This document shows, in pieces, positions 1-64,000 of a stretch of 64,000 bases of DNA. The notes under the pieces were generated by a model. It was not told the DNA's origin. It searched no databases and worked only from the letters and a program-made list of their open reading frames with translations. Position 1 is the stretch's first letter, and each line of letters opens with the position of its first letter. Both the position numbers and the translations under genes were made by a program. Source of the stretch: Candidatus Methanohalarchaeum thermophilum (GTDB taxonomy: Archaea > Halobacteriota > Methanonatronarchaeia > Methanonatronarchaeales > Methanonatronarchaeaceae); the NCBI GenBank assembly GCA_001914405.1, contig MSDW01000001.1, forward strand, positions 1,623,498 to 1,687,497, given 5' to 3'.

Positions 1-507
1 GGAATGAGCAAACGACTTGAAAACTGACTCGAATACATGATGTTGGTTTTCACCTTTCGAGTAAATATGAAGTGTCATCCCACAGTGATTAACGAAAGAC
101 CTAAAAAAATGGTCTAGGTCTTCAGTTTTGACACCAGAAACAGATCCTGTTGGAATTTCTGAAACCAAATAACTTCTACCACACAGATCTAATGAAGTCT
201 CTGTTATCGCATCGTCCATAGGAATAGAAGCAGAACCAAATCGATTTATTTTTTCATAATCTATTATTTCTGAAAGCGTTTTACCTAAAACAATTCCGAT
301 ATCTTCTATAGTGTGGTGATATCCTACCTCTGTATCTCCCTCGGCTTCCAAGGTTAAACTTATTTCTCCATGTTTACAGAATGCTTCCAGCATGTGATCA
401 AAAAAGGGTATTCCTGAGGATATATTCAAATCATCTTTTTTGTCTAAGTTTAATTTTACTTTAATATCTGTTTCATCTGTAACTCTTTTTTTACTCGATT
501 TTCTCAA
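1..507 (-). CDS. hisB: Imidazoleglycerol-phosphate dehydratase (3'-truncated by window edge)
   Basis: It dehydrates imidazole-glycerol phosphate to imidazole-acetol phosphate in histidine synthesis. I translated the minus strand directly: a 169-codon frame stays open to the window edge, so about 20 C-terminal residues are missing. Visible family motifs are FFDHML (about residue 35), the metal-binding HHTIED (about 64), DDA (about 97) and the second His-rich motif NQHHVFES near the edge. The start is a TTG at 505-507, three nucleotides after the hisA stop, with GGTG upstream. The TTG start and tight spacing imply translation coupled to hisA in one operon. Confidence 0.93.
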   Translation of the reverse strand, partial: MRKSSKKRVTDETDIKVKLNLDKKDDLNISSGIPFFDHMLEAFCKHGEISLTLEAEGDTEVGYHHTIEDIGIVLGKTLSEIIDYEKINRFGSASIPMDDAITETSLDLCGRSYLVSEIPTGSVSGVKTEDLDHFFRSFVNHCGMTLHIYSKGENQHHVFESVFKSFAHS

Positions 508-509
508 TT

Positions 510-1238
510 TTAATCACCTAACGCATTTTTAGCTTCTTTTAAATTAATTTTTCCCTCATAGAGTGCCGTTCCAACCACTACCTCTTCAATACCTGCATCC
601 CTTAACGAAATCAAGTCACTTAAACTAGAGATTCCACCGGAAACGATAAGTTTCTTATCTACTTTTTTACTTACACTACGGATCCATTCAATATCGATGC
701 CTTCTAGTTTTCCCTCTTTAGCGATATCTGTTAATAAAAAACCATCCACCTCTTTTTCTTGGAAAAAATCTACAGCTCTGGTTACCGAAACTCCAGCGGA
801 TTCTTTCCATCCTTCGATCATTACTTCGTTATCTCTTGAATCTAGACAAATAAATAAACTAGTTTTAGTTTCCTTTAGCTCTTTCTTAGCTTCTTCAATG
901 AAATCAGGGTTATTAAATGCAGCACTACCTATAATTAATCTATCCACATCTAATTCACCTAATTCACGGACTTTTTGAGGGTTCCGTATCCCTCCTCCCA
1001 CCTGAATTGGTTTGTCTACTGAATTAATTATCTTTTTTATCAGATTAAGGTTTGACTGATCACCCTTAATTGCACCGTCTAAGTCTATTATGTGAAGCCT
1101 ATTAGCTCCTCTTTCAACCCACTCACTGGCCATTTCTACTGGATCACCGTATTCGGACCCGGTTCCAGGTCTGCCTTCAACTAACTGAACGCATTTTCCT
1201 TCTTTTATATCGATTGCTGGAGTTATCTCGAAAGACAT
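510..1238 (-). CDS. hisA: ProFAR isomerase HisA
   Basis: This is 1-(5-phosphoribosyl)-5-[(5-phosphoribosylamino)methylideneamino]imidazole-4-carboxamide isomerase, an Amadori rearrangement step of histidine synthesis. The 242-residue length is standard for this (beta/alpha)8 barrel. The N-terminal TPAID motif carries the first catalytic Asp. A GGGIR phosphate-binding loop (about residue 79), a second-half CLDSRD and the C-terminal GGI/VVGTALY phosphate site follow. HisF-specific features are absent, so I call HisA. It lies between hisG (38 nt upstream in transcription order) and hisB (3 nt downstream). Confidence 0.95.
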   Translation of the reverse strand: MSFEITPAIDIKEGKCVQLVEGRPGTGSEYGDPVEMASEWVERGANRLHIIDLDGAIKGDQSNLNLIKKIINSVDKPIQVGGGIRNPQKVRELGELDVDRLIIGSAAFNNPDFIEEAKKELKETKTSLFICLDSRDNEVMIEGWKESAGVSVTRAVDFFQEKEVDGFLLTDIAKEGKLEGIDIEWIRSVSKKVDKKLIVSGGISSLSDLISLRDAGIEEVVVGTALYEGKINLKEAKNALGD

Positions 1239-1276
1239 ATTAATCGATTATTTGGATAAATTATGGGGCTATTAGA

Positions 1277-2134
1277 TTATGGAACTATTCTATCAATCGA
1301 TGTTACAAGTATGTCCTGAGCACCTATTTCTTTTAAGTCGTTTATTAGTTTATATATCTTTGATTCATCTACAACAACATGAACTGCCTTCATTCCGTTA
1401 TTTGATTCGACTCTCATGATAGTTGGTCCTGAAAGACCAGGTAACTTCTCTTTTATTTCATCTAATTTGTCTTTTGGGGCGTTCATCATTACATACTTCT
1501 TTTTTTCGCCTCGGATAACGCTTTCAAGTGCTCTTTTTACTTCAAATATCTTTTCTTTACTATCTTCCAAAGCATCCTTGTTTGAAATCAAATGAACAGA
1601 TGTATCCATTACTTTTTCGATTATTTCAAGTCTATTCATCCTCAGAGTTGTTCCAGTACTTGTTAAATCGATAATAGCATCAGCTATTCCAACTTGAGGA
1701 GTCATCTCAGTTGCTCCGCTTACTTCAATGATCTCCGGGGAAACACCCTTTTTCTCAAAGAAATTCGAAGAAACGGAGGGAAACTCCGTAACTATCTTCA
1801 TGTCATCGGTTATATCATCAGTTAATTCGATTTCCGAGTCTTCTGGAGCTGCTAAAACCATTTCCGCTTTACCATACTCTAAGTCCATTAGTACCTCTAC
1901 ATCAACTTCTGTCTCTCTTATGAAATCTAGACTCGTTATACCTACTTCGGCAGCTCCGTCTTGAATGTATTCAGGTATATCTCCTGTCCTAGCAAAAAGC
2001 AGTTCCACGCTTGGATCACTAGTTTCGGCAAAGAGCTTTCTTTTCCCTTTATCTAATACATGAAGCCCTGCTTTCTCCAGTAAATCGATAGTTGGTTCGT
2101 ATACTCTTCCTTTATTTGGTACAGCTATCTTCAT
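1277..2134 (-). CDS. hisG: ATP phosphoribosyltransferase, long form
   Basis: HisG catalyses the first committed step of histidine synthesis, joining ATP and PRPP. At 285 residues it is the long form: a catalytic bilobed domain (about 1-210) with MKIAVPNKGR at the start and the PRPP-loop-like DLTSTGTTLR (about 157-166), then a C-terminal ACT-like regulatory domain (about 215-285) that usually mediates histidine feedback and removes the need for HisZ. It is the first gene of the visible minus-strand his cluster and diverges from the purine salvage operon starting at 2239. The 104-bp AT-rich divergent gap should hold both promoters. Confidence 0.95.
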   Translation of the reverse strand: MKIAVPNKGRVYEPTIDLLEKAGLHVLDKGKRKLFAETSDPSVELLFARTGDIPEYIQDGAAEVGITSLDFIRETEVDVEVLMDLEYGKAEMVLAAPEDSEIELTDDITDDMKIVTEFPSVSSNFFEKKGVSPEIIEVSGATEMTPQVGIADAIIDLTSTGTTLRMNRLEIIEKVMDTSVHLISNKDALEDSKEKIFEVKRALESVIRGEKKKYVMMNAPKDKLDEIKEKLPGLSGPTIMRVESNNGMKAVHVVVDESKIYKLINDLKEIGAQDILVTSIDRIVP

Positions 2135-2238
2135 TATTTCCCTTTCTTTGATAAAATCATATTCTGGAATTTATTTAAAATAGTCTTCGTAAATGTTATA
2201 TTTATCTCTTATTTAATAGAAATGGGGTATTAATAGAG

Positions 2239-2925
2239 ATGTCTTTACCTGAAGAATTTAAATGTGTCGTTACTACTTGGGATTACATATATGATCTATG
2301 TAGAGATGTTTCAAGAGAAGTTAAAGATTCTGGATTTGAACCCGAGGTCATCGTTGCATTGGCCAGAGGAGGTTGGTTTGCGGGAAGAGTTTTATGTGAT
2401 TTTTTAGGATTAGATGATCTCGAAAGCTTGAAAATAGAACACTATGTAGGAACAGCTGCAACAAAGGAAGGAGCAGAAGTAAAATATCCTGTAGCAGATA
2501 AAGCAGTTAAAAACAAAGATGTTCTATTAGTTGATGATATAACTGATACCGGGCAGAGCCTGATAGAGGCAACTAATTACCTGAATGAACAGAATCCCAG
2601 TGATTACAGGACGGCTACTTTACAGTATTTACAGAGCAGTAAAGCGGACCCAGATTACATTGGTGAAGAACTCGATGAATGGGCTTGGATTATTTATCCG
2701 TGGAATTTTATCGAAGATATGATCGACCTAATACAGCAGTTGATGGATAAGGAAGATGTCGAGAGGATAAGTAAAAAGGAAATAAGAAAAGGCCTAAAGA
2801 AGTATAACCAAATAGACCCTTTGTGGTTTGAAATAGCACAACCTGACAGATTAGAAGAAGTTTTAGAAGAAATGGAATTTAGAGGTATATTAGAAAAAGA
2901 TGGAAACGAATGGGTGATGTGTTAA
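2239..2925 (+). CDS. Purine-type phosphoribosyltransferase
   Basis: A type I phosphoribosyltransferase of 228 residues. The PRPP signature VLLVDDITDTGQS lies at about residues 94-106, and ALARGGWFAGR (about 40-50) matches the PPi-binding loop region. The roughly 75 residues after the PRTase core form a charged, probably helical extension, longer than in bacterial Hpt. The family (archaeal Hpt/Gpt-like, COG2236) salvages hypoxanthine/guanine or xanthine; the substrate cannot be fixed from sequence. The stop codon directly abuts the ATG of the next gene, an MTA/MTI phosphorylase that releases a purine base. This suggests the PRTase recycles that base to a nucleotide. Confidence 0.85.
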   Translation: MSLPEEFKCVVTTWDYIYDLCRDVSREVKDSGFEPEVIVALARGGWFAGRVLCDFLGLDDLESLKIEHYVGTAATKEGAEVKYPVADKAVKNKDVLLVDDITDTGQSLIEATNYLNEQNPSDYRTATLQYLQSSKADPDYIGEELDEWAWIIYPWNFIEDMIDLIQQLMDKEDVERISKKEIRKGLKKYNQIDPLWFEIAQPDRLEEVLEEMEFRGILEKDGNEWVMC

Positions 2926-3780
2926 ATGCCAGAAATTGGGATAATAGGTGGAAGCGGCATATACGACCCTGAACTCATAAAACAGGCTGAAGAAAAAAAA
3001 GTTGCCACGCCGTTTGGCGATCCCTCTTCAAGTCCAATTATAGGAGAAATCAAAGGCAAGGAAGTAGCTTTTATAGCTAGACATGGCAAAGAACACATTT
3101 ATAATCCAACTGAGGTAAACTACAGGGCAAACATATATGCACTCAAAAAACTAGGAGTAAATAGAATTTTAGCTACAAATGCAGTAGGCAGCTTAAAGAA
3201 AGAGATTGAGCCAACTGATATTGTAATACCAGATCAAATATTTGATAGAACTAAGAAAAGAGAATCCACCTTTTTTGAAGATGGTGCTGTAGCTCATGTT
3301 GGATTCGCAGACCCCTACTGCAATCAACTCAGAAAACTGATTAATAATGAAATAGGAGATAGCAATTCTTTTTCGCTGAAAGAAGAAGGAACCTATGTGT
3401 GTATCGAAGGACCAATGTTTTCTACCAAAGCAGAATCAGATTTCTATAGGAAACAGGGCTTTGATGTGATAGGAATGACGGCTATACCTGAAGCAAAGTT
3501 AGCTAGAGAAGCTGAAATCTGTTACACCATGATAGCTGCGATAACAGATTATGATGTATGGCATACGGAGGAAGAAGTTAGCATGGAGCTGATTTTACAA
3601 AGAATGCAAAAAAATGAAAAAACCATAAAGAGGATATTAGAAAAGGTAATACCACAGATACCAGAAGAGAGGAAATGTGAATGTAAAAAAGCTTTAGAAG
3701 GAAGTATCACTACCGAACCAGCTAATATGTCAGATGAAGTAAAAGAAAAACTATCTATATTACTAAAAGACTACATTTGA
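2926..3780 (+). CDS. 5'-Methylthioadenosine/methylthioinosine phosphorylase
   Basis: A nucleoside phosphorylase of the PNP/MTAP family, 284 residues. [11 protein letters not shown] at residues 4-14 is the phosphate-binding start typical of [14 protein letters not shown] (about 161-170) and the substrate-loop Met in [13 protein letters not shown] follow, with TDYDVW near residue 210. It cleaves the N-glycosidic bond with phosphate, giving the base and 5-methylthioribose 1-phosphate. Known methanogens use deaminated methylthioinosine as substrate together with an MTA/SAH deaminase. The deaminase gene lies 7 nt downstream, so methylthioinosine phosphorylase is the likelier activity here; the distinction is inference. 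It forms a tight operon with the upstream PRTase. Confidence 0.88.
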
Positions 3781-3787
3781 TCTAAAA

Positions 3788-5089
3788 ATGGATATTGATC
3801 TAATACTTAAAGACGGTTACACTATTCCTATTACCAGTAAACCAAGGAAATTAACTATAGCCATAGATGAAGGCCGAATAATAGATTTAGGCGATAAAAA
3901 AACAATAAAAAACAAATATTCAGGTAAAGAGATCGATGCCTCCAGAAAAATAGTTTTACCTGGCCTAATCAACACTCATTCCCATATTCCTATGACTTTG
4001 CTCAGGGGTTTAGCTGATGATTTACCTCTAAAAACTTGGCTAGAAGACTACATATGGCCAGCTGAAGCTAACTTAGAAGCTACTGATATCTATAGAGGAG
4101 CAATGTTAGGTTGCATGGAACTAATTAAGAATGGGATAACCTGTTTCAATGATATGTACTTTCATATGGAACAGGTAGCTGAGGTGGTTAAGGAAACTGG
4201 GTTAAGAGCAAATCTGTCCTATGGAATGGTAACAAAAAATAAGGAAGGAAACGAGATAGAGGAAGAACTTAGAGAGGGAGTAAGTTTTGCCGAGAGATAC
4301 CAGGGCCAAGCAGATGGGAAAATAACTACATCATTAGCACCTCATTCCCCGTCCACCTGTTCCAAGTCCTTTTTGGAGGAAACCCGTGAAAAAGCGAGAG
4401 GAAGGATCCAGATACATTTATCCGAGACAGAGGAAGAATTTGAAGAGATCCATAGTAAACATGGTATGACCCCGGTTCAATACTTAGATGAGATTGGGTT
4501 ACTCTCTCCTGATTTGTTGGCTGCTCATTCAGTTCACTTAGCCAATAAAGACTTAGGGCTTCTCCACCAAAACCAAGTCAAAGTATCCCACAACCCCTCT
4601 AGTAATATGAAACTGGCGTCAGGAGCCGCTCCAGTCCAGGATATGATAGACTATGGCCTAACTGTTTCCTTAGGCACTGATGGAGCAGCATCAAACAATT
4701 GTTTAAATATATTTAGAGAAATGAAAACCGCAGCTTTATTACAAAAGATAAAAAATGGAGATCCAACTTCATTAAAAGCGAGAGATGCCTTAAAGATGGC
4801 TACAATCAATGGCGCATCATCACTAGGATTGGAAGATGAAATTGGTTCAATCGAAGAAGGAAAAAAAGCCGATATTATCTTATTAAATGGGAATGAATCA
4901 ACGCTTAATCCACGATATGACATTGTTTCTAATCTAGTTTACTCTGCAAATGGCTCAGAAGTAACAGATGTTTTAGTAGATGGAGAAATAATAATGAGGG
5001 AAAATTCTCTTTTGACCCTTGATGAAAGAGAAGTACTTAAAAGAACGGAAAAGAGTTCAAAGAAAATTAGATCTAAGGTGATTGAATGA
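3788..5089 (+). CDS. mtaD: 5'-Methylthioadenosine / S-adenosylhomocysteine deaminase
   Basis: An amidohydrolase of 433 residues that converts adenosine-type nucleosides (MTA, SAH, 5'-deoxyadenosine) to inosine forms. The metal ligands are visible in order: NTHSHIP (HxH, about 61-63), HLSETEEE (His about 215), AHSVHL (His about 245) and [10 protein letters not shown] (Asp about 294). The C-terminal part returns to the composite beta-sandwich that starts the protein (IIDLG ... [10 protein letters not shown]). The last 4 nt overlap the next ORF (ATGA), which encodes SAH hydrolase, so two routes for SAH disposal are cotranscribed. In methanogens this protein is also called DadD. Confidence 0.93.
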
Positions 5090-6315
5090 ATAAAGGTAGA
5101 GAAAAGATTGAATGGGTAAAAAGAAATATGCCCGTATTAAGCGAAATTAAAGAGAGATTTAAAGAAAAAAAGCCATTAGAAGGCCATAAAATAGGTATGG
5201 CTCTTCATGTAGAACCTAAAACCGCTAATTTAGTTGAAACACTAAGAGATGGAGGAGCAGAAATAGCTATAACCGGATGTAATCCACTGAGTACACAAGA
5301 CGATGTTTCCAAATACTTAGATAACGAAAAAGGAATAAGATCATACGCTAAAAGAGGAGTAAATACGGAAGAATACTACGAAGCTATCGATAATGTATTA
5401 GATTTCCACCCAGACATAACTATAGACGATGGAGCAGACCTCGTTTTTAGACTTCATAGTGAGAGACCAAACCAGATAGACGAAATAATAGGAGGATCCG
5501 AAGAAACTACTACAGGAGTAAAAAGATTAGAGTCAATGGAATCAGATAATGCCCTAAAATATCCTATAATAGCTGTGAACGATACACCAATGAAAAGACA
5601 CTTCGATAATGTACACGGAACCGGAGAATCCACGCTTTCAGCAATAATGGCAACCACTAACCTACAAATTTCTGGAAAAAATATAGTAGTAGCCGGATAT
5701 GGATACTGTAGTAGCGGGGTCGCTAAAAAAGCAAAGGCCCTAGGAGCAAGAGTAACAGTAACCGAAGTAAAACCAAGAAAAGCTCTAGAAGCAGTTATGG
5801 ACGGATACGAAGTAAAAAAAATGGAGAAAGCAATACAAAAAGCAGATATTGTCGTAACCGCTACTGGTAACAAAAATGTAATAGGACGAGAAGAACTAAA
5901 AAAGATAAACAATGGAGCAGTCCTAGCAAACTCAGGGCACTTCAATGTAGAAATAGATCTAGAAGCAGCAGAAGATCTAGCCAACAATGTAAAAGAAATT
6001 AGAGAAGGAATTAAAAAATACGAATTAAGTGATGACAGAAACTTCTATGTTTTAGCAGAAGGCCGACTAGTAAATCTAGCAGCACCACTAGGATTCGGCC
6101 ACCCAATAGAAGTAATGGACCTAAGCTTTTCCATCCAAGCTCTATCAGTACAACACCTCGCCAAAAACCCTGAACTACAACCCGGAGTCAAAAAAGTACC
6201 TCAAAAAATTGACGAAAAAGTTGCAGAAATTAAACTAAAAACAATGGACATCGAAATAGATGAATTAACCTCAGAACAAAAAGATTACCTAACATCATGG
6301 AAATCAGGAACCTAA
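5086..6315 (+). CDS. ahcY: Adenosylhomocysteinase
   Basis: S-adenosylhomocysteine hydrolase, 409 residues, the short archaeal form. Motifs are: N-terminal [11 protein letters not shown], the [11 protein letters not shown] segment carrying the catalytic Lys and Asp, GTGESTLSA, an NAD-binding [10 protein letters not shown] Rossmann loop (about 203-212) and the C-terminal [12 protein letters not shown]. The usual GYGWxGxG has Tyr for Trp and Ser-Ser for the middle residues. The ATG overlaps the upstream TGA, so it is translationally coupled to mtaD. The coding strand becomes very A/C-rich toward the end and stays so in the 3' flank. Confidence 0.94.
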
Positions 6316-6650
6316 ACACCAAGAAAAAAACATAAAAACAAAAAACCAACAATAAAAAAACAAAACAAAATAAAAGACAACAGAAACCAAAAATCACCAT
6401 AACATAAACAAAATAAAATGAAACAGCTAAGAACCTAGATTATTTTTATTTTTATTTTTTTTAAGGAGGAAATAGGGAAAGAACTGGTCTTTTTACTCCT
6501 TGATAACTGGCTTATGGTTGGTATTTTTATTGGTTATGGGATCTGGATGATAGATGTTTTTTTTAGTAGGTAAGTTGAGTGGATAGGAGGATTTGGTTTG
6601 AAGAGGAAAAATTTAGTCTTGGGAGAAATATTTTTTAGGGAAGTAATAGT
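6316..6650 (+). other. Intergenic: A/C-rich trailer then T-tract
   Basis: The first roughly 110 bases after ahcY are nearly G-free A/C-rich sequence. A run of T-rich sequence at about 6438-6463 follows and is a plausible archaeal U-tract terminator for the 2239-6315 operon. The rest is G/T-rich and leads into rfcS. I see no ORF or RNA gene. Confidence 0.5.
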
Positions 6651-7616
6651 ATGAGTGGTGGAAAACAGGAGATCTGGATAGAGAAATATAGGCCTGATAG
6701 GTTGGATGATGTTGTTGGACAGGATGAAATAACTAAGAGACTTAAGTCATATGTTAAAACTGGTAATCTTCCTCATTTATTGTTTGCTGGGCCGCCTGGA
6801 GTTGGTAAAACTGCTTCTGCAGTTGCGATAGCTAAAGAGCTTTTTGGTGAAACTTGGAGAGATAATTTTACTGAATTAAATGCAAGTGATGAAAGAGGTA
6901 TAGATGTTGTCAGAAGCAAAATTAAGAACTTTGCTAGGTCTTCTACTATAGGGGATGCGGATTACAAAGTTATATTTTTGGATGAGTCTGATTCTCTGAC
7001 ATCGGACGCCCAATCTGCATTAAGAAGAACTATGGAGAAATTCAGTGACAATGCTAGATTTATTTTGAGCGCAAATTATTCTTCAAAGATCATAGAACCA
7101 ATCCAGTCTCGATGTGCAGTATTTAGGTTTTCTAGGATACCTGAAGAAGCTATTGAAGAGAGAATTAAGTATATAATAGATGAAGAGGATATAGAGATAT
7201 CTGAAGAAGCAATAAGAGCACTTAAAAACATATCGAGTGGGGATATGAGAAGAGCTATAAATACTCTACAATCTGCTGCCTCTCTTGAAGGAGAAATCAA
7301 AGAAGATGATGTATTTAGAATATCCGCGAAACCTCATCCAAGAGAAGTTAAAGCTATGATGAAAAAAGCGGTTACCGGTAGCTTCATGGAGGCAAAAGAA
7401 GACCTAAATGAATTAATGGAGAAAAGAGGTTTAGCTGGCGAGGACATCATAAAAGAGATCCATAACTCAATCTTCGAACTCGATATCCCGAATAAGAGAA
7501 AAATAGAGATAATAGACAGAGTAGGAGATGTAGAATACTACATAATCGAGGGAGCGGACAGTAGACTTCAGTTAGAATCCCTTTTAGCAAAGTTATCCCT
7601 CATCCCATCCCAATAA
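6651..7616 (+). CDS. rfcS: Replication factor C small subunit
   Basis: An AAA+ clamp-loader subunit of 321 residues that loads PCNA onto primed DNA with RfcL. Visible features are IWIEKYRPDRLDDVVGQ at the start, Walker A GPPGVGKT (about 46-53), the TELNASDERGID box, Walker B FLDESD (a DESD variant of the common DEAD/DECD), the SRC motif IQSRCAVFRF with the trans-acting Arg finger, and a C-terminal collar domain. No intein interrupts Walker A, unlike in several euryarchaea. It appears monocistronic; the ATG is preceded by G-rich sequence without a strong Shine-Dalgarno. Confidence 0.96.
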   Translation: MSGGKQEIWIEKYRPDRLDDVVGQDEITKRLKSYVKTGNLPHLLFAGPPGVGKTASAVAIAKELFGETWRDNFTELNASDERGIDVVRSKIKNFARSSTIGDADYKVIFLDESDSLTSDAQSALRRTMEKFSDNARFILSANYSSKIIEPIQSRCAVFRFSRIPEEAIEERIKYIIDEEDIEISEEAIRALKNISSGDMRRAINTLQSAASLEGEIKEDDVFRISAKPHPREVKAMMKKAVTGSFMEAKEDLNELMEKRGLAGEDIIKEIHNSIFELDIPNKRKIEIIDRVGDVEYYIIEGADSRLQLESLLAKLSLIPSQ

Positions 7617-7651
7617 TAGGTAATCAACAACACATAAACACATATTAACTA

Positions 7652-7714
7652 GTGACTTTTTCCCCTACCAAAATCAGAGATTCTGGAGAGGGTCTTTTCA
7701 CCCATTAAGATAAA
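7652..7714 (-). repeat. Palindromic box, copy a
   Basis: One of nine copies of a roughly 60-bp imperfect palindrome. Read on the minus strand it runs TTATCTTAATGGGTGA, AAAGACCC, a stem AAATC/GATTT-type inner arm, GGTAGGGG, then GTCAC. The outer arms here are GTGA/TCAC. It sits directly upstream of the glycosylase start. Confidence 0.7.
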
Positions 7715-7733
7715 CTTGGGAGCATATTTTTGT

Positions 7734-8579
7734 ATGATGAAAATACCAAAAAAAGAAATTGACATGGAGAAAACTCTTTTTAGTGGACAACCACTTCACT
7801 TTGTCTTTAACGAAATAGACAGAGGATATATAGGTTACCTAAAAGATGGAAAGAAATACTCTCCTATAATGATCAAGGAAGAAGATAAAAACTATATAAT
7901 AAAAAGTGAATTACCTCAAACGAAGATAAAAGAATACTTTGGTCTTAAAGAAGATCTAAATAGAGTATATCAAAAAATAGAGACAGATAACTATATTAAA
8001 AAGGCAATAAAAAACTATAGAGGACTAAGGATAACAAAAACTGACCCCCTTTTATCCATAGTTGTTTTTATAGTTTCATCTAACAATAACTTGAGGAATA
8101 TTAGGTCTTTTTTAACCAATCTATCAAGAGAATACGGAAGGAAAATCACAGTATCTGGAGAAAAAATCCAGACCCCTCCAAGAGATAAAAAACTATTCAA
8201 TTTAACTAAAGAAGACTTTAAAAAATGTAAAGCCGGTTATAGGTCAAAGTACCTAGAAAAGTCCTTAAACATGATCTCAACTGGAGAAGTAGACCTAGAC
8301 AAAATACAAGACAAAGAAAACTCACTCGTAAAAAAAGAACTAAAAAACCTCTACGGTGTTGGAGAAAAGGTCTCAGAATGCATAAGCTTATTTAGCTACA
8401 AAAACCTAGACGCCTTCCCAATAGATACAAACATCAGAGACATAATGAAAAAGAGATACTTAGACCAAAAAGAACCCAAAGAGATATCCGATAATGAAAT
8501 AAGAGAACTTGCCAAGAAAAAATGGAAAAACTACGCTGGATACGCTCAACAATACCTCTACAAAGAAGCTATTTCTTAA
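7734..8579 (+). CDS. OGG1-type DNA glycosylase/AP lyase
   Basis: A helix-hairpin-helix GPD-superfamily glycosylase that excises 8-oxoguanine. The hairpin reads LYGVGEKVSECISL, with the catalytic Lys, and PIDTNI supplies the general-base Asp; this Lys...PxDxxI arrangement is that of OGG1 and OGG2. The N-terminal region (SGQPLHFVF ... GYIGYL) matches the OGG1 N-terminal beta domain. An in-frame TTG at 7716 would add six residues, but the palindromic box ends at 7714, so I prefer the ATG at 7734 (or 7737). The 3' end overlaps the convergent DUF2240 gene by 11 bp. Confidence 0.88.
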   Translation: MMKIPKKEIDMEKTLFSGQPLHFVFNEIDRGYIGYLKDGKKYSPIMIKEEDKNYIIKSELPQTKIKEYFGLKEDLNRVYQKIETDNYIKKAIKNYRGLRITKTDPLLSIVVFIVSSNNNLRNIRSFLTNLSREYGRKITVSGEKIQTPPRDKKLFNLTKEDFKKCKAGYRSKYLEKSLNMISTGEVDLDKIQDKENSLVKKELKNLYGVGEKVSECISLFSYKNLDAFPIDTNIRDIMKKRYLDQKEPKEISDNEIRELAKKKWKNYAGYAQQYLYKEAIS

Positions 8580-9063
8580 GGGCCTTAATTTTTTGTTCCC
8601 TTAAATCATTCACTTCAACATCCAGCTCCTCGCAAAGAACCAAGCCAGCAGTTTCCACATCAACTAATTTATCAAGTTCCTCTTGGATATCATTGATACT
8701 AGAAAAAATCTTCTTCTTCCCTATACCCTTCTCTTTTCTAATTCTCTCAATGATCTCCTGAAACAAAGAGTTATTCTCCGACTTCACTCTCTCTATTAAC
8801 CCCTCACTAGGTTCAAACGCATGATGAACATCTATCTCTTCAATCTCCGAATTTAATCTAACTTTATTTTTTTCTTTTTCCAATATTGCATTATTTAAAC
8901 CATACTTTAGTAGTTCCTTCGATTCCTCAAAAGAAAACCAATCTAAATCCAAAGAATAAGCAAATAAAAACTCCTTTTTATTTAACTCTTCAACGCCCTT
9001 CCGATTAAAAGGAACTATCAAAGCCTTCAGTATATCCTCATCAACATGGTCTACTAATGACAT
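8569..9063 (-). CDS. DUF2240 family protein
   Basis: A 164-residue protein matching the archaeal DUF2240 family, common in haloarchaea. The recognisable N-terminus includes IVPFNRKGVEELNKKEF and LDLDWFSFEESKELL, followed by a charged region and a helical C-terminus. The function is unknown; the N-terminal half looks like a winged-helix fold. Its start overlaps the 3' end of the zpr1-like ORF by 23 nt, so it is the last gene of a coupled sepF-zpr1-DUF2240 operon. Its 3' end overlaps the glycosylase gene on the other strand. Confidence 0.75.
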   Translation of the reverse strand: MSLVDHVDEDILKALIVPFNRKGVEELNKKEFLFAYSLDLDWFSFEESKELLKYGLNNAILEKEKNKVRLNSEIEEIDVHHAFEPSEGLIERVKSENNSLFQEIIERIRKEKGIGKKKIFSSINDIQEELDKLVDVETAGLVLCEELDVEVNDLREQKIKALKK

Positions 9064-9382
9064 TGCTGTCCTCCTCAGGATCTTCTATAACTACCCTTAT
9101 ATTATCTTTTCCTTCCTTTACATCCGATATAAGCTCTAATAGATCTCTCTTCCTCTTATTATCTTCTCCAAACCTCTCAATGACATTAGCCAAATTATCT
9201 AAAATATCCCTAATCCTAAATTTACTAGTTTTAGAACCCGGACCCGGCTCAATCTCTATTCCATAACCTGGAATCCTAATAGCAGCCGTTTCAGATCTTT
9301 TCACCAAAATCTCTAGATCCTTCTTCTCTTCAACCTTAATCTCTATCTTTTCTCTACCTGAAGTCTCCTCCACCAATGACAC
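9041..9382 (-). CDS. ZPR1 C-terminal (beta) domain protein lacking the zinc ribbon
   Basis: A 113-residue protein whose sequence matches the domain after the zinc finger in archaeal ZPR1 proteins: LVKRSETAAIRIPGYGIEIE, then EPGPGS, then the helical NLANVIERF segment and VVIEDPEEDSNVI near the end. ZPR1 normally begins with a CxxC...CxxC ribbon. Here there is no cysteine pair, and the DNA upstream is occupied by sepF, which overlaps the start by 29 nt. It is therefore a zinc-ribbon-less form or a fixed truncation. The overlaps on both sides suggest it is still translated. The role of archaeal ZPR1 is poorly known; in eukaryotes it binds eEF1A. Confidence 0.78.
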   Translation of the reverse strand: MSLVEETSGREKIEIKVEEKKDLEILVKRSETAAIRIPGYGIEIEPGPGSKTSKFRIRDILDNLANVIERFGEDNKRKRDLLELISDVKEGKDNIRVVIEDPEEDSNVISRPC

Positions 9383-9734
9383 TCCTACTTATCTTAATAG
9401 CGCTTGGCGTCGCCAAAATCTGAGAATTACCAATACCAGCAACATCCCCACCAACATCATCAGTAGCACGAGTTATCTCATTAATAGTCCTCTCCTTCGC
9501 TAACTCATCATCCTCAACTGCAGACAAATCCACAATAACTATGTTACCATTATAGATCTGTTCCTTTACCTTCGAAGAATCCTCTATTTCCCTAATCTCT
9601 GCTACTCTAACCAATATCTCAGCCCCAGCATCCTCACTTGATTCATCAATATGTTCCTCTAAATCAAGATAATCATCAAAACCCTCAATGTCCTCCTTCT
9701 TTCCAAAAACCTTGTCAAAAAAACCTTCGCTCAA
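9354..9734 (-). CDS. sepF: Archaeal SepF-type cell-division protein
   Basis: A 126-residue SepF homologue, the membrane anchor of FtsZ in many euryarchaea. The N-terminus MSEGFFDKVFGKK is a short amphipathic membrane-targeting helix. An acidic linker follows, then the SepF core from about residue 38 (ILVRVAEI, NGNIVIVDLSAV, DVAGIGNSQILATPSAIKIS). The Gly-rich turn and the ATPSAI strand are hallmark core residues. It is the first gene of the minus-strand operon with the ZPR1-like and DUF2240 genes. Its upstream region faces the CRISPR leader side. Confidence 0.88.
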   Translation of the reverse strand: MSEGFFDKVFGKKEDIEGFDDYLDLEEHIDESSEDAGAEILVRVAEIREIEDSSKVKEQIYNGNIVIVDLSAVEDDELAKERTINEITRATDDVGGDVAGIGNSQILATPSAIKISRSVIGGGDFR

Positions 9735-10512
9735 TTATATCAACTCCTAGATTTAAAAACCTCTTTAAAGATCCCAAACATACATTAACTCCCAAACTAT
9801 TAAACCATACACCAAACCAAAGCCAAATCAACAATTCATCTACATTACTTCTTTTCACTGAGAGATAAAAAAGCTATTCTTCAACCCCATCAAAGAGAAC
9901 AAAAACAGAATACACACACACAACTTCAAAACAACCTCCATCCCATCCCACCAAAAAACCAAAAATCAATTACACATCAACAAATCCAATAATAAAACAA
10001 CCTCAAAACCCACATTTTTCAAAAAAACAATCTACAAAACCCAACCCACATATCCATGAACTGCCAACTCGGCAAAGCCAATGAGTTATCTGCCTCACTT
10101 TACTATAGACAAATACAAAAAACCCCAACTAAAAAAAGAAAAAAAATAATAAGTAAACAATAAGCAATCTATAACCAATAAAAAGATCTCAAACACCACA
10201 ATTTAAGCCAAAACCCTAATTAATATACTCGTATATCACCCCAGAATAGCAATTGAAAACTCCAATCTCAAAAAACAATTTCTCTCTAAATTAAGTATTA
10301 AACCTACAAATAACCTAAAAAACAAAATCGAACCTATAACTAACATCAAATAACAAATATATAAAACAAAATTCCAAAAATAACCAACAACTTCCAAAAA
10401 ATAGATCGCACATCTATATAAAAGAAATTCACTATCGAGGATCCCAGAAAACAACCCCAAAATGCAACAATTTAATACAAAAACAGACGCAATAAACCAA
10501 TATAACCCCCCT
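9735..10512 (+). promoter_or_regulatory. AT-rich, G-poor region containing the presumed CRISPR leader
   Basis: A 778-bp stretch without a supportable gene. The plus strand is A/C-rich with long G-poor runs. Repeats 25 and 26 at the far (right) end are the irregular ones and the repeat 3' end is ATTGAAAT, so the leader should be the part of this region adjoining 10513. The sepF promoter should lie at its left end. I cannot delimit the leader further. Confidence 0.5.
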
Positions 10513-12224
10513 GTCTTAATCAGACTAAAATAGGATTGAAATGAAATCACTCCTTTAGCTGATTTATTGCCACGTGAGGTCTTAATCAGACTAAAATAGG
10601 ATTGAAATTCAGTTAACTCAAATCCGATTCGCTGGCCTAATTGATTTGTCTTAATCAGACTAAAATAGGATTGAAATTTTAACAATGTTTTTTTCTTTCA
10701 TTTTCTTAGCAGCGTCTTAATCAGACTAAAATAGGATTGAAATATTGATAGTAGTGTTAGTAAAACGATTAGTGATTGGGGGTCTTAATCAGACTAAAAT
10801 AGGATTGAAATAGATTCAAACCAGCCTCAGGACTAGGACAAACAAAAGGGTCTTAATCAGACTAAAATAGGATTGAAATGAGAAAAAGGGAAAACATGAA
10901 TTGCCAAGTGAAGTATTGTCTTAATCAGACTAAAATAGGATTGAAATTTACTCGCCTCAATCTTCTCCTCCAACTCCAACAAATCGTCTTAATCAGACTA
11001 AAATAGGATTGAAATCAGACACAACTTTTATATCAAGTGAAGAAGTGAAAACAAGTCTTAATCAGACTAAAATAGGATTGAAATACGATGAGATAAATAA
11101 AATTGCAAAAAAACTAAAAGGTCTTAATCAGACTAAAATAGGATTGAAATAACCCCCCTTAACCTCATCAACAACCTCCTTAACAACAGTCTTAATCAGA
11201 CTAAAATAGGATTGAAATTTGGAACATATACCTGATAATGGTCTTTATATACTCCGTCTTAATCAGACTAAAATAGGATTGAAATTACTATATGCAGTTT
11301 ATCCCCTATTTCCTTTATTAAGTCTTAATCAGACTAAAATAGGATTGAAATAGTACTAAAACCCGGAGCATATATCTTAGCTTTTAGGTCTTAATCAGAC
11401 TAAAATAGGATTGAAATCAGTTTGGATTCTGGCAATAATATCTGCGATCACTCGTCTTAATCAGACTAAAATAGGATTGAAATAAGTTGAGGCATAATCA
11501 TATCGAATTTTTTACCTTCTGTCTTAATCAGACTAAAATAGGATTGAAATAATAGAAAAGAAATAATAAATAAAGATTAGTGATGTGTCTTAATCAGACT
11601 AAAATAGGATTGAAATGACATTGATATAGATGATCTGCCAGAAGGTGGTTATGTCTTAATCAGACTAAAATAGGATTGAAATGCTGATTTCCCAATTATA
11701 TTGAACTGTAAAGCAAAACTAGTCTTAATCAGACTAAAATAGGATTGAAATTCGCTATTGTCTTCGATCGAAAAATCGGCCAAAAAAGTCTTAATCAGAC
11801 TAAAATAGGATTGAAATAAAATATATCATATTATATGATTGAATTTTTGAAAATTGTCTTAATCAGACTAAAATAGGATTGAAATAACGACAACAACAAT
11901 AGGCGTAGATATAGGTTTTGGGTCTTAATCAGACTAAAATAGGATTGAAATTCGTATGCCTCAAAGATACGGTCAAAATTCAAAGACGAGTCTTAATCAG
12001 ACTAAAATAGGATTGAAATTCTTCTATCTCTCCATCTATATCACTTAATATGATTATGGTCTTAATCAGACTAAAATAGGATTGAAATCCTGTTGTGTAC
12101 ATTTCTTCAGCGATAGTCTGAGTGGGTCTTAATTAGACTAAAATAGGATTGAAATAGGATTGAAAAAATAATTAGAAACGAGAGAATCTGCCGCGTCTTA
12201 ATCAGACTAAAATAGGATTGAAAT
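10513..12224 (+). CRISPR. CRISPR array, 26 repeats of 30 bp, no adjacent cas genes
   Basis: The direct repeat begins GTCTTAATCAGACTAA and ends AATAGGATTGAAAT (30 bp in total); the ATTGAAAT tail is typical of archaeal type I arrays. Repeat starts run from 10513 to 12195 with a mean period of about 67 bp, giving 25 spacers of roughly 36-39 nt. All repeats look identical except number 25 (12126-12155), which has TTAATTAG for TTAATCAG. The 39-nt interval after it starts with AGGATTGAAA, a second copy of the repeat's 3' end. Degeneration at the right end puts the leader at the left, with transcription on the plus strand. No cas gene occurs anywhere in the window, so processing must rely on a distant locus. 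Confidence 0.99.
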
Positions 12225-12260
12225 GATTTATGGCGTAAGATATAATTACAAAAGTGGTTT

Positions 12261-12615
12261 GCAGTTGATTGGGTTTGTCTGCCTTTTTTTAACAGAAGGT
12301 GATCTCATTGTCTTTGAGACAGATACCTAAGATATAAAGGTAAGTCCGAAACCTTTGGAATAGGGGTCTTTGGTGGCTGATGTAGGAGCTCCCAAGGGAG
12401 AAAAAGCGGGGCTATCCTAAGAGTTAAGTTAATATATGGGTTTTTGTGTTTGCCCTGATCCAATTCTTCTCTTGGAGCCAATAGTTCTAGGTGTTGATTT
12501 AGGTGGAGTGAGAGAAGCCCCTCGGATGGAAAAAAGCAGACTCCACTCCGGATAAGGCTCAAATAGAAGCCTCCTTCCTCACGAGCGTAAACGAGTAAGC
12601 TAGGGGTTACTTTAC
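12261..12615 (+). mobile_element. Structured repeat element, copy 1
   Basis: First of six related non-coding elements. Motifs in order are: hairpin GCAG...CTGC, GGTAAGTCCGAAACC, GGAATAGGGGTC, a long stem CCAAGGGAGAA paired with TTCTTCTCTTGG, TTAATATATGG, CCTGATCCAATTC, TGTTGATTTAGGTG, GGATAAGG, and a 3' hairpin ending GGGGTTACTTTAC. The copy starts only 36 bp after the last CRISPR repeat. No tnpB/tnpA reading frame is present, and the 106-codon minus-strand frame across it is a shadow. The 3' end looks like an IS200/IS605 right end; its function is unknown. Confidence 0.8.
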
Positions 12616-13088
12616 AGGTTTTCAAAGTTTTGTTGAGTTTTTTGTTTGGAGTTTTTAGTGGTATAGGTTAGCTAGAGTTTGAGTGGTAGGTAGTTGAGCA
12701 ATTTGTTTGTTATTGTAATGAATGTGTTTTTGGGGTTTTGTTTGGAAACGAGGTTAGGGTATTGGGAGTTGTGACTAGTGGATGATAGTAAATTTGGAGC
12801 AGGGTTAGGTCTTAGGGGTTCTTGGATCCTTTGTTGTTGGTGGACAGTGTCTATTTTTAGTTGGTCATCTGATATTTGCACTAATTTTGGATGTTATGTT
12901 GGTCTTGTGAATGAATGGATGGATGTTTGTTTGTTCTTTGACCTAGGTAGGTGTAGTTTACTAGAGGATGTTAAAGTGGTTAGTTTAATTGGATTAGAAT
13001 AGTTATGGTTATGGTGGGATTAGTTGTTTTTGTGTTTTAGAGTGGTTTGGTTGTTTTGGGTTTTTTGTTTGGTTTGTTTTTCCTAGGG
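12616..13088 (+). other. Intergenic G/T-rich region
   Basis: The plus strand is strongly G/T-rich. Short frames here (for example 12778-13002) have no recognisable product and biased, low-complexity composition. I see no RNA gene. The end of this region is probably the 5' flank of the HD-domain gene. Confidence 0.4.
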
Positions 13089-13601
13089 TTGATTGCTGTG
13101 AAGGGTGATTTTGAGTTGGTTGATTTGGTAGAGGTTTTGAAGAGAAGAAAGAGGGAGGGATGGGAGTTTCGGGGTGTTCCTGGTGAGAGTATTGCTGAGC
13201 ATATTTTTGGTACGATATTTTTTTCTTATTTAATAGGTTTGGAGATTGAGAGAGATCTGGATTGGAGAAAGCTTTTTACTATTGCTTTGGTGCATGATTT
13301 GCCGGAGGCTTTGGTTTCTGATTTGGATAAGGTTTCTCAGCAATATATTTATTGTAAGGAAGAGGCTGAGAAGAGGGCTGTACGGGAATTTGGTGGGGAT
13401 GTAGCTGAGAGGTGGGGTGAGTATAGTAGTGGGAGTTGTCTTGAGGCTGAGATTGTTAAAGAGGCTGATAAATTAGATATGTATAATAGGGCTGTTAAGT
13501 TGATTGAAATTGGTTATTCAAGAGATATTTTGGGTGATTTTCTTGAGGTGGATTTTTCTTTGGAGGAGTCTGAGGAGATGGCGGAAGAGTTAGTTGATTG
13601 A
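13089..13601 (+). CDS. HD-domain hydrolase (5'-nucleotidase YfbR/HDDC2-like)
   Basis: A metal-dependent HD phosphohydrolase. The signature residues are: His in ESIAEHIFG, HD in ALVHDLPEAL (about 80 residues later than the start), and Asp in KEADKLDMYNRA. The order H...HD...D and the opening LKRRKREGWEFRGV match the HDDC2/YfbR group, which dephosphorylates deoxynucleoside monophosphates. An open frame extends upstream to 13047, but that part is low-complexity hydrophobic G/T-rich sequence. I therefore place the start at the TTG at 13089 (AGGG just upstream) or the GTG at 13098. Substrate preference cannot be read from sequence. Confidence 0.75.
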   Translation: MIAVKGDFELVDLVEVLKRRKREGWEFRGVPGESIAEHIFGTIFFSYLIGLEIERDLDWRKLFTIALVHDLPEALVSDLDKVSQQYIYCKEEAEKRAVREFGGDVAERWGEYSSGSCLEAEIVKEADKLDMYNRAVKLIEIGYSRDILGDFLEVDFSLEESEEMAEELVD

Positions 13602-13620
13602 TTAGTTTATATTAGTTGGA

Positions 13621-14550
13621 TTATTTTTTTAGTTTTATTAGGTTTTGTCTGCCTTTTTTGATTTTCTTTATTTTTTCTTCTTTTTTTAGTTTTTTTAGGA
13701 GGTTTGAGACTTTTGCTTTGGAAAAACCTGTCTTTTCTACTAGTTTTGTTTGGAAAATAGAGCCATTTGATTCTTCTAGTATGTTCAATATAAGTTCGAG
13801 GTCGTTGTCGTAGTCCTCAGGTTTTGTGGTTTTGTTTTGGTTTTTCTTTTTGAATTTATTGAAGTATATGTAGATTGTTGCTGAGGATAATGTTATTATT
13901 AGAGCTATTATTATTCCGTATTTTTGTATTGATGTGGTTTTTTCTGTTTCTTCGTGTTTTAGTAGGATCTCGGGGTTGTTGGGTTCAAAGTCGTTTGGGC
14001 CTTTCCAGATAAGTTCTTTGTCTTGTATTTTTGTTGGTTCGGGGTCTATGGAATGTATTTTGTATCCTGTTGGGTAGTGTATGGTTAGTGTATCGGTTTC
14101 ACTTAAATATAGTCCATTGACAAAGACGTCTCCTAATTTAATTTTTTCGTTGTCGATTACTGTGAAATTAGTCCAGTGGAAGTTGTAGTGTATTACGCCA
14201 TATGTTCCAGTTATTCCTTGTTCTATGGTTCCATTTAGGCTGAAGTTGGATGCTGACATTTTTCTTTGTGTTGAATTACTTGCAGTAGAGACTATGGCTT
14301 TTATGTTGTCTTTGAATAGGTTGGTTTCGGTTTCGGTTATGTTTGAGAGGTATTTTTGGAATTGGTTTTCTTGGGAATCTGTTTCCAGTTTGATTCTATT
14401 TTCTATAGTCCAGTTTGCAGAGGTATCGTTGTTTAGGGTGATTTGGTAGTTAGTTTTAAAGTCATATTCTTGGGCGCTTAGAGTAGGTAAAAATAACGAA
14501 ATTAAAACTAATGTTGTCAGTGTTAATAGAAAGATTGACCGTTTTTTCAT
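13621..14550 (-). CDS. Exported/membrane-anchored protein with C-terminal winged helix
   Basis: A 309-residue protein with an N-terminal signal peptide (hydrophobic 6-25, cleavage-like LSAQ), an extracellular Asn/Thr-rich beta domain with several NxT/NxS sites (about 27-205), one transmembrane helix (about 212-230), a Lys-rich stop-transfer stretch and a cytoplasmic MarR-like winged helix (about 248-305: ILNILEESNG ... LVEKTGFSKAKVSNLLKKL). This layout is that of the archaeal membrane-bound transcription regulators grouped as DUF7343/DUF7345-like. It probably senses something outside and acts on DNA inside. The ligand and targets are unknown. Confidence 0.75.
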   Translation of the reverse strand: MKKRSIFLLTLTTLVLISLFLPTLSAQEYDFKTNYQITLNNDTSANWTIENRIKLETDSQENQFQKYLSNITETETNLFKDNIKAIVSTASNSTQRKMSASNFSLNGTIEQGITGTYGVIHYNFHWTNFTVIDNEKIKLGDVFVNGLYLSETDTLTIHYPTGYKIHSIDPEPTKIQDKELIWKGPNDFEPNNPEILLKHEETEKTTSIQKYGIIIALIITLSSATIYIYFNKFKKKNQNKTTKPEDYDNDLELILNILEESNGSIFQTKLVEKTGFSKAKVSNLLKKLKKEEKIKKIKKGRQNLIKLKK

Positions 14551-14648
14551 TTAATGTAACGTTTAGTTTATAAATATTACAAACTTTTGGTTTAGTGGAC
14601 AAGATGGGAAAAAGGATTTTAGATTATAGGTAAACAAAAGAAAGGGGA

Positions 14649-15716
14649 TTGATAGATTTGGGAAGCGTAAAGGACTTGGGGGTCAAAATTGACCCAAAGG
14701 AAGATGAGATGGGAGTAGGGGTCTTTGAGTTTTCAGACAGGTATTCTGTTTTCGACTGGGGAGAAATGCCTGATAAGATACCTAAGAAAGGAGCTTCTCT
14801 TTGTCTGATGGGAGCTTACTGTTTTGAAGAGCTTGAGGAAAAAGGATATAACACCCATTATAGAGGATTAATTCAAGATGGAGAAATAGTTAAGACCTCA
14901 GATTTAACCGAGCCAACTAATAAAATGGAAGTTGATTTGGTTAGGGTTCTTGAACCTGAATACAGGGAAACTGGATATGATTATTCAAAATTCTCCAGAT
15001 TAAATGAAAAGCAATCAGGTAATTTCTTGATTCCACTTGAAGTTATCTATAGGAATGGCCTTCCTGAGGGATCTAGTGTTTTTAGGAGACTTAGAGAGGG
15101 AGATATATCTCTTGATGATTTTGGCTTGGAAGAAATTCCTCAACCAGGAGAAGACTTAGAAAAACCTATTTTTGATGTTTCAACTAAATTAGAGGAAAAA
15201 GATAGGTATATTACTTGGGATGAAGCAAAAAAAATAGCTGGACTCTCTTCCAATGAATTAAAAAAGATAAGGGGTATTCTGAGTGAATCAAATAAGTTGA
15301 TCACAGATCTAGCGGAATCAGCTGGGTTAAAAAATGAAGATGGCAAGATTGAGCTTGCCTTTGATGCAGATAGAAATCCCATGGTCGTAGATGTACTAGG
15401 GACCTTGGACGAATGTAGATTTACTTTTGAAGGAACTCAGGTCAGTAAAGAAATGGCTAGAGAATTTTATAGAAATAGTGAATGGAAAGAGAGCGTGGAT
15501 AAGGCGAAGTCTAAGGCAGATGAAAAAGGAGAACGGGACTGGAAGAAATACTGCGATGAATCTCCTCCTAAATTAAACAAAGATTTAAAGGATTTAGTTT
15601 CAAGTATTTACATGTCAGCAGCAAATGAGTTCACTGGCTTAAATTTATTTGATGTGATGTCACTAGAAAGCTTAGTGGATAGGTACAATAAATTAAGGAG
15701 TGAGATATATGATTGA
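14649..15716 (+). CDS. purC: SAICAR synthetase, long archaeal form
   Basis: Phosphoribosylaminoimidazole-succinocarboxamide synthase, step 7 of IMP synthesis. The core motifs are FEFSDRYSVFDWGEMPD (about 25-41), IPLEVIYRNGLP (substrate site, about 116-127), SVFRR and the C-terminal VDVLGTLDECRFTFEG. At 355 residues it is longer than bacterial PurC (about 240), like haloarchaeal forms, with an inserted middle section and an extended C-terminus. The start is TTG with AAAGGGGA upstream. Its stop overlaps the ATG of the following purP paralogue by 8 nt, so the two are translationally coupled. Confidence 0.88.
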   Translation: MIDLGSVKDLGVKIDPKEDEMGVGVFEFSDRYSVFDWGEMPDKIPKKGASLCLMGAYCFEELEEKGYNTHYRGLIQDGEIVKTSDLTEPTNKMEVDLVRVLEPEYRETGYDYSKFSRLNEKQSGNFLIPLEVIYRNGLPEGSSVFRRLREGDISLDDFGLEEIPQPGEDLEKPIFDVSTKLEEKDRYITWDEAKKIAGLSSNELKKIRGILSESNKLITDLAESAGLKNEDGKIELAFDADRNPMVVDVLGTLDECRFTFEGTQVSKEMAREFYRNSEWKESVDKAKSKADEKGERDWKKYCDESPPKLNKDLKDLVSSIYMSAANEFTGLNLFDVMSLESLVDRYNKLRSEIYD

Positions 15717-16809
15717 TAGAAAAAGGATCCAGAATATTGTTTCTGAATACGATAAAGACGAAGTAACAATTGGAGTTTTAGGTTCGCATTCTGCTCTTGA
15801 AATAGGCCATGGAGCAAAGCAAGAAGGATTTGAAACCTTGGTTGTATGTCAAGAGGGAAGAGAAAGAACATATACTGAACATTACAGCAATCTATTTGAT
15901 GAAGTACTTCTATTAGATGATTTTTCTGATATGGTAGAAGAGGAAAATCAAGAGCGTATGAGAGAACTTAATACAATTTTTGTACCTAATAGGTCTTTTT
16001 CAGTGTACGTAGGATATGATAACATAGAAAACAGGCTTGAAGTTCCTTTATTAGGAAGTAGAAACCTTTTAAGGACGGAAGAAAGAGATCTAGAAAAAAA
16101 CCAATATTACCTACTAGATGAAGCAGGAATAAACAAACCTAAGATCTTTGATTCACCAGAGGAAATTGATAGACCAGCTATAATAAAAGTACCGGAAAAG
16201 GATCGAAAAATAGAGAGAGCTTTCTTTTATGCGTCTTCTTATGAGGAATACAAGAAAAGAGCCGAAAAAAGAATAGACAAAGGAATAATAGACAAAAAAG
16301 ATCTAGAAGAAGCCACAATAGAAGAATATATCTTAGGTGCTAAATTTAATGCAAACTACTTTTGGTCACCAATAAAACAGGAAATAGATCTATTAGGCTT
16401 TGATAGAAGAATACAAACCGATTACGAAGGAGTAACGGATCTACCTGCAGACGAACAGCTCGAAATAGGAATATCTCCACAAAATGTAGAGATAGGACAC
16501 ATGGGTGCTACAATGCGTGAATCACAGATAGAAATGATATTTGAAGAGGGAGAAAAATTTGTTGAAACCTCTGAAGAAGTATATCCACCTGGAATAATAG
16601 GGTTATTTGCTCTACAAGGAGCTGTAACAAAGGACCTTGAATTTTATGTCTTCGATGTAAGTCCAAGGATCCCAGGATGCCCATGCGTTGAACCAACATC
16701 ACCTTACACTAAATACAAATATATGAAAGAAGTCGGCCCAGGCAGAAGAGTGGCAATGGAAATAAAAGAAGCATCAGAGAAAGAAGAAATACAAGAATTA
16801 GTTACATAA
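15709..16809 (+). CDS. PurP paralogue (ATP-grasp), altered active-site loop
   Basis: This is homologous to 5-formaminoimidazole-4-carboxamide ribonucleotide synthetase PurP: GVLGSHSALEIGHGAKQEGF at the N-terminus, FVPNRSF, and a C-terminal DUF1297-like half. It differs at the sites conserved in true PurP: the glycine-rich loop FPGAKGGKGYF is replaced by VPEKDRKIERAFF, and FEISARI is replaced by FDVSPRIPG. A canonical PurP follows 30 nt downstream, so this copy may have another substrate or a partner role. I chose the ATG at 15709, 8 nt after AAGGAG (15695-15700), over a GTG at 15700 that lies inside that ribosome binding site. Confidence 0.82.
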   Translation: MIDRKRIQNIVSEYDKDEVTIGVLGSHSALEIGHGAKQEGFETLVVCQEGRERTYTEHYSNLFDEVLLLDDFSDMVEEENQERMRELNTIFVPNRSFSVYVGYDNIENRLEVPLLGSRNLLRTEERDLEKNQYYLLDEAGINKPKIFDSPEEIDRPAIIKVPEKDRKIERAFFYASSYEEYKKRAEKRIDKGIIDKKDLEEATIEEYILGAKFNANYFWSPIKQEIDLLGFDRRIQTDYEGVTDLPADEQLEIGISPQNVEIGHMGATMRESQIEMIFEEGEKFVETSEEVYPPGIIGLFALQGAVTKDLEFYVFDVSPRIPGCPCVEPTSPYTKYKYMKEVGPGRRVAMEIKEASEKEEIQELVT

Positions 16810-16839
16810 AACCCATTTCCAGGATAAAAGAGGTAAAGT

Positions 16840-17910
16840 ATGGGTATTTCAGAAATAATTAAAGACTATGATAGAAATAAATTAACAATAGGAACTATAG
16901 GATCACATTCAGCATTAAATATACTCAGAGGAGCAAAAGACCTCGGATTCAACACTCTATGTGTATGTGAAAAAAAATCAAAAATCACATATGATAGATT
17001 TGATGTCGCAGACAAATTTATCGTCGTCGAAGATTACGAAGAGATACTAAAAAACCAAAATATCAAAAAATTAAAGAAAAATAACACCATATTAGTTCCA
17101 CACGGATCATTTAACGCCTATCTAGGCCAAAAAGTCCTCGATTTAGCTGTTCCCTACTTTGGTAATCGAGAAATTCTTACCTGGGAGACCGATAGAGAAA
17201 AACAGAGAAAATGGCTAAAAAAAGCAAACATAAAATTACCTGAAACCTACGAAGATCCCTCTGAAATCGGAGACAACCTAGTTATCGCAAAATTCCCAGG
17301 AGCAAAAGGAGGAAAAGGATACTTCATAGCCGATTCAGAAGAATCATTCCACGAAAAAGCAGACGAAATGCAAAAAAAAGGCCATATAACAGAAAAAGAA
17401 AAAGAAAACATACACCTACAGGACTACATCATAGGAGTTAACGCATATCCTCAGTTCTTTAGATCAATACTAGAAGACGAAGTAGAATTACTTGGAATGG
17501 ACAGAAGATATGAGTCCACAGTAGACAGCATTGGAAAAATACCGGCACAAGTTCAAGAAGAAATAAAACCAAATCCAACCTACACAGTAACAGGAAACTT
17601 CCCAATGACACTTAGAGAATCACTACTATCAGAGTTATTTAGAATGGGAGACAACGTAGTAGATGTATCTTCCAACATATCAGAACCCGGATTGATAGGT
17701 CCATTCTGCTTGGAAACAGTATTTACAGAAGACCTAGAAGTATACACCTTCGAGATATCAGCCAGAATAGTAGCTGGAAGCAATGTAGGGATAGGAGGAT
17801 CCCCCTACGCCTATACAAAATACGGAAAAAACATGTACATGGGTAAAAGAATAGCCAAAGAAATCAAAGAAGCAGTAAAACAAAACAAACTCACAAAAAT
17901 ACTGTCCTAA
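16840..17910 (+). CDS. purP: FAICAR synthetase PurP
   Basis: Formate-dependent 5-formaminoimidazole-4-carboxamide ribonucleotide synthetase, the archaeal replacement for the transformylase half of PurH. At 356 residues it is full length. The N-terminal GTIGSHSALNI, LVPHGSFNAY, the ATP-loop AKFPGAKGGKGYF (about 150-162), LLGMDRRYES and the C-terminal FEISARI are all present, as in methanogen PurP. It starts after AGAGGT at good spacing. It lies third in a purC-purP'-purP operon. The coding strand becomes very A/C-rich near its end. Confidence 0.93.
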   Translation: MGISEIIKDYDRNKLTIGTIGSHSALNILRGAKDLGFNTLCVCEKKSKITYDRFDVADKFIVVEDYEEILKNQNIKKLKKNNTILVPHGSFNAYLGQKVLDLAVPYFGNREILTWETDREKQRKWLKKANIKLPETYEDPSEIGDNLVIAKFPGAKGGKGYFIADSEESFHEKADEMQKKGHITEKEKENIHLQDYIIGVNAYPQFFRSILEDEVELLGMDRRYESTVDSIGKIPAQVQEEIKPNPTYTVTGNFPMTLRESLLSELFRMGDNVVDVSSNISEPGLIGPFCLETVFTEDLEVYTFEISARIVAGSNVGIGGSPYAYTKYGKNMYMGKRIAKEIKEAVKQNKLTKILS

Positions 17911-17989
17911 CCCCATAACACCACAATAAAACACACACATAGAAAAAAAATCCAAACCAAAAGACAAGCCCACCAAAAAAAAGAGAGAC

Positions 17990-18045
17990 TAACCTTCATT
18001 TTTATAAAAACAAAATTTTATTTTTTTATCTTAAAACAGATATAA
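17990..18045. terminator. T-rich tract between convergent genes
   Basis: Between purP (plus) and the PUA gene (minus) lies an AT-only stretch with T-runs on the plus strand (about 17998-18035) and A-runs that are T-runs on the minus strand. U-tracts are the usual archaeal intrinsic terminator, so it could serve both genes. No hairpin is needed or obvious. Confidence 0.4.
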
Positions 18046-18082
18046 CCGAATTATAATTGATTTAATTTTGTTTAATTTGTTT

Positions 18083-18586
18083 TTATGTGCTTGAATTTGA
18101 GTTAATAAACTCCCAGAGTTCGTCTCCGACATAATGTATGTTTTTAGCTATTTTGCCTTTTTCAAGGTTTTTTATGTCTTTGCCTTTTTCAATAGCTTTA
18201 CCGATAGCTATTGGTTTACCATGGTTCTCTTCTTTTATAATCACTAAATCATCTTCTTCGATTTCCTCATCGACATCAGTTACACCTGGTGCCATAATAT
18301 CTGCTCCATTTACTACATGAGGAACTGCTCCTTCATCGACGACAATAAATTTATTATTTAGATCAAACTCTAATGCACCCTTTAGATTAGGGAAGAAGAC
18401 ATCTCCAAACTTAAAGAGTAGAGGTTCGTCATTGAGATAAATGAATTCCTTTTTATCATCTGTTACAGCCAACTCAACTTTGTCTTCGTCCCCGATTAAT
18501 TTACAGTCAAAGTATCCGTTCAAGTAATTTTTTAAGTTGCTGATTTTGTCTTCTCTTAGATGGTGCCTGGTCTTAATTTCAATCAT
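18083..18586 (-). CDS. PUA-domain RNA-binding protein (MCT-1/Tma20-like)
   Basis: A 167-residue protein with an N-terminal domain (about 1-75) and a C-terminal PUA domain (about 76-160) recognised by FIVVDEGAVPHVVNGADIMAPGVT, split here as FIVVDEGAVPHVV then NGADIMAPGV, and by GKPIAIGKA. This arrangement matches COG2016, whose eukaryotic relatives MCT-1/DENR and eIF2D work in translation reinitiation and recycling. It is monocistronic, convergent with purP. The role in archaea is inferred from the family. Confidence 0.82.
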   Translation of the reverse strand: MIEIKTRHHLREDKISNLKNYLNGYFDCKLIGDEDKVELAVTDDKKEFIYLNDEPLLFKFGDVFFPNLKGALEFDLNNKFIVVDEGAVPHVVNGADIMAPGVTDVDEEIEEDDLVIIKEENHGKPIAIGKAIEKGKDIKNLEKGKIAKNIHYVGDELWEFINSNSST

Positions 18587-19183
18587 ATTACAAAATAAGT
18601 GATTCCCTATTAAATAAAAATACTTTCCCCTTACCTCAAACGATTACTCCATAATTAGATATTAAGCTCTGAAATTTTTCAATAATCTACGAGATAATTA
18701 AAAATGAAACAATCTATGTTATATATGAGAGAATAAATATTAGGTAATTTAAGAACCGTTTCTTTTAGGTAAAAGAAGTTCACGCCTATGGTTCATATAA
18801 AAAGGAAGATCAGGATCAGTTTACATATATCCTATTTTTCTTGGGTATCTGGTCTTCAAATGTATGACCTAGAATAATGTAGTATCTACAGTTTATTGAT
18901 TTATAAAAGAAACAGGTCTTCCTTGATCTAGAAGGATAAGATCCTTCAATCGATGGGCAAAAGTAAAATATACTAAGATTAAAAAATATAAAGAATAATC
19001 TTTAATAGGTGGAGCAGTTCTAGGTTAATTTATCTTAGTGGTTAAGGAAGACCTCTTCCTAATCTTTGATTAGGTAGGGGAGAAAGTTACTGCTAAGGTG
19101 GAGTTTTTGTTAAAATAATGTTCCGCTTGGTTGCACAAAAACTAAGTATAAGAGCAATGTAAAAAATCAGAGGAGGACACATT
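18587..19183 (+). other. Long intergenic region with a palindromic box
   Basis: About 600 bp without a supportable ORF. The middle part (about 18770-18960) contains several short complementary runs such as GATCCTTC/GAAGGATAAG near 18920-18950 and could be transcribed. The box at 19028-19090 lies near its end. The last 40 bp hold the strong AGGAGGA ribosome binding site of the lsm gene. Confidence 0.4.
19028..19090 (+). repeat. Palindromic box, copy b
   Basis: This is the box family in plus orientation: TTTATCTTAGTGGTTA, GGAAGACC, inner arms CCTAATC / GATTAGG closing a TTT loop, AGGGGAGAAAGTTAC. It lies 94 bp upstream of the lsm start, so it would fall in the leader of that transcript if the promoter is further up. 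Confidence 0.75.
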
Positions 19184-19402
19184 TTGAGTGATGACAGACC
19201 CCTTGATATATTAAATAACTCTATAGGTTCACCGGTATTAGTGAGATTAAAGAGAAAGAGAGAGTTTAGAGGTACATTACGAGGATATGATGTTCATATG
19301 AATGTCGTTTTGGAAGATGCAGAAGAACTCAGTAGTGACAGTTCACGCACGCATGATACTTTAATTGTTAGAGGAGATAATGTAGTCTATATATCTCCAT
19401 GA
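19184..19402 (+). CDS. Sm-like archaeal protein (Lsm)
   Basis: A 72-residue Sm-fold RNA chaperone that forms a heptameric ring on U-rich RNA. The Sm1 motif ([22 protein letters not shown], here about residues 18-39, with the D/H-x-N RNA-binding residues) and the Sm2 motif ([11 protein letters not shown], about 61-71) are both intact. The start is TTG with a near-perfect AGGAGGA upstream. The L37e gene follows after 17 nt, the usual archaeal pairing. Confidence 0.94.
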
Positions 19403-19419
19403 GATAAGGAGGAATAAAT

Positions 19420-19581
19420 GTGGGAAAAGGAACACCTTCATTTGGAAAAAGACAGGATAAAACTCATGTAAAATGCAGGAGATGTGGCAATAAATCCTAC
19501 AATGTAGAGAAAGGAGTTTGTGCTTCTTGTGGGTTCGGTAAATCCAAAAAACAAAGAAAATATAGCTGGCAAGATAAATAA
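19420..19581 (+). CDS. rpl37e: 50S ribosomal protein L37e
   Basis: A 53-residue zinc-ribbon ribosomal protein, translated by hand. It reads [20 protein letters not shown], then CGNKSYNV, then [13 protein letters not shown], with the two CxxC pairs (KCRRCG and VCASCG) of L37e and the basic tail ending YSWQDK. The start is GTG at 19420, with AAGGAGGAA just upstream. Cotranscribed with lsm. Confidence 0.95.
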
Positions 19582-19616
19582 GGAGACCTAATATAAAATA
19601 GATCTATTTTGCGCAA

Positions 19617-20963
19617 ATGCAAGAAGAATGTGGAATTGTAGGGATATCTTCTTCTGATACTCTACCCTTCGATCTATACTATTCGCTTTACGCTCTGCAG
19701 CATAGAGGACAAGAATCAGCAGGGATATCAACTTACCACGAGGGAGAGATGGAGTTAAAAAGAGAGATGGGTTTAGTAGCAGAAGCATTCGGAGAAAAAG
19801 ACCTAAATCAACTTCAAGGAAATTCAGGTATAGGGCATGTAAGGTACTCTACATCGGGAAAATCAAGAATAGAAAATAGCCAACCGCTTCTTGTTTCTTC
19901 ATCGGAGGGCGAATTATCAATAGGCCATAACGGCCATATAGTGAACTCTAACAAGATAAGAAAGGAACTTGAAGAAGAAGGCCACGTGTTTACAACAGGA
20001 AATGACAGCGAAATTATAGCCCATCTACTCTCGAAAAACTACACAAAATACAAGGACATAGTAAAGGCAATAAAAAAATCAATGGATGAATTAAGAGGTT
20101 CTTATTCACTTATATTGCTATGGGAGGGAAAAATAATAGGAGTCAGAGACCCTTACGGAATAAAACCACTATGTTACGGGAAAACTTCTAATGGATATAT
20201 GGTTACCTCAGAAAGCGTTGCATTAGATACAATTGGAGCCAAATTGATAGACGATGTAGCTCCAGGACAGATAGTGATAGCGGATGAAGACAACTTAAAC
20301 AAATACACCTACAGAAAAGAAGGTACAGCCCACTGTTTCTTTGAACATGTATACTTTGCCCGACCAGACTCCAAGATAGATGGCAAGCTAAACTACGACT
20401 GCAGATTCAACATAGGTAAAAAATTAGGAGAAAATTATCCCGTAGAAGAAGCCGACTTAGTTTCCCCAGTTCCAGACTCAGGAATAACATTTGCTATAGG
20501 ATATTCAGAAGCCACAGGAATAACATACAAAGAATCTCTAATGAAAAATAGGTATGTGGGAAGAACATTCATAATGCCTGGCCAAGAGATGAGGGAGACA
20601 GCAGTTAGACTCAAAATGAATCCAGTTGAATCAAACGTCAAAGGAAAAAAAATAGTCTTAATAGATGACAGTATAGTAAGAGGAACTACTTCAACTCAGA
20701 TAATTAAACAACTAAAGAAAAAAGGAGCCAAAGAAGTCCACCTCCGTATAGGAGCCCCCCCGATAAGATTCCCATGCCATCTAGGAATTGATATGGCCAC
20801 CGAAGAAGAACTAATAGCTAATAACAACGAAATAAAAGATATAGAAAAACAAATAGGAGCAGATTCATTAAACTATATCGGAATCGATGAACTAATCGAA
20901 GCACTAAATATAAAAAAACAAAAACTCTGTCTAGGATGCTTAACAGGAGAATACCCAGTTTAA
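19617..20963 (+). CDS. purF: Amidophosphoribosyltransferase
   Basis: Glutamine PRPP amidotransferase, the first step of purine synthesis. Residues 1-about 230 form the Ntn glutaminase domain. It starts MQEECGIVGI, so four residues must be removed to expose the catalytic Cys5. YALQHRGQESAG and RYSTSG are typical. The C-terminal PRTase domain has the PRPP loop IVLIDDSIVRGTTS and ends near CLGCLTGEYP. At 448 residues it is near the standard length. It lies 35 nt after rpl37e; whether they share a transcript is unclear. Confidence 0.95.
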   Translation: MQEECGIVGISSSDTLPFDLYYSLYALQHRGQESAGISTYHEGEMELKREMGLVAEAFGEKDLNQLQGNSGIGHVRYSTSGKSRIENSQPLLVSSSEGELSIGHNGHIVNSNKIRKELEEEGHVFTTGNDSEIIAHLLSKNYTKYKDIVKAIKKSMDELRGSYSLILLWEGKIIGVRDPYGIKPLCYGKTSNGYMVTSESVALDTIGAKLIDDVAPGQIVIADEDNLNKYTYRKEGTAHCFFEHVYFARPDSKIDGKLNYDCRFNIGKKLGENYPVEEADLVSPVPDSGITFAIGYSEATGITYKESLMKNRYVGRTFIMPGQEMRETAVRLKMNPVESNVKGKKIVLIDDSIVRGTTSTQIIKQLKKKGAKEVHLRIGAPPIRFPCHLGIDMATEEELIANNNEIKDIEKQIGADSLNYIGIDELIEALNIKKQKLCLGCLTGEYPV

Positions 20964-21212
20964 TACAAATAAAAAAACATTAAAAACCAAAGAAAACAAA
21001 AATAACGAATTGAAATAAGCCAAAATCATCAAAGAAGAAGAAAAAACTAACTAAAACCCTAAAATAAAATAAAATAAAATAAACTATAGATAAAATACTA
21101 AATTCCAAGTAGACACATTAACATAGCATATAAATCAAATAATAGTTCTGTTTTTTAGTTGTCTTAAAGTTATATAATAAAATTTAGGGAAAGAAAGAGG
21201 TTTTTAAGTTTT
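20964..21212. other. Convergent intergenic region with AAAAT microsatellite
   Basis: An A-rich spacer between purF and the convergent DUF89 gene. A short tandem AAAAT run lies at about 21061-21083. T-rich tracts toward 21190-21200 may terminate the minus-strand gene. I see no gene. Confidence 0.45.
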
Positions 21213-22103
21213 TCACTGGGTTTTTTTAAGTTTAGCTATATTTGAATTTACTTCTACGCCTATTGAGTCGGCAACTGGTTTGCACTTGGTTCTTAATGTG
21301 TATGCTATGTTATATTCATCATCATATTCTGAGAGTGATTCGTAGTTTGCCATTCCCTTGCTTAATATTAGATCTGAATCTTCTAAGCTTTCTTCAGCTT
21401 TTTTTGATGTGTAATTAAAGTGAACTCCTACAGCTCTATCTCCTAGTTCGATCAGATTATCGACTTTTTTATCTAAATTAAGTTCAAGAGCTTCTTCTAA
21501 GGTTACATCATTGAATATTGGTGCTCCTCTCACCAATAGATCAATTTCTGCATCCGTGATCTCTTTAATTTGATCAAGGACCAATGAATCAAAAACTACT
21601 TCACCACAATTATCTAATATGTATGTTATTTTTTCAGCGTTTTTTGCTTCTTCTTTTATCTTATCAACGTCATCTATCGCAAGTTCTCCCTCTTTAAACT
21701 CTTTTTTAAAGTGTTCTCCGAGGTCTCGATTATCTAATTCGTGGCCCATTACCCCAAAATCCAATGAATTAGAAACAATAGAAGCTAAGAGCACTTTTCT
21801 AAAATTTTTTTCATTATCTTCAGTAAGAAAATCCTCTACTTCGTCTATTAAATCCATAGCAATTTCATTAGCCAATTGCTTCTTTCCTTTATAAGGATCA
21901 TCAACTCCTAGAGTATCATAAACAGTTCTATGCATCTCTGTAGATATCTCATGTAGAGGCGCATTAGAATCAAATCTACTTCTAATTACATCAAGCGCCC
22001 TTGAAACAGCTGCAAACCTTTTTTCTTTACCCTTACCCGATAAATCACTTTCATATTCGGCCCTGTTTAACAAACAAGGAACACATTTAGGATAGATCTT
22101 CAT
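21213..22103 (-). CDS. DUF89 / ARMT1-type metal-dependent phosphatase
   Basis: A member of the damage-control phosphatase family (DUF89), which hydrolyses phosphorylated sugars or coenzyme A intermediates using Mn/Ni/Co. The N-terminal MKIYPKCVPCLLNRA carries the CxxC motif of the archaeal/plant subfamily. The middle segment YILDNCGEVVFD (about 175-186) has the conserved Asp-Asn metal site, and LVRGAPIFNDVT follows. The C-terminus has the LSKGMANYESL substrate loop. I use the ATG at 22103 (MKIYPK) because the four residues before it do not fit the family. Archaeal members are tied to pantothenate/CoA damage repair only by family analogy. Confidence 0.82.
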   Translation of the reverse strand: MKIYPKCVPCLLNRAEYESDLSGKGKEKRFAAVSRALDVIRSRFDSNAPLHEISTEMHRTVYDTLGVDDPYKGKKQLANEIAMDLIDEVEDFLTEDNEKNFRKVLLASIVSNSLDFGVMGHELDNRDLGEHFKKEFKEGELAIDDVDKIKEEAKNAEKITYILDNCGEVVFDSLVLDQIKEITDAEIDLLVRGAPIFNDVTLEEALELNLDKKVDNLIELGDRAVGVHFNYTSKKAEESLEDSDLILSKGMANYESLSEYDDEYNIAYTLRTKCKPVADSIGVEVNSNIAKLKKTQ

Positions 22104-22378
22104 AAATATCATCAATTATTAACAAATTTTTAACTTCGATTGATTACATTATCCCTACAAGATCTTTAAATATTGCCTAATCAATTCTTATAAAACTAAC
22201 TAAGTCCAGAAAAAACCCTGATCCAGACATCAATTAACATAAAAAATAAAGAACTTATAAAACATCTAAATTATACAGAACCTCAAAGAAGTCAGAATAT
22301 TAAATCTATTAGACTAAAACCCAACAAACAATGAAATTAAATAGGTTTTTTCAAATTTTTCCAATATTCGAACTAGAT
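22104..22378. other. Upstream intergenic region of the DUF89 gene
   Basis: AT-rich sequence without a supportable ORF. It should contain the DUF89 promoter and, at its right end, the promoter for whatever transcript includes the GC-rich locus that follows. Confidence 0.35.
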
Positions 22379-22443
22379 TTATCTTGGTGGTTGAGAAGAC
22401 CCCTTACTTAATCTCTTGATTAGGAAGGGGATGAATCAACCCA
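22379..22443 (+). repeat. Palindromic box, copy c
   Basis: A clear two-stem palindrome: outer arms GGTTGA / TCAACC, an internal loop GAAGA opposite ATGAA, inner arms CCCCTT...TTAATC / GATTA..AAGGGG. Of the nine boxes this one shows the fold best. The GAAGA/ATGAA loop has the GA steps expected of a kink-turn. Confidence 0.8.
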
Positions 22444-22650
22444 TAAGGCTTAAGTGGCTCCGTGTCTTAGGTTTTGGTTTAAGCTAGGCAGGGGTTGTGG
22501 CCGAAGCCAAAAGCCCGTGGACAGATTGAGAGTTCTGGTTACCAAGCTCGCTGGCTTGGGCCAGGGAACCTCCTCAAAAAGCTTCCTAGATAAGCGCCGC
22601 CCAGGACTGAGATTGGATGACGGCGGTAGGAAGTAAAACCTCCTTTAACT
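22444..22650 (+). ncRNA. GC-rich structured RNA candidate
   Basis: A stretch of about 200 nt, visibly more GC-rich than the surrounding DNA, with no coding frame of note. Two strong hairpins can be drawn. In the first, GTTC-TGG-TTA-CCAAGC closes on GGCTTGG-CCA-GGAAC (about 22531-22569). In the second, CTTCCTA ... CCGCC closes on GGCGG-TAGGAAG (about 22582-22632). Palindromic boxes flank it on both sides. GC enrichment in an AT-rich archaeal genome is a known sign of structural RNA. I looked for the SRP helix-8 GGAA/AGCA signature and the RNase P P4 motifs and found neither. The strand is assumed. Confidence 0.5.
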
Positions 22651-22652
22651 CT

Positions 22653-22701
22653 GGAAGCATCCTTCCAAAATCAAAGATTTTGGTAGAGGAGGAAGTCACA
22701 A
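22653..22701 (+). repeat. Palindromic box, copy d (partial)
   Basis: Inner part of the box family: CCTTCC, then AAAATC / GATTTT arms, then GGTAGAGGAGG and GTCAC. The 5' outer arm is reduced to GGAAGCAT. It marks the right edge of the GC-rich RNA candidate. Confidence 0.6.
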
Positions 22702-23095
22702 GTTATAGTCCTAAATTAGAAAACAATTAACTTAAGTTATTTTTATCTGAGGTCGAGGTCACTACAAAAAGATAAAGAAGCATTGGTTAAAAAATTATTT
22801 TTTGTATTATTAAGAGAAATTTATACAATGAATACTAAGATGGCTATCTTTTAGGTATTTAGATTTTGAAATTAGATTTAAAAAGGGTTTTTACTTTATG
22901 CAATGAAGTACATTAAAGGTGAAGTTAACTTACAGACATTAGGATTTAGAGCGAGATAACTGGTTCGAAACTTTTAAGGTAGAAGGTAATGATAATTACC
23001 TGAAATTATAAATAGTCATGAGTGAAGAGTATAGTGGAGTAATGTTAATTTTAGGATAAAAGCTAAAAGCAGTTAATTAACTCGAAAGGAAAATT
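22702..23095. other. Intergenic region before the gshA-like gene
   Basis: About 390 bp of AT-rich sequence with no gene that I can support. The last 20 bp hold AAAGGA ahead of the ATG at 23096. A promoter is expected but I cannot place it with confidence. Confidence 0.35.
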
Positions 23096-24217
23096 ATGAC
23101 TTCATTTGGTGAATCATCTGAGTTTTCATTAGGTATTGAAGAAGAACTTCAAATAGTGGATCCAGAGACAGGTGAACTGGTTTCTAGGGTTGATGAATTT
23201 ATTGGGGAAGTTAAACACATTGAGAGTAATTTACGGAAGGAATTATTTCAATCTATAATAGAAATTGCCTCAGATGTTTGTGAAGACATAGATGAGGCTA
23301 GAGAAAACGTGAAAAGACTGAGAGGAGAACTCTTTGATTACTGTGAAGATAAAGGCTACGAACTAATGGCCTCAGGAACCCATCCATTTGCAAACTGGGA
23401 CGAACAGGATATCACAGAAGGAGAAAGATATCAAGAATTCGTTGACAAACTGAGGTGGACCGCAAAAAGAGAACTAATATTTGGACAACACGTACATATA
23501 GGCGTAGCTAGCAAAGAAGAGGCAATCTTTTGTACAAACAAGATAAAGAAATATTTACCTCACTTATTAGCTTTATCAGTGAATTCACCTTTCTGGCAAG
23601 GAGAAGAAACTGGATTAAAATCCACGAGAATCAGGATATTTGATAACTTACCTCGAACAGGATTGCCCAAAGAATTCGAAGACTGGAAGGATTACAAAAA
23701 GGTCGAGAATCGATTGAAGAAAGGAGGAAGCATTGATGATATCACAATGATATGGTGGGACGTTCGGCCAAGACCAGACCTTGGAACAATCGAAATAAGA
23801 ATATCCGACCTACCAACAACACTGGATGAAAGCATTTCTATTGCAGCAATAACCCAAGCACTAACATATAGGCTATCAAAGATATACAAAGAGGAAAGAG
23901 AAGACCTATATCCCAAAGTAGACCAAGAAATTATCAAAGAAAACAGATGGAGAGCACTCAGAGACGGATTAGAAGGCAAATTCATAAAAAGAGAAAACAA
24001 CGAAATAAAAGAAGTAGATGTTGCAGATGAAATAAACAACCTACTAGACCAAATTTCAACAGAAATATCAGAACTAGGAATAAAAAAAGAAGCCAAAAAA
24101 ATCAGAGAAATGAATAATAAAAGATACACAGGAGCTAAAAGACAACTAGAAATAAACGAAAGAACAAACGATCTAAGCGAAGTAGTCAAAGAACTAATAG
24201 AATTAACACAGCCGTAA
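23096..24217 (+). CDS. gshA: Glutamate-cysteine ligase family 2 (carboxylate-amine ligase)
   Basis: An ATP-dependent ligase of the GCS2/YbdK family, 373 residues, near full length. [17 protein letters not shown] (about 12-28), [25 protein letters not shown] and [17 protein letters not shown] are all typical. In haloarchaea this family makes gamma-glutamylcysteine, their main low-molecular-weight thiol, with which the protein fits best; other members have unknown amine substrates. The TAA stop (24215-24217) lies inside the terminal GTAAA of the reverse-oriented structured element that abuts the gene. The last few codons may therefore have been replaced by insertion. Confidence 0.85.
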
Positions 24218-24571
24218 AGTACCTCCTGTAGCAAGCTGTAGGGTTTCCGATGTGGCCTCTTATCTCAAAGAGGAGTTTGGCTTTTATGTTGGATTTGTCT
24301 CACAGCACCCAAAATCAACATAGGATCTTGAGCCTTGAGTGAAGAAACGGATTAGGATCTCGCCATATATTAACTTGTAGATGGTTCCCTTATTCCTTTA
24401 GTGGCTGCTACACACCAGCCACCAAGAACCTACTCCAATAACTGTTTCCGGCTTACCCATCTATCTAATTACTCATACACCTATTCGATGCAGGATCCAA
24501 GACTTTAACAACCTCTCAAGACATGGGATTGCTTTTTGTTATATAGAATGCAGACAAACCAACCAACTGCC
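24214..24571 (-). mobile_element. Structured repeat element, copy 2
   Basis: Read on the minus strand: hairpin GGCAG...CTGC, AAAAAGCAATCCCATG, GGTAAGCCGGAAAC, GGAGTAGG, stem GTGGCTG / CAGCCAC, AATAAGGGAACC, AATATATGG, CCTAATCC, TTCTTCACTC, TGTTGATTTTGG, AAACTCC, GGAAACCC and terminal GGTACTTTAC. The terminus overlaps the gshA stop codon. It lies back to back with copy 3, a palindromic box between them. No transposase gene is inside. Confidence 0.82.
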
Positions 24572-24609
24572 AATTAAGGAATAACTGTTTTTCTTAATCC
24601 TTAAATATT

Positions 24610-24672
24610 TTATCTTAAATGTTGAGAAGACCCCTTCCAAAATCTTTGATTTTGGTAGGGGATGAATCAACT
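24610..24672 (+). repeat. Palindromic box, copy e
   Basis: TTATCTTAAATGTTGA, GAAGACCCC, inner arms TTCCAAAATC / GATTTTGGTA, AGGGGATGAATCAAC. The outer arms GTTGA / TCAAC and the GAAGA/ATGAA internal loop are preserved. It lies 41 bp before copy 3 of the structured element in the same orientation. Confidence 0.8.
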
Positions 24673-24713
24673 AGGAAGGGTTTAAGTGTTTTTGAGACTA
24701 ATTAAGAGTAACT

Positions 24714-25070
24714 GGCAGTTGGTTGGGAGTCTGCCTCATCAAAAAGCAATCCCGTTGCCTACACGGGGCGTGTCCGTGGACTGACTTGGAAACGAGTCAA
24801 GTAACGAGTTGAAAAAAAATAGGTAAGCCCGAAACTTCGGGAGTAGGGTGTAGTGGTTGTGTGGAGCAACCAGAGTGAATAAGGGAGCCATTGTGTAGCT
24901 AATATAGGGGCTTTGTGCCCTAATCCAATTCTTCACTCAGAGCGCAAGTTCCCTGTTGACGGTGTGTATGAGACAAGTACCGTGGAAAAGCAAACTCCTC
25001 TTTGGATAAGGCTCACAGGGAAGCCCCTTCCTCACCGAACGAATGTGAGGTAAGGTAGGGGTCACTTCAC
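24714..25070 (+). mobile_element. Structured repeat element, copy 3
   Basis: Good reference copy of 357 bp: GGCAGTTGGTTGGGAGTCTG hairpin, AAAAAGCAATCCC, GGTAAGCCCGAAAC, GGGAGTAGGG, stem GTGGTTG / CAACCA, stem AGAGTGAATAAGG paired with CTAATCC...TTCACTC, stem ACGGT / ACCGT, AAGCAAACTCC, GGATAAGG, GGGAAGCC, then a terminal hairpin (CCTCAC / GTGAGG within CCCCT / AGGGG) and TCACTTCAC. No open frame encodes a recognisable protein. Confidence 0.85.
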
Positions 25071-25238
25071 TTCAAATACTATTCATTCCGTGCTTTGAAA
25101 TACACATGTTTTCTGCCGTTAACTATGAGCTGCTGGTTGTTAGTGTATCTTATCTGTTATCATTTTTGACATAGAAGGTTTAGCAAAAAAAGAGGATTAA
25201 ATAAAAATGTATTGGTGTAATTTAGTTCTTAGTCGAGT

Positions 25239-26126
25239 TTAAACGATGTCTTTTAAGTGTATTTTATGTTTTCCTAATTCTCCATTGAAGTTACCTGCTG
25301 AAATTTTTTTAATTCCTTCTATCTTAGAAGCTGCCTTTATTCCTTTTTTCATTCCTTTTTTTACTTTTTCTTTGTTCATTCCATTTATAATTATTTCTGG
25401 TACTGCTTCAATATCTTCTGGAACTTTTGAGTTTTCTATTTTCTCTCTTAATGTAGGACAATAAGGGTGGTTAGTGGTAGGACCTATCTCGGGGTAATTT
25501 GTTTCAACCTTTGATCCTGCGGAACATATATCAAATGGTGTAACTACTCCGTTTACTTCTTTTATTGCTTCTATAGCCTTATCTCCAGCTTTTAGCGCTG
25601 AATCCATAGATTCAGCAAAAAACCAAATGTTTCCTCCCATAACACCTTTTGAAAAACCAAGTTCTCTTTCGATTAAAAACTCTCCCATCATGATAGGGAT
25701 ATTGATGACTTCTCTACCAAACCTGTTTTCTTTCCACTCATAGCCATCACCGCAGTGACCTATTTTCTCCATTACATCAATTTTTTCTTCTGATTCGAGG
25801 TAATTGAAAATTCTGGTACCTGGAACAACTAATATGCCTTGTCTGACTCTTTTAGATAGTTCATGTTCTAATTTATCTACTCCTGACTCATAATTACTCC
25901 AAACCTGAATGACAAATCCCTTTCTCTTATCAGGAGTTTCCTTCTTATCCAGCTCTTTTTCAGCTCCCGCCTCAGATTCATCAAAAACTGTTAATGGTAA
26001 GGCGGTTGATTCAGTAGCAGCTCTATTTAATCTTTTATCATCCACCCCAGTTACAACGAATCTAGTAAATAATCCATCAAAAGCTTCGCAGAAAGTATCT
26101 TCAACTTTAACTCCATTTAACTCCAT
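25239..26126 (-). CDS. ftr: Formylmethanofuran--tetrahydromethanopterin formyltransferase
   Basis: Ftr moves the formyl group from formylmethanofuran to H4MPT, the second step of the C1 branch in methanogenesis and its reverse. The protein is full length (about 295 residues) and matches the family from the first residue: [67 protein letters not shown] and the ending [12 protein letters not shown]. The ATG at 26126 follows AGGTG by 6 nt and matches the family N-terminus; a GTG three codons earlier overlaps that site. This is the best metabolic marker for methanogen ancestry in the window. It stands alone, with no other C1 gene nearby. Confidence 0.94.
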
Positions 26127-27003
26127 ATTTAACACCTAATAACTAGAACTGTGATATAAGACCAATAGCTATTTATAATAGTTAGATGTATTTGATTTTT
26201 GGAGCAATTAAATATTTTGTAACCACTTTAGGAACAGAATAATTATGTTAAAGAAAGACTAATCAAATTAAAATCAAAGAAAATAAAATAATCTCTTAAA
26301 AGAAAGGAAAGAAACTATAACGTCTTTGGAAAACTTCCTAGATCTTTATATGAATGAGTAATAACAAGAAATTATAATTTCTTCTATTTGAATAAAAGAG
26401 GTCTCCGCATATATACATCTTTTTTTATTCAGGGATCGAAGTCTTTCTCTTAGAAGTAGTGAAAAATAAAGAGTCACTGACTCTTTTTAACCATCTTCTT
26501 GAGGTTCTTTTCTGTTTATCCAATTTCTATAGTAAAAGGTGGTGTTTTTGCTACAGAATTCAGTGAGCACTGCCTTAGAATATCCTCTGTTAATTTCTAT
26601 CAGGAAATTTGATTCCCAAAACATTTGATGATTCCTATGTTAAGATTTTGAGTCTTATAGAGATTTTTTATTTTTTAAACTACTGTAAAGGATGTGTTTT
26701 AACTAAATTAAAGCGTAATTTAATAGTAATTAATTTTTATAGATTTCATTTGTTTTTTATTTTGTTGTTTATTAGGTTTAAAGTTGATTTATTTAAATTA
26801 AATAGTTTTTATTGGATTACTTAAGCTTATTATGGGATGTAGTGTCTTTATCTGTTTTTAATTGATTGAAAGACAATTTAATTTATATGTAAAATCTTGG
26901 TTTAGGTTTTTTTGGGTAAATATGCTCGTATATTATAATTATGGGTCAACCCATAATCTTTTATATTTAAATTTGATATTAGAAGTTGGTAGCGGTTTTT
27001 AAA
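26127..27003. other. Long AT-rich divergent intergenic region
   Basis: About 880 bp between ftr (minus) and uspA (plus). Small hairpins are visible, for example GAGTCA CT GACTC near 26474-26486, but nothing I can name. Short frames such as 26609-26824 have AT-driven composition and no family resemblance. It must contain both promoters. Confidence 0.4.
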
Positions 27004-27417
27004 ATGTATGATAAAATTCTTTTACCTACAGATGGAAGCGAGAAAATGGCGAAAGTCATTGACAACGCTGTTAATTTAGCTGAGAAATACAACTCAATTC
27101 TACACACACTCTTCGTCGTTGATACAAGATACGCAGATTTATTAACTGGTGAAAGAGGCCTTGAAGCATCTGAAAAAATGGGTAAAAAAGCTATAAAAGA
27201 AGTAGAAAATGAAGCCAAAAAGAAGACCATAGAAATTACTAAGAACATTGTAAAAGGCATACCCGCACAAGAAATAATCAAATACGCAGATGAAAACAAA
27301 ATTGATCTAATTGTAATCGGCACCCACGGAAAAACAGGTTTAAACGAATACCTTCTAGGAAGTGTAGCAGAAAGAGTCCTCAGACACTCAAATGTCCCAA
27401 TACTTTTAACAAGATAA
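27004..27417 (+). CDS. Universal stress protein, UspA family
   Basis: A 137-residue single-domain USP. It opens MYDKILLPTDGSEKM and ends with the ATP-binding signature GTHGKTG...LLGSVAERVLRHSNVPIL, so it is of the ATP-binding type. I chose the ATG at 27004 because the upstream TTG frame adds six residues outside the family alignment. Its precise role is unknown; members respond to energy or redox stress. Monocistronic. Confidence 0.9.
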   Translation: MYDKILLPTDGSEKMAKVIDNAVNLAEKYNSILHTLFVVDTRYADLLTGERGLEASEKMGKKAIKEVENEAKKKTIEITKNIVKGIPAQEIIKYADENKIDLIVIGTHGKTGLNEYLLGSVAERVLRHSNVPILLTR

Positions 27418-27764
27418 TCAAAGCCAAAAAAATCAAACGAAAAGAAGATAGCAATATGTTGGTTAATTACCAAAAACCTCTCTAGAAATACTACCATCTT
27501 CTGTAATGAAAAAATTATTGAAATATCATTATAAAGCATTGATGAACCTTTAATTGAGGTTTCAAGTAACTTCCGAGATTTCGTAGCTTGAAACGAAAGC
27601 ATCAAAGCCAAAATAGAACTAACACCCTCTTTTGATACTAAAATCTCTATACGAATCAAGAAAAATATTAATTAAAAAGCTCTGAATCCTCAACCCTATA
27701 GATACCGATTTCTGCATCCCAAATCAATTTTAATTTTAGTTTAATTTAGTTTAGTTTAGTTTAG
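27418..27764. other. Intergenic region with TTTAG tandem run
   Basis: No gene that I can support. At about 27733-27763 there is a short tandem array of TTTAG/TTAGT units on the plus strand. The minus-strand frame across uspA and this region is a shadow of uspA. Confidence 0.4.
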
Positions 27765-28005
27765 GTATTTGCGGAACCTGGAGCAGAAGGGGGAATCTGT
27801 GCCTCTACAACACCCTAGCGGTTAATTTCTTATCTTAATTAGTGGCCGAGAAAGGGCAAAAGAGAGGAAGTGGTAACTTAACGGCTTCAGTTGGTTGATG
27901 ATGTCAGTTAACTATCTCGGGAATTAATCCTCTTCGTGACCAATCTCTTTAGAAGAAGTAAGAAAAGGATTGGTAATCTGGTGTAGGTATCTTAAATTGG
28001 TTGAA
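27765..28005 (+). ncRNA. Possible structured RNA / degenerate element
   Basis: More GC-rich than its flanks. It contains CAGTTGGTTGATGATGTCAG at about 27893, which resembles the first hairpin of the 360-nt element family, and TTATCTTAATTAGTGG, which resembles the start of the palindromic box. A hairpin CCAATC...GATTGG can be drawn at about 27939-27976. The rest does not align with the six full copies. It may be a decayed element or an unrelated RNA. Low certainty. Confidence 0.3.
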
Positions 28006-28128
28006 AAAAGGAAGTTTGTTTTTTGTTCTCTAAGATTAAATTAAAGATAGTAATTGATTAATTTAAAAGTAGTAATGGTATTTTTTGTTGGTAAAAAATA
28101 AGTTGTTATTATTGGTTGGGTTATTAAA

Positions 28129-28614
28129 ATGAGTGATGAAAAATTATTTGCTCCGTGGAGAAGGGAGTATGTGAAGGAAGCTAAGGATGGCACGGATGGA
28201 TGTGTTTTCTGTGAGTTGCCTGAGGGAGATGATGATAAAGATAATCTAATTCTTTTTAGGGGTAATTTAAATTACTTAGTTCTAAATAAGTATCCTTATA
28301 ATCCTGGACATGCTATGGTAGTGCCTTTTGATCATGTTGGTGATTATACTCAATTAGATGAGGAGACTATTAAAGAGAGGTATAGTATAGAGAAAATGTA
28401 TATTGAGGCAGCTAGGTCGGTTTTTGATCCAGATGGATTTAATGTTGGAATGAATTTGGGGAGAACTGCAGGAGCAGGTGTGGACGATCATATCCATGTT
28501 CATTTGGTTCCTCGTTGGAATGGTGATAATAATTTTATGCCTGTGATATCAGATACTCGTGTTATATCGCAGAGCCTTAAGTCAGCTTATGAAGAATTAA
28601 ATAGGGAGCTTTGA
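28129..28614 (+). CDS. HIT-family nucleotide hydrolase/phosphorylase
   Basis: A 161-residue histidine-triad protein. The catalytic motif HIHVHLVPRW lies at about residues 122-131 and the N-terminal GCVFCELPEGDD provides the partial zinc/nucleotide site of the branch-II (Fhit/Ap4A phosphorylase-like) group. LNKYPYNPGHAMVVP is the classical substrate-binding segment. It probably acts on dinucleoside polyphosphates or nucleoside phosphoramidates; which one cannot be told. The C-terminal half is complete. Confidence 0.88.
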   Translation: MSDEKLFAPWRREYVKEAKDGTDGCVFCELPEGDDDKDNLILFRGNLNYLVLNKYPYNPGHAMVVPFDHVGDYTQLDEETIKERYSIEKMYIEAARSVFDPDGFNVGMNLGRTAGAGVDDHIHVHLVPRWNGDNNFMPVISDTRVISQSLKSAYEELNREL

Positions 28615-28746
28615 TTGTTTCTTTTATATAGTTAATGAGAGATTTAACTATTTTAGGTTTTTTTAGTTAAAGTTAAATTGTGAGGTGTATATTAGATGAA
28701 GGAAAACGAAGGTGTTATTAAATTAGGTTTGAGGAGGTTTTTATAG

Positions 28747-29394
28747 ATGTTAGCTGATTTTCATGTCCATTCGATTTATAGTGATGGGGAGTTAATTCCG
28801 TCGGAGATATTTAGAAGATATTCTGTTAGAGGGTATGATGCTGTTGCTGTAACGGAACATATTGATTTTTCGAATTACGAGGAGATTGAGAAAATAAAGG
28901 AATCAACTGAGAATTTTAATGGAATAGAAACTTTTGTTGGAGCTGAAATAACTCATGTTCCAGTTAATAGGATCGAAGAGATAATTGGAAGGGCTAAAGA
29001 TCATGGTGCAGAAGTTATAATAGTACATGGGGAAAGCCCAGTTGAGCCTGTTGAAGCGGGAACTAATTCTAGGGCTCTTGAATTAAGTGATGTGGATATT
29101 TTGGCTCACCCAGGGTTTGTAACTGAAGAGGAGGCTTATAAGGCCAAGGAGAATGATATTTATCTTGAGATCAGTGCAAGGTCAGGTCACTGTTATTGTA
29201 ATGGACATGTTGCTAAGGTTTCTAAGGAAACAGGTGCAAGTGTTTTAGTTAATAGTGATGCTCATGGGCCGAGGGATTTGCTTGATGAGGAGATGGAGAT
29301 GAAGATTGCAAGAGGTGCCGGGTTCTCAGAAAATAAGGCAAAGGAGATTGTAAATGAAAACACTGAGAGATTTATGAAGAGGTTAAAGAGATAA
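28747..29394 (+). CDS. PHP-domain phosphoesterase
   Basis: A 215-residue PHP-family protein. The metal-binding motifs are: FHVHSIYSDGE (HxH, about 5-7), AVTEHIDF (His), VGAEITH (Glu), IVHGESP (His), ILAHPGF (His) and VNSDAHGP (DxH). This is the small archaeal subgroup annotated as histidinol-phosphatase-like. With hisB, hisA and hisG in the same window a role in histidine synthesis (HisN/HolPase) is possible, but the gene is 27 kb away and the family includes other phosphatases. Confidence 0.82.
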   Translation: MLADFHVHSIYSDGELIPSEIFRRYSVRGYDAVAVTEHIDFSNYEEIEKIKESTENFNGIETFVGAEITHVPVNRIEEIIGRAKDHGAEVIIVHGESPVEPVEAGTNSRALELSDVDILAHPGFVTEEEAYKAKENDIYLEISARSGHCYCNGHVAKVSKETGASVLVNSDAHGPRDLLDEEMEMKIARGAGFSENKAKEIVNENTERFMKRLKR

Positions 29395-29465
29395 ACCATT
29401 TTTGGTTTTTTTGGTTATGTAATGAATTGTGGTATGTGGAGAAAAAATATAAATATAAAACATTA

Positions 29466-29527
29466 ATTTATCTATTCATCGGGGAAGACCCCCTCCTTTT
29501 TTTGATAGGTAGGGGATGACTCCGATG
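29466..29527 (+). repeat. Palindromic box, copy f
   Basis: Outer arms CATCGG / CCGATG, a change on both sides relative to the GGTTGA/TCAACC copies, so pairing is kept while sequence differs. Inside are GGAAGACCCC, a T-rich loop, GGTAGGGGATGAC. It lies 34 bp before structured element copy 4. Confidence 0.75.
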
Positions 29528-29561
29528 TTTTTTAAAATAAAAAAACTAATATTATGTTAAT

Positions 29562-29873
29562 GGCAGTTGGTTGGTTTGTCTGCCTTCAAACAAAAAGCAA
29601 TCCCATCTATAAAAAACTCTGGGTAAGCCTGAAACGGTTCTGGAGTAGGGTGTAGTGGTTGTGTGGAGCAACCGGAGTGAATAAGGGAACCAATGTGTAG
29701 CTAATATATGGGAACTGTTCCCTAAGTCCAGACTTCACTCGGAGCAATAGTTCCCTGTTGACGGTGTATATGAGATAAGCACCGTGGAAAACAAACTCCC
29801 TTTCGAGGATAAGGTCACAGGGAAGCCTCTCTCCTCACCGAACGGATGTGAGGTTAGGTAGGGGTCACTTCAC
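29562..29873 (+). mobile_element. Structured repeat element, copy 4
   Basis: The closest relative of copy 3, but about 45 bp shorter in the second hairpin region. It has GGCAGTTGGTTGGTTTGTCT, AAAAAGCAATCCCAT, GGTAAGCCTGAAAC, GGAGTAGGG, GTGAATAAGGGAACC, CCTAAGTCC, ACTTCACTC, GTTCCCTGTTGACGG, GGATAAGG, and the terminal hairpin ending GGGGTCACTTCAC. It ends 48 bp before the rps19e start, so it lies at or beside the promoter of the ribosomal superoperon. Confidence 0.83.
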
Positions 29874-29921
29874 TGATAAGTCTAATTGATATTTTTGGTA
29901 ATTAAAGCATGAGGTTAAATT

Positions 29922-30350
29922 ATGGCTACTGTAAATGATGTGCCTGCCGATAAATTAATTGAAGAAGTTTCAAAGGATCTTAAGGAGAATTTCGAGGAGA
30001 TTCAGGAACCGGAATGGTCAGATTATGTTAAAACAGCGAGTAACAAGGAGAGAGCTCCCGAACAAAGGGACTGGTGGTTTACGAGGACTGCTGCTTTACT
30101 GAGAAAGGTTTACTTAAAACAGCCTATCGGTGTTGGGAGACTAAGAAAGTACTACGGTGGTAAGGACAAAAGTGAATCAACGCCTGAGCACTTCCAAAAA
30201 GGATCAGGCTCGATAATTAGGACTTCCCTTCAACAGTTGGAAGAGGCTGGGTTGGTTACTAAGTCTCCTGAAGGAAGGAAGATTACTTCTGAAGGAAGAA
30301 GTTACTTAGATCAATCTTCAAGTAAGTTATATAATAAAGTTGTGGAGTAA
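29922..30350 (+). CDS. rps19e: 30S ribosomal protein S19e
   Basis: A 142-residue S19e. The N-terminus VNDVPADKLIEEVSKDLKE, WWFTRTAALLRKVYL, GVGRLRKYYGG and SIIRTSLQQLEEAGLV are typical. It leads the superoperon that continues through pdcd5, L39e, L31e, aIF6, L18a, ftsY and srp54. The ATG follows GAGGT-containing sequence. Confidence 0.95.
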   Translation: MATVNDVPADKLIEEVSKDLKENFEEIQEPEWSDYVKTASNKERAPEQRDWWFTRTAALLRKVYLKQPIGVGRLRKYYGGKDKSESTPEHFQKGSGSIIRTSLQQLEEAGLVTKSPEGRKITSEGRSYLDQSSSKLYNKVVE

Positions 30351-30372
30351 GACTAAATTGGGGTGTTTTTGA

Positions 30373-30702
30373 TTGAGTGAAGATGAATTAGATGATATTA
30401 GGAAAGAAAAATTAGAAGAATTAAAGAAAAAACAGCAGGATCAAGAAGAATTACAGAAGCAAAAGGAGAAACAGGAAGCTCAGAAGAAAAAAATGCTAAA
30501 ACAGGTGCTTACTCCAAAGGCAAGGGAAAGATTGTCTAATCTAAGAGTTGCTAGACCACAGTTCGTTGAATCTATTGAAAAACAACTAATTTTAATAGCT
30601 CAGAAGGGACAAGTAAATGGAAAGATTGACGATGATCAACTTAAGACAATTTTAAAGAAAGCACAAGGCAGTGGCAATGAGTTTAATATAAAAAGGAGGT
30701 AA
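30373..30702 (+). CDS. PDCD5-family DNA-binding protein
   Basis: A 109-residue protein of the TFAR19/PDCD5 family that follows rps19e in most euryarchaea. The first 45 residues are a highly charged helix rich in Lys, Glu and Gln. The compact core is [27 protein letters not shown], written here in two parts as [14 protein letters not shown] and [13 protein letters not shown], followed by [12 protein letters not shown]. The start is TTG at 30373. It binds nucleic acid in vitro in other archaea; the in-cell role is unclear. Confidence 0.92.
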
Positions 30703-30707
30703 TCAAT

Positions 30708-30860
30708 ATGGGAAAAAAGACAAAAGGCAAAAAGAAAAGGCTAGCTAAGAAAACCAAGCAAAATCGAAGGGTACCAGCTTGGGTGATGATGAAGACGAAC
30801 AGAGAAGTTACCGATCACCCTAAAAGAAGAAATTGGAGAAGAGATGATTTAGACGAATAA
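30708..30860 (+). CDS. rpl39e: 50S ribosomal protein L39e
   Basis: A 50-residue very basic protein, translated by hand: [20 protein letters not shown], then [14 protein letters not shown], then [12 protein letters not shown]. The PAWVxxKTNR...HPKRRNWRR pattern is L39e. AAGGAGGT precedes the ATG by 7 nt. It lies in the exit tunnel of the large subunit. Confidence 0.96.
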
Positions 30861-30873
30861 TTGAGGTAGTTCT

Positions 30874-31131
30874 ATGGAAGAAAAAATACTAAAGATACCA
30901 TTAGGTAAAGTAAGAAAACATTCAAGGCATTCAAGAGCAAATAAAGCAGTTAAGGTAGCCAAGGAAGAATTATCAAAGCACCTAAAATTGGACAAAGATG
31001 ATATATATCTTGATCAGGGAATAAACGAAAAAATATGGGAAAATGGGATCCAAAATCCTCCATCAAAGATCAAAGTCAGGGCCATGAAGTTCGAGGACGG
31101 CGTTGCAGAAGTCGAGTTAGCTGAAGAGTAA
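30874..31131 (+). CDS. rpl31e: 50S ribosomal protein L31e
   Basis: An 85-residue L31e. Recognisable are IPLGKVRKHSRHSRANKAVK (residues 8-27) and IWENGIQNPPSKIKVRAMKF. It sits between L39e and aIF6 as in most archaea, with a TTGAGGTAG ribosome binding region. Confidence 0.95.
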   Translation: MEEKILKIPLGKVRKHSRHSRANKAVKVAKEELSKHLKLDKDDIYLDQGINEKIWENGIQNPPSKIKVRAMKFEDGVAEVELAEE

Positions 31132-31152
31132 AAAATCCGGAACGGATAAGAA

Positions 31153-31824
31153 ATGAATTTTCAGAGATTAGACTTATTTGGTACTCAGACAATAGGCGTT
31201 TATTTAAGCACATCAAATGAATACGCTTTAGTCCCTCATAACCTAGAAGAAAAAGAAATAAATGCAATTGAAGACACACTAGAGGTAAAAACAATAAAAA
31301 CTACAGTAGGGGAATCTAATCTATTAGGATCCCTCACAGAGATAAATTCAAACGGAATAATAGTTTCAGGTATAGCAACGGAAGACGAAATAGATACAAT
31401 AAAAGAGAACGGACTAAATTTCGGAGTAATTTCAGAGAAAATGAATACATCAGGTAACCTAGTTTTAGCTAATGATAAACTAGCTTTAACACACCCTGAT
31501 CTACCTAAAGAGGAACTAGAAAAAGTCGAAGATGTCTTAGATGTAGAGGTAATTAGAACATCAATTTCAGGAATTAAAACTGTTGGTTCAGCAGCTGTAA
31601 TAACTAACAAAGGAATACTACTTCATCCAATGGTAAGAGACGAAAAAATAACAGAGATATCAAATCAGTTAGGTATAAAAGCAGATGTAGGAACTGTAAA
31701 CTATGGTATGCCACTAATAGGATCTGGAATGGTAGCAAATGATAACGGTTTCTTGGTAGGAAGCAGAACCACAGGACCTGAGTTAGGTAGATTAGAAGAA
31801 ATATTATACAATGAGGAGGTTTAA
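31153..31824 (+). CDS. eif6: Translation initiation factor aIF6
   Basis: The ribosome anti-association factor, 223 residues in five pseudo-repeats that form a pentein ring. LFGTQTIGVYLSTSNEYALVP, shown as LFGTQTIGVYLSTSNE plus YALVP, opens the first unit. Repeated hydrophobic-Gly-xx-Ala patterns recur (VSGIATEDEI, VGSAAVITNKG, LIGSGMVANDNG). It binds the large subunit near L23/L14 and is released on maturation or stress. Confidence 0.95.
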   Translation: MNFQRLDLFGTQTIGVYLSTSNEYALVPHNLEEKEINAIEDTLEVKTIKTTVGESNLLGSLTEINSNGIIVSGIATEDEIDTIKENGLNFGVISEKMNTSGNLVLANDKLALTHPDLPKEELEKVEDVLDVEVIRTSISGIKTVGSAAVITNKGILLHPMVRDEKITEISNQLGIKADVGTVNYGMPLIGSGMVANDNGFLVGSRTTGPELGRLEEILYNEEV

Positions 31825-31826
31825 AA

Positions 31827-32015
31827 ATGAATTATGAGATAAAAGGAACATTTAATATGGGATTAAATAGAAATCAAAAATTCAAAAAAGAAGTTGAAGC
31901 CGAAAATGATGAATACGCTCGAGAAAAGATTTACTCGATCCTAGGAAGTAAACATGGTGTAAAAAGATCCAAAATACAAATCAATTCAATCGAAAAACTT
32001 GAAACAAATAAATAA
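31827..32015 (+). CDS. rpl18a: 50S ribosomal protein L18a (LX)
   Basis: A 62-residue LX-type protein: IKGTFNMGLNRNQKFKKEV at the start and SILGSKHGVKRSKIQI. It follows aIF6 by 2 nt with GAGGAGGT overlapping the aIF6 end, so it is coupled. In many euryarchaea prefoldin alpha comes next; here only 67 nt separate it from ftsY. Confidence 0.92.
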   Translation: MNYEIKGTFNMGLNRNQKFKKEVEAENDEYAREKIYSILGSKHGVKRSKIQINSIEKLETNK

Positions 32016-32082
32016 ACCTAGAAATAACACAGTTATAAGCCCTAAAGTAAGGTTCTAAACCTTGAACATCCATTTTTAAACT

Positions 32083-33105
32083 ATGTTTGATAACCTTAAA
32101 AAGAAAATAAATATATTTGAATCCAAAGTAAAAGAAAAAACCCAAGAAAAGGCCTCAGAAGAGAAAGAAGACAAAGAAAAGACACAGGAACAGAAACAGG
32201 AGCAAGAACAAGAGCAGGAAAGAGCTTCTCTAGGGCAAAAGGCAAAGAAATTTGTTACAGAGAGAAAGGTTTTCCTTGATGAGGATGATGTAGAGCCTTA
32301 TCTAGAGGAATTAAAGCTTTCATTATTGAAAAGTGATGTAGCTCTCGAAGTTTCAGAGAAGATCGTGGAAAAATTGGAAAGTAACTTAGTTGGAGAAGAG
32401 ATTAAGTGGAGAGAAAATAGTGAAAAATATGTAAAAAAGGCATTTAAAGAAGCATTAATTGATGTCTTTCCTAGTGAATTTAATTTCTTTGATTTTATTG
32501 AAGAAAAGGATAAACCAATAAATATTCTGTTCGTAGGAACTAATGGAGTCGGTAAAACTACGACAATCGCAAAAATTTCGAAGGCACTTGAAGAGAAAGG
32601 ATATTCTTCAGTTCTGGCAAATGGAGATACATTCAGAGCAGGAGCGATACAACAATTAGACAAACATGGGGAGAATATAGATAAAAAAGTAATAAAACAC
32701 GAAAAAGGAGGAGATCCAGCAGCAGTTATATACGATGCTGTAGAATACTCTGAAGCAAACAATGTAGATGTGGTTTTAGGGGATACTGCAGGTCGAATGC
32801 ATACTGATGTAAACCTCATGGATCAAATAAAAAAGATTAAAAGAGTAACCAAGCCAGATCTTATTGTGTTTGTAGATGAGGCCGTAGCAGGGTCAGATGC
32901 GGTTGAAAGAGCCAAGGAATTTGATGAAGCAGTGGATGTTGATGCGGTTATTTTATCTAAGATAGACGCAGATGTTAAAGGTGGAGCAGCAATTTCAATA
33001 TCCCATACGATAGAAAAACCAATAATCTTTGTGGGAACTGGACAAGGTTATGAAGATATTAAAGAGTTTAACACTGATTGGTTCGTAGGACAAATTTTAG
33101 AGTGA
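32083..33105 (+). CDS. ftsY: Signal recognition particle receptor FtsY
   Basis: SRP receptor GTPase, 340 residues. An N-terminal Lys/Glu/Gln-rich A region (about 1-55, coiled coil) replaces a membrane anchor. It is followed by the N domain (about 60-135) and the G domain with [10 protein letters not shown] (P-loop, about 156-165), NGDTFRAGA (I-box), DTAGRM (G3), SKID (G4) and GTGQGYEDI. It pairs with the SRP54 gene that starts 4 nt after its stop. Confidence 0.95.
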
Positions 33106-33109
33106 AAAA

Positions 33110-34420
33110 ATGGTTTTAGATAAACTAGGTAGTTCTCTTAAAAATAGCGTAAGAAAGATAGTTAAAAAAGGAAGAATAGATAAAGAGACAGTTAACGAAT
33201 TAGCTACAGATATACAAAGGGCTTTGCTTAAATCAGATGTAGATGTAGAATTAGTTCAAGAACTAACTGATAAAATAAAAGATAGAGCACTTAACGAAGA
33301 ACCACCAAAAGGAGCTAGTTCTAGGGAACATGTAATTAGAATAGTATACGAAGAAATGCTAGAGATCGTAGGAGAAGAAACTGAAGTACCTATGGAAGAA
33401 CAGGACATAATGTTAGTAGGATTACAGGGATCAGGAAAAACTACGACAGCAGCAAAACTAGCGAATTATTTCCAAAAGAAGGGTCTAAAACCAGGTTTAA
33501 TCTGTGGAGATACATTTAGGCCAGGAGCTTACAATCAACTAAAAGAACTTTCACAGAGAATAGATTCAGTTTTTTATGGAGAAAAAGAATCAGAAGACGC
33601 AATTCAAGTCGTCAAAAATGGTTTAAACGAGCTTAAGGATTCAAAGGTTCGGATCGTGGATACTGCTGGTAGACATTCTTTAGAGTCAGATTTAATCGAT
33701 GAAATGGAGCAAATAAATGAAGTCGTAGAACCAGACAAAAAATTCCTCGTGATCGATGCATCAATTGGTAAAGGAGTTAAAGATCAAGCCAATTCCTTTA
33801 ATGAAGCAATTGGGATAGATGGAGTAATTATAACAAAACTTGACGGTACAGCCAAGGGAGGAGGAGCTCTAACTGCTGTTTCAGAAGCTGAAACAAACAT
33901 AGCTTTTTTAGGAACGGGTGAAAAGTTAAACGAGTTAGAAGAATTTGAACCTGATAGCTTTATTTCAAGATTGCTTGGAATGGGCGATATAGAGAAACTA
34001 GCTCAAAGAGCCGAAGAAAGACTCAGTGAAGAAGAGATGGACATGGAAAGTATGATGAAAGGAGACATCACTTTAAAAGATGTTTACAACCAATTAGAAT
34101 CGATAAATAAGTTAGGTCCTTTAAATCAAATAATGAGCATGATCCCTGGGGGCTTTAATTTACCAGATGATGCATTGGATGTTACTAAAGAGAAAATGCA
34201 GATCTATAAAATTATAATGGATTCCATGACGGAAGAAGAAATGAAGAACCCTCAAAAGATCAATAGCTCAAGGGTTGAAAGAATAGCAAAAGGCTCAGGA
34301 ACCACTAGAGAAAGCGTAAACGAACTACTAAAATACCATAAGATGATGAAAAAAGTAATGAAACAAATGAAAGGCGGCAGAACTCCAATGAAAAAAATGA
34401 TGAAGAAATTCATGGGATAA
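33110..34420 (+). CDS. srp54: Signal recognition particle 54 kDa protein
   Basis: SRP54 GTPase, 436 residues. The order is N domain, G domain with GLQGSGKTTTAAKLA (about 104-118), CGDTFRPGAY, DTAGRH and TKLDGTAKGGGAL, then a Met-rich M domain (about 300-436) that binds signal peptides and SRP RNA: MIPGGF, SSRVERIAKGSG. It works with FtsY upstream in membrane targeting. Confidence 0.96.
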   Translation: MVLDKLGSSLKNSVRKIVKKGRIDKETVNELATDIQRALLKSDVDVELVQELTDKIKDRALNEEPPKGASSREHVIRIVYEEMLEIVGEETEVPMEEQDIMLVGLQGSGKTTTAAKLANYFQKKGLKPGLICGDTFRPGAYNQLKELSQRIDSVFYGEKESEDAIQVVKNGLNELKDSKVRIVDTAGRHSLESDLIDEMEQINEVVEPDKKFLVIDASIGKGVKDQANSFNEAIGIDGVIITKLDGTAKGGGALTAVSEAETNIAFLGTGEKLNELEEFEPDSFISRLLGMGDIEKLAQRAEERLSEEEMDMESMMKGDITLKDVYNQLESINKLGPLNQIMSMIPGGFNLPDDALDVTKEKMQIYKIIMDSMTEEEMKNPQKINSSRVERIAKGSGTTRESVNELLKYHKMMKKVMKQMKGGRTPMKKMMKKFMG

Positions 34421-34503
34421 AGGATCAATCATCTTTTTCTTAGAAATAAGATTTTTTTTAGACAAGAAATAAGTACGATTAAATAAATTTTATTGGCTAA
34501 AAA

Positions 34504-35820
34504 ATGATTTTAGAAAAAGCTAAAGAATTAATTAAAGACAAAAACCTATGTAACAACTGCTTAGGCAGACAGTTCGCGATGCTAGGAACTGGATTAACAA
34601 ATAAAGGCAGAGGGAGTTCTTTAAAAAATTCAATACTACTAGAAGCAGATATGTCATTCAAAGAAACAGAAGAGGAAAAAGAACTAATAGATCTAGCTTT
34701 TTCTTACGATTTAGCCACTAAAACTTTAGAAAGAAGAAAGATAAAACAAAAGAAAGAAAATAAAAAAGAAAAAAACCCTTGTTATCTTTGTAAGGGACTT
34801 TTCAAGAACCTAGATTTTTATGCTGACCAAGCTATCAACAGATTAGAAAACCTAGAATTTAGTGATTTTTTAGTAGGAACCAAATTAACAACTGATTTAG
34901 CCCAAAGAGAAGAAGAACTACATATAGAACATGGCTCCAAATACTCCGAGAACATCAAATCCGAAATAAACAGAGAACTAGGGAAGATAATTTCCAAGAA
35001 AACTGGGAAAGAAGTTAATTTTGAAAAACCAGATGTAGTCGTAGTCTTAAACCTAGACACAGAGGACATAGAACTGGAAATAAACCCTCTTTATATATAC
35101 GGTAGATACATGAAGTACTCTAGAGAAATACCACAATGCGAGTGGAGATGCCCCGTATGCGAAGGAAAAGGGTGTATGAGATGCGATAACACCGGGTACT
35201 TATATGATCAATCCGTCGAAGAAATTATTTCAAAGCCCATATTAAAAACCACAAAGGGAAAAAAATCTGTTTTTCACGGTTCCGGAAGAGAAGATGTAGA
35301 TGTAAGGATGCTTGGAAATGGAAGACCATTTGTAATAGAGATAAAAGAACCAAAAAAAAGAGACCCAGATTTAAATAAACTAAAAAATGAAATCAATGAA
35401 AAAGATAATCCAGTTAAAGTAACAGATCTAAGATTCGTTGAAAAAGAAACCGTAGCAGATATAAAACAAGCAAGATCACCAAAAACTTATAAGGCCACAA
35501 TAAAGCTACCGGAAATAGAACTAAGAGAACTAAAAAAAGCCCTAGATCATTTAGAAGACATAGAAGTTGAACAAAAAACACCAAAAAGGATTTCGCGCAG
35601 ACCACAGAAAAATAGAAAAAGAAAGATATTCAATACAGATCTCGTTGAGATAAAGGACAACAAAGCGGAGATCGAAATTAAAGCTGAAGCAGGAACTTAC
35701 ATAAAAGAATTAATTCATGGTGACGAAGGAAATACTAAACCAAGTCTTAAAGATATTATAGGAAAAGAAATAAAATGCGAGAGATTAGATGTAATCAAAG
35801 TACATTATGACTTCAACTAA
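34504..35820 (+). CDS. pus10: tRNA pseudouridine synthase PUS10
   Basis: PUS10 makes pseudouridine 54/55 in archaeal tRNA. The 438-residue protein has an N-terminal zinc-binding/THUMP part (LCNNCLGRQF ... CYLCKGLF, about 14-105) and a catalytic part with YGRYMKYSREIPQ, then CPVCEGKGCMRC and HGSGREDVDVRMLGNGRPF, shown as HGSGREDVDVR and MLGNGRPF, carrying the catalytic Asp. AEAGTYIKELIHGDEG is the conserved C-terminal motif. The end of the gene is part of a small tandem duplication running into the 3' flank. Confidence 0.94.
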   Translation: MILEKAKELIKDKNLCNNCLGRQFAMLGTGLTNKGRGSSLKNSILLEADMSFKETEEEKELIDLAFSYDLATKTLERRKIKQKKENKKEKNPCYLCKGLFKNLDFYADQAINRLENLEFSDFLVGTKLTTDLAQREEELHIEHGSKYSENIKSEINRELGKIISKKTGKEVNFEKPDVVVVLNLDTEDIELEINPLYIYGRYMKYSREIPQCEWRCPVCEGKGCMRCDNTGYLYDQSVEEIISKPILKTTKGKKSVFHGSGREDVDVRMLGNGRPFVIEIKEPKKRDPDLNKLKNEINEKDNPVKVTDLRFVEKETVADIKQARSPKTYKATIKLPEIELRELKKALDHLEDIEVEQKTPKRISRRPQKNRKRKIFNTDLVEIKDNKAEIEIKAEAGTYIKELIHGDEGNTKPSLKDIIGKEIKCERLDVIKVHYDFN

Positions 35821-35875
35821 ATGAATAAATAAAAAAAGTACATTATGATTTTAATTAAATGCATAAATAATAAAT
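35802..35875 (+). repeat. Imperfect tandem duplication at the pus10 3' end
   Basis: A unit of about 37 bp beginning AAGTACATTATGACTTCAAC and running through the pus10 stop to ATGAATAAAT is followed by a second copy, AAGTACATTATGATTTTAAT ... ATGCATAAAT. The copies differ at several positions, so the duplication is not recent. The second copy is non-coding. Confidence 0.75.
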
Positions 35876-35918
35876 TGCTACATACCATATTAAAAAAACT
35901 AAATAAAGGTGATCAATA

Positions 35919-36218
35919 ATGTCCCCAAATTCACAAGGATCCCGTCGTGGAACAAGAAAGAAGTTAAAAAAAGACGAAAGAAAGAAAGGTTTATCATCTA
36001 TCACAGAATCGATAAGAGACTTTGATGTAGGACAAAGAGTCCATATAAAAATAGATTCAAGCGTACAAAAAGGAATGCCACATCCAAGGTTCCATGGTAA
36101 AACGGGCGAGGTCGTTGAGAAAAGAGGTAGAGGATACGTAGTTGAAGTATCGGATAAATCAACTAAAAAGAAGGTAACAATAAGACCAGAGCATTTGATT
36201 CCTCAGGAGAGTGAGTAA
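35919..36218 (+). CDS. rpl21e: 50S ribosomal protein L21e
   Basis: A 99-residue L21e: SQGSRRGTRKKLKK at the start, FDVGQRVHIKIDSSVQKGMP, HPRFHGKTGEVVEKRGRGYV. The stop overlaps the rpoF start by 8 nt. An AAAGGTGATC ribosome binding site precedes the ATG. Confidence 0.95.
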   Translation: MSPNSQGSRRGTRKKLKKDERKKGLSSITESIRDFDVGQRVHIKIDSSVQKGMPHPRFHGKTGEVVEKRGRGYVVEVSDKSTKKKVTIRPEHLIPQESE

Positions 36219-36573
36219 TATAATAGTTAAGGAAGTTAAAGAAGACGAACCAATACCAACAACACTAGCAGGTAAGATACTTAAAGAAGAAGGCCAAAGA
36301 AGAGAAGAAGAATTAGATGAAGAACTAGGGTACGCTCATAGAAGATCAATCGATCACACCGAGAAATTCACTAAAATAACCAACAAGAAAGCCGAAGAAT
36401 TATTTGAAGAACTAATAGAACATCCAAAAGTCACTGACGAATTAGCCGTTAAGATGATAGATCTATTACCCGAAGAAAAAAAGGAGATTAGAGCTCTTTA
36501 CTCGAAAGAGAGATTCGTATTAGATGAAGAAGGAATAGAAGAACTTTTAGAAATAATAAAAAACTACAGGTAG
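36211..36573 (+). CDS. rpoF: RNA polymerase subunit F (Rpb4)
   Basis: A 120-residue RpoF/Rpb4 that with RpoE forms the polymerase stalk. It has TTLAGKILKEE, HRRSIDHTEKFTKI and the C-terminal HRDC-like IDLLPEEKKEIRALYSKERF, with final ELLEIIKNYR. The start is GTG inside the last codons of rpl21e, so it is translationally coupled. Confidence 0.93.
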   Translation: MSNIIVKEVKEDEPIPTTLAGKILKEEGQRREEELDEELGYAHRRSIDHTEKFTKITNKKAEELFEELIEHPKVTDELAVKMIDLLPEEKKEIRALYSKERFVLDEEGIEELLEIIKNYR

Positions 36574-36605
36574 TCAATATTAAACCGAGGGTTGTGTGAG
36601 CCCTG

Positions 36606-37178
36606 ATGAATAATGAAAATAAAAAAAGAGAAGAAAATATTTGGACATTAGATTTCTTACCTAGAGGCCATCCAGAAGATGATAGGCCCTCCTACAAAAA
36701 AGATGCCCTGATACAGGGTATCGGGGAAGATTATTTTATGTTACTCGAGGCTGTGCCCAAAGAAGATAAGACAGTCAGCCAATACGATAAACTCTACATC
36801 GGCAGCGGAGAAAGAGACATAGTTGACCATGTAAAAAGACGAATTGGTTACTCAGACCTAACTCACAGCGCACAAATAGAACTACCCTATGTCCTAGAAG
36901 AAATAATAAAAGACAAAGAGGATAAATTCGTGAAATTCTTCAATGACGCTCAACCAGTGACCACTCGACAACATATGCTCGAACTACTTCCAGGAATAGG
37001 AAAAAAACTAATGTGGAATATTCTAGATGAGAGAGACAAAAAAGATTTCGATTCATTTAAAGATCTATCAGAGAGAGTTGGAGGCGTCCATAACCCAGAA
37101 AAAGTTATCGCTAAAAGAATAATGGAAGAAATAAAAGGGGAAGACATAAAATATCATCTGTTCCTAGAAAAAGACTAA
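36606..37178 (+). CDS. DUF655 family HhH protein
   Basis: A 190-residue protein of the archaeal DUF655 family, always near rpoF and ksgA. WTLDFLPRGHPEDDRP opens the N-terminal OB-like part, and QHMLELLPGIGKKLMWNILDER, given as QHMLELLPGIGKK and LMWNILDER, is a helix-hairpin-helix. The function is unknown; nucleic-acid binding is likely from the HhH. It lies between rpoF and ksgA with short gaps. Confidence 0.88.
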   Translation: MNNENKKREENIWTLDFLPRGHPEDDRPSYKKDALIQGIGEDYFMLLEAVPKEDKTVSQYDKLYIGSGERDIVDHVKRRIGYSDLTHSAQIELPYVLEEIIKDKEDKFVKFFNDAQPVTTRQHMLELLPGIGKKLMWNILDERDKKDFDSFKDLSERVGGVHNPEKVIAKRIMEEIKGEDIKYHLFLEKD

Positions 37179-37204
37179 ACTAATCCCCCTAAATACAGTG
37201 ACAA

Positions 37205-38053
37205 ATGAACAAAAAACAACTAAAAGAAATAGAAAAAAAACTAGGCCTAGACCTTAAGAAAAACTCGGATCAGGTATTTTTAATTGATGAAAGAGTAGCT
37301 AAAAGACAAGTAGAATACGCTGAAATATCCGGAGAAGACCTAGTTCTAGAAGTTGGAGCAGGAACAGGTACTCTAACTAACCACATAACAAAAAGAACAA
37401 GGGAAAAAAATCTAACGGTAATAGAAAAAGATCCCCGATTAGTTGATCTGCTAAAAGATAGGTTTGGAGAACACATTAAAGTAAAACTAGCAAACGCTCT
37501 AGAAGTAGAATTTAACGATTTCAATAAAATCATCTCTAACTTACCTTATTCTATTTCATCAGAAATAACATTCAAATTCCTAGACTACGAATTTGATTTA
37601 GCGATATTAATGTACCAAAAAGAATTTGCTGAGAGAATGGTAGCAGAACCAGAAGACGAGATGTATGGCAGGCTATCAGTGATGATAGAGCTGTTAAGCG
37701 ATGCAGAGATCAAGGAAATTGTCCCTCAAACGGCTTTTTATCCAAGACCAAGAGTCAAATCAGCCATAGTACAACTTACTCCAAACAAGACCAAATACAA
37801 TGTAACAAATCTAGGTTTCTTCAAGAGATTTATCAAGGCAATATTTACCCAGAGAAGAAAAAAAATCAAGAATTCCATAATTAATACCAGACACATCTAC
37901 GAAAACGAATATAATGGTATTAGCAAAAATAAAAGAGAAATAAAGAAATCACTACCGAAAACGGAATTCGACCTAGATAAAAGACCAGAGGATTTCAACA
38001 CTGCTGAACTTGTAAGATTAAGCAATCAATTCTACGATGAATTATACAAGTGA
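37205..38053 (+). CDS. ksgA: rRNA adenine N6,N6-dimethyltransferase
   Basis: KsgA/Dim1 dimethylates two adjacent adenines at the 3' end of 16S rRNA. The 282-residue protein has VLEVGAGTGTLT (SAM motif I, about 49-60), the catalytic ISNLPYSISSEI (NLPY, about 115), and FYPRPRVKSAIVQL. The TGA stop (38051-38053) lies inside the terminal GTGAA of structured element copy 5, which is inserted in reverse immediately after. The natural C-terminus may have been slightly changed. Confidence 0.94.
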   Translation: MNKKQLKEIEKKLGLDLKKNSDQVFLIDERVAKRQVEYAEISGEDLVLEVGAGTGTLTNHITKRTREKNLTVIEKDPRLVDLLKDRFGEHIKVKLANALEVEFNDFNKIISNLPYSISSEITFKFLDYEFDLAILMYQKEFAERMVAEPEDEMYGRLSVMIELLSDAEIKEIVPQTAFYPRPRVKSAIVQLTPNKTKYNVTNLGFFKRFIKAIFTQRRKKIKNSIINTRHIYENEYNGISKNKREIKKSLPKTEFDLDKRPEDFNTAELVRLSNQFYDELYK

Positions 38054-38373
38054 AGTGACTCCAAATCAAAGCTGTGGAGATTCCATCTGACCTCATTCAC
38101 ATGGAGAGAAGTTTATATCACACCAGGCTTCTCTCAGTCACCTAGTCAACAGGGGAACTTGCGCTTTGAGGGAAGAATTGGATTATGGGGCTAAAGGCAA
38201 AAGACCCAATATATTAGCACATAGTGGGTTCTCTTATTCCTCAATGGCGTCTCTAAATCAACTACCTGGGCCCTACTCCAGAGCTGTTTCGGAGTTACCT
38301 AGGGAGATTTTTTAGCCAAATTGGACTATTTAGGGGGCCTCGTTTGTTTGTTTAAGGCAGAATGCCTAACTGC
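38050..38373 (-). mobile_element. Structured repeat element, copy 5
   Basis: On the minus strand: hairpin GCAGTTAGGCATTCTGC, GGTAACTCCGAAACAGC, GGAGTAGGGCC, stem TTGAGGAATAAGAG pairing with AATTCTTCCCTCAA, AATATATTGGG, TGTTGACTAGGTG, TGGAATCTCCA hairpin and terminal GGAGTCACTTCAC. The stem bases differ from copies 1-4 yet remain complementary. Its terminal bases supply the ksgA stop codon. Confidence 0.8.
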
Positions 38374-38500
38374 TAAACCTAAATTGGTTTTAGAGCCAAT
38401 TAAGTGTTGGTAAAGGCATTAATCCTCACGACAGAGGCGTGGGTTTTCTGCCATACTCTATTATAAAATAAAAAATAAAGACTAAAGAGGTAGTGTTTTT
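38374..38500. other. Short spacer after element copy 5
   Basis: AT-rich with a small hairpin CCTCACGAC...GTGG near 38422-38444. It should hold the promoter and the TTG start context of the following methyltransferase. Confidence 0.35.
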
Positions 38501-39064
38501 TTGAAACAAAAAGAAGTCTACACTCCAGCTGAGGATACCTACTTACTAAATAAAACAGTAAAGAAAGAACTAAAAGAAGGAATTAAGGCTCTTGATATGG
38601 GAACAGGAACTGGTTTAATAGCAGACACTCTCTCAGATAAAGCTCAAAAAGTAGTAGCCGTAGACATTAATCCAGAAGCCGTTGAATTAGCTGAGGAAAA
38701 CCTAGCAACAAAAAATAATGTAGAAATAAAGCAGAGTGACTTGTTCAATGAAATAAATGAGACTAACTTTGATTTAATATCATTTAATCCTCCCTATTTA
38801 CCCATAAAAGACCAAAAAATAAAAGAACCAATAAACAAAGCATGGAATGGAGGGAAAACCGGTAAAAAAACATTATTTAGGTTTTTAGATCAATTAAATA
38901 AGAAACTAAGCCCAGGTGGCATATCTTTAATCTTAATATCTACCCTAACAGAACCAAATAAAGTGAAATCAAAAATAAAAGACATAGGATTCGACTACGA
39001 AGTAGTCTCCAAAAAAAAGATCTTTTTCGAGGAACTTATGGTAATTAAAATAAAAAATATCTAA
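38501..39064 (+). CDS. HemK/PrmC-family protein methyltransferase
   Basis: A 187-residue SAM-dependent methyltransferase. YTPAEDTYLL at residues 6-15, LDMGTGTGLIADTL (motif I) and the catalytic FNPPYLP (about 106-112) identify the HemK2/Mtq2 group. Archaeal and eukaryotic members with Trm112 methylate the Gln of the GGQ motif in release factor RF1. The start is TTG at 38501 with AAGAGGTAG upstream. No Trm112-like gene lies nearby. Confidence 0.87.
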   Translation: MKQKEVYTPAEDTYLLNKTVKKELKEGIKALDMGTGTGLIADTLSDKAQKVVAVDINPEAVELAEENLATKNNVEIKQSDLFNEINETNFDLISFNPPYLPIKDQKIKEPINKAWNGGKTGKKTLFRFLDQLNKKLSPGGISLILISTLTEPNKVKSKIKDIGFDYEVVSKKKIFFEELMVIKIKNI

Positions 39065-39248
39065 AAAAGGGACTTTTCTTAGATAATTTAACATCAAAAA
39101 CTAGAAAAATAGAAAAACACTATTAAATTAATATTAAATCAATTCATTTCTTTTTGTAAGCAAAATAGATAGGATAGGGAAGAAATTTCATTTATTAAAA
39201 ACCAAAAAACAGATAATAAAAGCCAACTTTCCCTAAAATTTAGTTTTT

Positions 39249-39842
39249 TTATGCATTTCCGTAAGATTCTCCTTTGATGACTCCTGTAGCGATTAGGTGT
39301 GAAACTCTGATTGGTTCCGGTATCCTGCTTCTTGTTGAAGATAATTTAACGACTTCTTTTGCTGTTTGTTTGTTTAATCCTTTGTATTGTACATATATTG
39401 GCTTTTCTTTGTTATTTTGTGTTGTATCTACTTCTATAGGTTTTCCTGCTTTTTTGATTTTATTCCATCTTTTTTTGGTGTTTGAGACATGTTCTAGAGC
39501 TTTTTTAAATTTATTGAAGTTTGGATGTTTCCTAGAAACTACTAAAACAGGTAATTTGAGTTTATCGTATAGTTTTTCTATGTCAACTACATTTAGGCCT
39601 CCGAATGTTATTCCATCTAGGATAAGGTACTGTAGTTGTTCATAGTGACGGGAGTGTGAAACTTGTTTTATTATTTTTTTGGTACTATCCATTCCATCTA
39701 CTTTGACTTCTGTTTTTAGTACTCCGTCTATCCAGTCTCCTCCTCTGAAGACTGTTCCAATTAAAATAGTTTTTTTGTCTCTGGATTTACTGTATGGTCC
39801 ATCGTCTATTCCTAGGATCCTGATTTCTCTCTTTAGATTCAT
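39249..39842 (-). CDS. DUF99 family protein (endonuclease V-like)
   Basis: A 197-residue DUF99 protein: RILGIDDGPYSKS at the start, VGTVFRGGDWIDGVL (here IGTVFRGGDWIDGV), LDGITFGGLNVVDIEKLY and PVLVVSRKHPN. The family is a distant relative of endonuclease V, and these motifs include the acidic active-site positions (D of IDDG, D of LDGITF). The substrate is unknown. Its start overlaps the rpoL stop by 4 nt, so it is the last gene of the dph2-to-DUF99 operon. Confidence 0.87.
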   Translation of the reverse strand: MNLKREIRILGIDDGPYSKSRDKKTILIGTVFRGGDWIDGVLKTEVKVDGMDSTKKIIKQVSHSRHYEQLQYLILDGITFGGLNVVDIEKLYDKLKLPVLVVSRKHPNFNKFKKALEHVSNTKKRWNKIKKAGKPIEVDTTQNNKEKPIYVQYKGLNKQTAKEVVKLSSTRSRIPEPIRVSHLIATGVIKGESYGNA

Positions 39843-40114
39843 TTATTGATTTCTTTAAATTCCTGGTTAAGGTTCTCGTAGCTCTTGATTAGGTCCTCTG
39901 TTATTTCATCTATGACTTCTTTGGGATCTTCCTTCTTTGTTTTGACATGTAGTACTGGATTACTGAGTTCTGGATGTTCTTTATTGTAAGAGGCAATTTG
40001 GACTCTTGAATCACTCAATAGTTCTTCCTTTAGTAAATTAGCTAATGTATGGTCCTCGCCGATCAATTCTATCTCCATTTCGTTTTTATTTTTCTTTTTT
40101 ACATCTATTTCCAT
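39839..40114 (-). CDS. rpoL: RNA polymerase subunit L
   Basis: A 91-residue RpoL (Rpb11/AC19-like), partner of RpoD in polymerase assembly. ELIGEDHTLANLLKEELL and VQIASYNKEHPELSNP are diagnostic. It starts 2 nt after csl4 ends and overlaps DUF99, showing strong translational coupling. Confidence 0.94.
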   Translation of the reverse strand: MEIDVKKKNKNEMEIELIGEDHTLANLLKEELLSDSRVQIASYNKEHPELSNPVLHVKTKKEDPKEVIDEITEDLIKSYENLNQEFKEINK

Positions 40115-40116
40115 TT

Positions 40117-40683
40117 TTACAGCTCCTTTTCATATATAGATGAAACCTTTCTGGATTCTACATTACCGCAGTTTGTACATTTTAGTTTGTTGCCTTCTTT
40201 TTTTAATTTACCTAAGCACTTACTACAGGATGCACTTATAACTCCTAGTTGAGATCCCTTGGTGCTTAGGTCTATTGAATTAGGTTCATCTACTTTTATC
40301 TTAGCTTGAACGATATCTCCTACATTAAACTTATCTTTAATTTTTTCTACATAGTCTTCGCTTACTTCAGAAACATGTAATGCTCCCATTTCACTTACTG
40401 CTAATTCTCTCTCTTTTTCCTTAGCAAGTGACTTTATGTCAATCAAAGCTATTGAATCTTTGACATTTTCGACTACTCCAATAACCTCATCACCTGTTTC
40501 AGGTATCGGAGGAGAAGATGTAACAGGTTCTACCTCTACTTTTCGTTCTTCGCTATCTATTTTTACTTTTCCCGTGATAGAAGCGTAAACATTACCATTC
40601 CTTTCAAAAGTCCCATTTCCTCCACCATACTCTTCAGAGGTTCCTAGAAACTCTCCTGGTGTTGCAATTTTTTCATCATTCAT
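40117..40683 (-). CDS. csl4: Exosome RNA-binding subunit Csl4
   Basis: A 188-residue cap subunit of the archaeal exosome. Three domains are visible: N-terminal (VATPGEFLGTSEEY-like ATPGEFLGTSEEYGGG, about 7-22), central S1 (about 65-140: GDEVIGVVENV, IRV-like HVSEVSEDYVE, FNVGDIVQAKI) and a C-terminal zinc ribbon (CSKCLG ... LKCTNCGNVE, four Cys). It presents RNA to the Rrp41/42 core together with Rrp4/DnaG. Its start overlaps the methyltransferase end by 8 nt. Confidence 0.93.
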   Translation of the reverse strand: MNDEKIATPGEFLGTSEEYGGGNGTFERNGNVYASITGKVKIDSEERKVEVEPVTSSPPIPETGDEVIGVVENVKDSIALIDIKSLAKEKERELAVSEMGALHVSEVSEDYVEKIKDKFNVGDIVQAKIKVDEPNSIDLSTKGSQLGVISASCSKCLGKLKKEGNKLKCTNCGNVESRKVSSIYEKEL

Positions 40684-41332
40684 TCTTTAACCTATTTTTT
40701 GTTTGGTTTCTAATAAATTTATAAAAATCAACATTTACTTTTTTAACATCTTCCTCGTGAAAGTTAAATGTTCTTTCAATTGGAAAACCAGTTTTTTTCC
40801 TTACACATATTTCCGCATCAAGTTCAGTGATAAATTTTTCTATGAAATTACGAGACTCTGTTTTATGTATTGAATATACTATTGGCGCTATAGATAAACT
40901 TTTTTCTATAAATGGCCTATCGTTTCCTTTTTTCTGAGAACCAAAAGGAGGATTTTGGATCACTAAATCAGATTCATCGTTAAACTCTCTTACATCCAAA
41001 TTAACATAGTCGATATCTAGATCTAGTCTATTTCGGTTCTCTCTAGCTATTTTTATAGCATCTGGGTCTTTTTCTACTCCAACAACTTTTTCTGCTCCTA
41101 GTAACTTAGCTCCAATAGCTAATGTCCCTGTTCCACTGCCTAAATCAATTACCTTCTTTCCCTTAAACCCTTCATCTAGATTTATGTAATTAAGAATAGC
41201 TGAAGCTAACGCTGCGGGTGTAAGATACTGTTCTAAACCTGGAATAGGATTTTGATAGCCTTTTAATTTCTGTAGCTTTATTTCGAGTTGCTTCTTTTTC
41301 ATTTTTATTTTATTAAATTTTTTATTTCTCAT
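40676..41332 (-). CDS. METTL5-like N6-adenine rRNA methyltransferase
   Basis: A 218-residue methyltransferase of the archaeal COG2263 group. IPGLEQYLTPAALASAIL (about 30-47) is the typical entry motif. VIDLGSGTGTLAIGA is the SAM motif and VIQNPPFGSQK (about 130-140) is the NPPF catalytic tetrad of N6-adenine enzymes. Its human counterpart METTL5 modifies 18S rRNA; that target is inferred by homology. It is in the operon between dph2 and csl4. Confidence 0.9.
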   Translation of the reverse strand: MRNKKFNKIKMKKKQLEIKLQKLKGYQNPIPGLEQYLTPAALASAILNYINLDEGFKGKKVIDLGSGTGTLAIGAKLLGAEKVVGVEKDPDAIKIARENRNRLDLDIDYVNLDVREFNDESDLVIQNPPFGSQKKGNDRPFIEKSLSIAPIVYSIHKTESRNFIEKFITELDAEICVRKKTGFPIERTFNFHEEDVKKVNVDFYKFIRNQTKNRLKNE

Positions 41333-41368
41333 AAACTAAATAGAAATTAAGTCATCTCTAAATTAAGT

Positions 41369-42364
41369 TTATTCTCTTATCTCATCAAAATATATGTCAT
41401 TGAAGTCTTCACTTAAGAAGGCTACTCTAAATTCACCTGGAGTTAAAATTAGTTGATTAAATCTATCAGAGTCATCATAAGTTAACCTAGGGCATCCAGT
41501 ATTTACGAATACATCTAAATCAAATCTATCTAGCTTACTTGGTGAAATAGTGTCCAATGTGATTAAGGTACATTTGATATCTTTTTCCCTGCACGCTTTT
41601 TTGATCTTTAATGCTTCATTGTACCTGGTTTGTCCAATCTTAGTAACTAATATCACACCAACTTCGTTTGCGTTGGAAGCCTTCTCTACATAAAGCATTC
41701 TTTTCTTGATGAATTCATCGTAATCTTCTGTTACTCTTACTTCTTCTTTTTCTGGATCAATAATCACTACTCGCTTATTTTTTGAAAATGATAACCCAAT
41801 AGGATGAAATCTTCCTCCTCCGATGTATAGATACTCTTCTACATCTTCAGGAGCAGCTGAGTAGTTACACCCCAAAATCTGGCCTAATTCACTAATCCTG
41901 TAATCACCTTCCTCTAAAACGACATTAAATCCGTTTTTTTCTAAAAAGGCTTTTATAGATCTAAGTGAATCAATGTAGTGTATAGTTCCAACTAAACCAA
42001 TTTTAGTTCCATTTAATTTATCTGTTGCATCTTCAAGTAGGTTCTTATTACTTAAACTAAATTTAATTGGATAGTAATTTACTTTAATATCATTTAACTG
42101 ATTTGAAGGTAAAAGCTTAGAGTGGCCGATGTGAACAATTGTATCTACATTAATCCTCTTCATTCTATCTAATGGTATATCACACGCTCCATAACAAGGT
42201 TCACCAGATAAAACAAATCTCTTATCTGTCTTATCTTCAAGTTTATTAATTATCTCACTGGATCTCCAAATTAAACCTTCGGGTAACTGTAAGCCAATTA
42301 ATCTATCGTCTTTTTCTTCTGATAGATCCTTTATAATTTTATTATAAGGAATTTGTATCTTCAT
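41369..42364 (-). CDS. dph2: Diphthamide synthase radical-SAM subunit Dph2
   Basis: Dph2 transfers the 3-amino-3-carboxypropyl group of SAM to a histidine of elongation factor 2 by a [4Fe-4S] non-classical radical. The three cluster cysteines sit in GEPCYGACDIPLD (about 55-67), ILGCNYSA (about 165) and NTGCPRLTYDD (about 290). At 331 residues it is the homodimeric archaeal length. It heads the minus-strand cluster toward DUF99. Confidence 0.94.
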   Translation of the reverse strand: MKIQIPYNKIIKDLSEEKDDRLIGLQLPEGLIWRSSEIINKLEDKTDKRFVLSGEPCYGACDIPLDRMKRINVDTIVHIGHSKLLPSNQLNDIKVNYYPIKFSLSNKNLLEDATDKLNGTKIGLVGTIHYIDSLRSIKAFLEKNGFNVVLEEGDYRISELGQILGCNYSAAPEDVEEYLYIGGGRFHPIGLSFSKNKRVVIIDPEKEEVRVTEDYDEFIKKRMLYVEKASNANEVGVILVTKIGQTRYNEALKIKKACREKDIKCTLITLDTISPSKLDRFDLDVFVNTGCPRLTYDDSDRFNQLILTPGEFRVAFLSEDFNDIYFDEIRE

Positions 42365-42513
42365 CTTAGTTCATCTTAATAATTAGATAAAGGATTGAGC
42401 TGAAAAATTATGGCAATTAAAAATGATAATTAAATAGAGATTTTGTTTATTGGTCTATTAATCTTTTATAAGTAATTTCTAGATCATATATTGCTTGTTT
42501 ATTTTTGTTTAAT

Positions 42514-44784
42514 CTATTTTTGTCTCACTGACTCCAATATTATTCTTTTTTCTGTTTTTGCTACCGTCTTCTTTATCTCGTGGACTGCGTCTATGTTGGA
42601 GCTTATACTTGAGATACCGTATTTTATTAATTTTTCAACTACATCGGGGTAACTTCCTGCTTGTCCGCATATTGATGTTTCGACTCCTCTTTCATTGCAT
42701 TTTTTGATTACATTTTCCATTAACTCTAGAACAGCGGGATGTTTTTCTTGATAGAGAGAAGATACATTTTCATTGTTTCTATCAACTGCTAGGGTGTATT
42801 GGGTTAAGTCGTTTGTCCCGAAGCTAACAAAATCGATTCCTTCGTCGATTATTTTGTCGATTAATATTGCTGCTGCTGGAGTTTCTATCATTACTCCAAA
42901 ATCTATCTCCTTCATATCTAATCCGGTTTCATCGATAATTTCTCTGGCTTTTCTGACCTCATTAGGATCCTGTATTAATGGTAGCATTAGTCCGATGTTA
43001 TCGTAGCCTTTTTCGCTTAATTTTTCTATTGCTCTAATCTGTAATTTGAAGGTTCTAGAATTTGATAAGCTTCTTCTAATTCCTCTGAAACCTAACATAG
43101 GGTTATTTTCGTGTGGTTCATGGTCCCCGCCCTCTAGGCTTCTAAATTCATCTGTTGGAGCATCTAGAGTTCTGACCCAAACTGGCTTAGGGTAGAATTC
43201 GTCTGCTACTTTTCTGACGCCTTCGAATAACTCATTGATCAACTCTTCTTCCTTATTATTTCGGATATAAAATTGGGGATGTTTATTCAAGTTTAGTACC
43301 ATGTGTTCGATTCTTAATAATCCGACTCCGTCTGCATTAGTTTTAGCTGCTCTTTCAGCTGCTTCAGGTATTGATACATTTACTTTTACATCTGTTGCCG
43401 TTACTTCATCGCTGGTTGTCCTAACTATTTCTTTTTTCTCTTGTTCTTTCTTTTGTTCTTGGACTTCTCCCTTGATTACTTTTCCTTTTTCTCCATCTAA
43501 TGTAACCTCTATACCATCTTCAAGTATCTTAGTTCCATCCTTTGTTCCTACTATTGCGGGGGTTCCTAGCTCTCGTGCAACAATTGCAGCGTGACAGGTC
43601 ATTCCACCTTCATCTGTAATTATTCCTGATGCTTTTTTCATGGAGGGTACCATGTCAGGAGTTGTCATAGGTGTTACTAATATATCACCTTTCTTTATCT
43701 TATCTAATTCATCCAGGTTTCTGACTACTTTTACTTTGCCAGTAGCTAACCCAGGAGAAGCTCCTAAACCGGAGACTATGACCTCGCCAGTTGTTTCAGT
43801 TTCCTTGTTCTCTTTTTCTTCTGAAATAGTCGTAATTGGCCTTGACTGCAGCATATGGATCTTACCTTCCTCAATCGCCCACTCAACATCTTGTGGAGAT
43901 CTGTAATGGTCTTCTACTCTGTTAGCTAATTCAGCTAGATCAATTATTTCTTCGTGTGATAAGACTTTTTTGTCTTTTTTGTCTTCTTGAACCTCTTTTT
44001 CAACTGTTTCCCCTGTTTCTTCATCCTTTACAAACATAGTTTGCTTAGTCGAAATATCCTCTTTAGTTATCTCCATGTTTTCTCTATCTACTATATAGTG
44101 ATCTGGTGAAACGGACCCGGAAACCACTCCTTCTCCTAGCCCCCATCCAGCTTCAATTATAACCTCTTTTTCTCCAGTAGTAGGATGTGAAGTAAATAAA
44201 ACACCAGCTTTATCAGAATCTATCATTTTTTGGACTATAACAGCTATATCAACCTTTGAATGCTCAAAATCTTTATTTTCTCTATAAAATATAGCTCTTC
44301 CAGTGTAAAGAGAAGCCCAACAATCCTTAATAGCATCTAAAATAGAATCTATTCCTCTTTTATTCAAAAAGGTTTCCTGTTGCCCAGCAAAACTGGCATC
44401 AGGAAGATCTTCTGCAGTAGCCGAAGACCTAACAGCAACAAACTCGTTTTCTCTATTTCCTCTCTTAGATATTTCCTTATAAGCTTTTCTTATTTCTTTT
44501 TTTATGTATTCAGGAGTCTCAGTTTCTTTGATCCATTGTCTTATTTTTCCACTAACCTCTTTTAGTTCATTGGAATCATCTACATCTATTTTATCTAATT
44601 CGCCAAAGACTTTCTCATCCAACCCCGTTTCATTAATAAATTTTCTAAATGTCTTGGCGGTAACAACAAATGCTTCTGGAACTGGTAAATTTGCCTTCCT
44701 CATTTCCCCTAAACTTGCTGCCTTACCGCCCACATAGTCTACATCACTATTGTCCACTTCATCTATCCAGGTTACTATATCCAT
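42514..44784 (-). CDS. ppsA: Phosphoenolpyruvate synthase
   Basis: Pyruvate, water dikinase, 756 residues, for gluconeogenesis. The N-terminal ATP-binding half has VGGKAASLGEMRKA and AVRSSATAEDLPDASFAGQQ, shown as AVRSSATAEDLPDA and SFAGQQ. The swivelling domain carries the phosphohistidine in GGMTCHAAIVARELG (about 398-412). The C-terminal PEP/pyruvate domain has MLGFRGIRRS and ICGQAGSYPD, with the catalytic Cys. It is preceded by an HTH gene whose 3' end overlaps the ppsA start by 26 bp, which suggests coexpression and possibly local regulation. Confidence 0.96.
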   Translation of the reverse strand: MDIVTWIDEVDNSDVDYVGGKAASLGEMRKANLPVPEAFVVTAKTFRKFINETGLDEKVFGELDKIDVDDSNELKEVSGKIRQWIKETETPEYIKKEIRKAYKEISKRGNRENEFVAVRSSATAEDLPDASFAGQQETFLNKRGIDSILDAIKDCWASLYTGRAIFYRENKDFEHSKVDIAVIVQKMIDSDKAGVLFTSHPTTGEKEVIIEAGWGLGEGVVSGSVSPDHYIVDRENMEITKEDISTKQTMFVKDEETGETVEKEVQEDKKDKKVLSHEEIIDLAELANRVEDHYRSPQDVEWAIEEGKIHMLQSRPITTISEEKENKETETTGEVIVSGLGASPGLATGKVKVVRNLDELDKIKKGDILVTPMTTPDMVPSMKKASGIITDEGGMTCHAAIVARELGTPAIVGTKDGTKILEDGIEVTLDGEKGKVIKGEVQEQKKEQEKKEIVRTTSDEVTATDVKVNVSIPEAAERAAKTNADGVGLLRIEHMVLNLNKHPQFYIRNNKEEELINELFEGVRKVADEFYPKPVWVRTLDAPTDEFRSLEGGDHEPHENNPMLGFRGIRRSLSNSRTFKLQIRAIEKLSEKGYDNIGLMLPLIQDPNEVRKAREIIDETGLDMKEIDFGVMIETPAAAILIDKIIDEGIDFVSFGTNDLTQYTLAVDRNNENVSSLYQEKHPAVLELMENVIKKCNERGVETSICGQAGSYPDVVEKLIKYGISSISSNIDAVHEIKKTVAKTEKRIILESVRQK

Positions 44785-45226
44785 TTTTAGCCTCCAGGTC
44801 TTCCAAGAACTTCTTTTTTCTATTTTCGTAGTTTTCTACAGAACTAAAAGCTATATCTTCAAATTCACTCTTGGTTAAATCTAAGTTATTTGAAAAAACT
44901 CTCAAATGAGTTAGATCTAAATTTTGTTTTTTAGATTCGTTTTTAGCATAATACTCTCTTATAGCTTTAGATAAAATTATTATATTGATGAATTTTTTAA
45001 TAAACTTGTAGTTTGGTTTTAGTTTATCGTTTTCTACTCTTGAGATAGTTTCTCTTGCTACATCTATTAGATCGCTTAATTCTTTTTGGGTGATCCCTAC
45101 TTTTTCTCTAAACTTTTTAATAACCTTACCTGGTGAATTAGATAATATGATTGATCCCGCTATCTCTTCTGCTTTTTTATTCAATCTGGGAGGAAGAAAA
45201 AACAAAGGATTTTTTTCATCAACCAT
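44759..45226 (-). CDS. XRE/HTH_3-type transcriptional regulator
   Basis: About 155 residues. A Cro/CI-type helix-turn-helix (KKFREKVGITQKELSDLIDV, then ARETISRVENDKLKPN) lies at about residues 40-75, preceded by LPPRLNKKAEEIAGSI and followed by a helical C-terminal half. The group (COG1709-like) is archaeal. Its 3' end overlaps ppsA, so it is likely cotranscribed and may control ppsA or central carbon genes; that is inference. I chose the ATG at 45226 over a TTG three codons upstream. Confidence 0.8.
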   Translation of the reverse strand: MVDEKNPLFFLPPRLNKKAEEIAGSIILSNSPGKVIKKFREKVGITQKELSDLIDVARETISRVENDKLKPNYKFIKKFINIIILSKAIREYYAKNESKKQNLDLTHLRVFSNNLDLTKSEFEDIAFSSVENYENRKKKFLEDLEAKNGYSNLDR

Positions 45227-45463
45227 GTTTCTCAATCAAATAAACTTTTGAACCCTATTAAAATTTCGCATCAATGTGATTTTTTAGTCACAAACCAAGA
45301 AAATAACAAAGAAAAAAGACCATACACAACCCAGCTCCAAAAACCAAGACAAAAACCCTAAAAACAAAAAAATAACTCCAAAACCAAAAAACCAATCACA
45401 GACAAAACAAACAAAAAAACAAAGCAATAAAGAAACCCAACAAAAATACGAAGGACAAATAAC
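45227..45463. other. A/C-rich upstream flank of the decayed gene
   Basis: Almost G-free on the plus strand apart from a few positions. A plus-strand gene promoter is not evident. No ORF that I can support. Confidence 0.35.
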
Positions 45464-46310
45464 TTGAAGATCCCATCTCCAATAAAAAACCATACCCAAA
45501 AAACGATAATAATACTATCTATAGTTCTAATCTTAGCTTTAATCCATCCAATCTATTCCAACCAAAAACACACAAAAAACCCAAAAGAAACCCACCAAGA
45601 AAAAACAAATAACAAAGTCGCCATCCTAGACCAATTCCCAAAAAGAAACCCGGAAACAACCCAAAAAATAACTTCAATATTCAAAAAACAGGGAATAGAA
45701 ATAGATACCTACGAAAACATCACATTAAATCCTATACAAAAAACTACCAACCCTAAATTACAGTATAATAATCTTTAGAGTTCACTCAGGTACACCAACA
45801 ACCAACACAGAAACAAATTTCATTTCGCCAATATATACAACCGAAACTTACAAATCAACGAAATACCCTCTACTACAATCCAAAAAAATGATAGTACCAG
45901 CCAGCACTTCCACAGACAACAACTGGACTGACGAAGAAATCAGATTCGCAATCACACCAAAATACATAAAAAAAGAAATGAAAGGCACATTTAAAAACAC
46001 CCTATTAATACTAGATAGCTGCCACACCTTCACCCCAGAATCAGATTACAAACTCATAAAGACATTTTACCAGAAAAAAGCAAAAGCAGTAATATGATGG
46101 AAAGGAAGCATAACATTACAAAATGGAGACCAAGCAACACTAAAAATATTAAATAAAACATTAAAAGAAAACTTAACCTTAAAAAAAGCACTTGAACAAA
46201 CAGAAAAAGAAATGGACAACCAAACCAAAGGAGCCACACTAAAAGTTCCTACAAGAAGCCAAGACCTGAAAATAATAACTAATAACCAACAGATAAAACT
46301 AAAATAAACA
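45464..46310 (+). pseudogene. Broken exported caspase-like-fold protein
   Basis: Three consecutive plus-strand frames form one protein. It starts with a signal/membrane segment (TIIILSIVLILALIHPIY), then VAILDQFPKR. After a frameshift near 45770 the frame changes to FRVHSGTPTTNTETNF, continuing through LLILDSCHTF to KAKAVI. An in-frame TGA at 46095-46097 follows, then WKGSITLQNGDQATLKI up to the TAA at 46308. The order IIIFRVHS (His), SC (Cys) and IGWxGS resembles an exported archaeal family with a caspase/CHAT-like fold. The TGA replaces the expected Gly (GGA to TGA). Two independent lesions and uniform A/C-rich composition argue for decay. Confidence 0.75.
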
Positions 46311-46526
46311 CATCTTCATTTAATTTATCAACACGAAAATAAAACCAAAAAATAACAGACAAGATATTTTTTTAATATAAACCTAGAGAAAAGAACCTAC
46401 CACTGGATTACCAGAATAAGACGCCCCTATCTAAAATAGAAAGTACTTAAATCAATTTTGTATTCAGTAGATAGTATAAGATAAAAAAACACGATTTAGG
46501 CCCAAGATTTACTTAATTTAATTCTT
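46311..46526. other. Intergenic, convergent
   Basis: AT-rich spacer between the decayed gene and the convergent MEDS gene. It contains T-runs near 46365-46375 that could terminate the plus strand. No gene seen. Confidence 0.35.
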
Positions 46527-47246
46527 TCATTTGCTCTTATTTATTTTTTCTAACATCTTTTTATGGTAATTCTCTATTACTTTGTCTCTGCCTCCTGGTT
46601 TGTACAAGTCAGGGGGAAGGTAATAATAATTTTTACATATACCCTTCTCGGTTAATACCTCTGGATGGGTTTTTATTGCATCGGTCAAATAATCCTCTGG
46701 AAACCATTTTTCTTTATAGAAACACAACAAAGTAATATCCTTACCTTGGAGCTTTTTATTTAATTGTTCTTCGTAATCAAAGAGTTCTCTTTTAGGTCTT
46801 TTATTTTTAAGGAACCATGTAAGATCCGAAGAAACGATCAAACCACTATACCCTTCTTTATTAGCCTTTTTTATTTCTTTTTCCAAAATACTCACTACAT
46901 TCTTTATTGAGAACTTATTAGTTCTCTTAAATACCTTTTGAGTACTATAAAAACGAATCTGTCCCTTATCCCAATATTCCTCGAATTTATCAATCAACTT
47001 TTCTTTTTCAGACCTATTAGATCCTTTATTTTTATCGAGAGGCACAATTTTTTTAACGCCACTAGAATCTAAATTATATACACCTCTCTTCTTATCTTCG
47101 TCGATTAAAACGATTATCTTGTGTCTTTCTTCAATTCCAAGTGATACTAAAGACATTAAAACTCTAAATCTATCTTCCTCATCTCTATAGATACAACAAA
47201 GATGGGATCCGATCTCTAATTCATTCAATACAGGGCCGTTATTCAT
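46527..47246 (-). CDS. MEDS-domain sensory protein
   Basis: About 239 residues, one MEDS domain (methanogen/methylotroph DcmR sensory domain) and nothing else. GSHLCCIYRDEEDRFRVLMS at the start with the conserved His-Cys-Cys, YSGLIVSSDLTWFLK in the middle and LLCFYKEKWFPEDYL near the end match the family, which resembles the KaiC/RecA fold without its Walker motifs. It is thought to bind a small hydrocarbon-derived ligand. No kinase or DNA-binding domain is attached, so it may act with a partner. The ATG at 47246 is preferred to a TTG four codons upstream. Confidence 0.82.
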   Translation of the reverse strand: MNNGPVLNELEIGSHLCCIYRDEEDRFRVLMSLVSLGIEERHKIIVLIDEDKKRGVYNLDSSGVKKIVPLDKNKGSNRSEKEKLIDKFEEYWDKGQIRFYSTQKVFKRTNKFSIKNVVSILEKEIKKANKEGYSGLIVSSDLTWFLKNKRPKRELFDYEEQLNKKLQGKDITLLCFYKEKWFPEDYLTDAIKTHPEVLTEKGICKNYYYLPPDLYKPGGRDKVIENYHKKMLEKINKSK

Positions 47247-47369
47247 GGCCTCATACAAAATTTCTATAAAACATGTACCTTAAATCATTTGATAAAAAAC
47301 AAAAAAAATAACAACATAACGCCATCTTTTAATTTAAACAAAACCACCTTTATCATTCTAATCTTGCTT

Positions 47370-47458
47370 TAGTTATTTCATAGACACATTCTGATAACCA
47401 TCTATCTTCTTTAATTCAGGGTGAAGTAAGATAGTAGATGGCTTCATGAAATAAACTA
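47370..47458. promoter_or_regulatory. Large two-part inverted repeat
   Basis: Outer arms TAGTTATTTCAT and ATGAAATAAACTA; inner arms CCATCTATCTT and AAGATAGTAGATGG around a loop containing TTAATTCAGGGTGAAG. The two arm pairs nest, so it would form a long hairpin in RNA or a cruciform/operator in DNA. It lies in the upstream region shared by the MEDS gene and serA. Confidence 0.6.
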
Positions 47459-47774
47459 TTTTGTCTATTCTTATCTTACTATCTAAATAACTATTTAAGT
47501 AGTATCTAGTTTATCTAAAAAAAGTTTAATCGATGAATAAAATCATATATTATGTAATTAGAGAAGGTTTTCTTTGTCCCAAATTTCAGTTGGTTGTGGG
47601 TGTCAGTTCTTTCTGGGAAAAGCAATTAAGTTTAATTTAATTTATTTTGGGTGTGGCAATGGAAAGAAATAATTAAGAATATAATTAAAAAGGATTAGGA
47701 AAATCATTTGTTGTATCAGGTTATGACCTGAAGATAAATATATATGTCATTTGTTGATAAGATCTGTTGGAAGA

Positions 47775-47839
47775 TAACTTCAACTACCCATCTCTAAATC
47801 AGAGATCTTGGAAGAGGTCTTTTCAACCACTAAGATAAA
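47775..47839 (-). repeat. Palindromic box, copy g
   Basis: Minus-strand reading: TTTATCTTAGTGGTTGAA, AAGACC, CTCTTCCAAGATCTCTGATT, GGGTAGTTGAAGTT. The start (TTATCTTAGTGGTTGA) is identical to copy i. The inner pairing is weaker than in copies c and e. Confidence 0.7.
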
Positions 47840-47926
47840 AGCCACAATGATAAGAGTATATATGGCTAATAGGGGTTTTAGTTCTCTCTTAAAGAGAAAA
47901 TAGGTTATAAAATTGCGTGAGTCACT

Positions 47927-49501
47927 ATGAAGTTCTTGATATCAGATAAAATAGAGGAGAAAGGGATTCTGAAATTAAAAGAAAAAGGCCAGGTCGAGGT
48001 AGAGACTTCGTTGAGTAAGGAAGAATTGAAGAATAGGATACCGAAGTATGATGCAATAATTGTTAGAAGTGGTACTACTTTAGATGAGGAGGTGTTGTCT
48101 TGTGCAGACAATCTTAAGGTTATTGGAAGAGCGGGCGTTGGAGTAGACAATATTGATATAGATGCTGCCACAAAAAAAGGGATTATTGTTATAAACGCAC
48201 CTGAAGCAAGTACTATTTCAGTTTCTGAACATACTTTAGGGCTATTAATGGCTTCTGCAAGAAATATTCCACAGGCCAATAGTTCTCTGAAAGATGAAAA
48301 ATGGGAGAAGAGCAAATTTCTGGGAGAAGAAGTCTATGAAAAAACTTTGGGGGTTTTTGGTCTAGGAAGAATAGGTTCTGAAGTAGCTAAAAGAGCGAGA
48401 AAACTAGGTATGGATGTTTTGGCATTTGATCCATATATCTCAGAGGAAAGAGCAAACGAACTTGGTATTGATCTATCTATTAAAGAAAAAGTAATAGAAG
48501 AAGCAGACTTTATAACTACTCATGTTCCCTTAACAGAAGAGACTAGGCACTTAATTTCAAGTGAAGAATTTGACAGAATGAAGGATGATGCAACTATTCT
48601 TAATGTAGCTAGAGGGGGAATAGTAGACGAAGAAGCTTTGGCTGATGCAATAAAAGAAGGGAAGATTAAGGGAGCAGCTTTAGATGTATTTGAAGAGGAA
48701 CCTCCCTTCGGTTCCGAGTTACTAGAGATGGACGAAGTAATAGTAACACCTCACCTAGGAGCATCAACTGAAGAAGCCCAGGTCAATGTAGCAGTATCAA
48801 TAGCAAACCAAGTTCTAGATGCACTAGAAGGAAAACCAGCAAAAAATGCTCTTAACATACCAGCAATGTCATCAACTGAATTAAACAGAATAAAACCGTA
48901 TCTATCTTTAGCTGAAAAACTAGGAAGCTTTTTAGCCCAAGTAATGGAAGGATCAACAGAGGAAATCACAATAATCCTAGCAGGAGAACTAATAGACGAG
49001 AAAACAGACCCAATAAAGACCTCAGTACTGAAAGGATTCTTTAATGCAATAGTTGATGAACCTGTAAACATGGTAAACTCCGAAATATTTGCAGACAAGA
49101 GAGGAATAAAAGTAATAGAAAGTAAAACCAGCAACGCAGGAGACTTCAACAACCTAATAAAAGTACAGGTTTCAAACGATAAAACAACAACTTCAGTATC
49201 AGGAACCATATTCGGCAGATATGATGAGAGAATAGTCGAAATAGAAGGCTACAGAATAAACACAAAACTAGAAGGCCACATGCTATACACAAGACACATT
49301 GATAAACCAGGAGTAATAGGAAATGTAGGAGGAGTACTAGGACAAAACGGAATAAACGTAGGAAGCATGCAAGTAGGCAGAGAAAAAACCAGAGGAAAAG
49401 CAATAATGCTATTAACAATAGACGACATCCTGGATGAAGAAATACTCAAAGAAATAAGAAAAATCGACAAAATAAACGATGTAAAATACATAAAGATATA
49501 A
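47927..49501 (+). CDS. serA: D-3-phosphoglycerate dehydrogenase
   Basis: The first step of serine synthesis. The 524-residue protein has the long form: substrate/NAD domains (about 1-310: [28 protein letters not shown], the catalytic [13 protein letters not shown] His), an intervening ASB domain (about 320-445) and a C-terminal ACT domain ([20 protein letters not shown], about 455-524), usually for serine feedback. It appears monocistronic with a structured upstream region. The G-rich start and A/C-rich end are clear. Confidence 0.95.
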
Positions 49502-50106
49502 AGAAAGAAACACAAAACACAAAAAACCAGGGAAAAACCAATTTTTAATACCTAAAAATTCTTTATCCCCCTATTTTAGATCTAAAAGAACACTCTCTCT
49601 AATGAATCTAAGATCTAAAAACCATTAACTCAAACAAGCGATACAATAATAACCGATTTCAGAGATAAAATAAAAATTTAATACAATTTTTTTTAATAAA
49701 ATAACTCTAATAGCTTACAACTCAAATCTATTTTAATAATCCTCATCTACCTAGATTCGGAGAAAAGTAGATCTAAACCTAATATATTTTTCGACCTGGT
49801 TACTCTTAACTTGGCTATTTTTAATCTAGGGTTATAGTGTAAGGTTATCTGTATTTTATGCAGCTCTGTATTTTATGCAGCTCAAAAAGGGTTTATTGGC
49901 TCTTAGTGTTTTTATTCTGAGTGTTGAAGGCCCAAGGAAATTTAGAATGAGTTTTTTTAAGTAGATCGGTGTGATTTCCTATTTAATAACTGAATGGTAG
50001 AGATGATATTAATGTGTTTTTAGTTGTTTTCTTGATGAATGGTTTTTTCTTGGTTCAGGATCTAGGGTTTTTAGTTTTTAATGGTTTTTTGGTTTTTGTG
50101 TGTTTT
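49502..50106. other. Convergent intergenic region with 17-bp tandem repeat
   Basis: About 600 bp between serA and aif2b. The left part is A/C-rich, the right part G/T-rich, matching the 3' ends of genes on the two strands. Candidate U-tract terminators lie at about 49685-49700. A perfect tandem repeat lies at 49849-49882. No gene that I can support. Confidence 0.45.
49849..49882 (+). repeat. Perfect 17-bp tandem repeat (two units)
   Basis: CTGTATTTTATGCAGCT occurs twice head to tail without mismatch. Each unit has CTG...CAG / AGCTGCAT-like partial dyad symmetry. Confidence 0.85.
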
Positions 50107-50526
50107 TTAGTTTGTTATTGAGGAGAGTGATTTTCTTGCTCCGCAGGCGTCACATTTTAGCATTTTGACATCATCTACTTTTATGAATCTTGTGTCTGGG
50201 CTGTCGCATTCGAAGCAGAATACAAAATTTTTGGCGTATTCTTTTATTCTTTGGTTTACTTGTTTTTTGGAAAAACTTCCTTTGAATGAAGCTTTATCTT
50301 TTTTTCTTTTTCCTGAAGTCCCTAGTTTGTCGCTTAAGAATTTTAATAGATGTTCTGGTTTTCTGTTAAAGGTTTTTGCTATATTTAGGAAGTTATTTAA
50401 TACTGTTGTATCTCCTTCTTGGAATACATCGGCTTCCGGAACTTCAAATCTATCTTTTTCTATCGATTCTAGATCTTTTATTTCTTCTCTTCCTCTATCT
50501 AAAAGAGACTCGTAATCCGAGTTCAT
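50107..50526 (-). CDS. eif2b: Translation initiation factor aIF2 subunit beta
   Basis: A 139-residue aIF2-beta. The core [23 protein letters not shown], shown as [12 protein letters not shown] and [11 protein letters not shown], binds aIF2-gamma-adjacent elements, and the C-terminal zinc ribbon has two CxxC pairs (CFEC and CDAC). It delivers Met-tRNAi with the alpha and gamma subunits. Monocistronic here. The symbol is used for archaeal eIF2-beta, not eIF2B. Confidence 0.93.
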
Positions 50527-50717
50527 GTTATCTCACGACCTATATAAGATTAGATTTAGATAATATAATTTAATTTATAACTAGTAACTAGCTTTTTATT
50601 GGATTAGGGTACTAAATAATACCTTAATAGGTTTTTATGGTATTATCTTTATATATTTAAAAAAACTTTACTGGGGTTTTGGTTGCTTCTTTTTGGTCTT
50701 TTATTGGTTTTTTTGGT

Positions 50718-51251
<534 letters not shown>

Positions 51252-51346
51252 CTCTAAATGAATGGATTTTTATTTGAACTTAGGTTTATCAAGAAATATA
51301 AGTTCAGGTATATTAATTTTTCCATCTAATTAAAGTTTTTTGTTAT

Positions 51347-52036
51347 TTAGCTTTTTTCTTCGATCAAAGCCTTCAACCAACCTGCTAAAGTGTGTGCCTC
51401 TCTAGCAGTTAGCTCAGACCTTCCAAATATCCTCTTTAACATAAGATTGGTTTTCTCTCTCTTATGTTCTGGGTAATCTATGTGGTTAACCAACTTGGAA
51501 AGTCTTTCATAGATGATATCAAGTTCTTTCTGAGAAGCTAACCTAATCTCTTCCTTTTCTATCTCACTTAACTCATACATTAAAATTGCAACGGACTGAG
51601 CTAAATTCATAATGGGATACTCATCAGATGTAGGAATCGAAACAATTATCTCACACTCTTTTAAAACCTTATTAGGTAAACCATAATCCTCTCTACCAAA
51701 GAACAACCCAATTTTTCCAATCTTATCTCTTAACTTATCTTTAAGTTCCCTAGGAGTAAAGTAAGGCATTCTAATATGTCTATCCGAAGTTTCACCTCTA
51801 ATTCCCGTAGTAGCTACTCGATAATCAAATTGAACTAGTAATTCCTCTACCGAATCAACTTCAACCACATTATCTAGAATATTCTGAGCATTAGAAGCCA
51901 TAGCTCTTGCTTCTTCTCCTATTTCAGTTGGATTAACTAAAAATAAGTCACTAAAACCAAAGTTCTTCATAACTCTAGCAACCGAACCAATATTGCCTCC
52001 AAATTTAGGCTCCACCAAGACAACATCTAGATCCAT
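51347..52036 (-). CDS. SpoU/TrmJ-type RNA 2'-O-methyltransferase
   Basis: A 229-residue SPOUT methyltransferase. VLVEPKFGGNIGSVARVMKN (motif 1, here VVLVEPKFGGNIGSVARVMK), LFFGREDYGLPNKVL (motif 2) and IPTSDEYPIMNLAQSVAIL (motif 3, the trefoil knot) are intact. The archaeal TrmJ group modifies tRNA position 32. The C-terminal extension has a typical helical REAHTLAGWLKAL end. Monocistronic, with structured element copy 6 upstream. Confidence 0.9.
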   Translation of the reverse strand: MDLDVVLVEPKFGGNIGSVARVMKNFGFSDLFLVNPTEIGEEARAMASNAQNILDNVVEVDSVEELLVQFDYRVATTGIRGETSDRHIRMPYFTPRELKDKLRDKIGKIGLFFGREDYGLPNKVLKECEIIVSIPTSDEYPIMNLAQSVAILMYELSEIEKEEIRLASQKELDIIYERLSKLVNHIDYPEHKREKTNLMLKRIFGRSELTAREAHTLAGWLKALIEEKS

Positions 52037-52199
52037 AATAACCTCAAGTTAATTTCCGCGTTCAACCTATAAATTTTAACCATATTATAAAACTAAAAAA
52101 GAAAAAACCAAAAGAACCTAGAACATTAGAAACAACCCAAGATACATGACCACAATAAATAACAACCCAATTTATTTAACTTCTAAATCTAATCATCGT

Positions 52200-52548
52200 T
52201 TATCTAGGTAACTGGGATACTCATCTTTATCCGGATTGGAGTTTGCTTTTTTCCCATCCAGGGGAGGGTTCTCTCACTGCACCTAAATCAACATCTGAAA
52301 CTATTTGCTCCAAGAGAAGAATTGGATCAGGAAAAATACAAAAATCAATTATATTAACTTTTAGGTTTGTTTCCTTAATTCTCTCTTGGTAGTTTCTACA
52401 TCAGCCACTAGGACTCTACCCCAAAAGGTTTTGAGTTTACCCTAACACATCTTATTTGATGTAGCGTCTTAGGGGCTTTAGCTTAGCCAGAAGACCTTAA
52501 GAGACATGGGATCGATTTTTATTAAGGCAGACAAGCTAATCAACTGCC
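52200..52548 (-). mobile_element. Structured repeat element, copy 6 (3' end degenerate)
   Basis: Minus-strand reading: GGCAGTTGATTAGCTTGTCT hairpin, ATCGATCCCATG, GGTAAACTCAAAACC, GGGGTAGAGTCC, stem CCAAGAGAGAAT pairing with ATTCTTCTCTTGG, TTAATATAATTG, CCTGATCC, TGTTGATTTAGGTG, AAGCAAACTCC, GGATAAAG. The final hairpin and TTCAC terminus of the other copies are not recognisable; the sequence runs out at about 52200. The internal motifs are nearest to copy 1. Confidence 0.75.
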
Positions 52549-52746
52549 AGTTATCTTAAATTGCTCTTAGAACTATTTAAGTGCTAGAGTTGAATTATTC
52601 TGTGTAAGAGGGGTCCATGGATCCCGGTTCTAAAGTACAGGGCCTATACTGCTTCCTCGAAAAACCCACAGAAGGTAAAGATAATTGGTTTGTATTGGAA
52701 AAATATTTTGTTATTCAGACTTCTTTTTAATCTTTGTTTGAGTAAT
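52549..52746. other. Spacer with GGATCC-centred palindrome
   Basis: Between element copy 6 and the ftsJ-like gene. A near-perfect palindrome GGGTCCATGGATCCC lies at about 52611-52626. No ORF that I can support. Confidence 0.4.
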
Positions 52747-53505
52747 ATGAAAAGAAAAGATAGGTATTGGAAAAAAGCAAAAAGAGAGGGGTATAGGGCG
52801 AGAAGCTCTTATAAGCTTAAGCAGATAAATGATAAATTTGATATTTTGGAGAAAGGTGATTCAGTCGTTGACTTAGGAGCTGCTCCTGGAGGATGGCTAC
52901 AAGTGGCTAAGGAGATAACAGGAGGAAACCAAGTTTTAGGGATAGATCGAGTTCAAATTAGTTCATTGGAGGGAGTAAAAACTGTTAAAGCCGATATTAA
53001 TAGTGAAGAGATAATAAAAACCATTAAAGATAAAATTGGTGAAGTTGATGTTGTACTAAGTGATGTTTCACCAGATCTATCCGGTAATTGGAATGTTGAT
53101 CATGCAAGGTCGATTGATCTATCGCGAAGAGCTTTAGAGATAAGTAAGCATATACTAAAACCAAGAGGAAATTTATTGGTAAAGGTATTTCAAGGTGACA
53201 TGTATAATAAGTTCTATAAAGAAGTTAAAAATAACTTTGGTTTCGTTAAAGCTACTTCCCCTGATGCATCTAGAGACGAAAGCGCAGAAATCTATGTCAT
53301 AGGTAAAAACTTTATCCAAAAACCTGTATCAGAAGGAGATAAACTTAAAGTAGAAATAATTGATAAAGGAAAAGAAGGAGACGGAATTGCTAAAGTAAAC
53401 GACTTTGTAATATTCGTTCCAGATACAGATATAGGAAAAACCATAAAAATAAAAATAAAAAAAGTAAAAAATAACTTTGCCTTAGCCAAAAAAATAAATA
53501 GATAA
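52747..53505 (+). CDS. RrmJ/FtsJ 2'-O-methyltransferase with C-terminal TRAM domain
   Basis: About 252 residues. The FtsJ core has the K-D-K-E tetrad: Lys in RSSYKLKQI, Asp in LSDVSPDLSG, Lys in NLLVKVFQGD and Glu in SAEIYVIG, with SAM motif VVDLGAAPGGWLQV. A TRAM domain (about 190-252: GDKLKVEIIDKG ... GDGIAKVNDFVIFVPD) follows, as in euryarchaeal RrmJ, and should bind 23S rRNA. The start is the ATG at 52747 (MKRKDRYWKK); an upstream frame adds 19 residues not belonging to the family. The gene's end runs into TAAATAGA tandem units. Confidence 0.92.
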   Translation: MKRKDRYWKKAKREGYRARSSYKLKQINDKFDILEKGDSVVDLGAAPGGWLQVAKEITGGNQVLGIDRVQISSLEGVKTVKADINSEEIIKTIKDKIGEVDVVLSDVSPDLSGNWNVDHARSIDLSRRALEISKHILKPRGNLLVKVFQGDMYNKFYKEVKNNFGFVKATSPDASRDESAEIYVIGKNFIQKPVSEGDKLKVEIIDKGKEGDGIAKVNDFVIFVPDTDIGKTIKIKIKKVKNNFALAKKINR

Positions 53506-53522
53506 ATAGATAAATAGATAAA
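53495..53522 (+). repeat. ATAGATAA microsatellite over the ftsJ-like stop codon
   Basis: About three and a half 8-bp units (AATAGATA) cover the final codons and the TAA stop at 53503-53505 of the methyltransferase. Slippage here would alter the C-terminus by only a few residues. Confidence 0.7.
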
Positions 53523-53686
53523 AAACAAAAAGCAGAAATATATTAGCAAAAATCAAAGAAAACGCTATTAAGGACGATGAAATAACCAAATCTTAATATA
53601 ACATAATTAAACAAGATAATTCTATTAGTTGCTATTTAAGATATCAAGATTATTTTTTTGGGTTCTTTATCTATTTATTTTTTTTG

Positions 53687-54820
53687 TTAGTTTTTTGTTA
53701 GGTTTTTTAGTGTTTTTTTGAATTCTTGTAGGTCTGCGTTGGTTTTTATTCCTACATTATTGAAGTGGGTTTTTGTGGCTTTGTATCCTTTTTCTCTTAG
53801 TTCTTTGAGAACTTTTTGGTTTTTTGGTGCTGTGATTGAGAGTTTTTTACATGTTTTGTGTATGTCGTAGAAGGTGGGAGGGAGGTTTGTTTCTTGTATT
53901 AGTAAGTTGAGGGTTTCTGTGATTTTTTGTTTTGTGTTTAGTTTGAGGTTTTTTAGGTTTTTATTTATTTTTTTGAGGAATTTGGTTTTATTTAGGTTGT
54001 CTAGGTAAAATGGACCGGTTCCTGTGAACTTGTTTCCGCATCGACATCTTTTGTTTTTTATTAAAGGCACGGTTCCGGTTTTTATTTTTCTGTTACCACA
54101 GTTGGTGCAATGATATATGTAGCCCAGTTTTTTTAGAGCTTTGTCTGATTTTTTAGCTCCTTTTTTTATTTGGCCAAAGGATCTGAAGTAGTGGCTATCG
54201 TAATAGGTTAAGAGTGGGATGTATTGTTTATCGTATTGGGCTGCTGTTTTAATTAACTTTGATACTAGTGCTCTGCATCCGGATTCTTTGTGGTAGCTAG
54301 TGTTAAGGATCTTTGAACCGTATTTTCTTAATCCTGAGTTTTGGTGGGCTCCACATAGAGGAGCAGTGTCTGTGGCTGTTACACATATTAGTCCATTTCT
54401 TTTAATTGATTTAGAAGCAGGATCAAGGAATGAAACTGGGGAACCGTATGGGTCTAAGTCGATGATGTCGTATTTATTTTGTAGCATTAATAAGGAGCTA
54501 TCAACATTTCTTAGGGTTACATCGAAGTTTCCTCTTTCTTTGTTTTTCTTCATGAATTTGTATGCGCTTTTGCTTAGGTCGTTTATGGTTACATTGGTTT
54601 TGGGGATCTCGTTTTTTACTCTGATTCCTCTAACCCCTGTAGCACCATGAGCATCCAGATAACTCATTTCATCTTCTACAAATGTTGAGATTAATGCAAT
54701 GGTGAGGTCCCGATTAAATTCCATCTCAGGATTAAAAAAAACCTCTTGTTTTGGAGGAGGAAACTTTTCTACTGTCTTATCAGGAACCAAAAACTCTGTT
54801 TGACCTTCTGTAATTAACAT
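53687..54820 (-). CDS. trm1: tRNA (guanine26-N2)-dimethyltransferase
   Basis: Trm1 dimethylates G26 of tRNA. The 377-residue protein starts MLITEGQTEFLVP. FFNPEMEFNRDLTIALI, YLDAHGATGVRGIRV (SAM motif), DLDPYGSPVSFLDPA (catalytic DPYGSP) and CVTATDTAPLCGAH follow. The C-terminal zinc ribbon (YHCTNCG ... KRCRCGNKF) and a Lys-rich tail complete it. The coding strand is A/C-rich at its end. Confidence 0.94.
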   Translation of the reverse strand: MLITEGQTEFLVPDKTVEKFPPPKQEVFFNPEMEFNRDLTIALISTFVEDEMSYLDAHGATGVRGIRVKNEIPKTNVTINDLSKSAYKFMKKNKERGNFDVTLRNVDSSLLMLQNKYDIIDLDPYGSPVSFLDPASKSIKRNGLICVTATDTAPLCGAHQNSGLRKYGSKILNTSYHKESGCRALVSKLIKTAAQYDKQYIPLLTYYDSHYFRSFGQIKKGAKKSDKALKKLGYIYHCTNCGNRKIKTGTVPLIKNKRCRCGNKFTGTGPFYLDNLNKTKFLKKINKNLKNLKLNTKQKITETLNLLIQETNLPPTFYDIHKTCKKLSITAPKNQKVLKELREKGYKATKTHFNNVGIKTNADLQEFKKTLKNLTKN

Positions 54821-55128
54821 CTTGATAAGAAATGTTCTAGAACCACTTAATTCCTAGACAAAAACCAAATTAAAAAAATTTTTGGTAAAACAACAAAAGC
54901 CGATTAAAAAACTAAATAGATCAAATAAATTTTTAGGTCCGTTAAACCAAAAATAAACTAGATACAAAAAGCTTTTAAGGAAATTGATGTTTGTTAAGTA
55001 ATTTTTTGGTTAAAAAGAGTTCTTTTAATGTTATTTCTGCAGCTATGTAATTGTTTTTTTTACTCTATTGTGTGATTTTTTATTTTTTTTAGTCAAAATT
55101 GATTTAATCTTGTCTATTAGTTAATTAG
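54821..55128. other. AT-rich intergenic region
   Basis: About 310 bp between two minus-strand genes. It has T-runs on the plus strand around 55055-55085 and no GC-rich or repeated motif. It should contain the trm1 promoter and the terminator of the upstream HTH gene. Confidence 0.35.
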
Positions 55129-55884
55129 TTAGATAAAGGTTGTTGTAGCTAGATTATGTAGTAGTTCAATTGATCTTTGGCCTTTATTTGTTATCCAATA
55201 TTCTCCTCCACTGTGTTTTTGTATAATGAATCCTTTTTCTCTCAATAGGTCTAAATGGAACATTAGATTTCCTCCTTTTAAGTCGGTGATCTCAGAGATC
55301 TGTGAGAACGACATGTTTTCTTGATAAAGTCTCTTTAAGATTTCTAGTCTTATTTCGTTTGCTAGAGGAGATAATACATCTTTAACTATATCTGGTGATA
55401 TTTTGTGCGGTTCTACTTCTCCCTCGGTTTGCTTTAAAGTAGGTGTTTCAAGTGACTTGAATAACCTTGTCTCTTTTTTCATTAATTCAAAAACCACTTC
55501 AAAGCAATATCTGCATCTATCGTATGGCATCTTTTCTTCTAAGTTATCTAATTCTTTTTTCTTTCTCTCAACCAAATCATCAATCTCCCCTGACTCTATA
55601 TCCTTTAATTCCTCGTATACCTCATTAAAGAAATCATTAAATTTTTCAACACAGTCTTTACTCATATCACAGTCTTCATTTATGTTTCTTTCAATCTCCT
55701 TGGTTATCTCACTTGATTGATGATCAATATAAGATGAAAGCATTCGGTCCGATACCGTGTTTGTGATCATGTTCTTAATCTCTTTTCTCAGGCTCTCCCT
55801 GTATCTACGTACTTCGTCGTTTAAACTTTCAATTTCGTCTTTTAATTCCTCTATCTCGTTTTCTGGCACTGTTCGACTATTCAT
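55129..55884 (-). CDS. Coiled-coil protein with C-terminal ArsR-like winged helix
   Basis: About 251 residues. Residues 1-130 are long charged helices (coiled coil). A CRYC motif follows with VFELM, and then a winged helix at about 165-245: VLSPLANEIRLEILKRLYQE, MSFSQISEITDLKGGNLMFH, LREKGFI. The HTH half resembles the archaeal ArsR/HTH_20 regulators that bind DNA as dimers; the coiled coil fits dimerisation. The single CxxC could bind a metal if paired across a dimer. The target is unknown. I prefer the ATG at 55884 to a TTG seven codons upstream. Confidence 0.78.
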   Translation of the reverse strand: MNSRTVPENEIEELKDEIESLNDEVRRYRESLRKEIKNMITNTVSDRMLSSYIDHQSSEITKEIERNINEDCDMSKDCVEKFNDFFNEVYEELKDIESGEIDDLVERKKKELDNLEEKMPYDRCRYCFEVVFELMKKETRLFKSLETPTLKQTEGEVEPHKISPDIVKDVLSPLANEIRLEILKRLYQENMSFSQISEITDLKGGNLMFHLDLLREKGFIIQKHSGGEYWITNKGQRSIELLHNLATTTFI

Positions 55885-56045
55885 CTTATTTAAAATATTT
55901 ACCAAAATCTAATAAATCTACCTAATTAAGACCAAAAACCTAAAAAATAACCTAAATAAATAGAAAGAAAAATACAGGTAAAATAGATGTAAAACTAAAA
56001 CATAAAAAAGATAAGACGGAAACAACCAAAAAGAAAAAAGTCAAA

Positions 56046-56090
56046 GTCAACTACCCCTCCTTAATCAGAGATTTTGGAAGGGGTTGAAAG
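56046..56090 (-). repeat. Palindromic box, copy h
   Basis: Minus-strand reading: CTTTCAACCCCTTCC, AAAATCTCTGATTAAGG, AGGGGTAGTTGACTTTG. The outer arms change to CAA / TTG type pairing. It flanks the GC-rich locus on its left side, in the same orientation as copy i on the right. Confidence 0.65.
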
Positions 56091-56094
56091 AGCC

Positions 56095-56470
56095 CTAAGC
56101 AGGGGTAGAAGATTAGCCTAATGCGATGCCCCCTCAAAGGCCCAAAGACCAAGACCATTTAGTCAGAGTCGGAGTCTGATTCGGAGTCGGAGACCGAGGA
56201 TGGGGCAGTATGAGTTATGTTTGGGGCTGATTGTCTGACAAATACATCTTGGGGGTGACTCCCAAGCCATTAGGCTTTGGAAGTCCAGGCGGATGAAACA
56301 CGCCGATGTCGCCTAACCCAATTGGCGTGCAACATTGCCTTGGATCCTCTAATGCCTGCCCCGACATTGGCGATGGGAACTGAACCGCGTCTACGCTGAG
56401 ATGGCTTATAAAGCCCAACAAAGGGGAGGTTTAAACCCTGTGGGAGAAGTTGCTCCTCTCCTATATCCTA
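56095..56470 (+). ncRNA. GC-rich structured RNA, candidate RNase P RNA
   Basis: About 380 nt, strongly GC-enriched against AT-rich flanks. GGAAGTCCA (56279-56287) resembles CR-I of RNase P RNA, and TGAGATGGCTTATA (56397-56410) resembles CR-V. AAG(U)CCA at 56281-56287 pairs with UGGCUU at 56402-56407, keeping the bulged U of helix P4. GGGCT (56224-56228) can pair with AGCCC (56412-56416) as P2. A GTGCAACA at 56327 resembles the CR-II segment, and a P3-like hairpin CTTGGGGG...CCCAAG lies between. I could not draw P1 convincingly. If it is not RNase P RNA it is still a likely structural RNA. Palindromic boxes flank it. Confidence 0.42.
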
Positions 56471-56486
56471 CCCTAATTTAACATAG

Positions 56487-56553
56487 GTTGATTTATTCCT
56501 CTACCAAAATCAGAGATCTTAGAAGGGGGGTCTTTTCAACCACTAAGATAAAA
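56487..56553 (-). repeat. Palindromic box, copy i
   Basis: Minus-strand reading: TTTATCTTAGTGGTTGAA, AAGACCCCCC, TTCTAAGATCTCTGATTTTG, GTAGAGGAATAAATCAACC. Outer arms GGTTGA / TCAACC are perfect. It lies between the GC-rich locus and the beta-CASP gene. Confidence 0.75.
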
Positions 56554-56677
56554 TAGATAATAACCAAATTTTAAACTCCAAAATTAAGAATAAAACTAAA
56601 TTTTCAAATAAAATAAATGTAGATATAGAACGAAATCGAAAATAAAATTTTTAATTTAAATTAATTAGGTTGATAAG

Positions 56678-58300
56678 GTGTCAAAAGACGACAAGCAAAA
56701 TAGAGATAAAAGAGAAATAGTTTTTTTGGGTGGAGTAGAAGGTGTTCAAGGAAGCTGCTTTTACCTAAACGCAGGTAAACGGGACTACTTAATTGACTGT
56801 GGAATAAAACAGGAACAGCCAGCAGAATCCCCTGATTTCTCCTATCTAAACGAAAAAAACATTAAAATAGACGGAGTCTTCTTAACGCACGCACACTTAG
56901 ATCACTCCGGTGGTCTTCCATACCTAGAAGCAGATGACTATCTCACCGAAGAAGCCAAAATAATAGCTACAAATCCCACAAAGAACTTAGTTGAAACATT
57001 ACTCTGGGATAGCTTAAAAATCCACAAAATGGAAACCAAGAACCAAGGCCTAGATCAAAGCTATGGCCAAAATGATATAAGATCAATACTAGGTCGGTTC
57101 AAAGGAGTTGATTATGGAAAATATCAACTAAACAACCTAGACATAGAACTAGGATCCTCAACCCATATCCTAGGCAGCTCCTGGATCAAAATAACTTTAC
57201 AAGGAACCAAAATAACTTTCTCTGGAGACATAGGAGGAAACCACAGAACAAACCACCTAAAAGAACTGCAGAATCCAGGAGAAACCGATATACTAGTACT
57301 AGAATCAACATACGGCGACCAAAAAAACCAACCATCATTCACAGAAGCAAAAAACAAAGTATATAAACAAATAAAAGAATCACTAAACAAAAATGAACCA
57401 GTACTTATACCATGCTTCGCTATCGGTCGATCACAGGAAATCCTACAACTAATAAGAGAAAGAGAACACCAACTTCCAGACACAACTGAAATAGTATATG
57501 ATGGAATGATCTCAAAGGCCATGTCCGATTACCACAACTACGCAACCCATAGCTACATGAACGAAGCAATAATGAACTACAAATCCAACTCCAATGACTT
57601 AAAACCATTCTTACCAGACAAAGCATACAAACCGAACAAAATGGAAGAAAGACACAGACTATTAGATGGAGAAAAAACTCCATTGATAGTAGCTCCATCG
57701 GGAATGCTCGAAGGAGGATGGTCACCATACTACCTAATAAAAATGACAAAAAACTACGAAAACGCAAAGATCATACTAACCGGTCACCAAGTAACAGGAT
57801 CAGTAGGAAGAAAACTACTAGAAGCTAAAAGAGAAGACAAAAACAAAGTAAAAGTCCAAGTAACAGCATTAATGCCACCAGAAGAAGCCGACGAATTAAA
57901 CGGAAAAGGATATGGATTCCATGAAAAAAACATAAAAATACCAACAAACTGGGTAGAACAAGTAAACGGATTCAGCGGCCACTCAGCAGCAAACCAACTA
58001 CTACAATTCACCAGAAAAACAAACCCCAAAAAAATATACCTCACCCACGGAGAACCAAAAACAAAAAAACAATTTAAAACATTCCTAGAAAAAAACCTAA
58101 ACTCAAAAATAAAAATACCAAAACTAAACCAAAAAACAACAATAAAAACAAAAGAAAACGGCAAAACAACAATCAACCCAAACAAAATCAAAAAACTAAA
58201 AACCAAAATAAACAACCTAGAACAAAAAATCCAAAAACACGAAAAAACACTACAAAAACTCCAAACCAAAAACCAAAAACAAAACAAAAAACAAAAATAA
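56678..58300 (+). CDS. Beta-CASP metallo-beta-lactamase RNase (aCPSF2-like)
   Basis: A 540-residue RNA-processing nuclease. The metallo-beta-lactamase motifs are THAHLDHSGGLPYL (motif 2, about 72-85), LGSSWIKI and FSGDIG (motif 4). The beta-CASP motifs are LVLESTYGD (A), PCFAIGRSQEIL (near B), VAPSGMLEGG and FSGHSA (C). No KH domains precede the core, so it is not aCPSF1; it fits the aCPSF2 group. The last 70 residues are a Lys/Gln/Asn-rich coiled coil. The start is GTG after AGGTTGATAAG. The coding strand shifts from G-rich to C-rich from start to end, the clearest case in the window. Confidence 0.88.
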   Translation: MSKDDKQNRDKREIVFLGGVEGVQGSCFYLNAGKRDYLIDCGIKQEQPAESPDFSYLNEKNIKIDGVFLTHAHLDHSGGLPYLEADDYLTEEAKIIATNPTKNLVETLLWDSLKIHKMETKNQGLDQSYGQNDIRSILGRFKGVDYGKYQLNNLDIELGSSTHILGSSWIKITLQGTKITFSGDIGGNHRTNHLKELQNPGETDILVLESTYGDQKNQPSFTEAKNKVYKQIKESLNKNEPVLIPCFAIGRSQEILQLIREREHQLPDTTEIVYDGMISKAMSDYHNYATHSYMNEAIMNYKSNSNDLKPFLPDKAYKPNKMEERHRLLDGEKTPLIVAPSGMLEGGWSPYYLIKMTKNYENAKIILTGHQVTGSVGRKLLEAKREDKNKVKVQVTALMPPEEADELNGKGYGFHEKNIKIPTNWVEQVNGFSGHSAANQLLQFTRKTNPKKIYLTHGEPKTKKQFKTFLEKNLNSKIKIPKLNQKTTIKTKENGKTTINPNKIKKLKTKINNLEQKIQKHEKTLQKLQTKNQKQNKKQK

Positions 58301-58500
58301 AAAACCAAATTCCACAAAAAACCACCAAAAAACCAAAAAAAAATAAGTAAACAGCTAAAATCAAGAACCAAAATAAAATAAAAATAAATTAAAAAGCAAG
58401 ATCAGCTTATTATGTATGCTTTATCTATTTTAGGTTTTTTATTTATTTTCCAAAAATTTATTTAATCTTTTATCATAATGGTGACATAAGTTAAATTCTC

Positions 58501-58749
58501 ATGATGGGCAAGAAAAGAGGCCGATGGAAAATAATTCTAGATCTTTTAGAGTCAATAGCCGAAAATGGAGAATGTAACAAAACCGAAGCTATGAGAGGAG
58601 CCAAGCTAGACTGGAGAAACTTCAAAAAATACCACAAATTCCTAGAAAAAAACAATTACATAAAAATAACAGAACAAGAAAACCTCAAAGTAACACAAGA
58701 AGGAAAAAAACTACTAAAAGACCTAAAAAAGGTAAACAAAAAACTCTAA
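58501..58749 (+). CDS. Small winged-helix protein
   Basis: An 82-residue basic protein that is one winged helix: IILDLLESIAENGECNKTEAMRGAKL, given as IILDLLESIAENGE and NKTEAMRGAKL, then FKKYHKFLEKNNYIKI and TQEGKKLLKDLKK. It matches the archaeal HTH_45-type single-domain regulators found in many copies per genome. It could bind DNA; the target is unknown. An alternative start is the second Met. Confidence 0.75.
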   Translation: MMGKKRGRWKIILDLLESIAENGECNKTEAMRGAKLDWRNFKKYHKFLEKNNYIKITEQENLKVTQEGKKLLKDLKKVNKKL

Positions 58750-58829
58750 AAACCAAATAACATAAAAAAACAAATAAACAAGTAAATAACAAAAAATTTT
58801 ATTAGTTGTAATTAATCAGTTTTTAATTT

Positions 58830-59057
58830 TTAGTTTTCAGTTGGTAATCTAATTAATTCTTTTCCAAATTCACTTAATAAAATCTTCTTTTTGCTTTTGT
58901 CAGTAATATTTATGGCACCCACATCCTTTAAGAAATTAATAGCTATTTCTAGTCGTTCTTTTTCTAATTCAACTTTATTGCTTAATTCTTTTAAGTCTAC
59001 TTTTTCTTCTTCATTTTCTTTTATATGAGAGGTCACCACATCAAGTGAACTCATCAT
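58830..59057 (-). CDS. Small helical/HTH-like protein
   Basis: About 75 residues: VTSHIKENEEEKVDLKELSN, LEIAINFLKDVGAINITDKS, KILLSEFGKEL. The pattern is a winged-helix with a C-terminal wing and FGKEL helix. The longer frame up to 59162 is hydrophobic and low complexity; AGGAGG sits ahead of the ATG pair at 59054-59057, which fixes the start. It diverges from the surface-protein operon at 59203, so it might regulate it. The function is not known. Confidence 0.65.
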   Translation of the reverse strand: MMSSLDVVTSHIKENEEEKVDLKELSNKVELEKERLEIAINFLKDVGAINITDKSKKKILLSEFGKELIRLPTEN

Positions 59058-59202
59058 TATTATAATAATCCTCCTATTTCTCATAACAAAAATACAAAAC
59101 CCAGCCTTAAAAAAATTACCTGAAAAAACCACATGCAAAAACCACCAAAAAAACCCACACACCCTTTAAGCCAAAACAAAGAAAGATAAACAAAACAAGA
59201 AA

Positions 59203-61833
59203 ATGAATAACACAGTTAAAAACCTACTCACAATAGCAATAGCAACAACAATAATACTAACAGGAATAACCCTAATAACAACCCCGACAAAAGCCACCCA
59301 AACAGGAGCAGATATCCCAGACTATGGAGAAATGAGTTCTTCGTATGATAAATCCGAGATAGATGACATGATTTCTGATGGAGAATTAGATGAAGACGAC
59401 TTCGATGAAGAAGTACCAAATAAATTGGTTTTCCCAGATGGAGAATACGACAACTTCCAAGTCGCTGTTGAGAATATAACTATTGCCTCTGCAACAAGAG
59501 GAGGAGCAGTAATTGATGCAGGTGGAGATGATTACGCAATAGATGTTGAAGGAACAGATGAAGCTAAAACAATAACAATAAAAGGATTTAAAGTAACAGG
59601 ATGGACAACTGGCGGAATAGCACACGGAACGGATGCTAAAGACGGAACAGTAGTAGATGTAATACACAATAAAGTAAAAACTGGTGGAAGTGGCCCTGTT
59701 GCTCACGGCAATTCAATCCAAGTTGTTGGAGACGGTTCAGTTATTAAATACAACTATGTTGAAGTAACTGGATACGACCATGAGGAGCCTGATTGGGCTA
59801 CTTCAGGAATACTTGGAATGGCAAAGAACCTAGAGATAACAAACAACAAAGTCGAGTTTGTAGACGCTGGGGAATCCTCACACCACGTGGGAATAGCAGT
59901 AGGACAATGGCAAAGTGAAGAAATTAATCTCCCTGCTGAACAAGCTCTAGTGAAAGATAACACAATAATCGGCTCTGAAACAGGTATATCGGTTGAAGGC
60001 GGAACAGACTCCGATGTAGTTGAACATAACCTAATAAAAGACACAGAAACAGCAGTTGCAACAGGAACTTCAGGAGATGACTCAGGAGAAACACCAACCA
60101 ATACAGAAGTTCACTTCAATAACCTATCGAATAACGAATATGGTGTATGTAATTACGGCGATGACACTGTTAACGCCACTCTTAACTATTGGGGTAGTAA
60201 TAGTGGCCCAAGTAACAGCTCAAACACCTATAATGTTAGTGATCAAGGAGTTAAAGTAGTTGGAGATGTTGATTACACGCCTTGGTTAGTGAGAACTGAT
60301 GATAAAGATGAGTGTACTTCTTTTGCTCCCGTTGTTAACGATGATACAGGATTAAAATATTCTTCAATCCAAGAAGCAATAGATAACGCTGAAGAAGGTA
60401 ATAAAATATTAATTAAGCCTGGGAAATATCAGGAAGAAGTTGAAGTTGAAGAGGATATAACTTTGAAAGGAACTAGTTCACCTTTTGGTAACCAACCAGC
60501 TATTGTCAAGGATGGAGTAAACATCAGAGTTGATGGTGTAACTGTTAAAAACCTCAAAATAACAAATACAGGAAATAGCGGAGAGCAAGAAGCAATATTC
60601 GTAGGAGATCCAAATGGATACGAAGATGATTCAAGCGAGCAAATACTAATTAAAAATAATCTAATTGATGGAGTAAACACTACTAGTAGTGATTTTTCCG
60701 TAGAAGGTATACATATAAAGACATACGGTGAAGGCCATATAGAAGGTGTAGTGATAGAAAATAACATAATTAGGGATATAAAGCAATTGAAATATGGTGC
60801 TGATGGTATAAAACTTCAAGCAGACCTCGAGAATATTGAAATTGTGGATAATGAGATTTCTGGTGTAGAGGGATATTGGAGTTATGGAATAGTCTCCACA
60901 CCATCTTCTTTGCAACCGGGTGTTCCTAAGGATGTCTTGATTAGGTATAATAACTTTTCTGAGATTTCTTCTGTCCATGAGAACTGGGCAAATGTCATAG
61001 GAATAGATGGAGGTGAAGACTTGGGTTACGCGAGTGCAAGTGAAGTGGAATTTAATTACAATAATATCTTTGATACAACAGCTATTGTAGTTAATAAAGA
61101 TTCTGATAGTGTTCTTGATGCTAGGTTAAATTATTGGGGTGATGAAACTGGTCCTGAGAGAACTATTCAGGGAGAATCTGATAAAAAGGTCGGTGATGGA
61201 GCTAAAGTTGTTGGAGAAGTAGGATTTAAGCCTTGGTTGCCTAAGCCAGTAGATGAGTTTACAAATAGGAATTACAAGGTTTCAACGATGAAGCTTGAGA
61301 AGGGATGGAACACCTTCTCAGTTCCTTTTGAAATATCAAGTGATGAATTGTTTGGTGAACTAATCCCAAGCTACGAAGATCCAGTAGTTTCTGCGTATAA
61401 ATACGATTCAGAGGCCGATAAATGGAAAGAGGTAAATAAGGGCCGAGATGAGATTGAGGCTATGCAAGCGATTTATATTAAGGTTGATAGGCCGGTAAAA
61501 GTGAACTTGGATGTAAATGCTGAGCTTAGGTCTCCTCCTGCCGTTGAATTGGATTCGGGATGGAATTTAGTAGGTCCTTCACCAATGGAAATCTTTAGTT
61601 CTGTTCAGTTGTCAGATGGATTTGGTATAAATAAGATTGAGGAAGTTTCTGCAGTTTTGAGTGGTGGACCGAATGAAAAATCGTGGAAGTATCAACCTGG
61701 ACAGTCTACTGGTGATGAACCTGATGTTAGTGCATTTAGTGGATATTGGGTATACATGGATGGTGGTGAAGAGATATACGGGTTTAAAGAGTCTCCAAAG
61801 CTAAATAAGTTAGCAAGTGAAGCTGGGTCATAA
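59203..61833 (+). CDS. Exported right-handed beta-helix surface protein
   Basis: An 876-residue protein. A signal peptide spans residues 1-31 (LTIAIATTIILTGITLITT, cleavage near TKA). Two parallel beta-helix regions follow (about 75-350 and about 365-670) with recurring I-x-N-N/V-I-E-N rungs (ITIKGFKV, LEITNNKVEF, VIENNIIRD, IEIVDNEIS) and LNYWG at the end of each, as in NosD/pectin-lyase-like archaeal surface proteins. A C-terminal domain (about 690-860) has two GWN motifs (LEKGWNTFSVPFE, LDSGWNLVGP). No PGF-CTERM or transmembrane tail is visible. It is acidic throughout. The next gene starts 14 nt later, so they are cotranscribed. Confidence 0.85.
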   Translation: MNNTVKNLLTIAIATTIILTGITLITTPTKATQTGADIPDYGEMSSSYDKSEIDDMISDGELDEDDFDEEVPNKLVFPDGEYDNFQVAVENITIASATRGGAVIDAGGDDYAIDVEGTDEAKTITIKGFKVTGWTTGGIAHGTDAKDGTVVDVIHNKVKTGGSGPVAHGNSIQVVGDGSVIKYNYVEVTGYDHEEPDWATSGILGMAKNLEITNNKVEFVDAGESSHHVGIAVGQWQSEEINLPAEQALVKDNTIIGSETGISVEGGTDSDVVEHNLIKDTETAVATGTSGDDSGETPTNTEVHFNNLSNNEYGVCNYGDDTVNATLNYWGSNSGPSNSSNTYNVSDQGVKVVGDVDYTPWLVRTDDKDECTSFAPVVNDDTGLKYSSIQEAIDNAEEGNKILIKPGKYQEEVEVEEDITLKGTSSPFGNQPAIVKDGVNIRVDGVTVKNLKITNTGNSGEQEAIFVGDPNGYEDDSSEQILIKNNLIDGVNTTSSDFSVEGIHIKTYGEGHIEGVVIENNIIRDIKQLKYGADGIKLQADLENIEIVDNEISGVEGYWSYGIVSTPSSLQPGVPKDVLIRYNNFSEISSVHENWANVIGIDGGEDLGYASASEVEFNYNNIFDTTAIVVNKDSDSVLDARLNYWGDETGPERTIQGESDKKVGDGAKVVGEVGFKPWLPKPVDEFTNRNYKVSTMKLEKGWNTFSVPFEISSDELFGELIPSYEDPVVSAYKYDSEADKWKEVNKGRDEIEAMQAIYIKVDRPVKVNLDVNAELRSPPAVELDSGWNLVGPSPMEIFSSVQLSDGFGINKIEEVSAVLSGGPNEKSWKYQPGQSTGDEPDVSAFSGYWVYMDGGEEIYGFKESPKLNKLASEAGS

Positions 61834-61847
61834 GAGGAGGTTTTCTA

Positions 61848-64000
61848 GTGAAATCACGAATTTTTTATTTTTTTATTTTATTTTTTCCGGTGGCTGCATT
61901 AGTTTGTTCTCCCGTTTTAGGGGTTCCTCAGACGCCTCACGCATTTCATGGACAACTAGATGTTGTAGATGGGGACGGCAATGAGGTTGAAGCACCAGCT
62001 GGAGTTGAGGTTAGTGCAATTGTCGGTGAAGATGTTAGGGGTAGTAAGATAACTGAATACCAGGGAAGTTATGGGGAGCCTTACCCAGAGGTTAGTCATC
62101 TCGTTGTCCAGGGAGAGAATATCTCGGATGGAGATGAAATAAGTTTCTTCGTTAATAGTGTTGACACTGGCCAAGACTATGGTTTCGATAGTGGAGCTGT
62201 AACTGAACTCAACTTAACTGTCCAAGATTCCACTTCTCCTAGTAACTTGGAGCTGACTTCACCTGCATCAGGGTCTTATGTTGGTGATTCCTTGGTTAGT
62301 TTTGATTGGACTGACGCAACCGATAACCTATCTGGATTAAGTAATTATACATTATCTGTTGATGGTGAAGAGGTAGCTACAGTTGATAAGGGCTCGAGTT
62401 CTTTTTCATATGAATTAAGCGAGGGTTCTCATACTTGGAGTGTTGTAGCTACCGATAGACTGGGTAACTCTGTTCAATCTAGTCAAAGAAGTTTTACTGT
62501 TGATTTAACTGCTCCAGAGGCTCCAAGTTTAGATGATATTTCGGTTGTTACTGGTGAATCCTTTAGTTTATCAGCTGCAGACGCCTCCGATAATTTTGAA
62601 ATAAATAGCATCACTTGGGACTTCGAGGATGGACCAACTTTAACAGGAGAGCAGGTTTCACACTCTTACGGATCTACTGGAACTTATATCGTGGAACTAG
62701 TTGTTGTGGATAATGCCGGAAACTCTGATACTACCACACTTAGAGTAGATGTTAATTCTCAAACACCACCAGCACCTACTCCTGATCAGGGACCAGTAGC
62801 TGATGCTGGAGGACCTTACACCGTAGATGAAGGTAACTCAATTACCTTGAATGGAGGAGACAGCAGTAGTCCCGAAGGAGGTGAATTAAATTATAGTTGG
62901 AGCATTATCGATGATCCGACTGATGAAGCCGAGTTAAGTGATTCTGATTTAGCTACTCCGGTCTTCGATGCACCCGATGTCAGGGCTGAGGCTGTTCAGG
63001 TTGAAGTTGAGCTAACTGTAACAGATGAAAATGGAGAGACTTCTGTGGACACTGCGTACATTACTGTTGCTTCAACGGGTTATATCGAAGTCGATGAAAT
63101 AACGCCTAATGTAGGAAAAGAGATCGACCTAGGCGATAGAGTTTTCTTATCGATGGATGTGGATGTTTCTGAAGTTGTAAGAGATGTTGTTTTCAATTCT
63201 AGGGAATCTAATACAGGACCTAGTGATACAGGTGTTCCTGGAAGAGATGTATATAGGTTTTTGGATTTAAGCCATGAAAATGTGAATGACGAGCAAATTG
63301 ATTCGGTTTCCTTTACATTTAGGGTTGAAAAAAGCTGGTTAGATGAGAGAACCGATGATTACAATGATATTAAGTTATATAGATACGATGACGGCGATTG
63401 GCAGAAGCTATATACAGAGGTAACCGATCAGGATAGTAGTTATGTGTATTATGAATCGAATTCACCGGGGCTGTCTGTTTTCTCTGTTTCTTTAGCTGAA
63501 TCCAACATAGAAGTAGAAGATTTATCTGTTGTTTCTAAACCGGTTGCTGGTGAATCATTTAAATTAAATGTTACTTTAACTAATAATGGGGATTTAAAGG
63601 GCTCTATAGACTTAAAGGTTTACTTAGATAATGATTTGAAGATAACAAGGTCTGTTGAAGTAAATGCAGGTGAGGAAAAAACTGAGTCATTTGAATTGAC
63701 AGTTGACTCTAAGGGAACACACGAGATAGAAGTACACGACTTAACTAAGAGCATTGAAATAAAATCACCAATTAAAGTGTCAGAAATAAATCTAAGAGAT
63801 AAAATAGAGATAAATAAAGAGTCTGAAGCAGCGATTAATTTAACAAACCCAAGTAATCAATCTTCGACAAAAGAGATACAGATTAAATTAGATGAAGAAA
63901 CTCTAGAAACTCGCGAAGTTACCTTGAATCCCGAAGAAGCTAAAACTATCAAAGTAGATTTCACTGTCGAGGAATTAGGAGAACATACAATAAGCGTTGG
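61848..64000 (+). CDS. Large exported PKD / PGF-pre-PGF / CARDB-type surface protein (3' end outside window)
   Basis: I read this frame directly: GTG at 61848, 7 nt after AGAGGAGG, open to the window end (717 codons seen). In order it has a signal peptide (YFFILFFPVAALVCSPVLG, about 7-25), a domain starting HGQLDVVDGDGNEVE, Ig-like segments (SGLSNYTLSVDGE), a PKD-like fold (ITWDFEDGP, then HSYGSTGTYIVELVV), a second PKD domain (DAGGPYTVDEGNSI), a PGF-pre-PGF domain (about 405-545: VDEITPNVGKEI, YRFLDLSHENV, LYRYDDGDWQKL) and CARDB-like repeats (LTNNGDLKGSIDLKVYLD). A C-terminal PGF-CTERM anchor may lie beyond the window. It is probably an S-layer-associated adhesin. Confidence 0.85.
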   Translation, partial: MKSRIFYFFILFFPVAALVCSPVLGVPQTPHAFHGQLDVVDGDGNEVEAPAGVEVSAIVGEDVRGSKITEYQGSYGEPYPEVSHLVVQGENISDGDEISFFVNSVDTGQDYGFDSGAVTELNLTVQDSTSPSNLELTSPASGSYVGDSLVSFDWTDATDNLSGLSNYTLSVDGEEVATVDKGSSSFSYELSEGSHTWSVVATDRLGNSVQSSQRSFTVDLTAPEAPSLDDISVVTGESFSLSAADASDNFEINSITWDFEDGPTLTGEQVSHSYGSTGTYIVELVVVDNAGNSDTTTLRVDVNSQTPPAPTPDQGPVADAGGPYTVDEGNSITLNGGDSSSPEGGELNYSWSIIDDPTDEAELSDSDLATPVFDAPDVRAEAVQVEVELTVTDENGETSVDTAYITVASTGYIEVDEITPNVGKEIDLGDRVFLSMDVDVSEVVRDVVFNSRESNTGPSDTGVPGRDVYRFLDLSHENVNDEQIDSVSFTFRVEKSWLDERTDDYNDIKLYRYDDGDWQKLYTEVTDQDSSYVYYESNSPGLSVFSVSLAESNIEVEDLSVVSKPVAGESFKLNVTLTNNGDLKGSIDLKVYLDNDLKITRSVEVNAGEEKTESFELTVDSKGTHEIEVHDLTKSIEIKSPIKVSEINLRDKIEINKESEAAINLTNPSNQSSTKEIQIKLDEETLETREVTLNPEEAKTIKVDFTVEELGEHTISV

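What the first reader, a model, noticed from the sequence alone, without database searches (positions are those of the whole stretch)
12261..52548. Six-copy family of a ~310-360 nt element with a conserved, covarying RNA fold
Copies at 12261(+), 24214(-), 24714(+), 29562(+), 38050(-) and 52200(-) share an ordered set of short motifs: a GGCAG...CTGCC hairpin with TTGGTTGG-type loop, GCAATCCCAT, GGTAAG-CC-GAAAC...GGAGTAGG, AATATATGG, CCTAATCCAATTCTT, TGTTGA, AAGCAAACTCC and GGATAAGG. The central stem changes on both sides and still pairs: CCAAGGGAGAA/TTCTTCTCTTGG (copy 1), AGAGTGAA/TTCACTC (copy 3), TTGAGGAATAAG/AATTCTTCCCTCAA (copy 5), CCAAGAGAGAAT/ATTCTTCTCTTGG (copy 6). Compensatory change of this sort shows selection on an RNA structure rather than simple repeat decay. 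None has a protein frame. I do not recognise the fold as a named RNA class.
Basis: seen in the sequence. Interest (0 to 1): 0.85.

Follow-up and report, generated by a model that had tools for sequence, protein, structure and literature searches.

The report
Hitchhiking jumping-DNA family carrying structured RNA
An archaeon carries well over a hundred copies of a short jumping DNA that has no gene of its own but appears to encode an elaborately folded RNA, possibly a guide RNA that helps the element keep and spread itself using enzymes made by other elements.

Summary
The six copies belong to a mobile family with 145 model matches in this 2.14 Mb archaeal genome. In a sample of 392 phylum genomes only this genome and one relative of another genus carry it. 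Copies with both ends recognised are 385-512 bp, begin after TTTAT (or NTTAT), have near-terminal hairpins and usually end in TCACTTCAC. One sits in a tnpB gene, and rejoining its flanks leaves an open frame with no target duplication. They are non-autonomous IS200/IS605 elements (PATEs) in a genome with many TnpA and TnpB genes. Between the ends lies a conserved ~300-nt core with strong compensatory change in its 3' domain. It matched no Rfam family in the searches made and is not the local HEARO RNA or a TnpB omegaRNA by sequence. Changed pairs tend to stay paired on internal branches and to break on terminal ones, so selection seems to act on the spreading element. My preferred mechanism, an omegaRNA-like guide scaffold used in trans, is inferred. 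Rivals: a single-stranded-DNA fold, or a relic. New variant of a known kind.

The parts
24609..24613 (+). TTTAT target pentanucleotide left of copy 3
   Evidence: read directly; TTAT stands at the left border of all 13 copies aligned, as TTTAT in 11 of them
24614..25070 (+). Copy 3, complete element of 457 bp with left hairpin, core and right hairpin ending in TCACTTCAC
   Evidence: alignment with 12 other copies with unrelated flanks; length; ends read
29472..29873 (+). Copy 4, complete element of 402 bp preceded by TTTAT (29467-29471); lacks the variable insert of the core
38050..38462 (-). Copy 5, element with the second left-end type (AATAGAGTATGGCAGAAAACCC hairpin), preceded by TTTAT (38463-38467)
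   Evidence: the same left-end type is seen in the relative's copies L065 and L069
12259..12615 (+). Copy 1, core and right end; left end not recognised, lies next to a CRISPR-like array
24214..24574 (-). Copy 2, core and decayed right end; left end not recognised, lies head to head with copy 3
52171..52551 (-). Copy 6, decayed core; right end not recognised, other left-end type upstream
24942..25070 (+). 3' structural domain of copy 3 (helices H10, H8, H9 and right-end hairpin) modelled as R1

Best explanation
Each copy is a non-autonomous IS200/IS605-type transposable element (a PATE). Its payload is a folded RNA of about 300 nt in place of a gene. Shown: fixed ends with hairpins, insertion after TTTAT without duplication (one clean case), many dispersed copies including near-identical ones, TnpA and TnpB genes in the same genome whose ends resemble the element's, and a compensating fold that is better kept on internal than on terminal branches. 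Inferred: a Y1 transposase (TnpA) made elsewhere moves it as single-stranded DNA; a TATA-like box starts transcription within about 10 nt of the first core hairpin; the transcript runs through the right-end hairpin into flanking DNA; and the core acts like an omegaRNA scaffold whose 3' flank is the guide. A TnpB-like or other nuclease acting in trans would then cut the empty donor joint (TTTAT plus flank) and force the element to be copied back. My confidence is about 0.95 for the element part, 0.85 for a selected fold, and 0.4-0.45 for the guide role. The figure below is for the whole chain.
For: Ends and flanks. Precise insertion in tnpB, with the frame open again when the flanks are rejoined and no duplication. 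Copy number: 145 matches at E<=0.01, with 150 of 1583 candidates scored. TnpA (24 rows) and TnpB C-terminal domain (89 rows) matches in the genome, some rows being pieces of one gene. The right end is 88% identical over 49 nt and 85% over 52 nt to right ends of TnpB loci L162 and L170/L171/L177. The left end is 81% identical over 62 nt to the left end upstream of the TnpA in L050. Covariation; helix H8 has 36 paired-to-paired double changes against 0-6 in six slid controls. Kept against broken Watson-Crick pairs: 90/44 on internal and 99/127 on terminal branches, Fisher p 2e-5. TATA-like box at -50..-30 in 38 of 56 copies against a mean of 6.7 in shuffles. The same genome holds what looks like a standalone HEARO-type element, which suggests that ORF-less guide elements are possible here.
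Against: No transcript evidence. No cognate protein: family copies are not clearly linked to TnpB (7 pairs within 1.5 kb downstream on the same strand against 4.2 expected; 16 against 8.4 within 3 kb). The core has no clear sequence kinship with the local TnpB tails or IscB RNAs (35 hits at E<=10 over 15 loci, best 22.7 bits on a hairpin-only mini-element; the four best, shown as alignments, are end hairpins and the rest score 13.0 bits or less). My tree-simulated covariation test on the whole-element alignment gave 0 significant pairs at E<0.05. Swap tests were not significant for H3 and H4. Folding energy is unremarkable (z -2.0, -0.6 and -0.03). The strand is not settled by G-U against A-C: cells 39:15 in H10 (six of its eight pairs counted), 36:30 in H8 but 7:14 in H9; internal branches 49:25 in all helices (p 0.007) but 28:18 in the core alone (p 0.18), terminal core 35:49. 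Allowing A-C in place of G-U lengthens runs in H10 and H7 and shortens them in the other seven helices.
Confidence: 0.42

Rival explanations
1. The fold belongs to the single-stranded DNA transposition intermediate (top strand), not to an RNA: it would help excision, circle protection or second-strand synthesis.
For: IS200/IS605 elements move as single-stranded DNA of one defined strand, and the fold is modelled on that strand. G-U preference is weak in the core (28:18 internal, p 0.18). Copy-level decay fits any element-level function.
Against: Internal-branch G-U excess over all helices (49:25, p 0.007) and the TATA-like box just upstream of the core (38 of 56 copies) favour RNA. Known IS200/IS605 elements need only the two end hairpins (established knowledge, recalled).
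Confidence: 0.2
2. A relic: an ancient omegaRNA or other RNA trapped between IS605 ends, now only carried along, its structure inherited and not used.
For: Many copies are decayed and terminal branches break pairs freely. Some PATEs are described as degenerate versions of IS605 elements (PMC3119063, passages read).
Against: Compensatory Watson-Crick double changes continue on internal branches (41 of them against 44 breaks), and the second genus carries the core with its own stem variants, which needs selection while the family was spreading.
Confidence: 0.2
3. A self-splicing or IStron-like element that removes itself from transcripts.
For: IStrons combine a ribozyme with IS200/IS605 ends, and ORF-less copies of one IStron exist (PMC4227781, passages read).
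Against: Only 1 of 50 copies with both ends recognised interrupts an open frame of 150 aa or more, and that one is in a tnpB. No group I or II intron hit in the family-1 loci L001, L009, L020, L023 and L046. The IStron survey found none in archaea.
Confidence: 0.05
4. A family of host RNA genes (regulators or scaffolds) each kept at its locus for a host function.
For: 49 of 50 copies do not interrupt a frame of 150 aa or more, and many have TATA-like boxes.
Against: Pairs break more on terminal branches than on internal ones. Near-identical copies stand in unrelated flanks. Found in only 2 of 392 phylum genomes sampled.
Confidence: 0.06

Closest known systems
PATEs (palindrome-associated transposable elements) of Haloquadratum walsbyi (PMC3119063, passages read)
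   Same: No terminal inverted repeats, near-terminal palindromes like those of IS605 transposons, no target duplication, too short for a transposase, many copies; hairpin-only mini forms also occur here
   Different: The passages read describe elements too short to code for a transposase, some of them degenerate IS605 elements; no conserved internal RNA fold is mentioned there
HEARO / IscB omegaRNA (RF02033; PMC9755519, passages read)
   Same: Large structured RNA within IS200/IS605-type ends, also present in this genome beside decayed IscB genes and apparently once standalone
   Different: No RF02033 match in the family-1 loci searched although the local HEAROs score; opposite orientation to the ends; no IscB beside it in the places examined
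TnpB reRNA / omegaRNA (PMC8612924, passages read)
   Same: RNA that would end at the right end with the flank as guide; the left target pentamer would serve as TAM; right-end sequence is shared with local TnpB elements
   Different: Not attached to a tnpB gene, about 300 nt instead of about 150, and no clear sequence kinship beyond the end region
IStrons (PMC4227781, passages read)
   Same: Structured RNA riding on IS200/IS605 ends, ORF-less forms
   Different: No group I intron match, hardly ever sits in a long frame

Membership tests
PATE (non-autonomous IS200/IS605) | near-terminal palindromes at both ends, no terminal inverted repeats | tested here: met
   13-copy alignment with unrelated flanks; several left-end hairpin types
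PATE (non-autonomous IS200/IS605) | insertion 3' of a fixed short target, no target duplication | tested here: met
   of 87 left ends examined 46 fit a search pattern that itself asked for NTTAT, 42 of these being TTTATC (partly circular); all 13 aligned copies show TTAT at the border; tnpB insertion without duplication
PATE (non-autonomous IS200/IS605) | no transposase gene | tested here: met
   385-512 bp; in each of six frames 0 of 62 cores free of stops
PATE (non-autonomous IS200/IS605) | ends like those of IS605 transposons in the genome | tested here: met
HEARO / IscB omegaRNA | match to RF02033 | tested here: not met
   local HEAROs score at E 5.5e-6, 1.8e-5 and 0.039
HEARO / IscB omegaRNA | lies upstream of an iscB gene | tested here: not met
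   RRXRR matches fall at 3 places; the core profile finds only hits to its 3' end region there, positions 305-379
TnpB reRNA | overlaps the 3' end of tnpB | tested here: not met
   145 matches against 82 of 89 TnpB rows: 3 within 700 nt downstream on the same strand, nearest 333 nt
TnpB reRNA | RNA ends at the right end and continues into flanking DNA as guide | not testable with these tools
   needs RNA-seq
TnpB reRNA | binds TnpB and directs cleavage next to the target pentamer | not testable with these tools
   needs biochemistry
IStron | group I intron core | tested here: not met
   no intron family at E<=5 (L001, L023, L009, L020) or E<=10 (L023, L046)

The most novel reading that the evidence does not exclude
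The family is a new class of mobile guide RNA: a gene-less IS200/IS605 parasite that carries only its own large guide scaffold and borrows both the transposase and a still unrecognised RNA-guided nuclease of the host, making up a few percent of the genome.
Probability: 0.25. Interest if true: 0.88.

Novelty: new variant of a known kind. Interest (0 to 1): 0.7.

Why it matters
PATEs have been treated as transposase-free, partly degenerate repeats (PMC3119063, passages read). A family whose internal fold is held by compensatory change while it spreads would show that a gene-less IS605 derivative can be selected for an RNA. It makes a specific question testable: can a non-autonomous element carry only a guide scaffold and use TnpB-like nucleases in trans? 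If so, RNA-guided retention is open to parasites of parasites, and a further guide-RNA class with its own effector may exist.

Tried and rejected
Whole-alignment covariation with a tree-based null (40 simulations) gave no significant pair at E<0.05. I take it that the sequence alignment misplaces variable stems; a second scan for stems was uninformative, so I moved to domain alignments. Swap tests: H5, H6, H8, H10 and the right-end hairpin significant by duplex energy, H9 and H7 weakly so, H3 and H4 not. By run length H3, H4, H6 (p 0.35) and H7 (p 0.15) were not significant and H9 was marginal (0.047).

Idea that the core is the local IscB omegaRNA: rejected. Besides end hairpins, one 33-nt stretch around H3 matches inside the iscB frame of L078 (82%, E 6e-4) and, weakly, L079; I did not follow it. 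Idea that it is a TnpB tail RNA: 8 TnpB loci and 20 further tails read and a full-model search show no shared core; the end region is shared. A GATAAG motif shared with two TnpB tails (L047, L062) and a second element family is not general among the tails, so I dropped it. Linkage to TnpB: not clear. IStron idea: not supported. Relatives elsewhere: a pattern scan gave 5 stretches in genome contigs, all of one relative, two gave none in viral contigs, and distant blastn of copy 3 found nothing in plasmids or phages. Papers: seven searches listed nothing I recognised as describing a conserved RNA core in PATEs or this family; I saw listings and passages of a few papers, not the full literature. 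I did not look up the original HEARO report or the first IscB omegaRNA paper.
Full report
What was checked. The six copies were read out and compared. A self-comparison already showed repeats of the finding's kind and several other small repeats. Searching the window's own genome (G000, 2.14 Mb, 4 contigs) with copy 4 returned 68 matching pieces; 40 of 167 candidates were scored. A covariance model of the 3' domain (R1, 126 positions, 24 pairs) returned 145 matches at E<=0.01, with 150 of 1583 candidates scored. Copy number is therefore a lower bound. If each were a full element of about 450 bp this would be roughly 65 kb, or 3% of the genome (my arithmetic; many copies are decayed or partial).

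What the element is. Aligning 13 copies of one subfamily with their flanks shows sharp borders: flanks are unrelated, the left border is TTAT (TTTAT in 11) followed by a hairpin, and the right border is a hairpin followed by TCACTTCAC. In 50 copies where both ends fit my search patterns the distance is 385-512 bp. Of 94 right ends examined, 78 fit the pattern, 65 of them exactly TCACTTCAC; of 87 left ends, 46 fit, the rest having other left-end types or decay. At C1:1550699 the element interrupts a tnpB. Rejoining the two flanks while keeping the TTTAT leaves a 374-codon open frame across the junction, whereas joins shifted by one or two bases leave none. There is no target duplication there. 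These are the features that PMC3119063 lists for PATEs (passages read). The genome has 24 rows for Y1 transposase and 89 rows for the TnpB C-terminal domain, a number of them with stops or partial. The right end of the element matches right ends of TnpB loci (L162, 87.8% over 49 nt; L170, L171 and L177, 84.6% over 52 nt) and its left end matches the left end upstream of the TnpA in L050 (80.6% over 62 nt). Several near-identical copies in unrelated places point to recent movement.

The RNA-like core. From alignments A1 and A2 (62 copies chosen from 76 full ones so that no pair reaches 93% identity over more than 300 nt) I derive: H1 (GGCAG..CTGCC), a variable insert that some copies lack, H3, H4 (GGTTG..CAACC type), a long central stem H5 enclosing H7 and hairpin H6, an eight-pair stem H10 enclosing hairpins H8 and H9, and the right-end hairpin. 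H8 alone occurs as CGGTG/CACCG, CCGAA/TTCGG, TCAAG/CTTGG, CTGGG/CCCAG, TTGGG/CCCGA, TTGAG/CTCAA and TTGGA/TCCAA, beside imperfect forms (36 distinct pairs, mean 3.61 of 5 paired within a copy against 3.04 between copies). On A1, 83.0% of cells pair against 73.7% in shuffles, and the covariation score is 0.361 against 0.208, with slid controls 0.095-0.169; the number of pairs with any double change (18 against 16.2) is not exceptional. On the model-fitted alignment of 97 distinct rows the score is 0.416 against 0.210 (fitted to the structure, so it leans towards it). Exchanging strands between copies weakens H5, H6, H8, H10 and the right-end hairpin (p<=8e-4) and, less clearly, H9 (0.011) and H7 (0.025); H3 (0.88) and H4 (0.14) show nothing. 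These permutations ignore relatedness. Counting changes on a tree, H8 shows 36 paired-to-paired double changes against 0-6 in six slid controls. Against this, a tree-simulated test over all column pairs of the whole-element alignment found 0 significant pairs, and minimum free energies are ordinary.

Where selection acts. Over H8, H9, H10 and the right-end hairpin, Watson-Crick pairs that changed stayed paired 90 times and broke 44 times on internal branches, but 99 and 127 times on terminal branches (Fisher p 2e-5; core helices alone 53/28 and 54/76, p 0.001). Changes that started from G-U or mismatched pairs are left out of this count. Alignment errors also fall on terminal branches, so part of the contrast may be technical. 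The simplest reading is that an inserted copy decays freely while the lineage that spreads keeps its fold. On internal branches G-U replaces Watson-Crick pairs more often than A-C (49:25, p 0.007), which would mark the element's + strand, but the core alone is 28:18 (p 0.18), and terminal branches show no preference (75:69; core 35:49).

Transcription. In 56 of 62 copies where the first hairpin could be placed with 60 nt upstream, 38 have a TATA-like hexamer between -50 and -30, most of them at -35 to -31, against a shuffled mean of 6.7. Shared descent inflates this. If used, transcription would start within about 10 nt of the core, after the left hairpin.

Not a known RNA in these libraries. 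Rfam gives no gathering hit in the window and no relevant hit at permissive thresholds in the family-1 loci L001, L009, L020, L023 and L046 or in window 18900-30000. The search is able to see relatives here: loci with decayed IscB genes score with HEARO at E 5.5e-6, 1.8e-5 and 0.039. Model R1 run without filters on 15 TnpA, TnpB and IscB loci gives 35 weak hits; the four best, shown as alignments, are end hairpins, and the rest score 13.0 bits or less.

Distribution. A 60-genome relatives search with copy 4 and a 392-genome phylum search with R1 (stricter filters, 8 candidates scored per genome) both hit only the own genome and one genome of another genus in the same family. The pattern scan names contigs of archaeon SCG-AAA382B04 whose lengths equal those of that second genome's contigs. 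That the window's genome belongs to the Methanonatronarchaeia, perhaps a Methanohalarchaeum, is my inference from that kinship and from recall, not a result. The relative's copies have the same core with, in some, a different pair of end hairpins, so core and ends are separable modules.

How it probably works. The ends need TnpA, and none is encoded, so movement must be in trans. The fold needs an explanation at element level. Among IS200/IS605 elements the established RNA role is that of omegaRNA: the scaffold ends at the element's end and the flank is the guide, which is proposed to let a nuclease cut the empty donor joint so that the element is restored (PMC8612924, passages read). This element has the geometry for it: a core running into the right end, a fixed pentamer on the left that would serve as TAM, and a genome full of TnpB genes. 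It lacks cis linkage and sequence kinship. I therefore hold the guide reading as the best but unproven one, with a single-stranded-DNA role and a relic as rivals.

Noticed in passing
window 22383-22699 (+), also L010, L062, L023, L135, L133, L057, L104, L099, L014, L050: A second PATE-like family: same kind of left end after TTTAT, a different conserved core of about 220 nt (70-93% identical in these 10 other loci), right end ..GGAGGAAGTCAC. It shares CTAGATAAGCG-like and CTGGAAGC motifs with the tails of two TnpB loci, L047 and L062.
   Followed up: partly
window about 56046-56547: An apparently standalone HEARO-like element: 82-88% identical over about 149 nt to the HEARO regions beside the IscB remnants, with IS605-type hairpins at both ends and no ORF of 80 aa or more listed inside. 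Rfam does not score it as HEARO at E<=1.
   Followed up: partly
window 7652-7709 (-), 19034-19090 (+), about 47778-47834 (-); L078:713-779 (-): Hairpin-only mini-elements of about 60 bp after TTTAT whose one hairpin joins a left-end 5' half to a right-end 3' half, like the terminal-only PATEs of Haloquadratum.
   Followed up: partly
window 24215-24217 and 38051-38053: The stop codons of the GCS2-family frame (23096-24217) and of the rRNA adenine dimethylase frame (37205-38053) lie in the right ends of copies 2 and 5, so the elements seem to supply the stops.
   Followed up: partly
window 10513-12224: A repeat array with 30-nt units that looks like a CRISPR array, directly before copy 1.
   Followed up: no
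G000:C2:306328-306831, C2:122176-123094, C1:95793-96269: Three places with decayed IscB (RRXRR) genes, with HEARO matches upstream.
   Followed up: partly
G000:C1:645788 and C1:852172 (L060, L061): Two nearly identical intact TnpB frames (415 codons) unlike the other six read, in unrelated flanks: perhaps a recent arrival.
   Followed up: no
window 6301-6463, 45339-45440, 50013-50098, 53655-53733, 58053-58432: Another group of similar stretches (about 68-78% identical) of unknown nature.
   Followed up: no

What the first reader, a model, noticed from the sequence alone, without database searches (positions are those of the whole stretch)
56678..58300. Coding-strand drift from G-rich starts to C-rich ends
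Many genes begin G/T-rich and end A/C-rich on the coding strand, and the trend continues into flanks. In the beta-CASP gene I count about 19 G and 3 C in 56701-56760 but about 2 G and 14 C in 58201-58260. ahcY, purP, rfcS and purF show the same on the plus strand; trm1 has a C-rich coding-strand end on the minus strand. Leucine codons move from TTA/TTG to CTA and Asn from AAT to AAC within genes. This points to a transcription-position-linked mutation or selection process.
Basis: seen in the sequence. Interest (0 to 1): 0.6.

Follow-up and report, generated by a model that had tools for sequence, protein, structure and literature searches.

The report
Untranscribed gaps emit strand-biased mutation
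In this salt-loving archaeon the two DNA strands differ in base make-up in a sawtooth that restarts at almost every untranscribed gap between genes and fades over about 1,000 bases on both sides, whichever way the genes are read, which points to a short-range, strand-biased DNA process that starts in those gaps rather than to transcription.

Summary
Third-codon (G+T)-(A+C) falls from +0.05 to -0.33 along transcription units, GC content is unchanged, and shuffling that keeps the protein fixed does not produce it. It is absent or very weak in the same-family genome and absent in more distant relatives. The interpretation needs changing. The pattern is not tied to transcription direction or limited to one transcription unit. 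It is a sawtooth anchored at untranscribed gaps. From a gap, the strand running 5'->3' outward is G/T-rich for about 1 kb. The amplitude is equal on genes read away from the gap (0.354) and toward it (0.339). Convergent gaps of 50 nt or more, tandem gaps of 150 nt or more and divergent gaps of 400 nt or more are sources. Shorter gaps, including short divergent promoter gaps, are not, and the signal passes through them into the neighbouring gene with the predicted slope (1.11 and 1.25; a transcription-unit model predicts 0). Most likely cause: short-range, strand-biased DNA synthesis running outward from untranscribed gaps (repair-type synthesis or abortive/dispersed replication initiation). 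The polarity matches a leading strand and is opposite to resection damage. The genome is probably Ca. Methanohalarchaeum thermophilum. The machinery is unidentified.

The parts
56678..58300 (+). beta-CASP RNase gene (540 aa; best but sub-cutoff matches to aCPSF1 and Cas14 families), the example of the finding; skew falls from the gap on its left to the gap on its right
55906..56677 (.). source gap: divergent, 772 nt, contains copies of the intergenic repeat; the strand running right is G/T-rich
   Evidence: Class and size; amplitude of divergent gaps over 400 nt 0.24-0.33
58301..58500 (.). source gap: tandem, 200 nt, no repeat; A/C-rich until about 58400, then T/G-rich
   Evidence: Sequence; class; tandem 150-400 nt amplitude 0.16-0.20
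53506..53686 (.). source gap: convergent, 181 nt; minimum of the skew walk at 53619
53687..54820 (-). trm1, coding-strand third-codon skew -0.21 -> -0.83
20964..21212 (.). source gap: convergent, no repeat; abrupt A/C to G/T switch, walk minimum at 21142
17911..18082 (.). source gap: convergent, no repeat; walk minimum at 18015
39065..39248 (.). source gap: convergent; walk minimum at 39238
22116..23095 (.). source gap: divergent, 980 nt with repeat element; walk minimum at 22341 although both genes read away from it
24218..25238 (.). source gap: convergent, 1021 nt with a full copy of the ~467-nt repeat element (about 24609-25072)
26136..26985 (.). source gap: divergent, 850 nt, no detected repeat; walk minimum at 26371
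47259..47926 (.). source gap: divergent, 668 nt; walk minimum at 47348
49502..50106 (.). source gap: convergent, 605 nt; walk minimum at 49782
6316..6650 (.). source gap: tandem, 335 nt, between ahcY (A/C-rich end) and rfcS (G/T-rich start)
14649..17910 (+). purC-purP-purP operon: the gradient continues through three genes without reset (third-codon skew 0.07 -> -0.65)

Best explanation
Untranscribed gaps between genes act as bidirectional sources of a short-range, strand-asymmetric mutational process. From each gap, for about 1-2 kb on both sides, the strand that runs 5'->3' away from the gap gains G and T at the cost of A and C. SHOWN: anchoring at gaps, both-sided symmetry, independence from transcription direction, range of about 1 kb, leakage through short gaps, gap-size thresholds by orientation, no GC change, graded response by codon position, and near absence in relatives. 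INFERRED: the cause is DNA synthesis that starts in DNA not swept by RNA polymerase and runs outward. It is either repair/recombination-type synthesis or abortive/dispersed replication initiation. The outward-copied strand, or the template strand exposed ahead of it, collects C->T and A->G changes (G.T mispairing or deamination). Transcribed and promoter DNA would exclude the source, so gene-end gaps and long gaps serve as sources and short promoter gaps do not.
For: An additive model with sources at junctions and lambda about 1 kb beats the same model confined to one transcription unit in 10-fold block cross-validation (R2 0.1665 against 0.1498). Source amplitudes: long convergent 0.342, long divergent 0.304, long tandem 0.244, all short classes about 0. 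Onset thresholds: ~50-80 nt convergent, ~150-200 tandem, ~400 divergent; amplitude roughly flat above each. Residual on the contribution from beyond a short junction: slope 1.11 (0.30-1.88) through divergent, 1.25 (0.67-2.04) through convergent junctions. In short divergent pairs the 5' skew depends on the partner's length. Amplitude 0.354 on genes read away from a source and 0.339 toward it, and similar in both chromosome arms. Codon-position amplitudes 3>1>2, and the same in conserved genes and with strict gene calls. GC content effect 0.00; both T/(T+C) and G/(G+A) respond; chromosome-scale term about 0; G001 and G002 show no convergent or tandem effect. The skew-walk minima in the window lie almost all in gaps of every orientation.
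Against: Noncoding DNA just upstream of starts is skewed less (+0.05 to +0.09) than third codons inside the gene, whereas the 3' flank is strongly skewed (-0.13 to -0.17 in the first 50 nt). A point source in the gap would predict more. The model explains only about 17% of variance per 25-codon bin. DNA synthesis was not observed; no polymorphism or substitution data were available. RNase HII, UDG, NucS and Orc1 are all present, so no broken pathway was found to explain the lineage restriction.
Confidence: 0.55

Rival explanations
1. Dense dispersed replication: the chromosome is copied mainly from initiation events in hundreds of untranscribed gaps, so fork direction changes sign at every gap. 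These would be miniature versions of the human skew N-domains.
For: Polarity matches a G/T-rich leading strand; initiation outside transcribed DNA is the human pattern (PMC4729899). Chromosome-scale skew is nearly absent. A profile scaling linearly with segment length is only slightly worse than the fixed-range one (CV R2 0.159 against 0.169).
Against: The effect decays within about 2 kb even in segments longer than 8 kb. Amplitude does not grow with gap length. An orc1/cdc6 gene sits at 152 kb close to the weak skew minimum. It needs an initiation every few kb.
Confidence: 0.2
2. Transcription-linked mutation along the transcription unit: non-template strand exposure near promoters and some opposite bias near terminators.
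For: The gradient runs through whole operons and the 3' effect ends within about 100 nt of the stop.
Against: No 5' effect at short divergent promoters; the effect crosses into neighbouring units; symmetric amplitude for sense and antisense; same profile in mixed-orientation segments.
Confidence: 0.07
3. Pervasive non-coding transcription starting in gaps and running outward in both directions, with mutation of the non-template strand.
For: Same polarity and both-sidedness.
Against: The strongest outward transcription, that from short divergent gene promoters, has amplitude about 0. Sense and antisense would have to be equal.
Confidence: 0.06
4. Break repair with 5' resection in gaps, as at human meiotic hotspots, where exposed single strands are mutated for about 2 kb on both sides.
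For: Same range, two-sided strand asymmetry, and A and C as the mutated bases on one strand (PMC7615360).
Against: Opposite polarity. Resection exposes the strand whose 3' end is at the break, which to the right of a gap is the minus strand, and that would make the plus strand A/C-rich there; it is G/T-rich.
Confidence: 0.05
5. Selection on mRNA (codon usage, avoidance of structure at 3' ends, termination signals).
For: A general drift to A-ending, AT-rich codons at gene ends is described in 91 species (PMC6892556).
Against: GC content does not change here; C rises with A and T falls with G. 3' ends at convergent gaps under 50 nt show nothing. Dependence on the neighbouring gene's length and antisense symmetry have no explanation in mRNA selection. 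Flat in controls.
Confidence: 0.04
6. The ~467-nt intergenic repeat or IS200/IS605 activity causes the bias.
For: Divergent gaps of 150-400 nt become sources when a repeat is present (0.30). IS200/IS605 transposase matches 24 in G000 against 3 in G001.
Against: Convergent and tandem gaps without repeats are full sources. G001 has the repeat too, but not the pattern.
Confidence: 0.03

Closest known systems
Skew N-domains of mammalian genomes (Petryk et al. 2016, PMC4729899)
   Same: Saw-tooth strand skew, upward jump at non-transcribed zones, decline across the transcribed interval, leading-strand-like polarity
   Different: About 1-2 kb range instead of about 1 Mb; prokaryote; range fixed rather than scaling with interval; replication not shown
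Strand-asymmetric mutation around meiotic double-strand breaks (Hinch et al. 2023, PMC7615360)
   Same: About 2 kb on both sides, mirror-image asymmetry, A and C the mutated bases on one strand
   Different: Opposite strand; programmed human breaks; here at most untranscribed gaps of an archaeon
Replication GC/TA skew of prokaryote chromosomes (archaeal survey: Paravel et al. 2026, PMC12999951)
   Same: Outward strand G/T-rich, as a leading strand is
   Different: Chromosome-scale component almost absent here; hundreds of local sources. The survey concludes archaea make little strand-specific mutation
Codon-usage drift toward gene 3' ends (Zahdeh and Carmel 2019, PMC6892556)
   Same: A-ending codons rise toward the 3' end
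   Different: Theirs is a GC-content trend attributed to RNA folding; here GC is constant and the driver is the neighbouring gap
Transcription-associated strand asymmetry of vertebrate genes (PMC2927911, listed, not read; details from general knowledge)
   Same: G/T excess on the coding strand near 5' ends
   Different: Here it depends on the gap, not the promoter, and is mirrored at 3' ends

Membership tests
Skew N-domain (replication-type) | Upward skew jump at non-transcribed zones and decline between them on a fixed strand | tested here: met
Skew N-domain (replication-type) | Leading-strand polarity (outward 5'->3' strand G/T-rich) | tested here: met
Skew N-domain (replication-type) | Linear decline that scales with interval length | tested here: inconclusive
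   Fixed range fits a little better (CV R2 0.169 against 0.159) and decay is within ~2 kb in long intervals
Skew N-domain (replication-type) | Borders are replication initiation zones | not testable with these tools
   Needs nascent-DNA or Okazaki sequencing
Transcription-associated mutational asymmetry | Effect at every promoter, on the transcribed unit only | tested here: not met
   No effect at short divergent gaps; leakage beyond the unit
Transcription-associated mutational asymmetry | Sense and antisense directions differ | tested here: not met
   0.354 against 0.339
Resection-associated (meiotic-break-type) asymmetry | C and A lost on the strand ending 3' at the break (forward strand, left side) | tested here: not met
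   The forward strand left of a gap gains A and C; human polarity from PMC7615360
Chromosome-scale replication skew | Sign of skew set by replichore | tested here: not met
   200-kb terms are near 0, at most about 0.06 in size, against 0.24-0.34 for local sources
Codon/mRNA selection at gene 3' ends | Depends on the gene itself, not on the neighbour | tested here: not met

The most novel reading that the evidence does not exclude
Most untranscribed gaps of this archaeon start DNA replication, so its chromosome is copied from hundreds of dispersed, transcription-excluded initiation zones with forks only a few kb long. This would be a gene-scale version of the metazoan replication programme, and invisible to chromosome-scale skew analysis.
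Probability: 0.18. Interest if true: 0.93.

Novelty: new variant of a known kind. Interest (0 to 1): 0.8.

Why it matters
A recent survey concludes that archaea hardly make strand-specific mutations; here is an archaeon with strong asymmetry hidden at the scale of single genes, where chromosome plots cannot see it. The pattern is a fossil record of where a DNA process starts and how far it runs. That makes the question of replication or repair initiation in non-transcribed DNA of an archaeon directly testable, and it gives a sequence-only assay that can be run on any genome. It would also explain extreme A/C-rich gene ends and low-complexity C-terminal tails as products of mutation pressure rather than function.

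Tried and rejected
Amino-acid composition: rejected by synonymous shuffles that keep the protein. Per-gene translational ramp: rejected, the gradient continues through operons. Gene-calling artefact: same result with strict calls and with 500 conserved genes only. Shuffling bins within genes roughly halves the long-gap amplitudes; the remainder reflects gene means. Loss of RNase H, uracil glycosylase, NucS or Orc1: all present. The intergenic repeat as the cause: not necessary and shared with G001. Resection damage: wrong polarity. Known RNA family for the repeat: none. A named relative by genome-contig search: nothing useful. Literature searches found no earlier description of gap-anchored, gene-scale skew in a prokaryote, but the library is partial.

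Full report
OBSERVATION. The genes it named are correct: ahcY, rfcS, purP (two copies in a row), purF, trm1.

GENOME-WIDE. I read 1.6 Mb of contig C1 in stretches plus the window and called 1,287 genes with a simple amino-acid-based caller. Along genes, third-codon G and T fall while A and C rise, at 4-fold and 2-fold sites and in Leu codons; 73% of genes of 200 aa or more decline. The decline runs through operons without reset: in units of three or more genes the first gene goes from 0.00 to -0.09 and the last from -0.21 to -0.34; the ribosomal-protein cluster goes from -0.13 to about -0.6 to -0.7 over about 12.5 kb. CRISPR-cas operons, probably late arrivals, are flat. The 3' bias continues only about 75-100 nt past the stop.

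LINEAGE. The same code on the same-family genome G001 (GC 34%) gives an almost flat profile (-0.09 to -0.12); G002, G008 and G013 show no decline. In the junction model G001 has no convergent or tandem effect; it shows a weak 5' effect at divergent gaps that differs from the pattern here. The window genome has two PylRS genes above the family cut-off, the described hallmark of Ca. Methanohalarchaeum thermophilum HMET1 (PMC9071458). I take that as the probable identity, by inference.

WHAT ANCHORS THE PATTERN. A skew that falls from plus to minus along a segment looks identical read from the other strand, so its presence in genes of both orientations cannot by itself show a link to transcription. 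Three observations broke the tie. First, minima of the cumulative (G+T)-(A+C) walk in the window lie almost all in intergenic gaps of every orientation, convergent and divergent alike. Second, gap size matters: divergent 5' ends with gaps of 50-400 nt show no G/T excess and those above 400 nt do; convergent 3' ends with gaps below 50 nt show nothing and those above show the full effect. Third, in short-gap divergent pairs the skew at a gene's start depends on the length of the partner gene.

THE MODEL. I fitted coding-strand skew as a baseline plus contributions from every junction, decaying with distance, with the sign set by DNA strand rather than by gene. The best range is about 1 kb; the version allowed to cross transcription-unit borders beats the confined version in block cross-validation (0.1665 against 0.1498). 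Amplitudes are 0.342 (long convergent), 0.304 (long divergent) and 0.244 (long tandem), with all short classes at zero. Onsets near 50-80, 150-200 and 400 nt for convergent, tandem and divergent gaps add up as if about 30 nt after a stop codon and about 200 nt before a start codon were closed to the source. That is what would be expected if transcribed and promoter DNA is excluded. Above the onset the amplitude is roughly flat. The part of the residual predicted to leak through a short divergent or convergent junction has slope 1.11 (0.30-1.88) and 1.25 (0.67-2.04), where 1 is a DNA-level process and 0 a unit-confined one. Genes read away from and toward a source feel the same amplitude (0.354 and 0.339), and both chromosome arms agree in sign and left-right symmetry. 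Mixed-orientation segments show the same profile as single-orientation ones. Results hold for conserved genes and strict gene calls.

MUTATION OR SELECTION. The response is largest at codon position 3, smaller at 1 and smallest at 2 (0.342, 0.116, 0.041 for convergent sources), GC content does not move, and both the pyrimidine (T/C) and purine (G/A) pairs respond with similar strength. That is the signature of directional, strand-specific mutation. Selection on mRNA has no reason to depend on the neighbour's length or to vanish at short convergent gaps. The described tendency to A-rich codons at gene ends (PMC6892556) is a different, GC-content effect.

MECHANISM. The outward-running strand gains G and T, like a leading strand. 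Conventional replication is not the writer: chromosome-scale terms are near zero, with only a weak minimum near the orc1 gene at 152 kb. Resection damage as at human meiotic breaks has the right range but the opposite strand (PMC7615360). Outward transcription is excluded as the main cause because the strongest case of it, short divergent promoters, has no effect. The remaining class is DNA synthesis starting in untranscribed DNA and running outward about 1-2 kb: repair or recombination synthesis, nick-primed strand displacement, or abortive or dispersed replication initiation. A common G.T-mispair error of the copying polymerase, or deamination of the exposed strand, would turn both A and C of that strand into G and T (inference). 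The fixed range favours short tracts over full forks, but only moderately.

OPEN POINTS. Upstream noncoding DNA is less skewed than third codons just inside genes, which I cannot explain. The model accounts for about 17% of variance per 25-codon bin. Present repair genes do not point to a lost pathway. A family of about 250-350 copies of a structured, hairpin-ended ~467-nt repeat fills many long gaps. Gaps holding it act as sources, but gaps without it do too, and G001 has it without the pattern.

VERDICT. Observation confirmed and stronger than reported. Interpretation corrected from transcription-linked to gap-anchored and bidirectional. I found no earlier report of such gene-scale, gap-anchored skew in a prokaryote in the partial library searched; the closest known patterns are human N-domains and meiotic-break asymmetry.

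Noticed in passing
window 24609-25072, 22376-22720, 29541-29830, 52266-52580 and ~250-350 intergenic regions genome-wide: Large family of structured non-coding repeats (~467 nt, hairpin-rich ends, some copies 97-99% identical, others ~80%), no Rfam match, folds better than shuffles (z -3.0); shared with G001. The second end of many copies carries GTAGGGGTCACTTCAC-like sequence. Could be a non-autonomous IS200/IS605-type element.
   Followed up: partly
window 10502-12224: CRISPR array of at least 26 repeats (GTCTTAATCAGACTAAAATAGGATTGAAAT, 66-69 nt spacing).
   Followed up: no
G000 C1 and C2, many places: 24 matches to IS200/IS605 Y1 transposase, many with internal stops, against 3 in the same-family genome.
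   Followed up: no
window 59203-61833: 876-aa gene with a NosD-like repeat match whose gradient runs the opposite way (third-codon skew -0.32 to +0.28); perhaps a late arrival or misjudged flanks.
   Followed up: no
window 56678-58300: beta-CASP RNase with equally good sub-cutoff matches to aCPSF1 (C-terminal part only, no N-terminal region) and type VII Cas14; the last ~60 residues are a Lys/Asn/Gln tail that looks like a product of the A/C pressure.
   Followed up: partly
G000 C1:774719-781961 and C1:1262815-1271978: Two CRISPR-cas-like operons without the gradient, unlike housekeeping operons; usable as an age marker for acquired genes. Identified by eye from protein starts, not by family search.
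   Followed up: no
G000 C1:13669-14388 and C1:1556333-1557052: Two pyrrolysyl-tRNA synthetase genes above the family cut-off, matching the description of Ca. Methanohalarchaeum thermophilum HMET1.
   Followed up: yes
G000 C2:88688-90195: Broken or partial extra Orc1/Cdc6 copies next to an intact one at C2:99166-100248.
   Followed up: no
repeat flanks genome-wide: Skew around the repeat depends on its orientation (right side +0.20, left side -0.10), as if it inserts preferentially into one strand.
   Followed up: partly
window 15700-17910: Two purP-type genes in a row behind purC.
   Followed up: no
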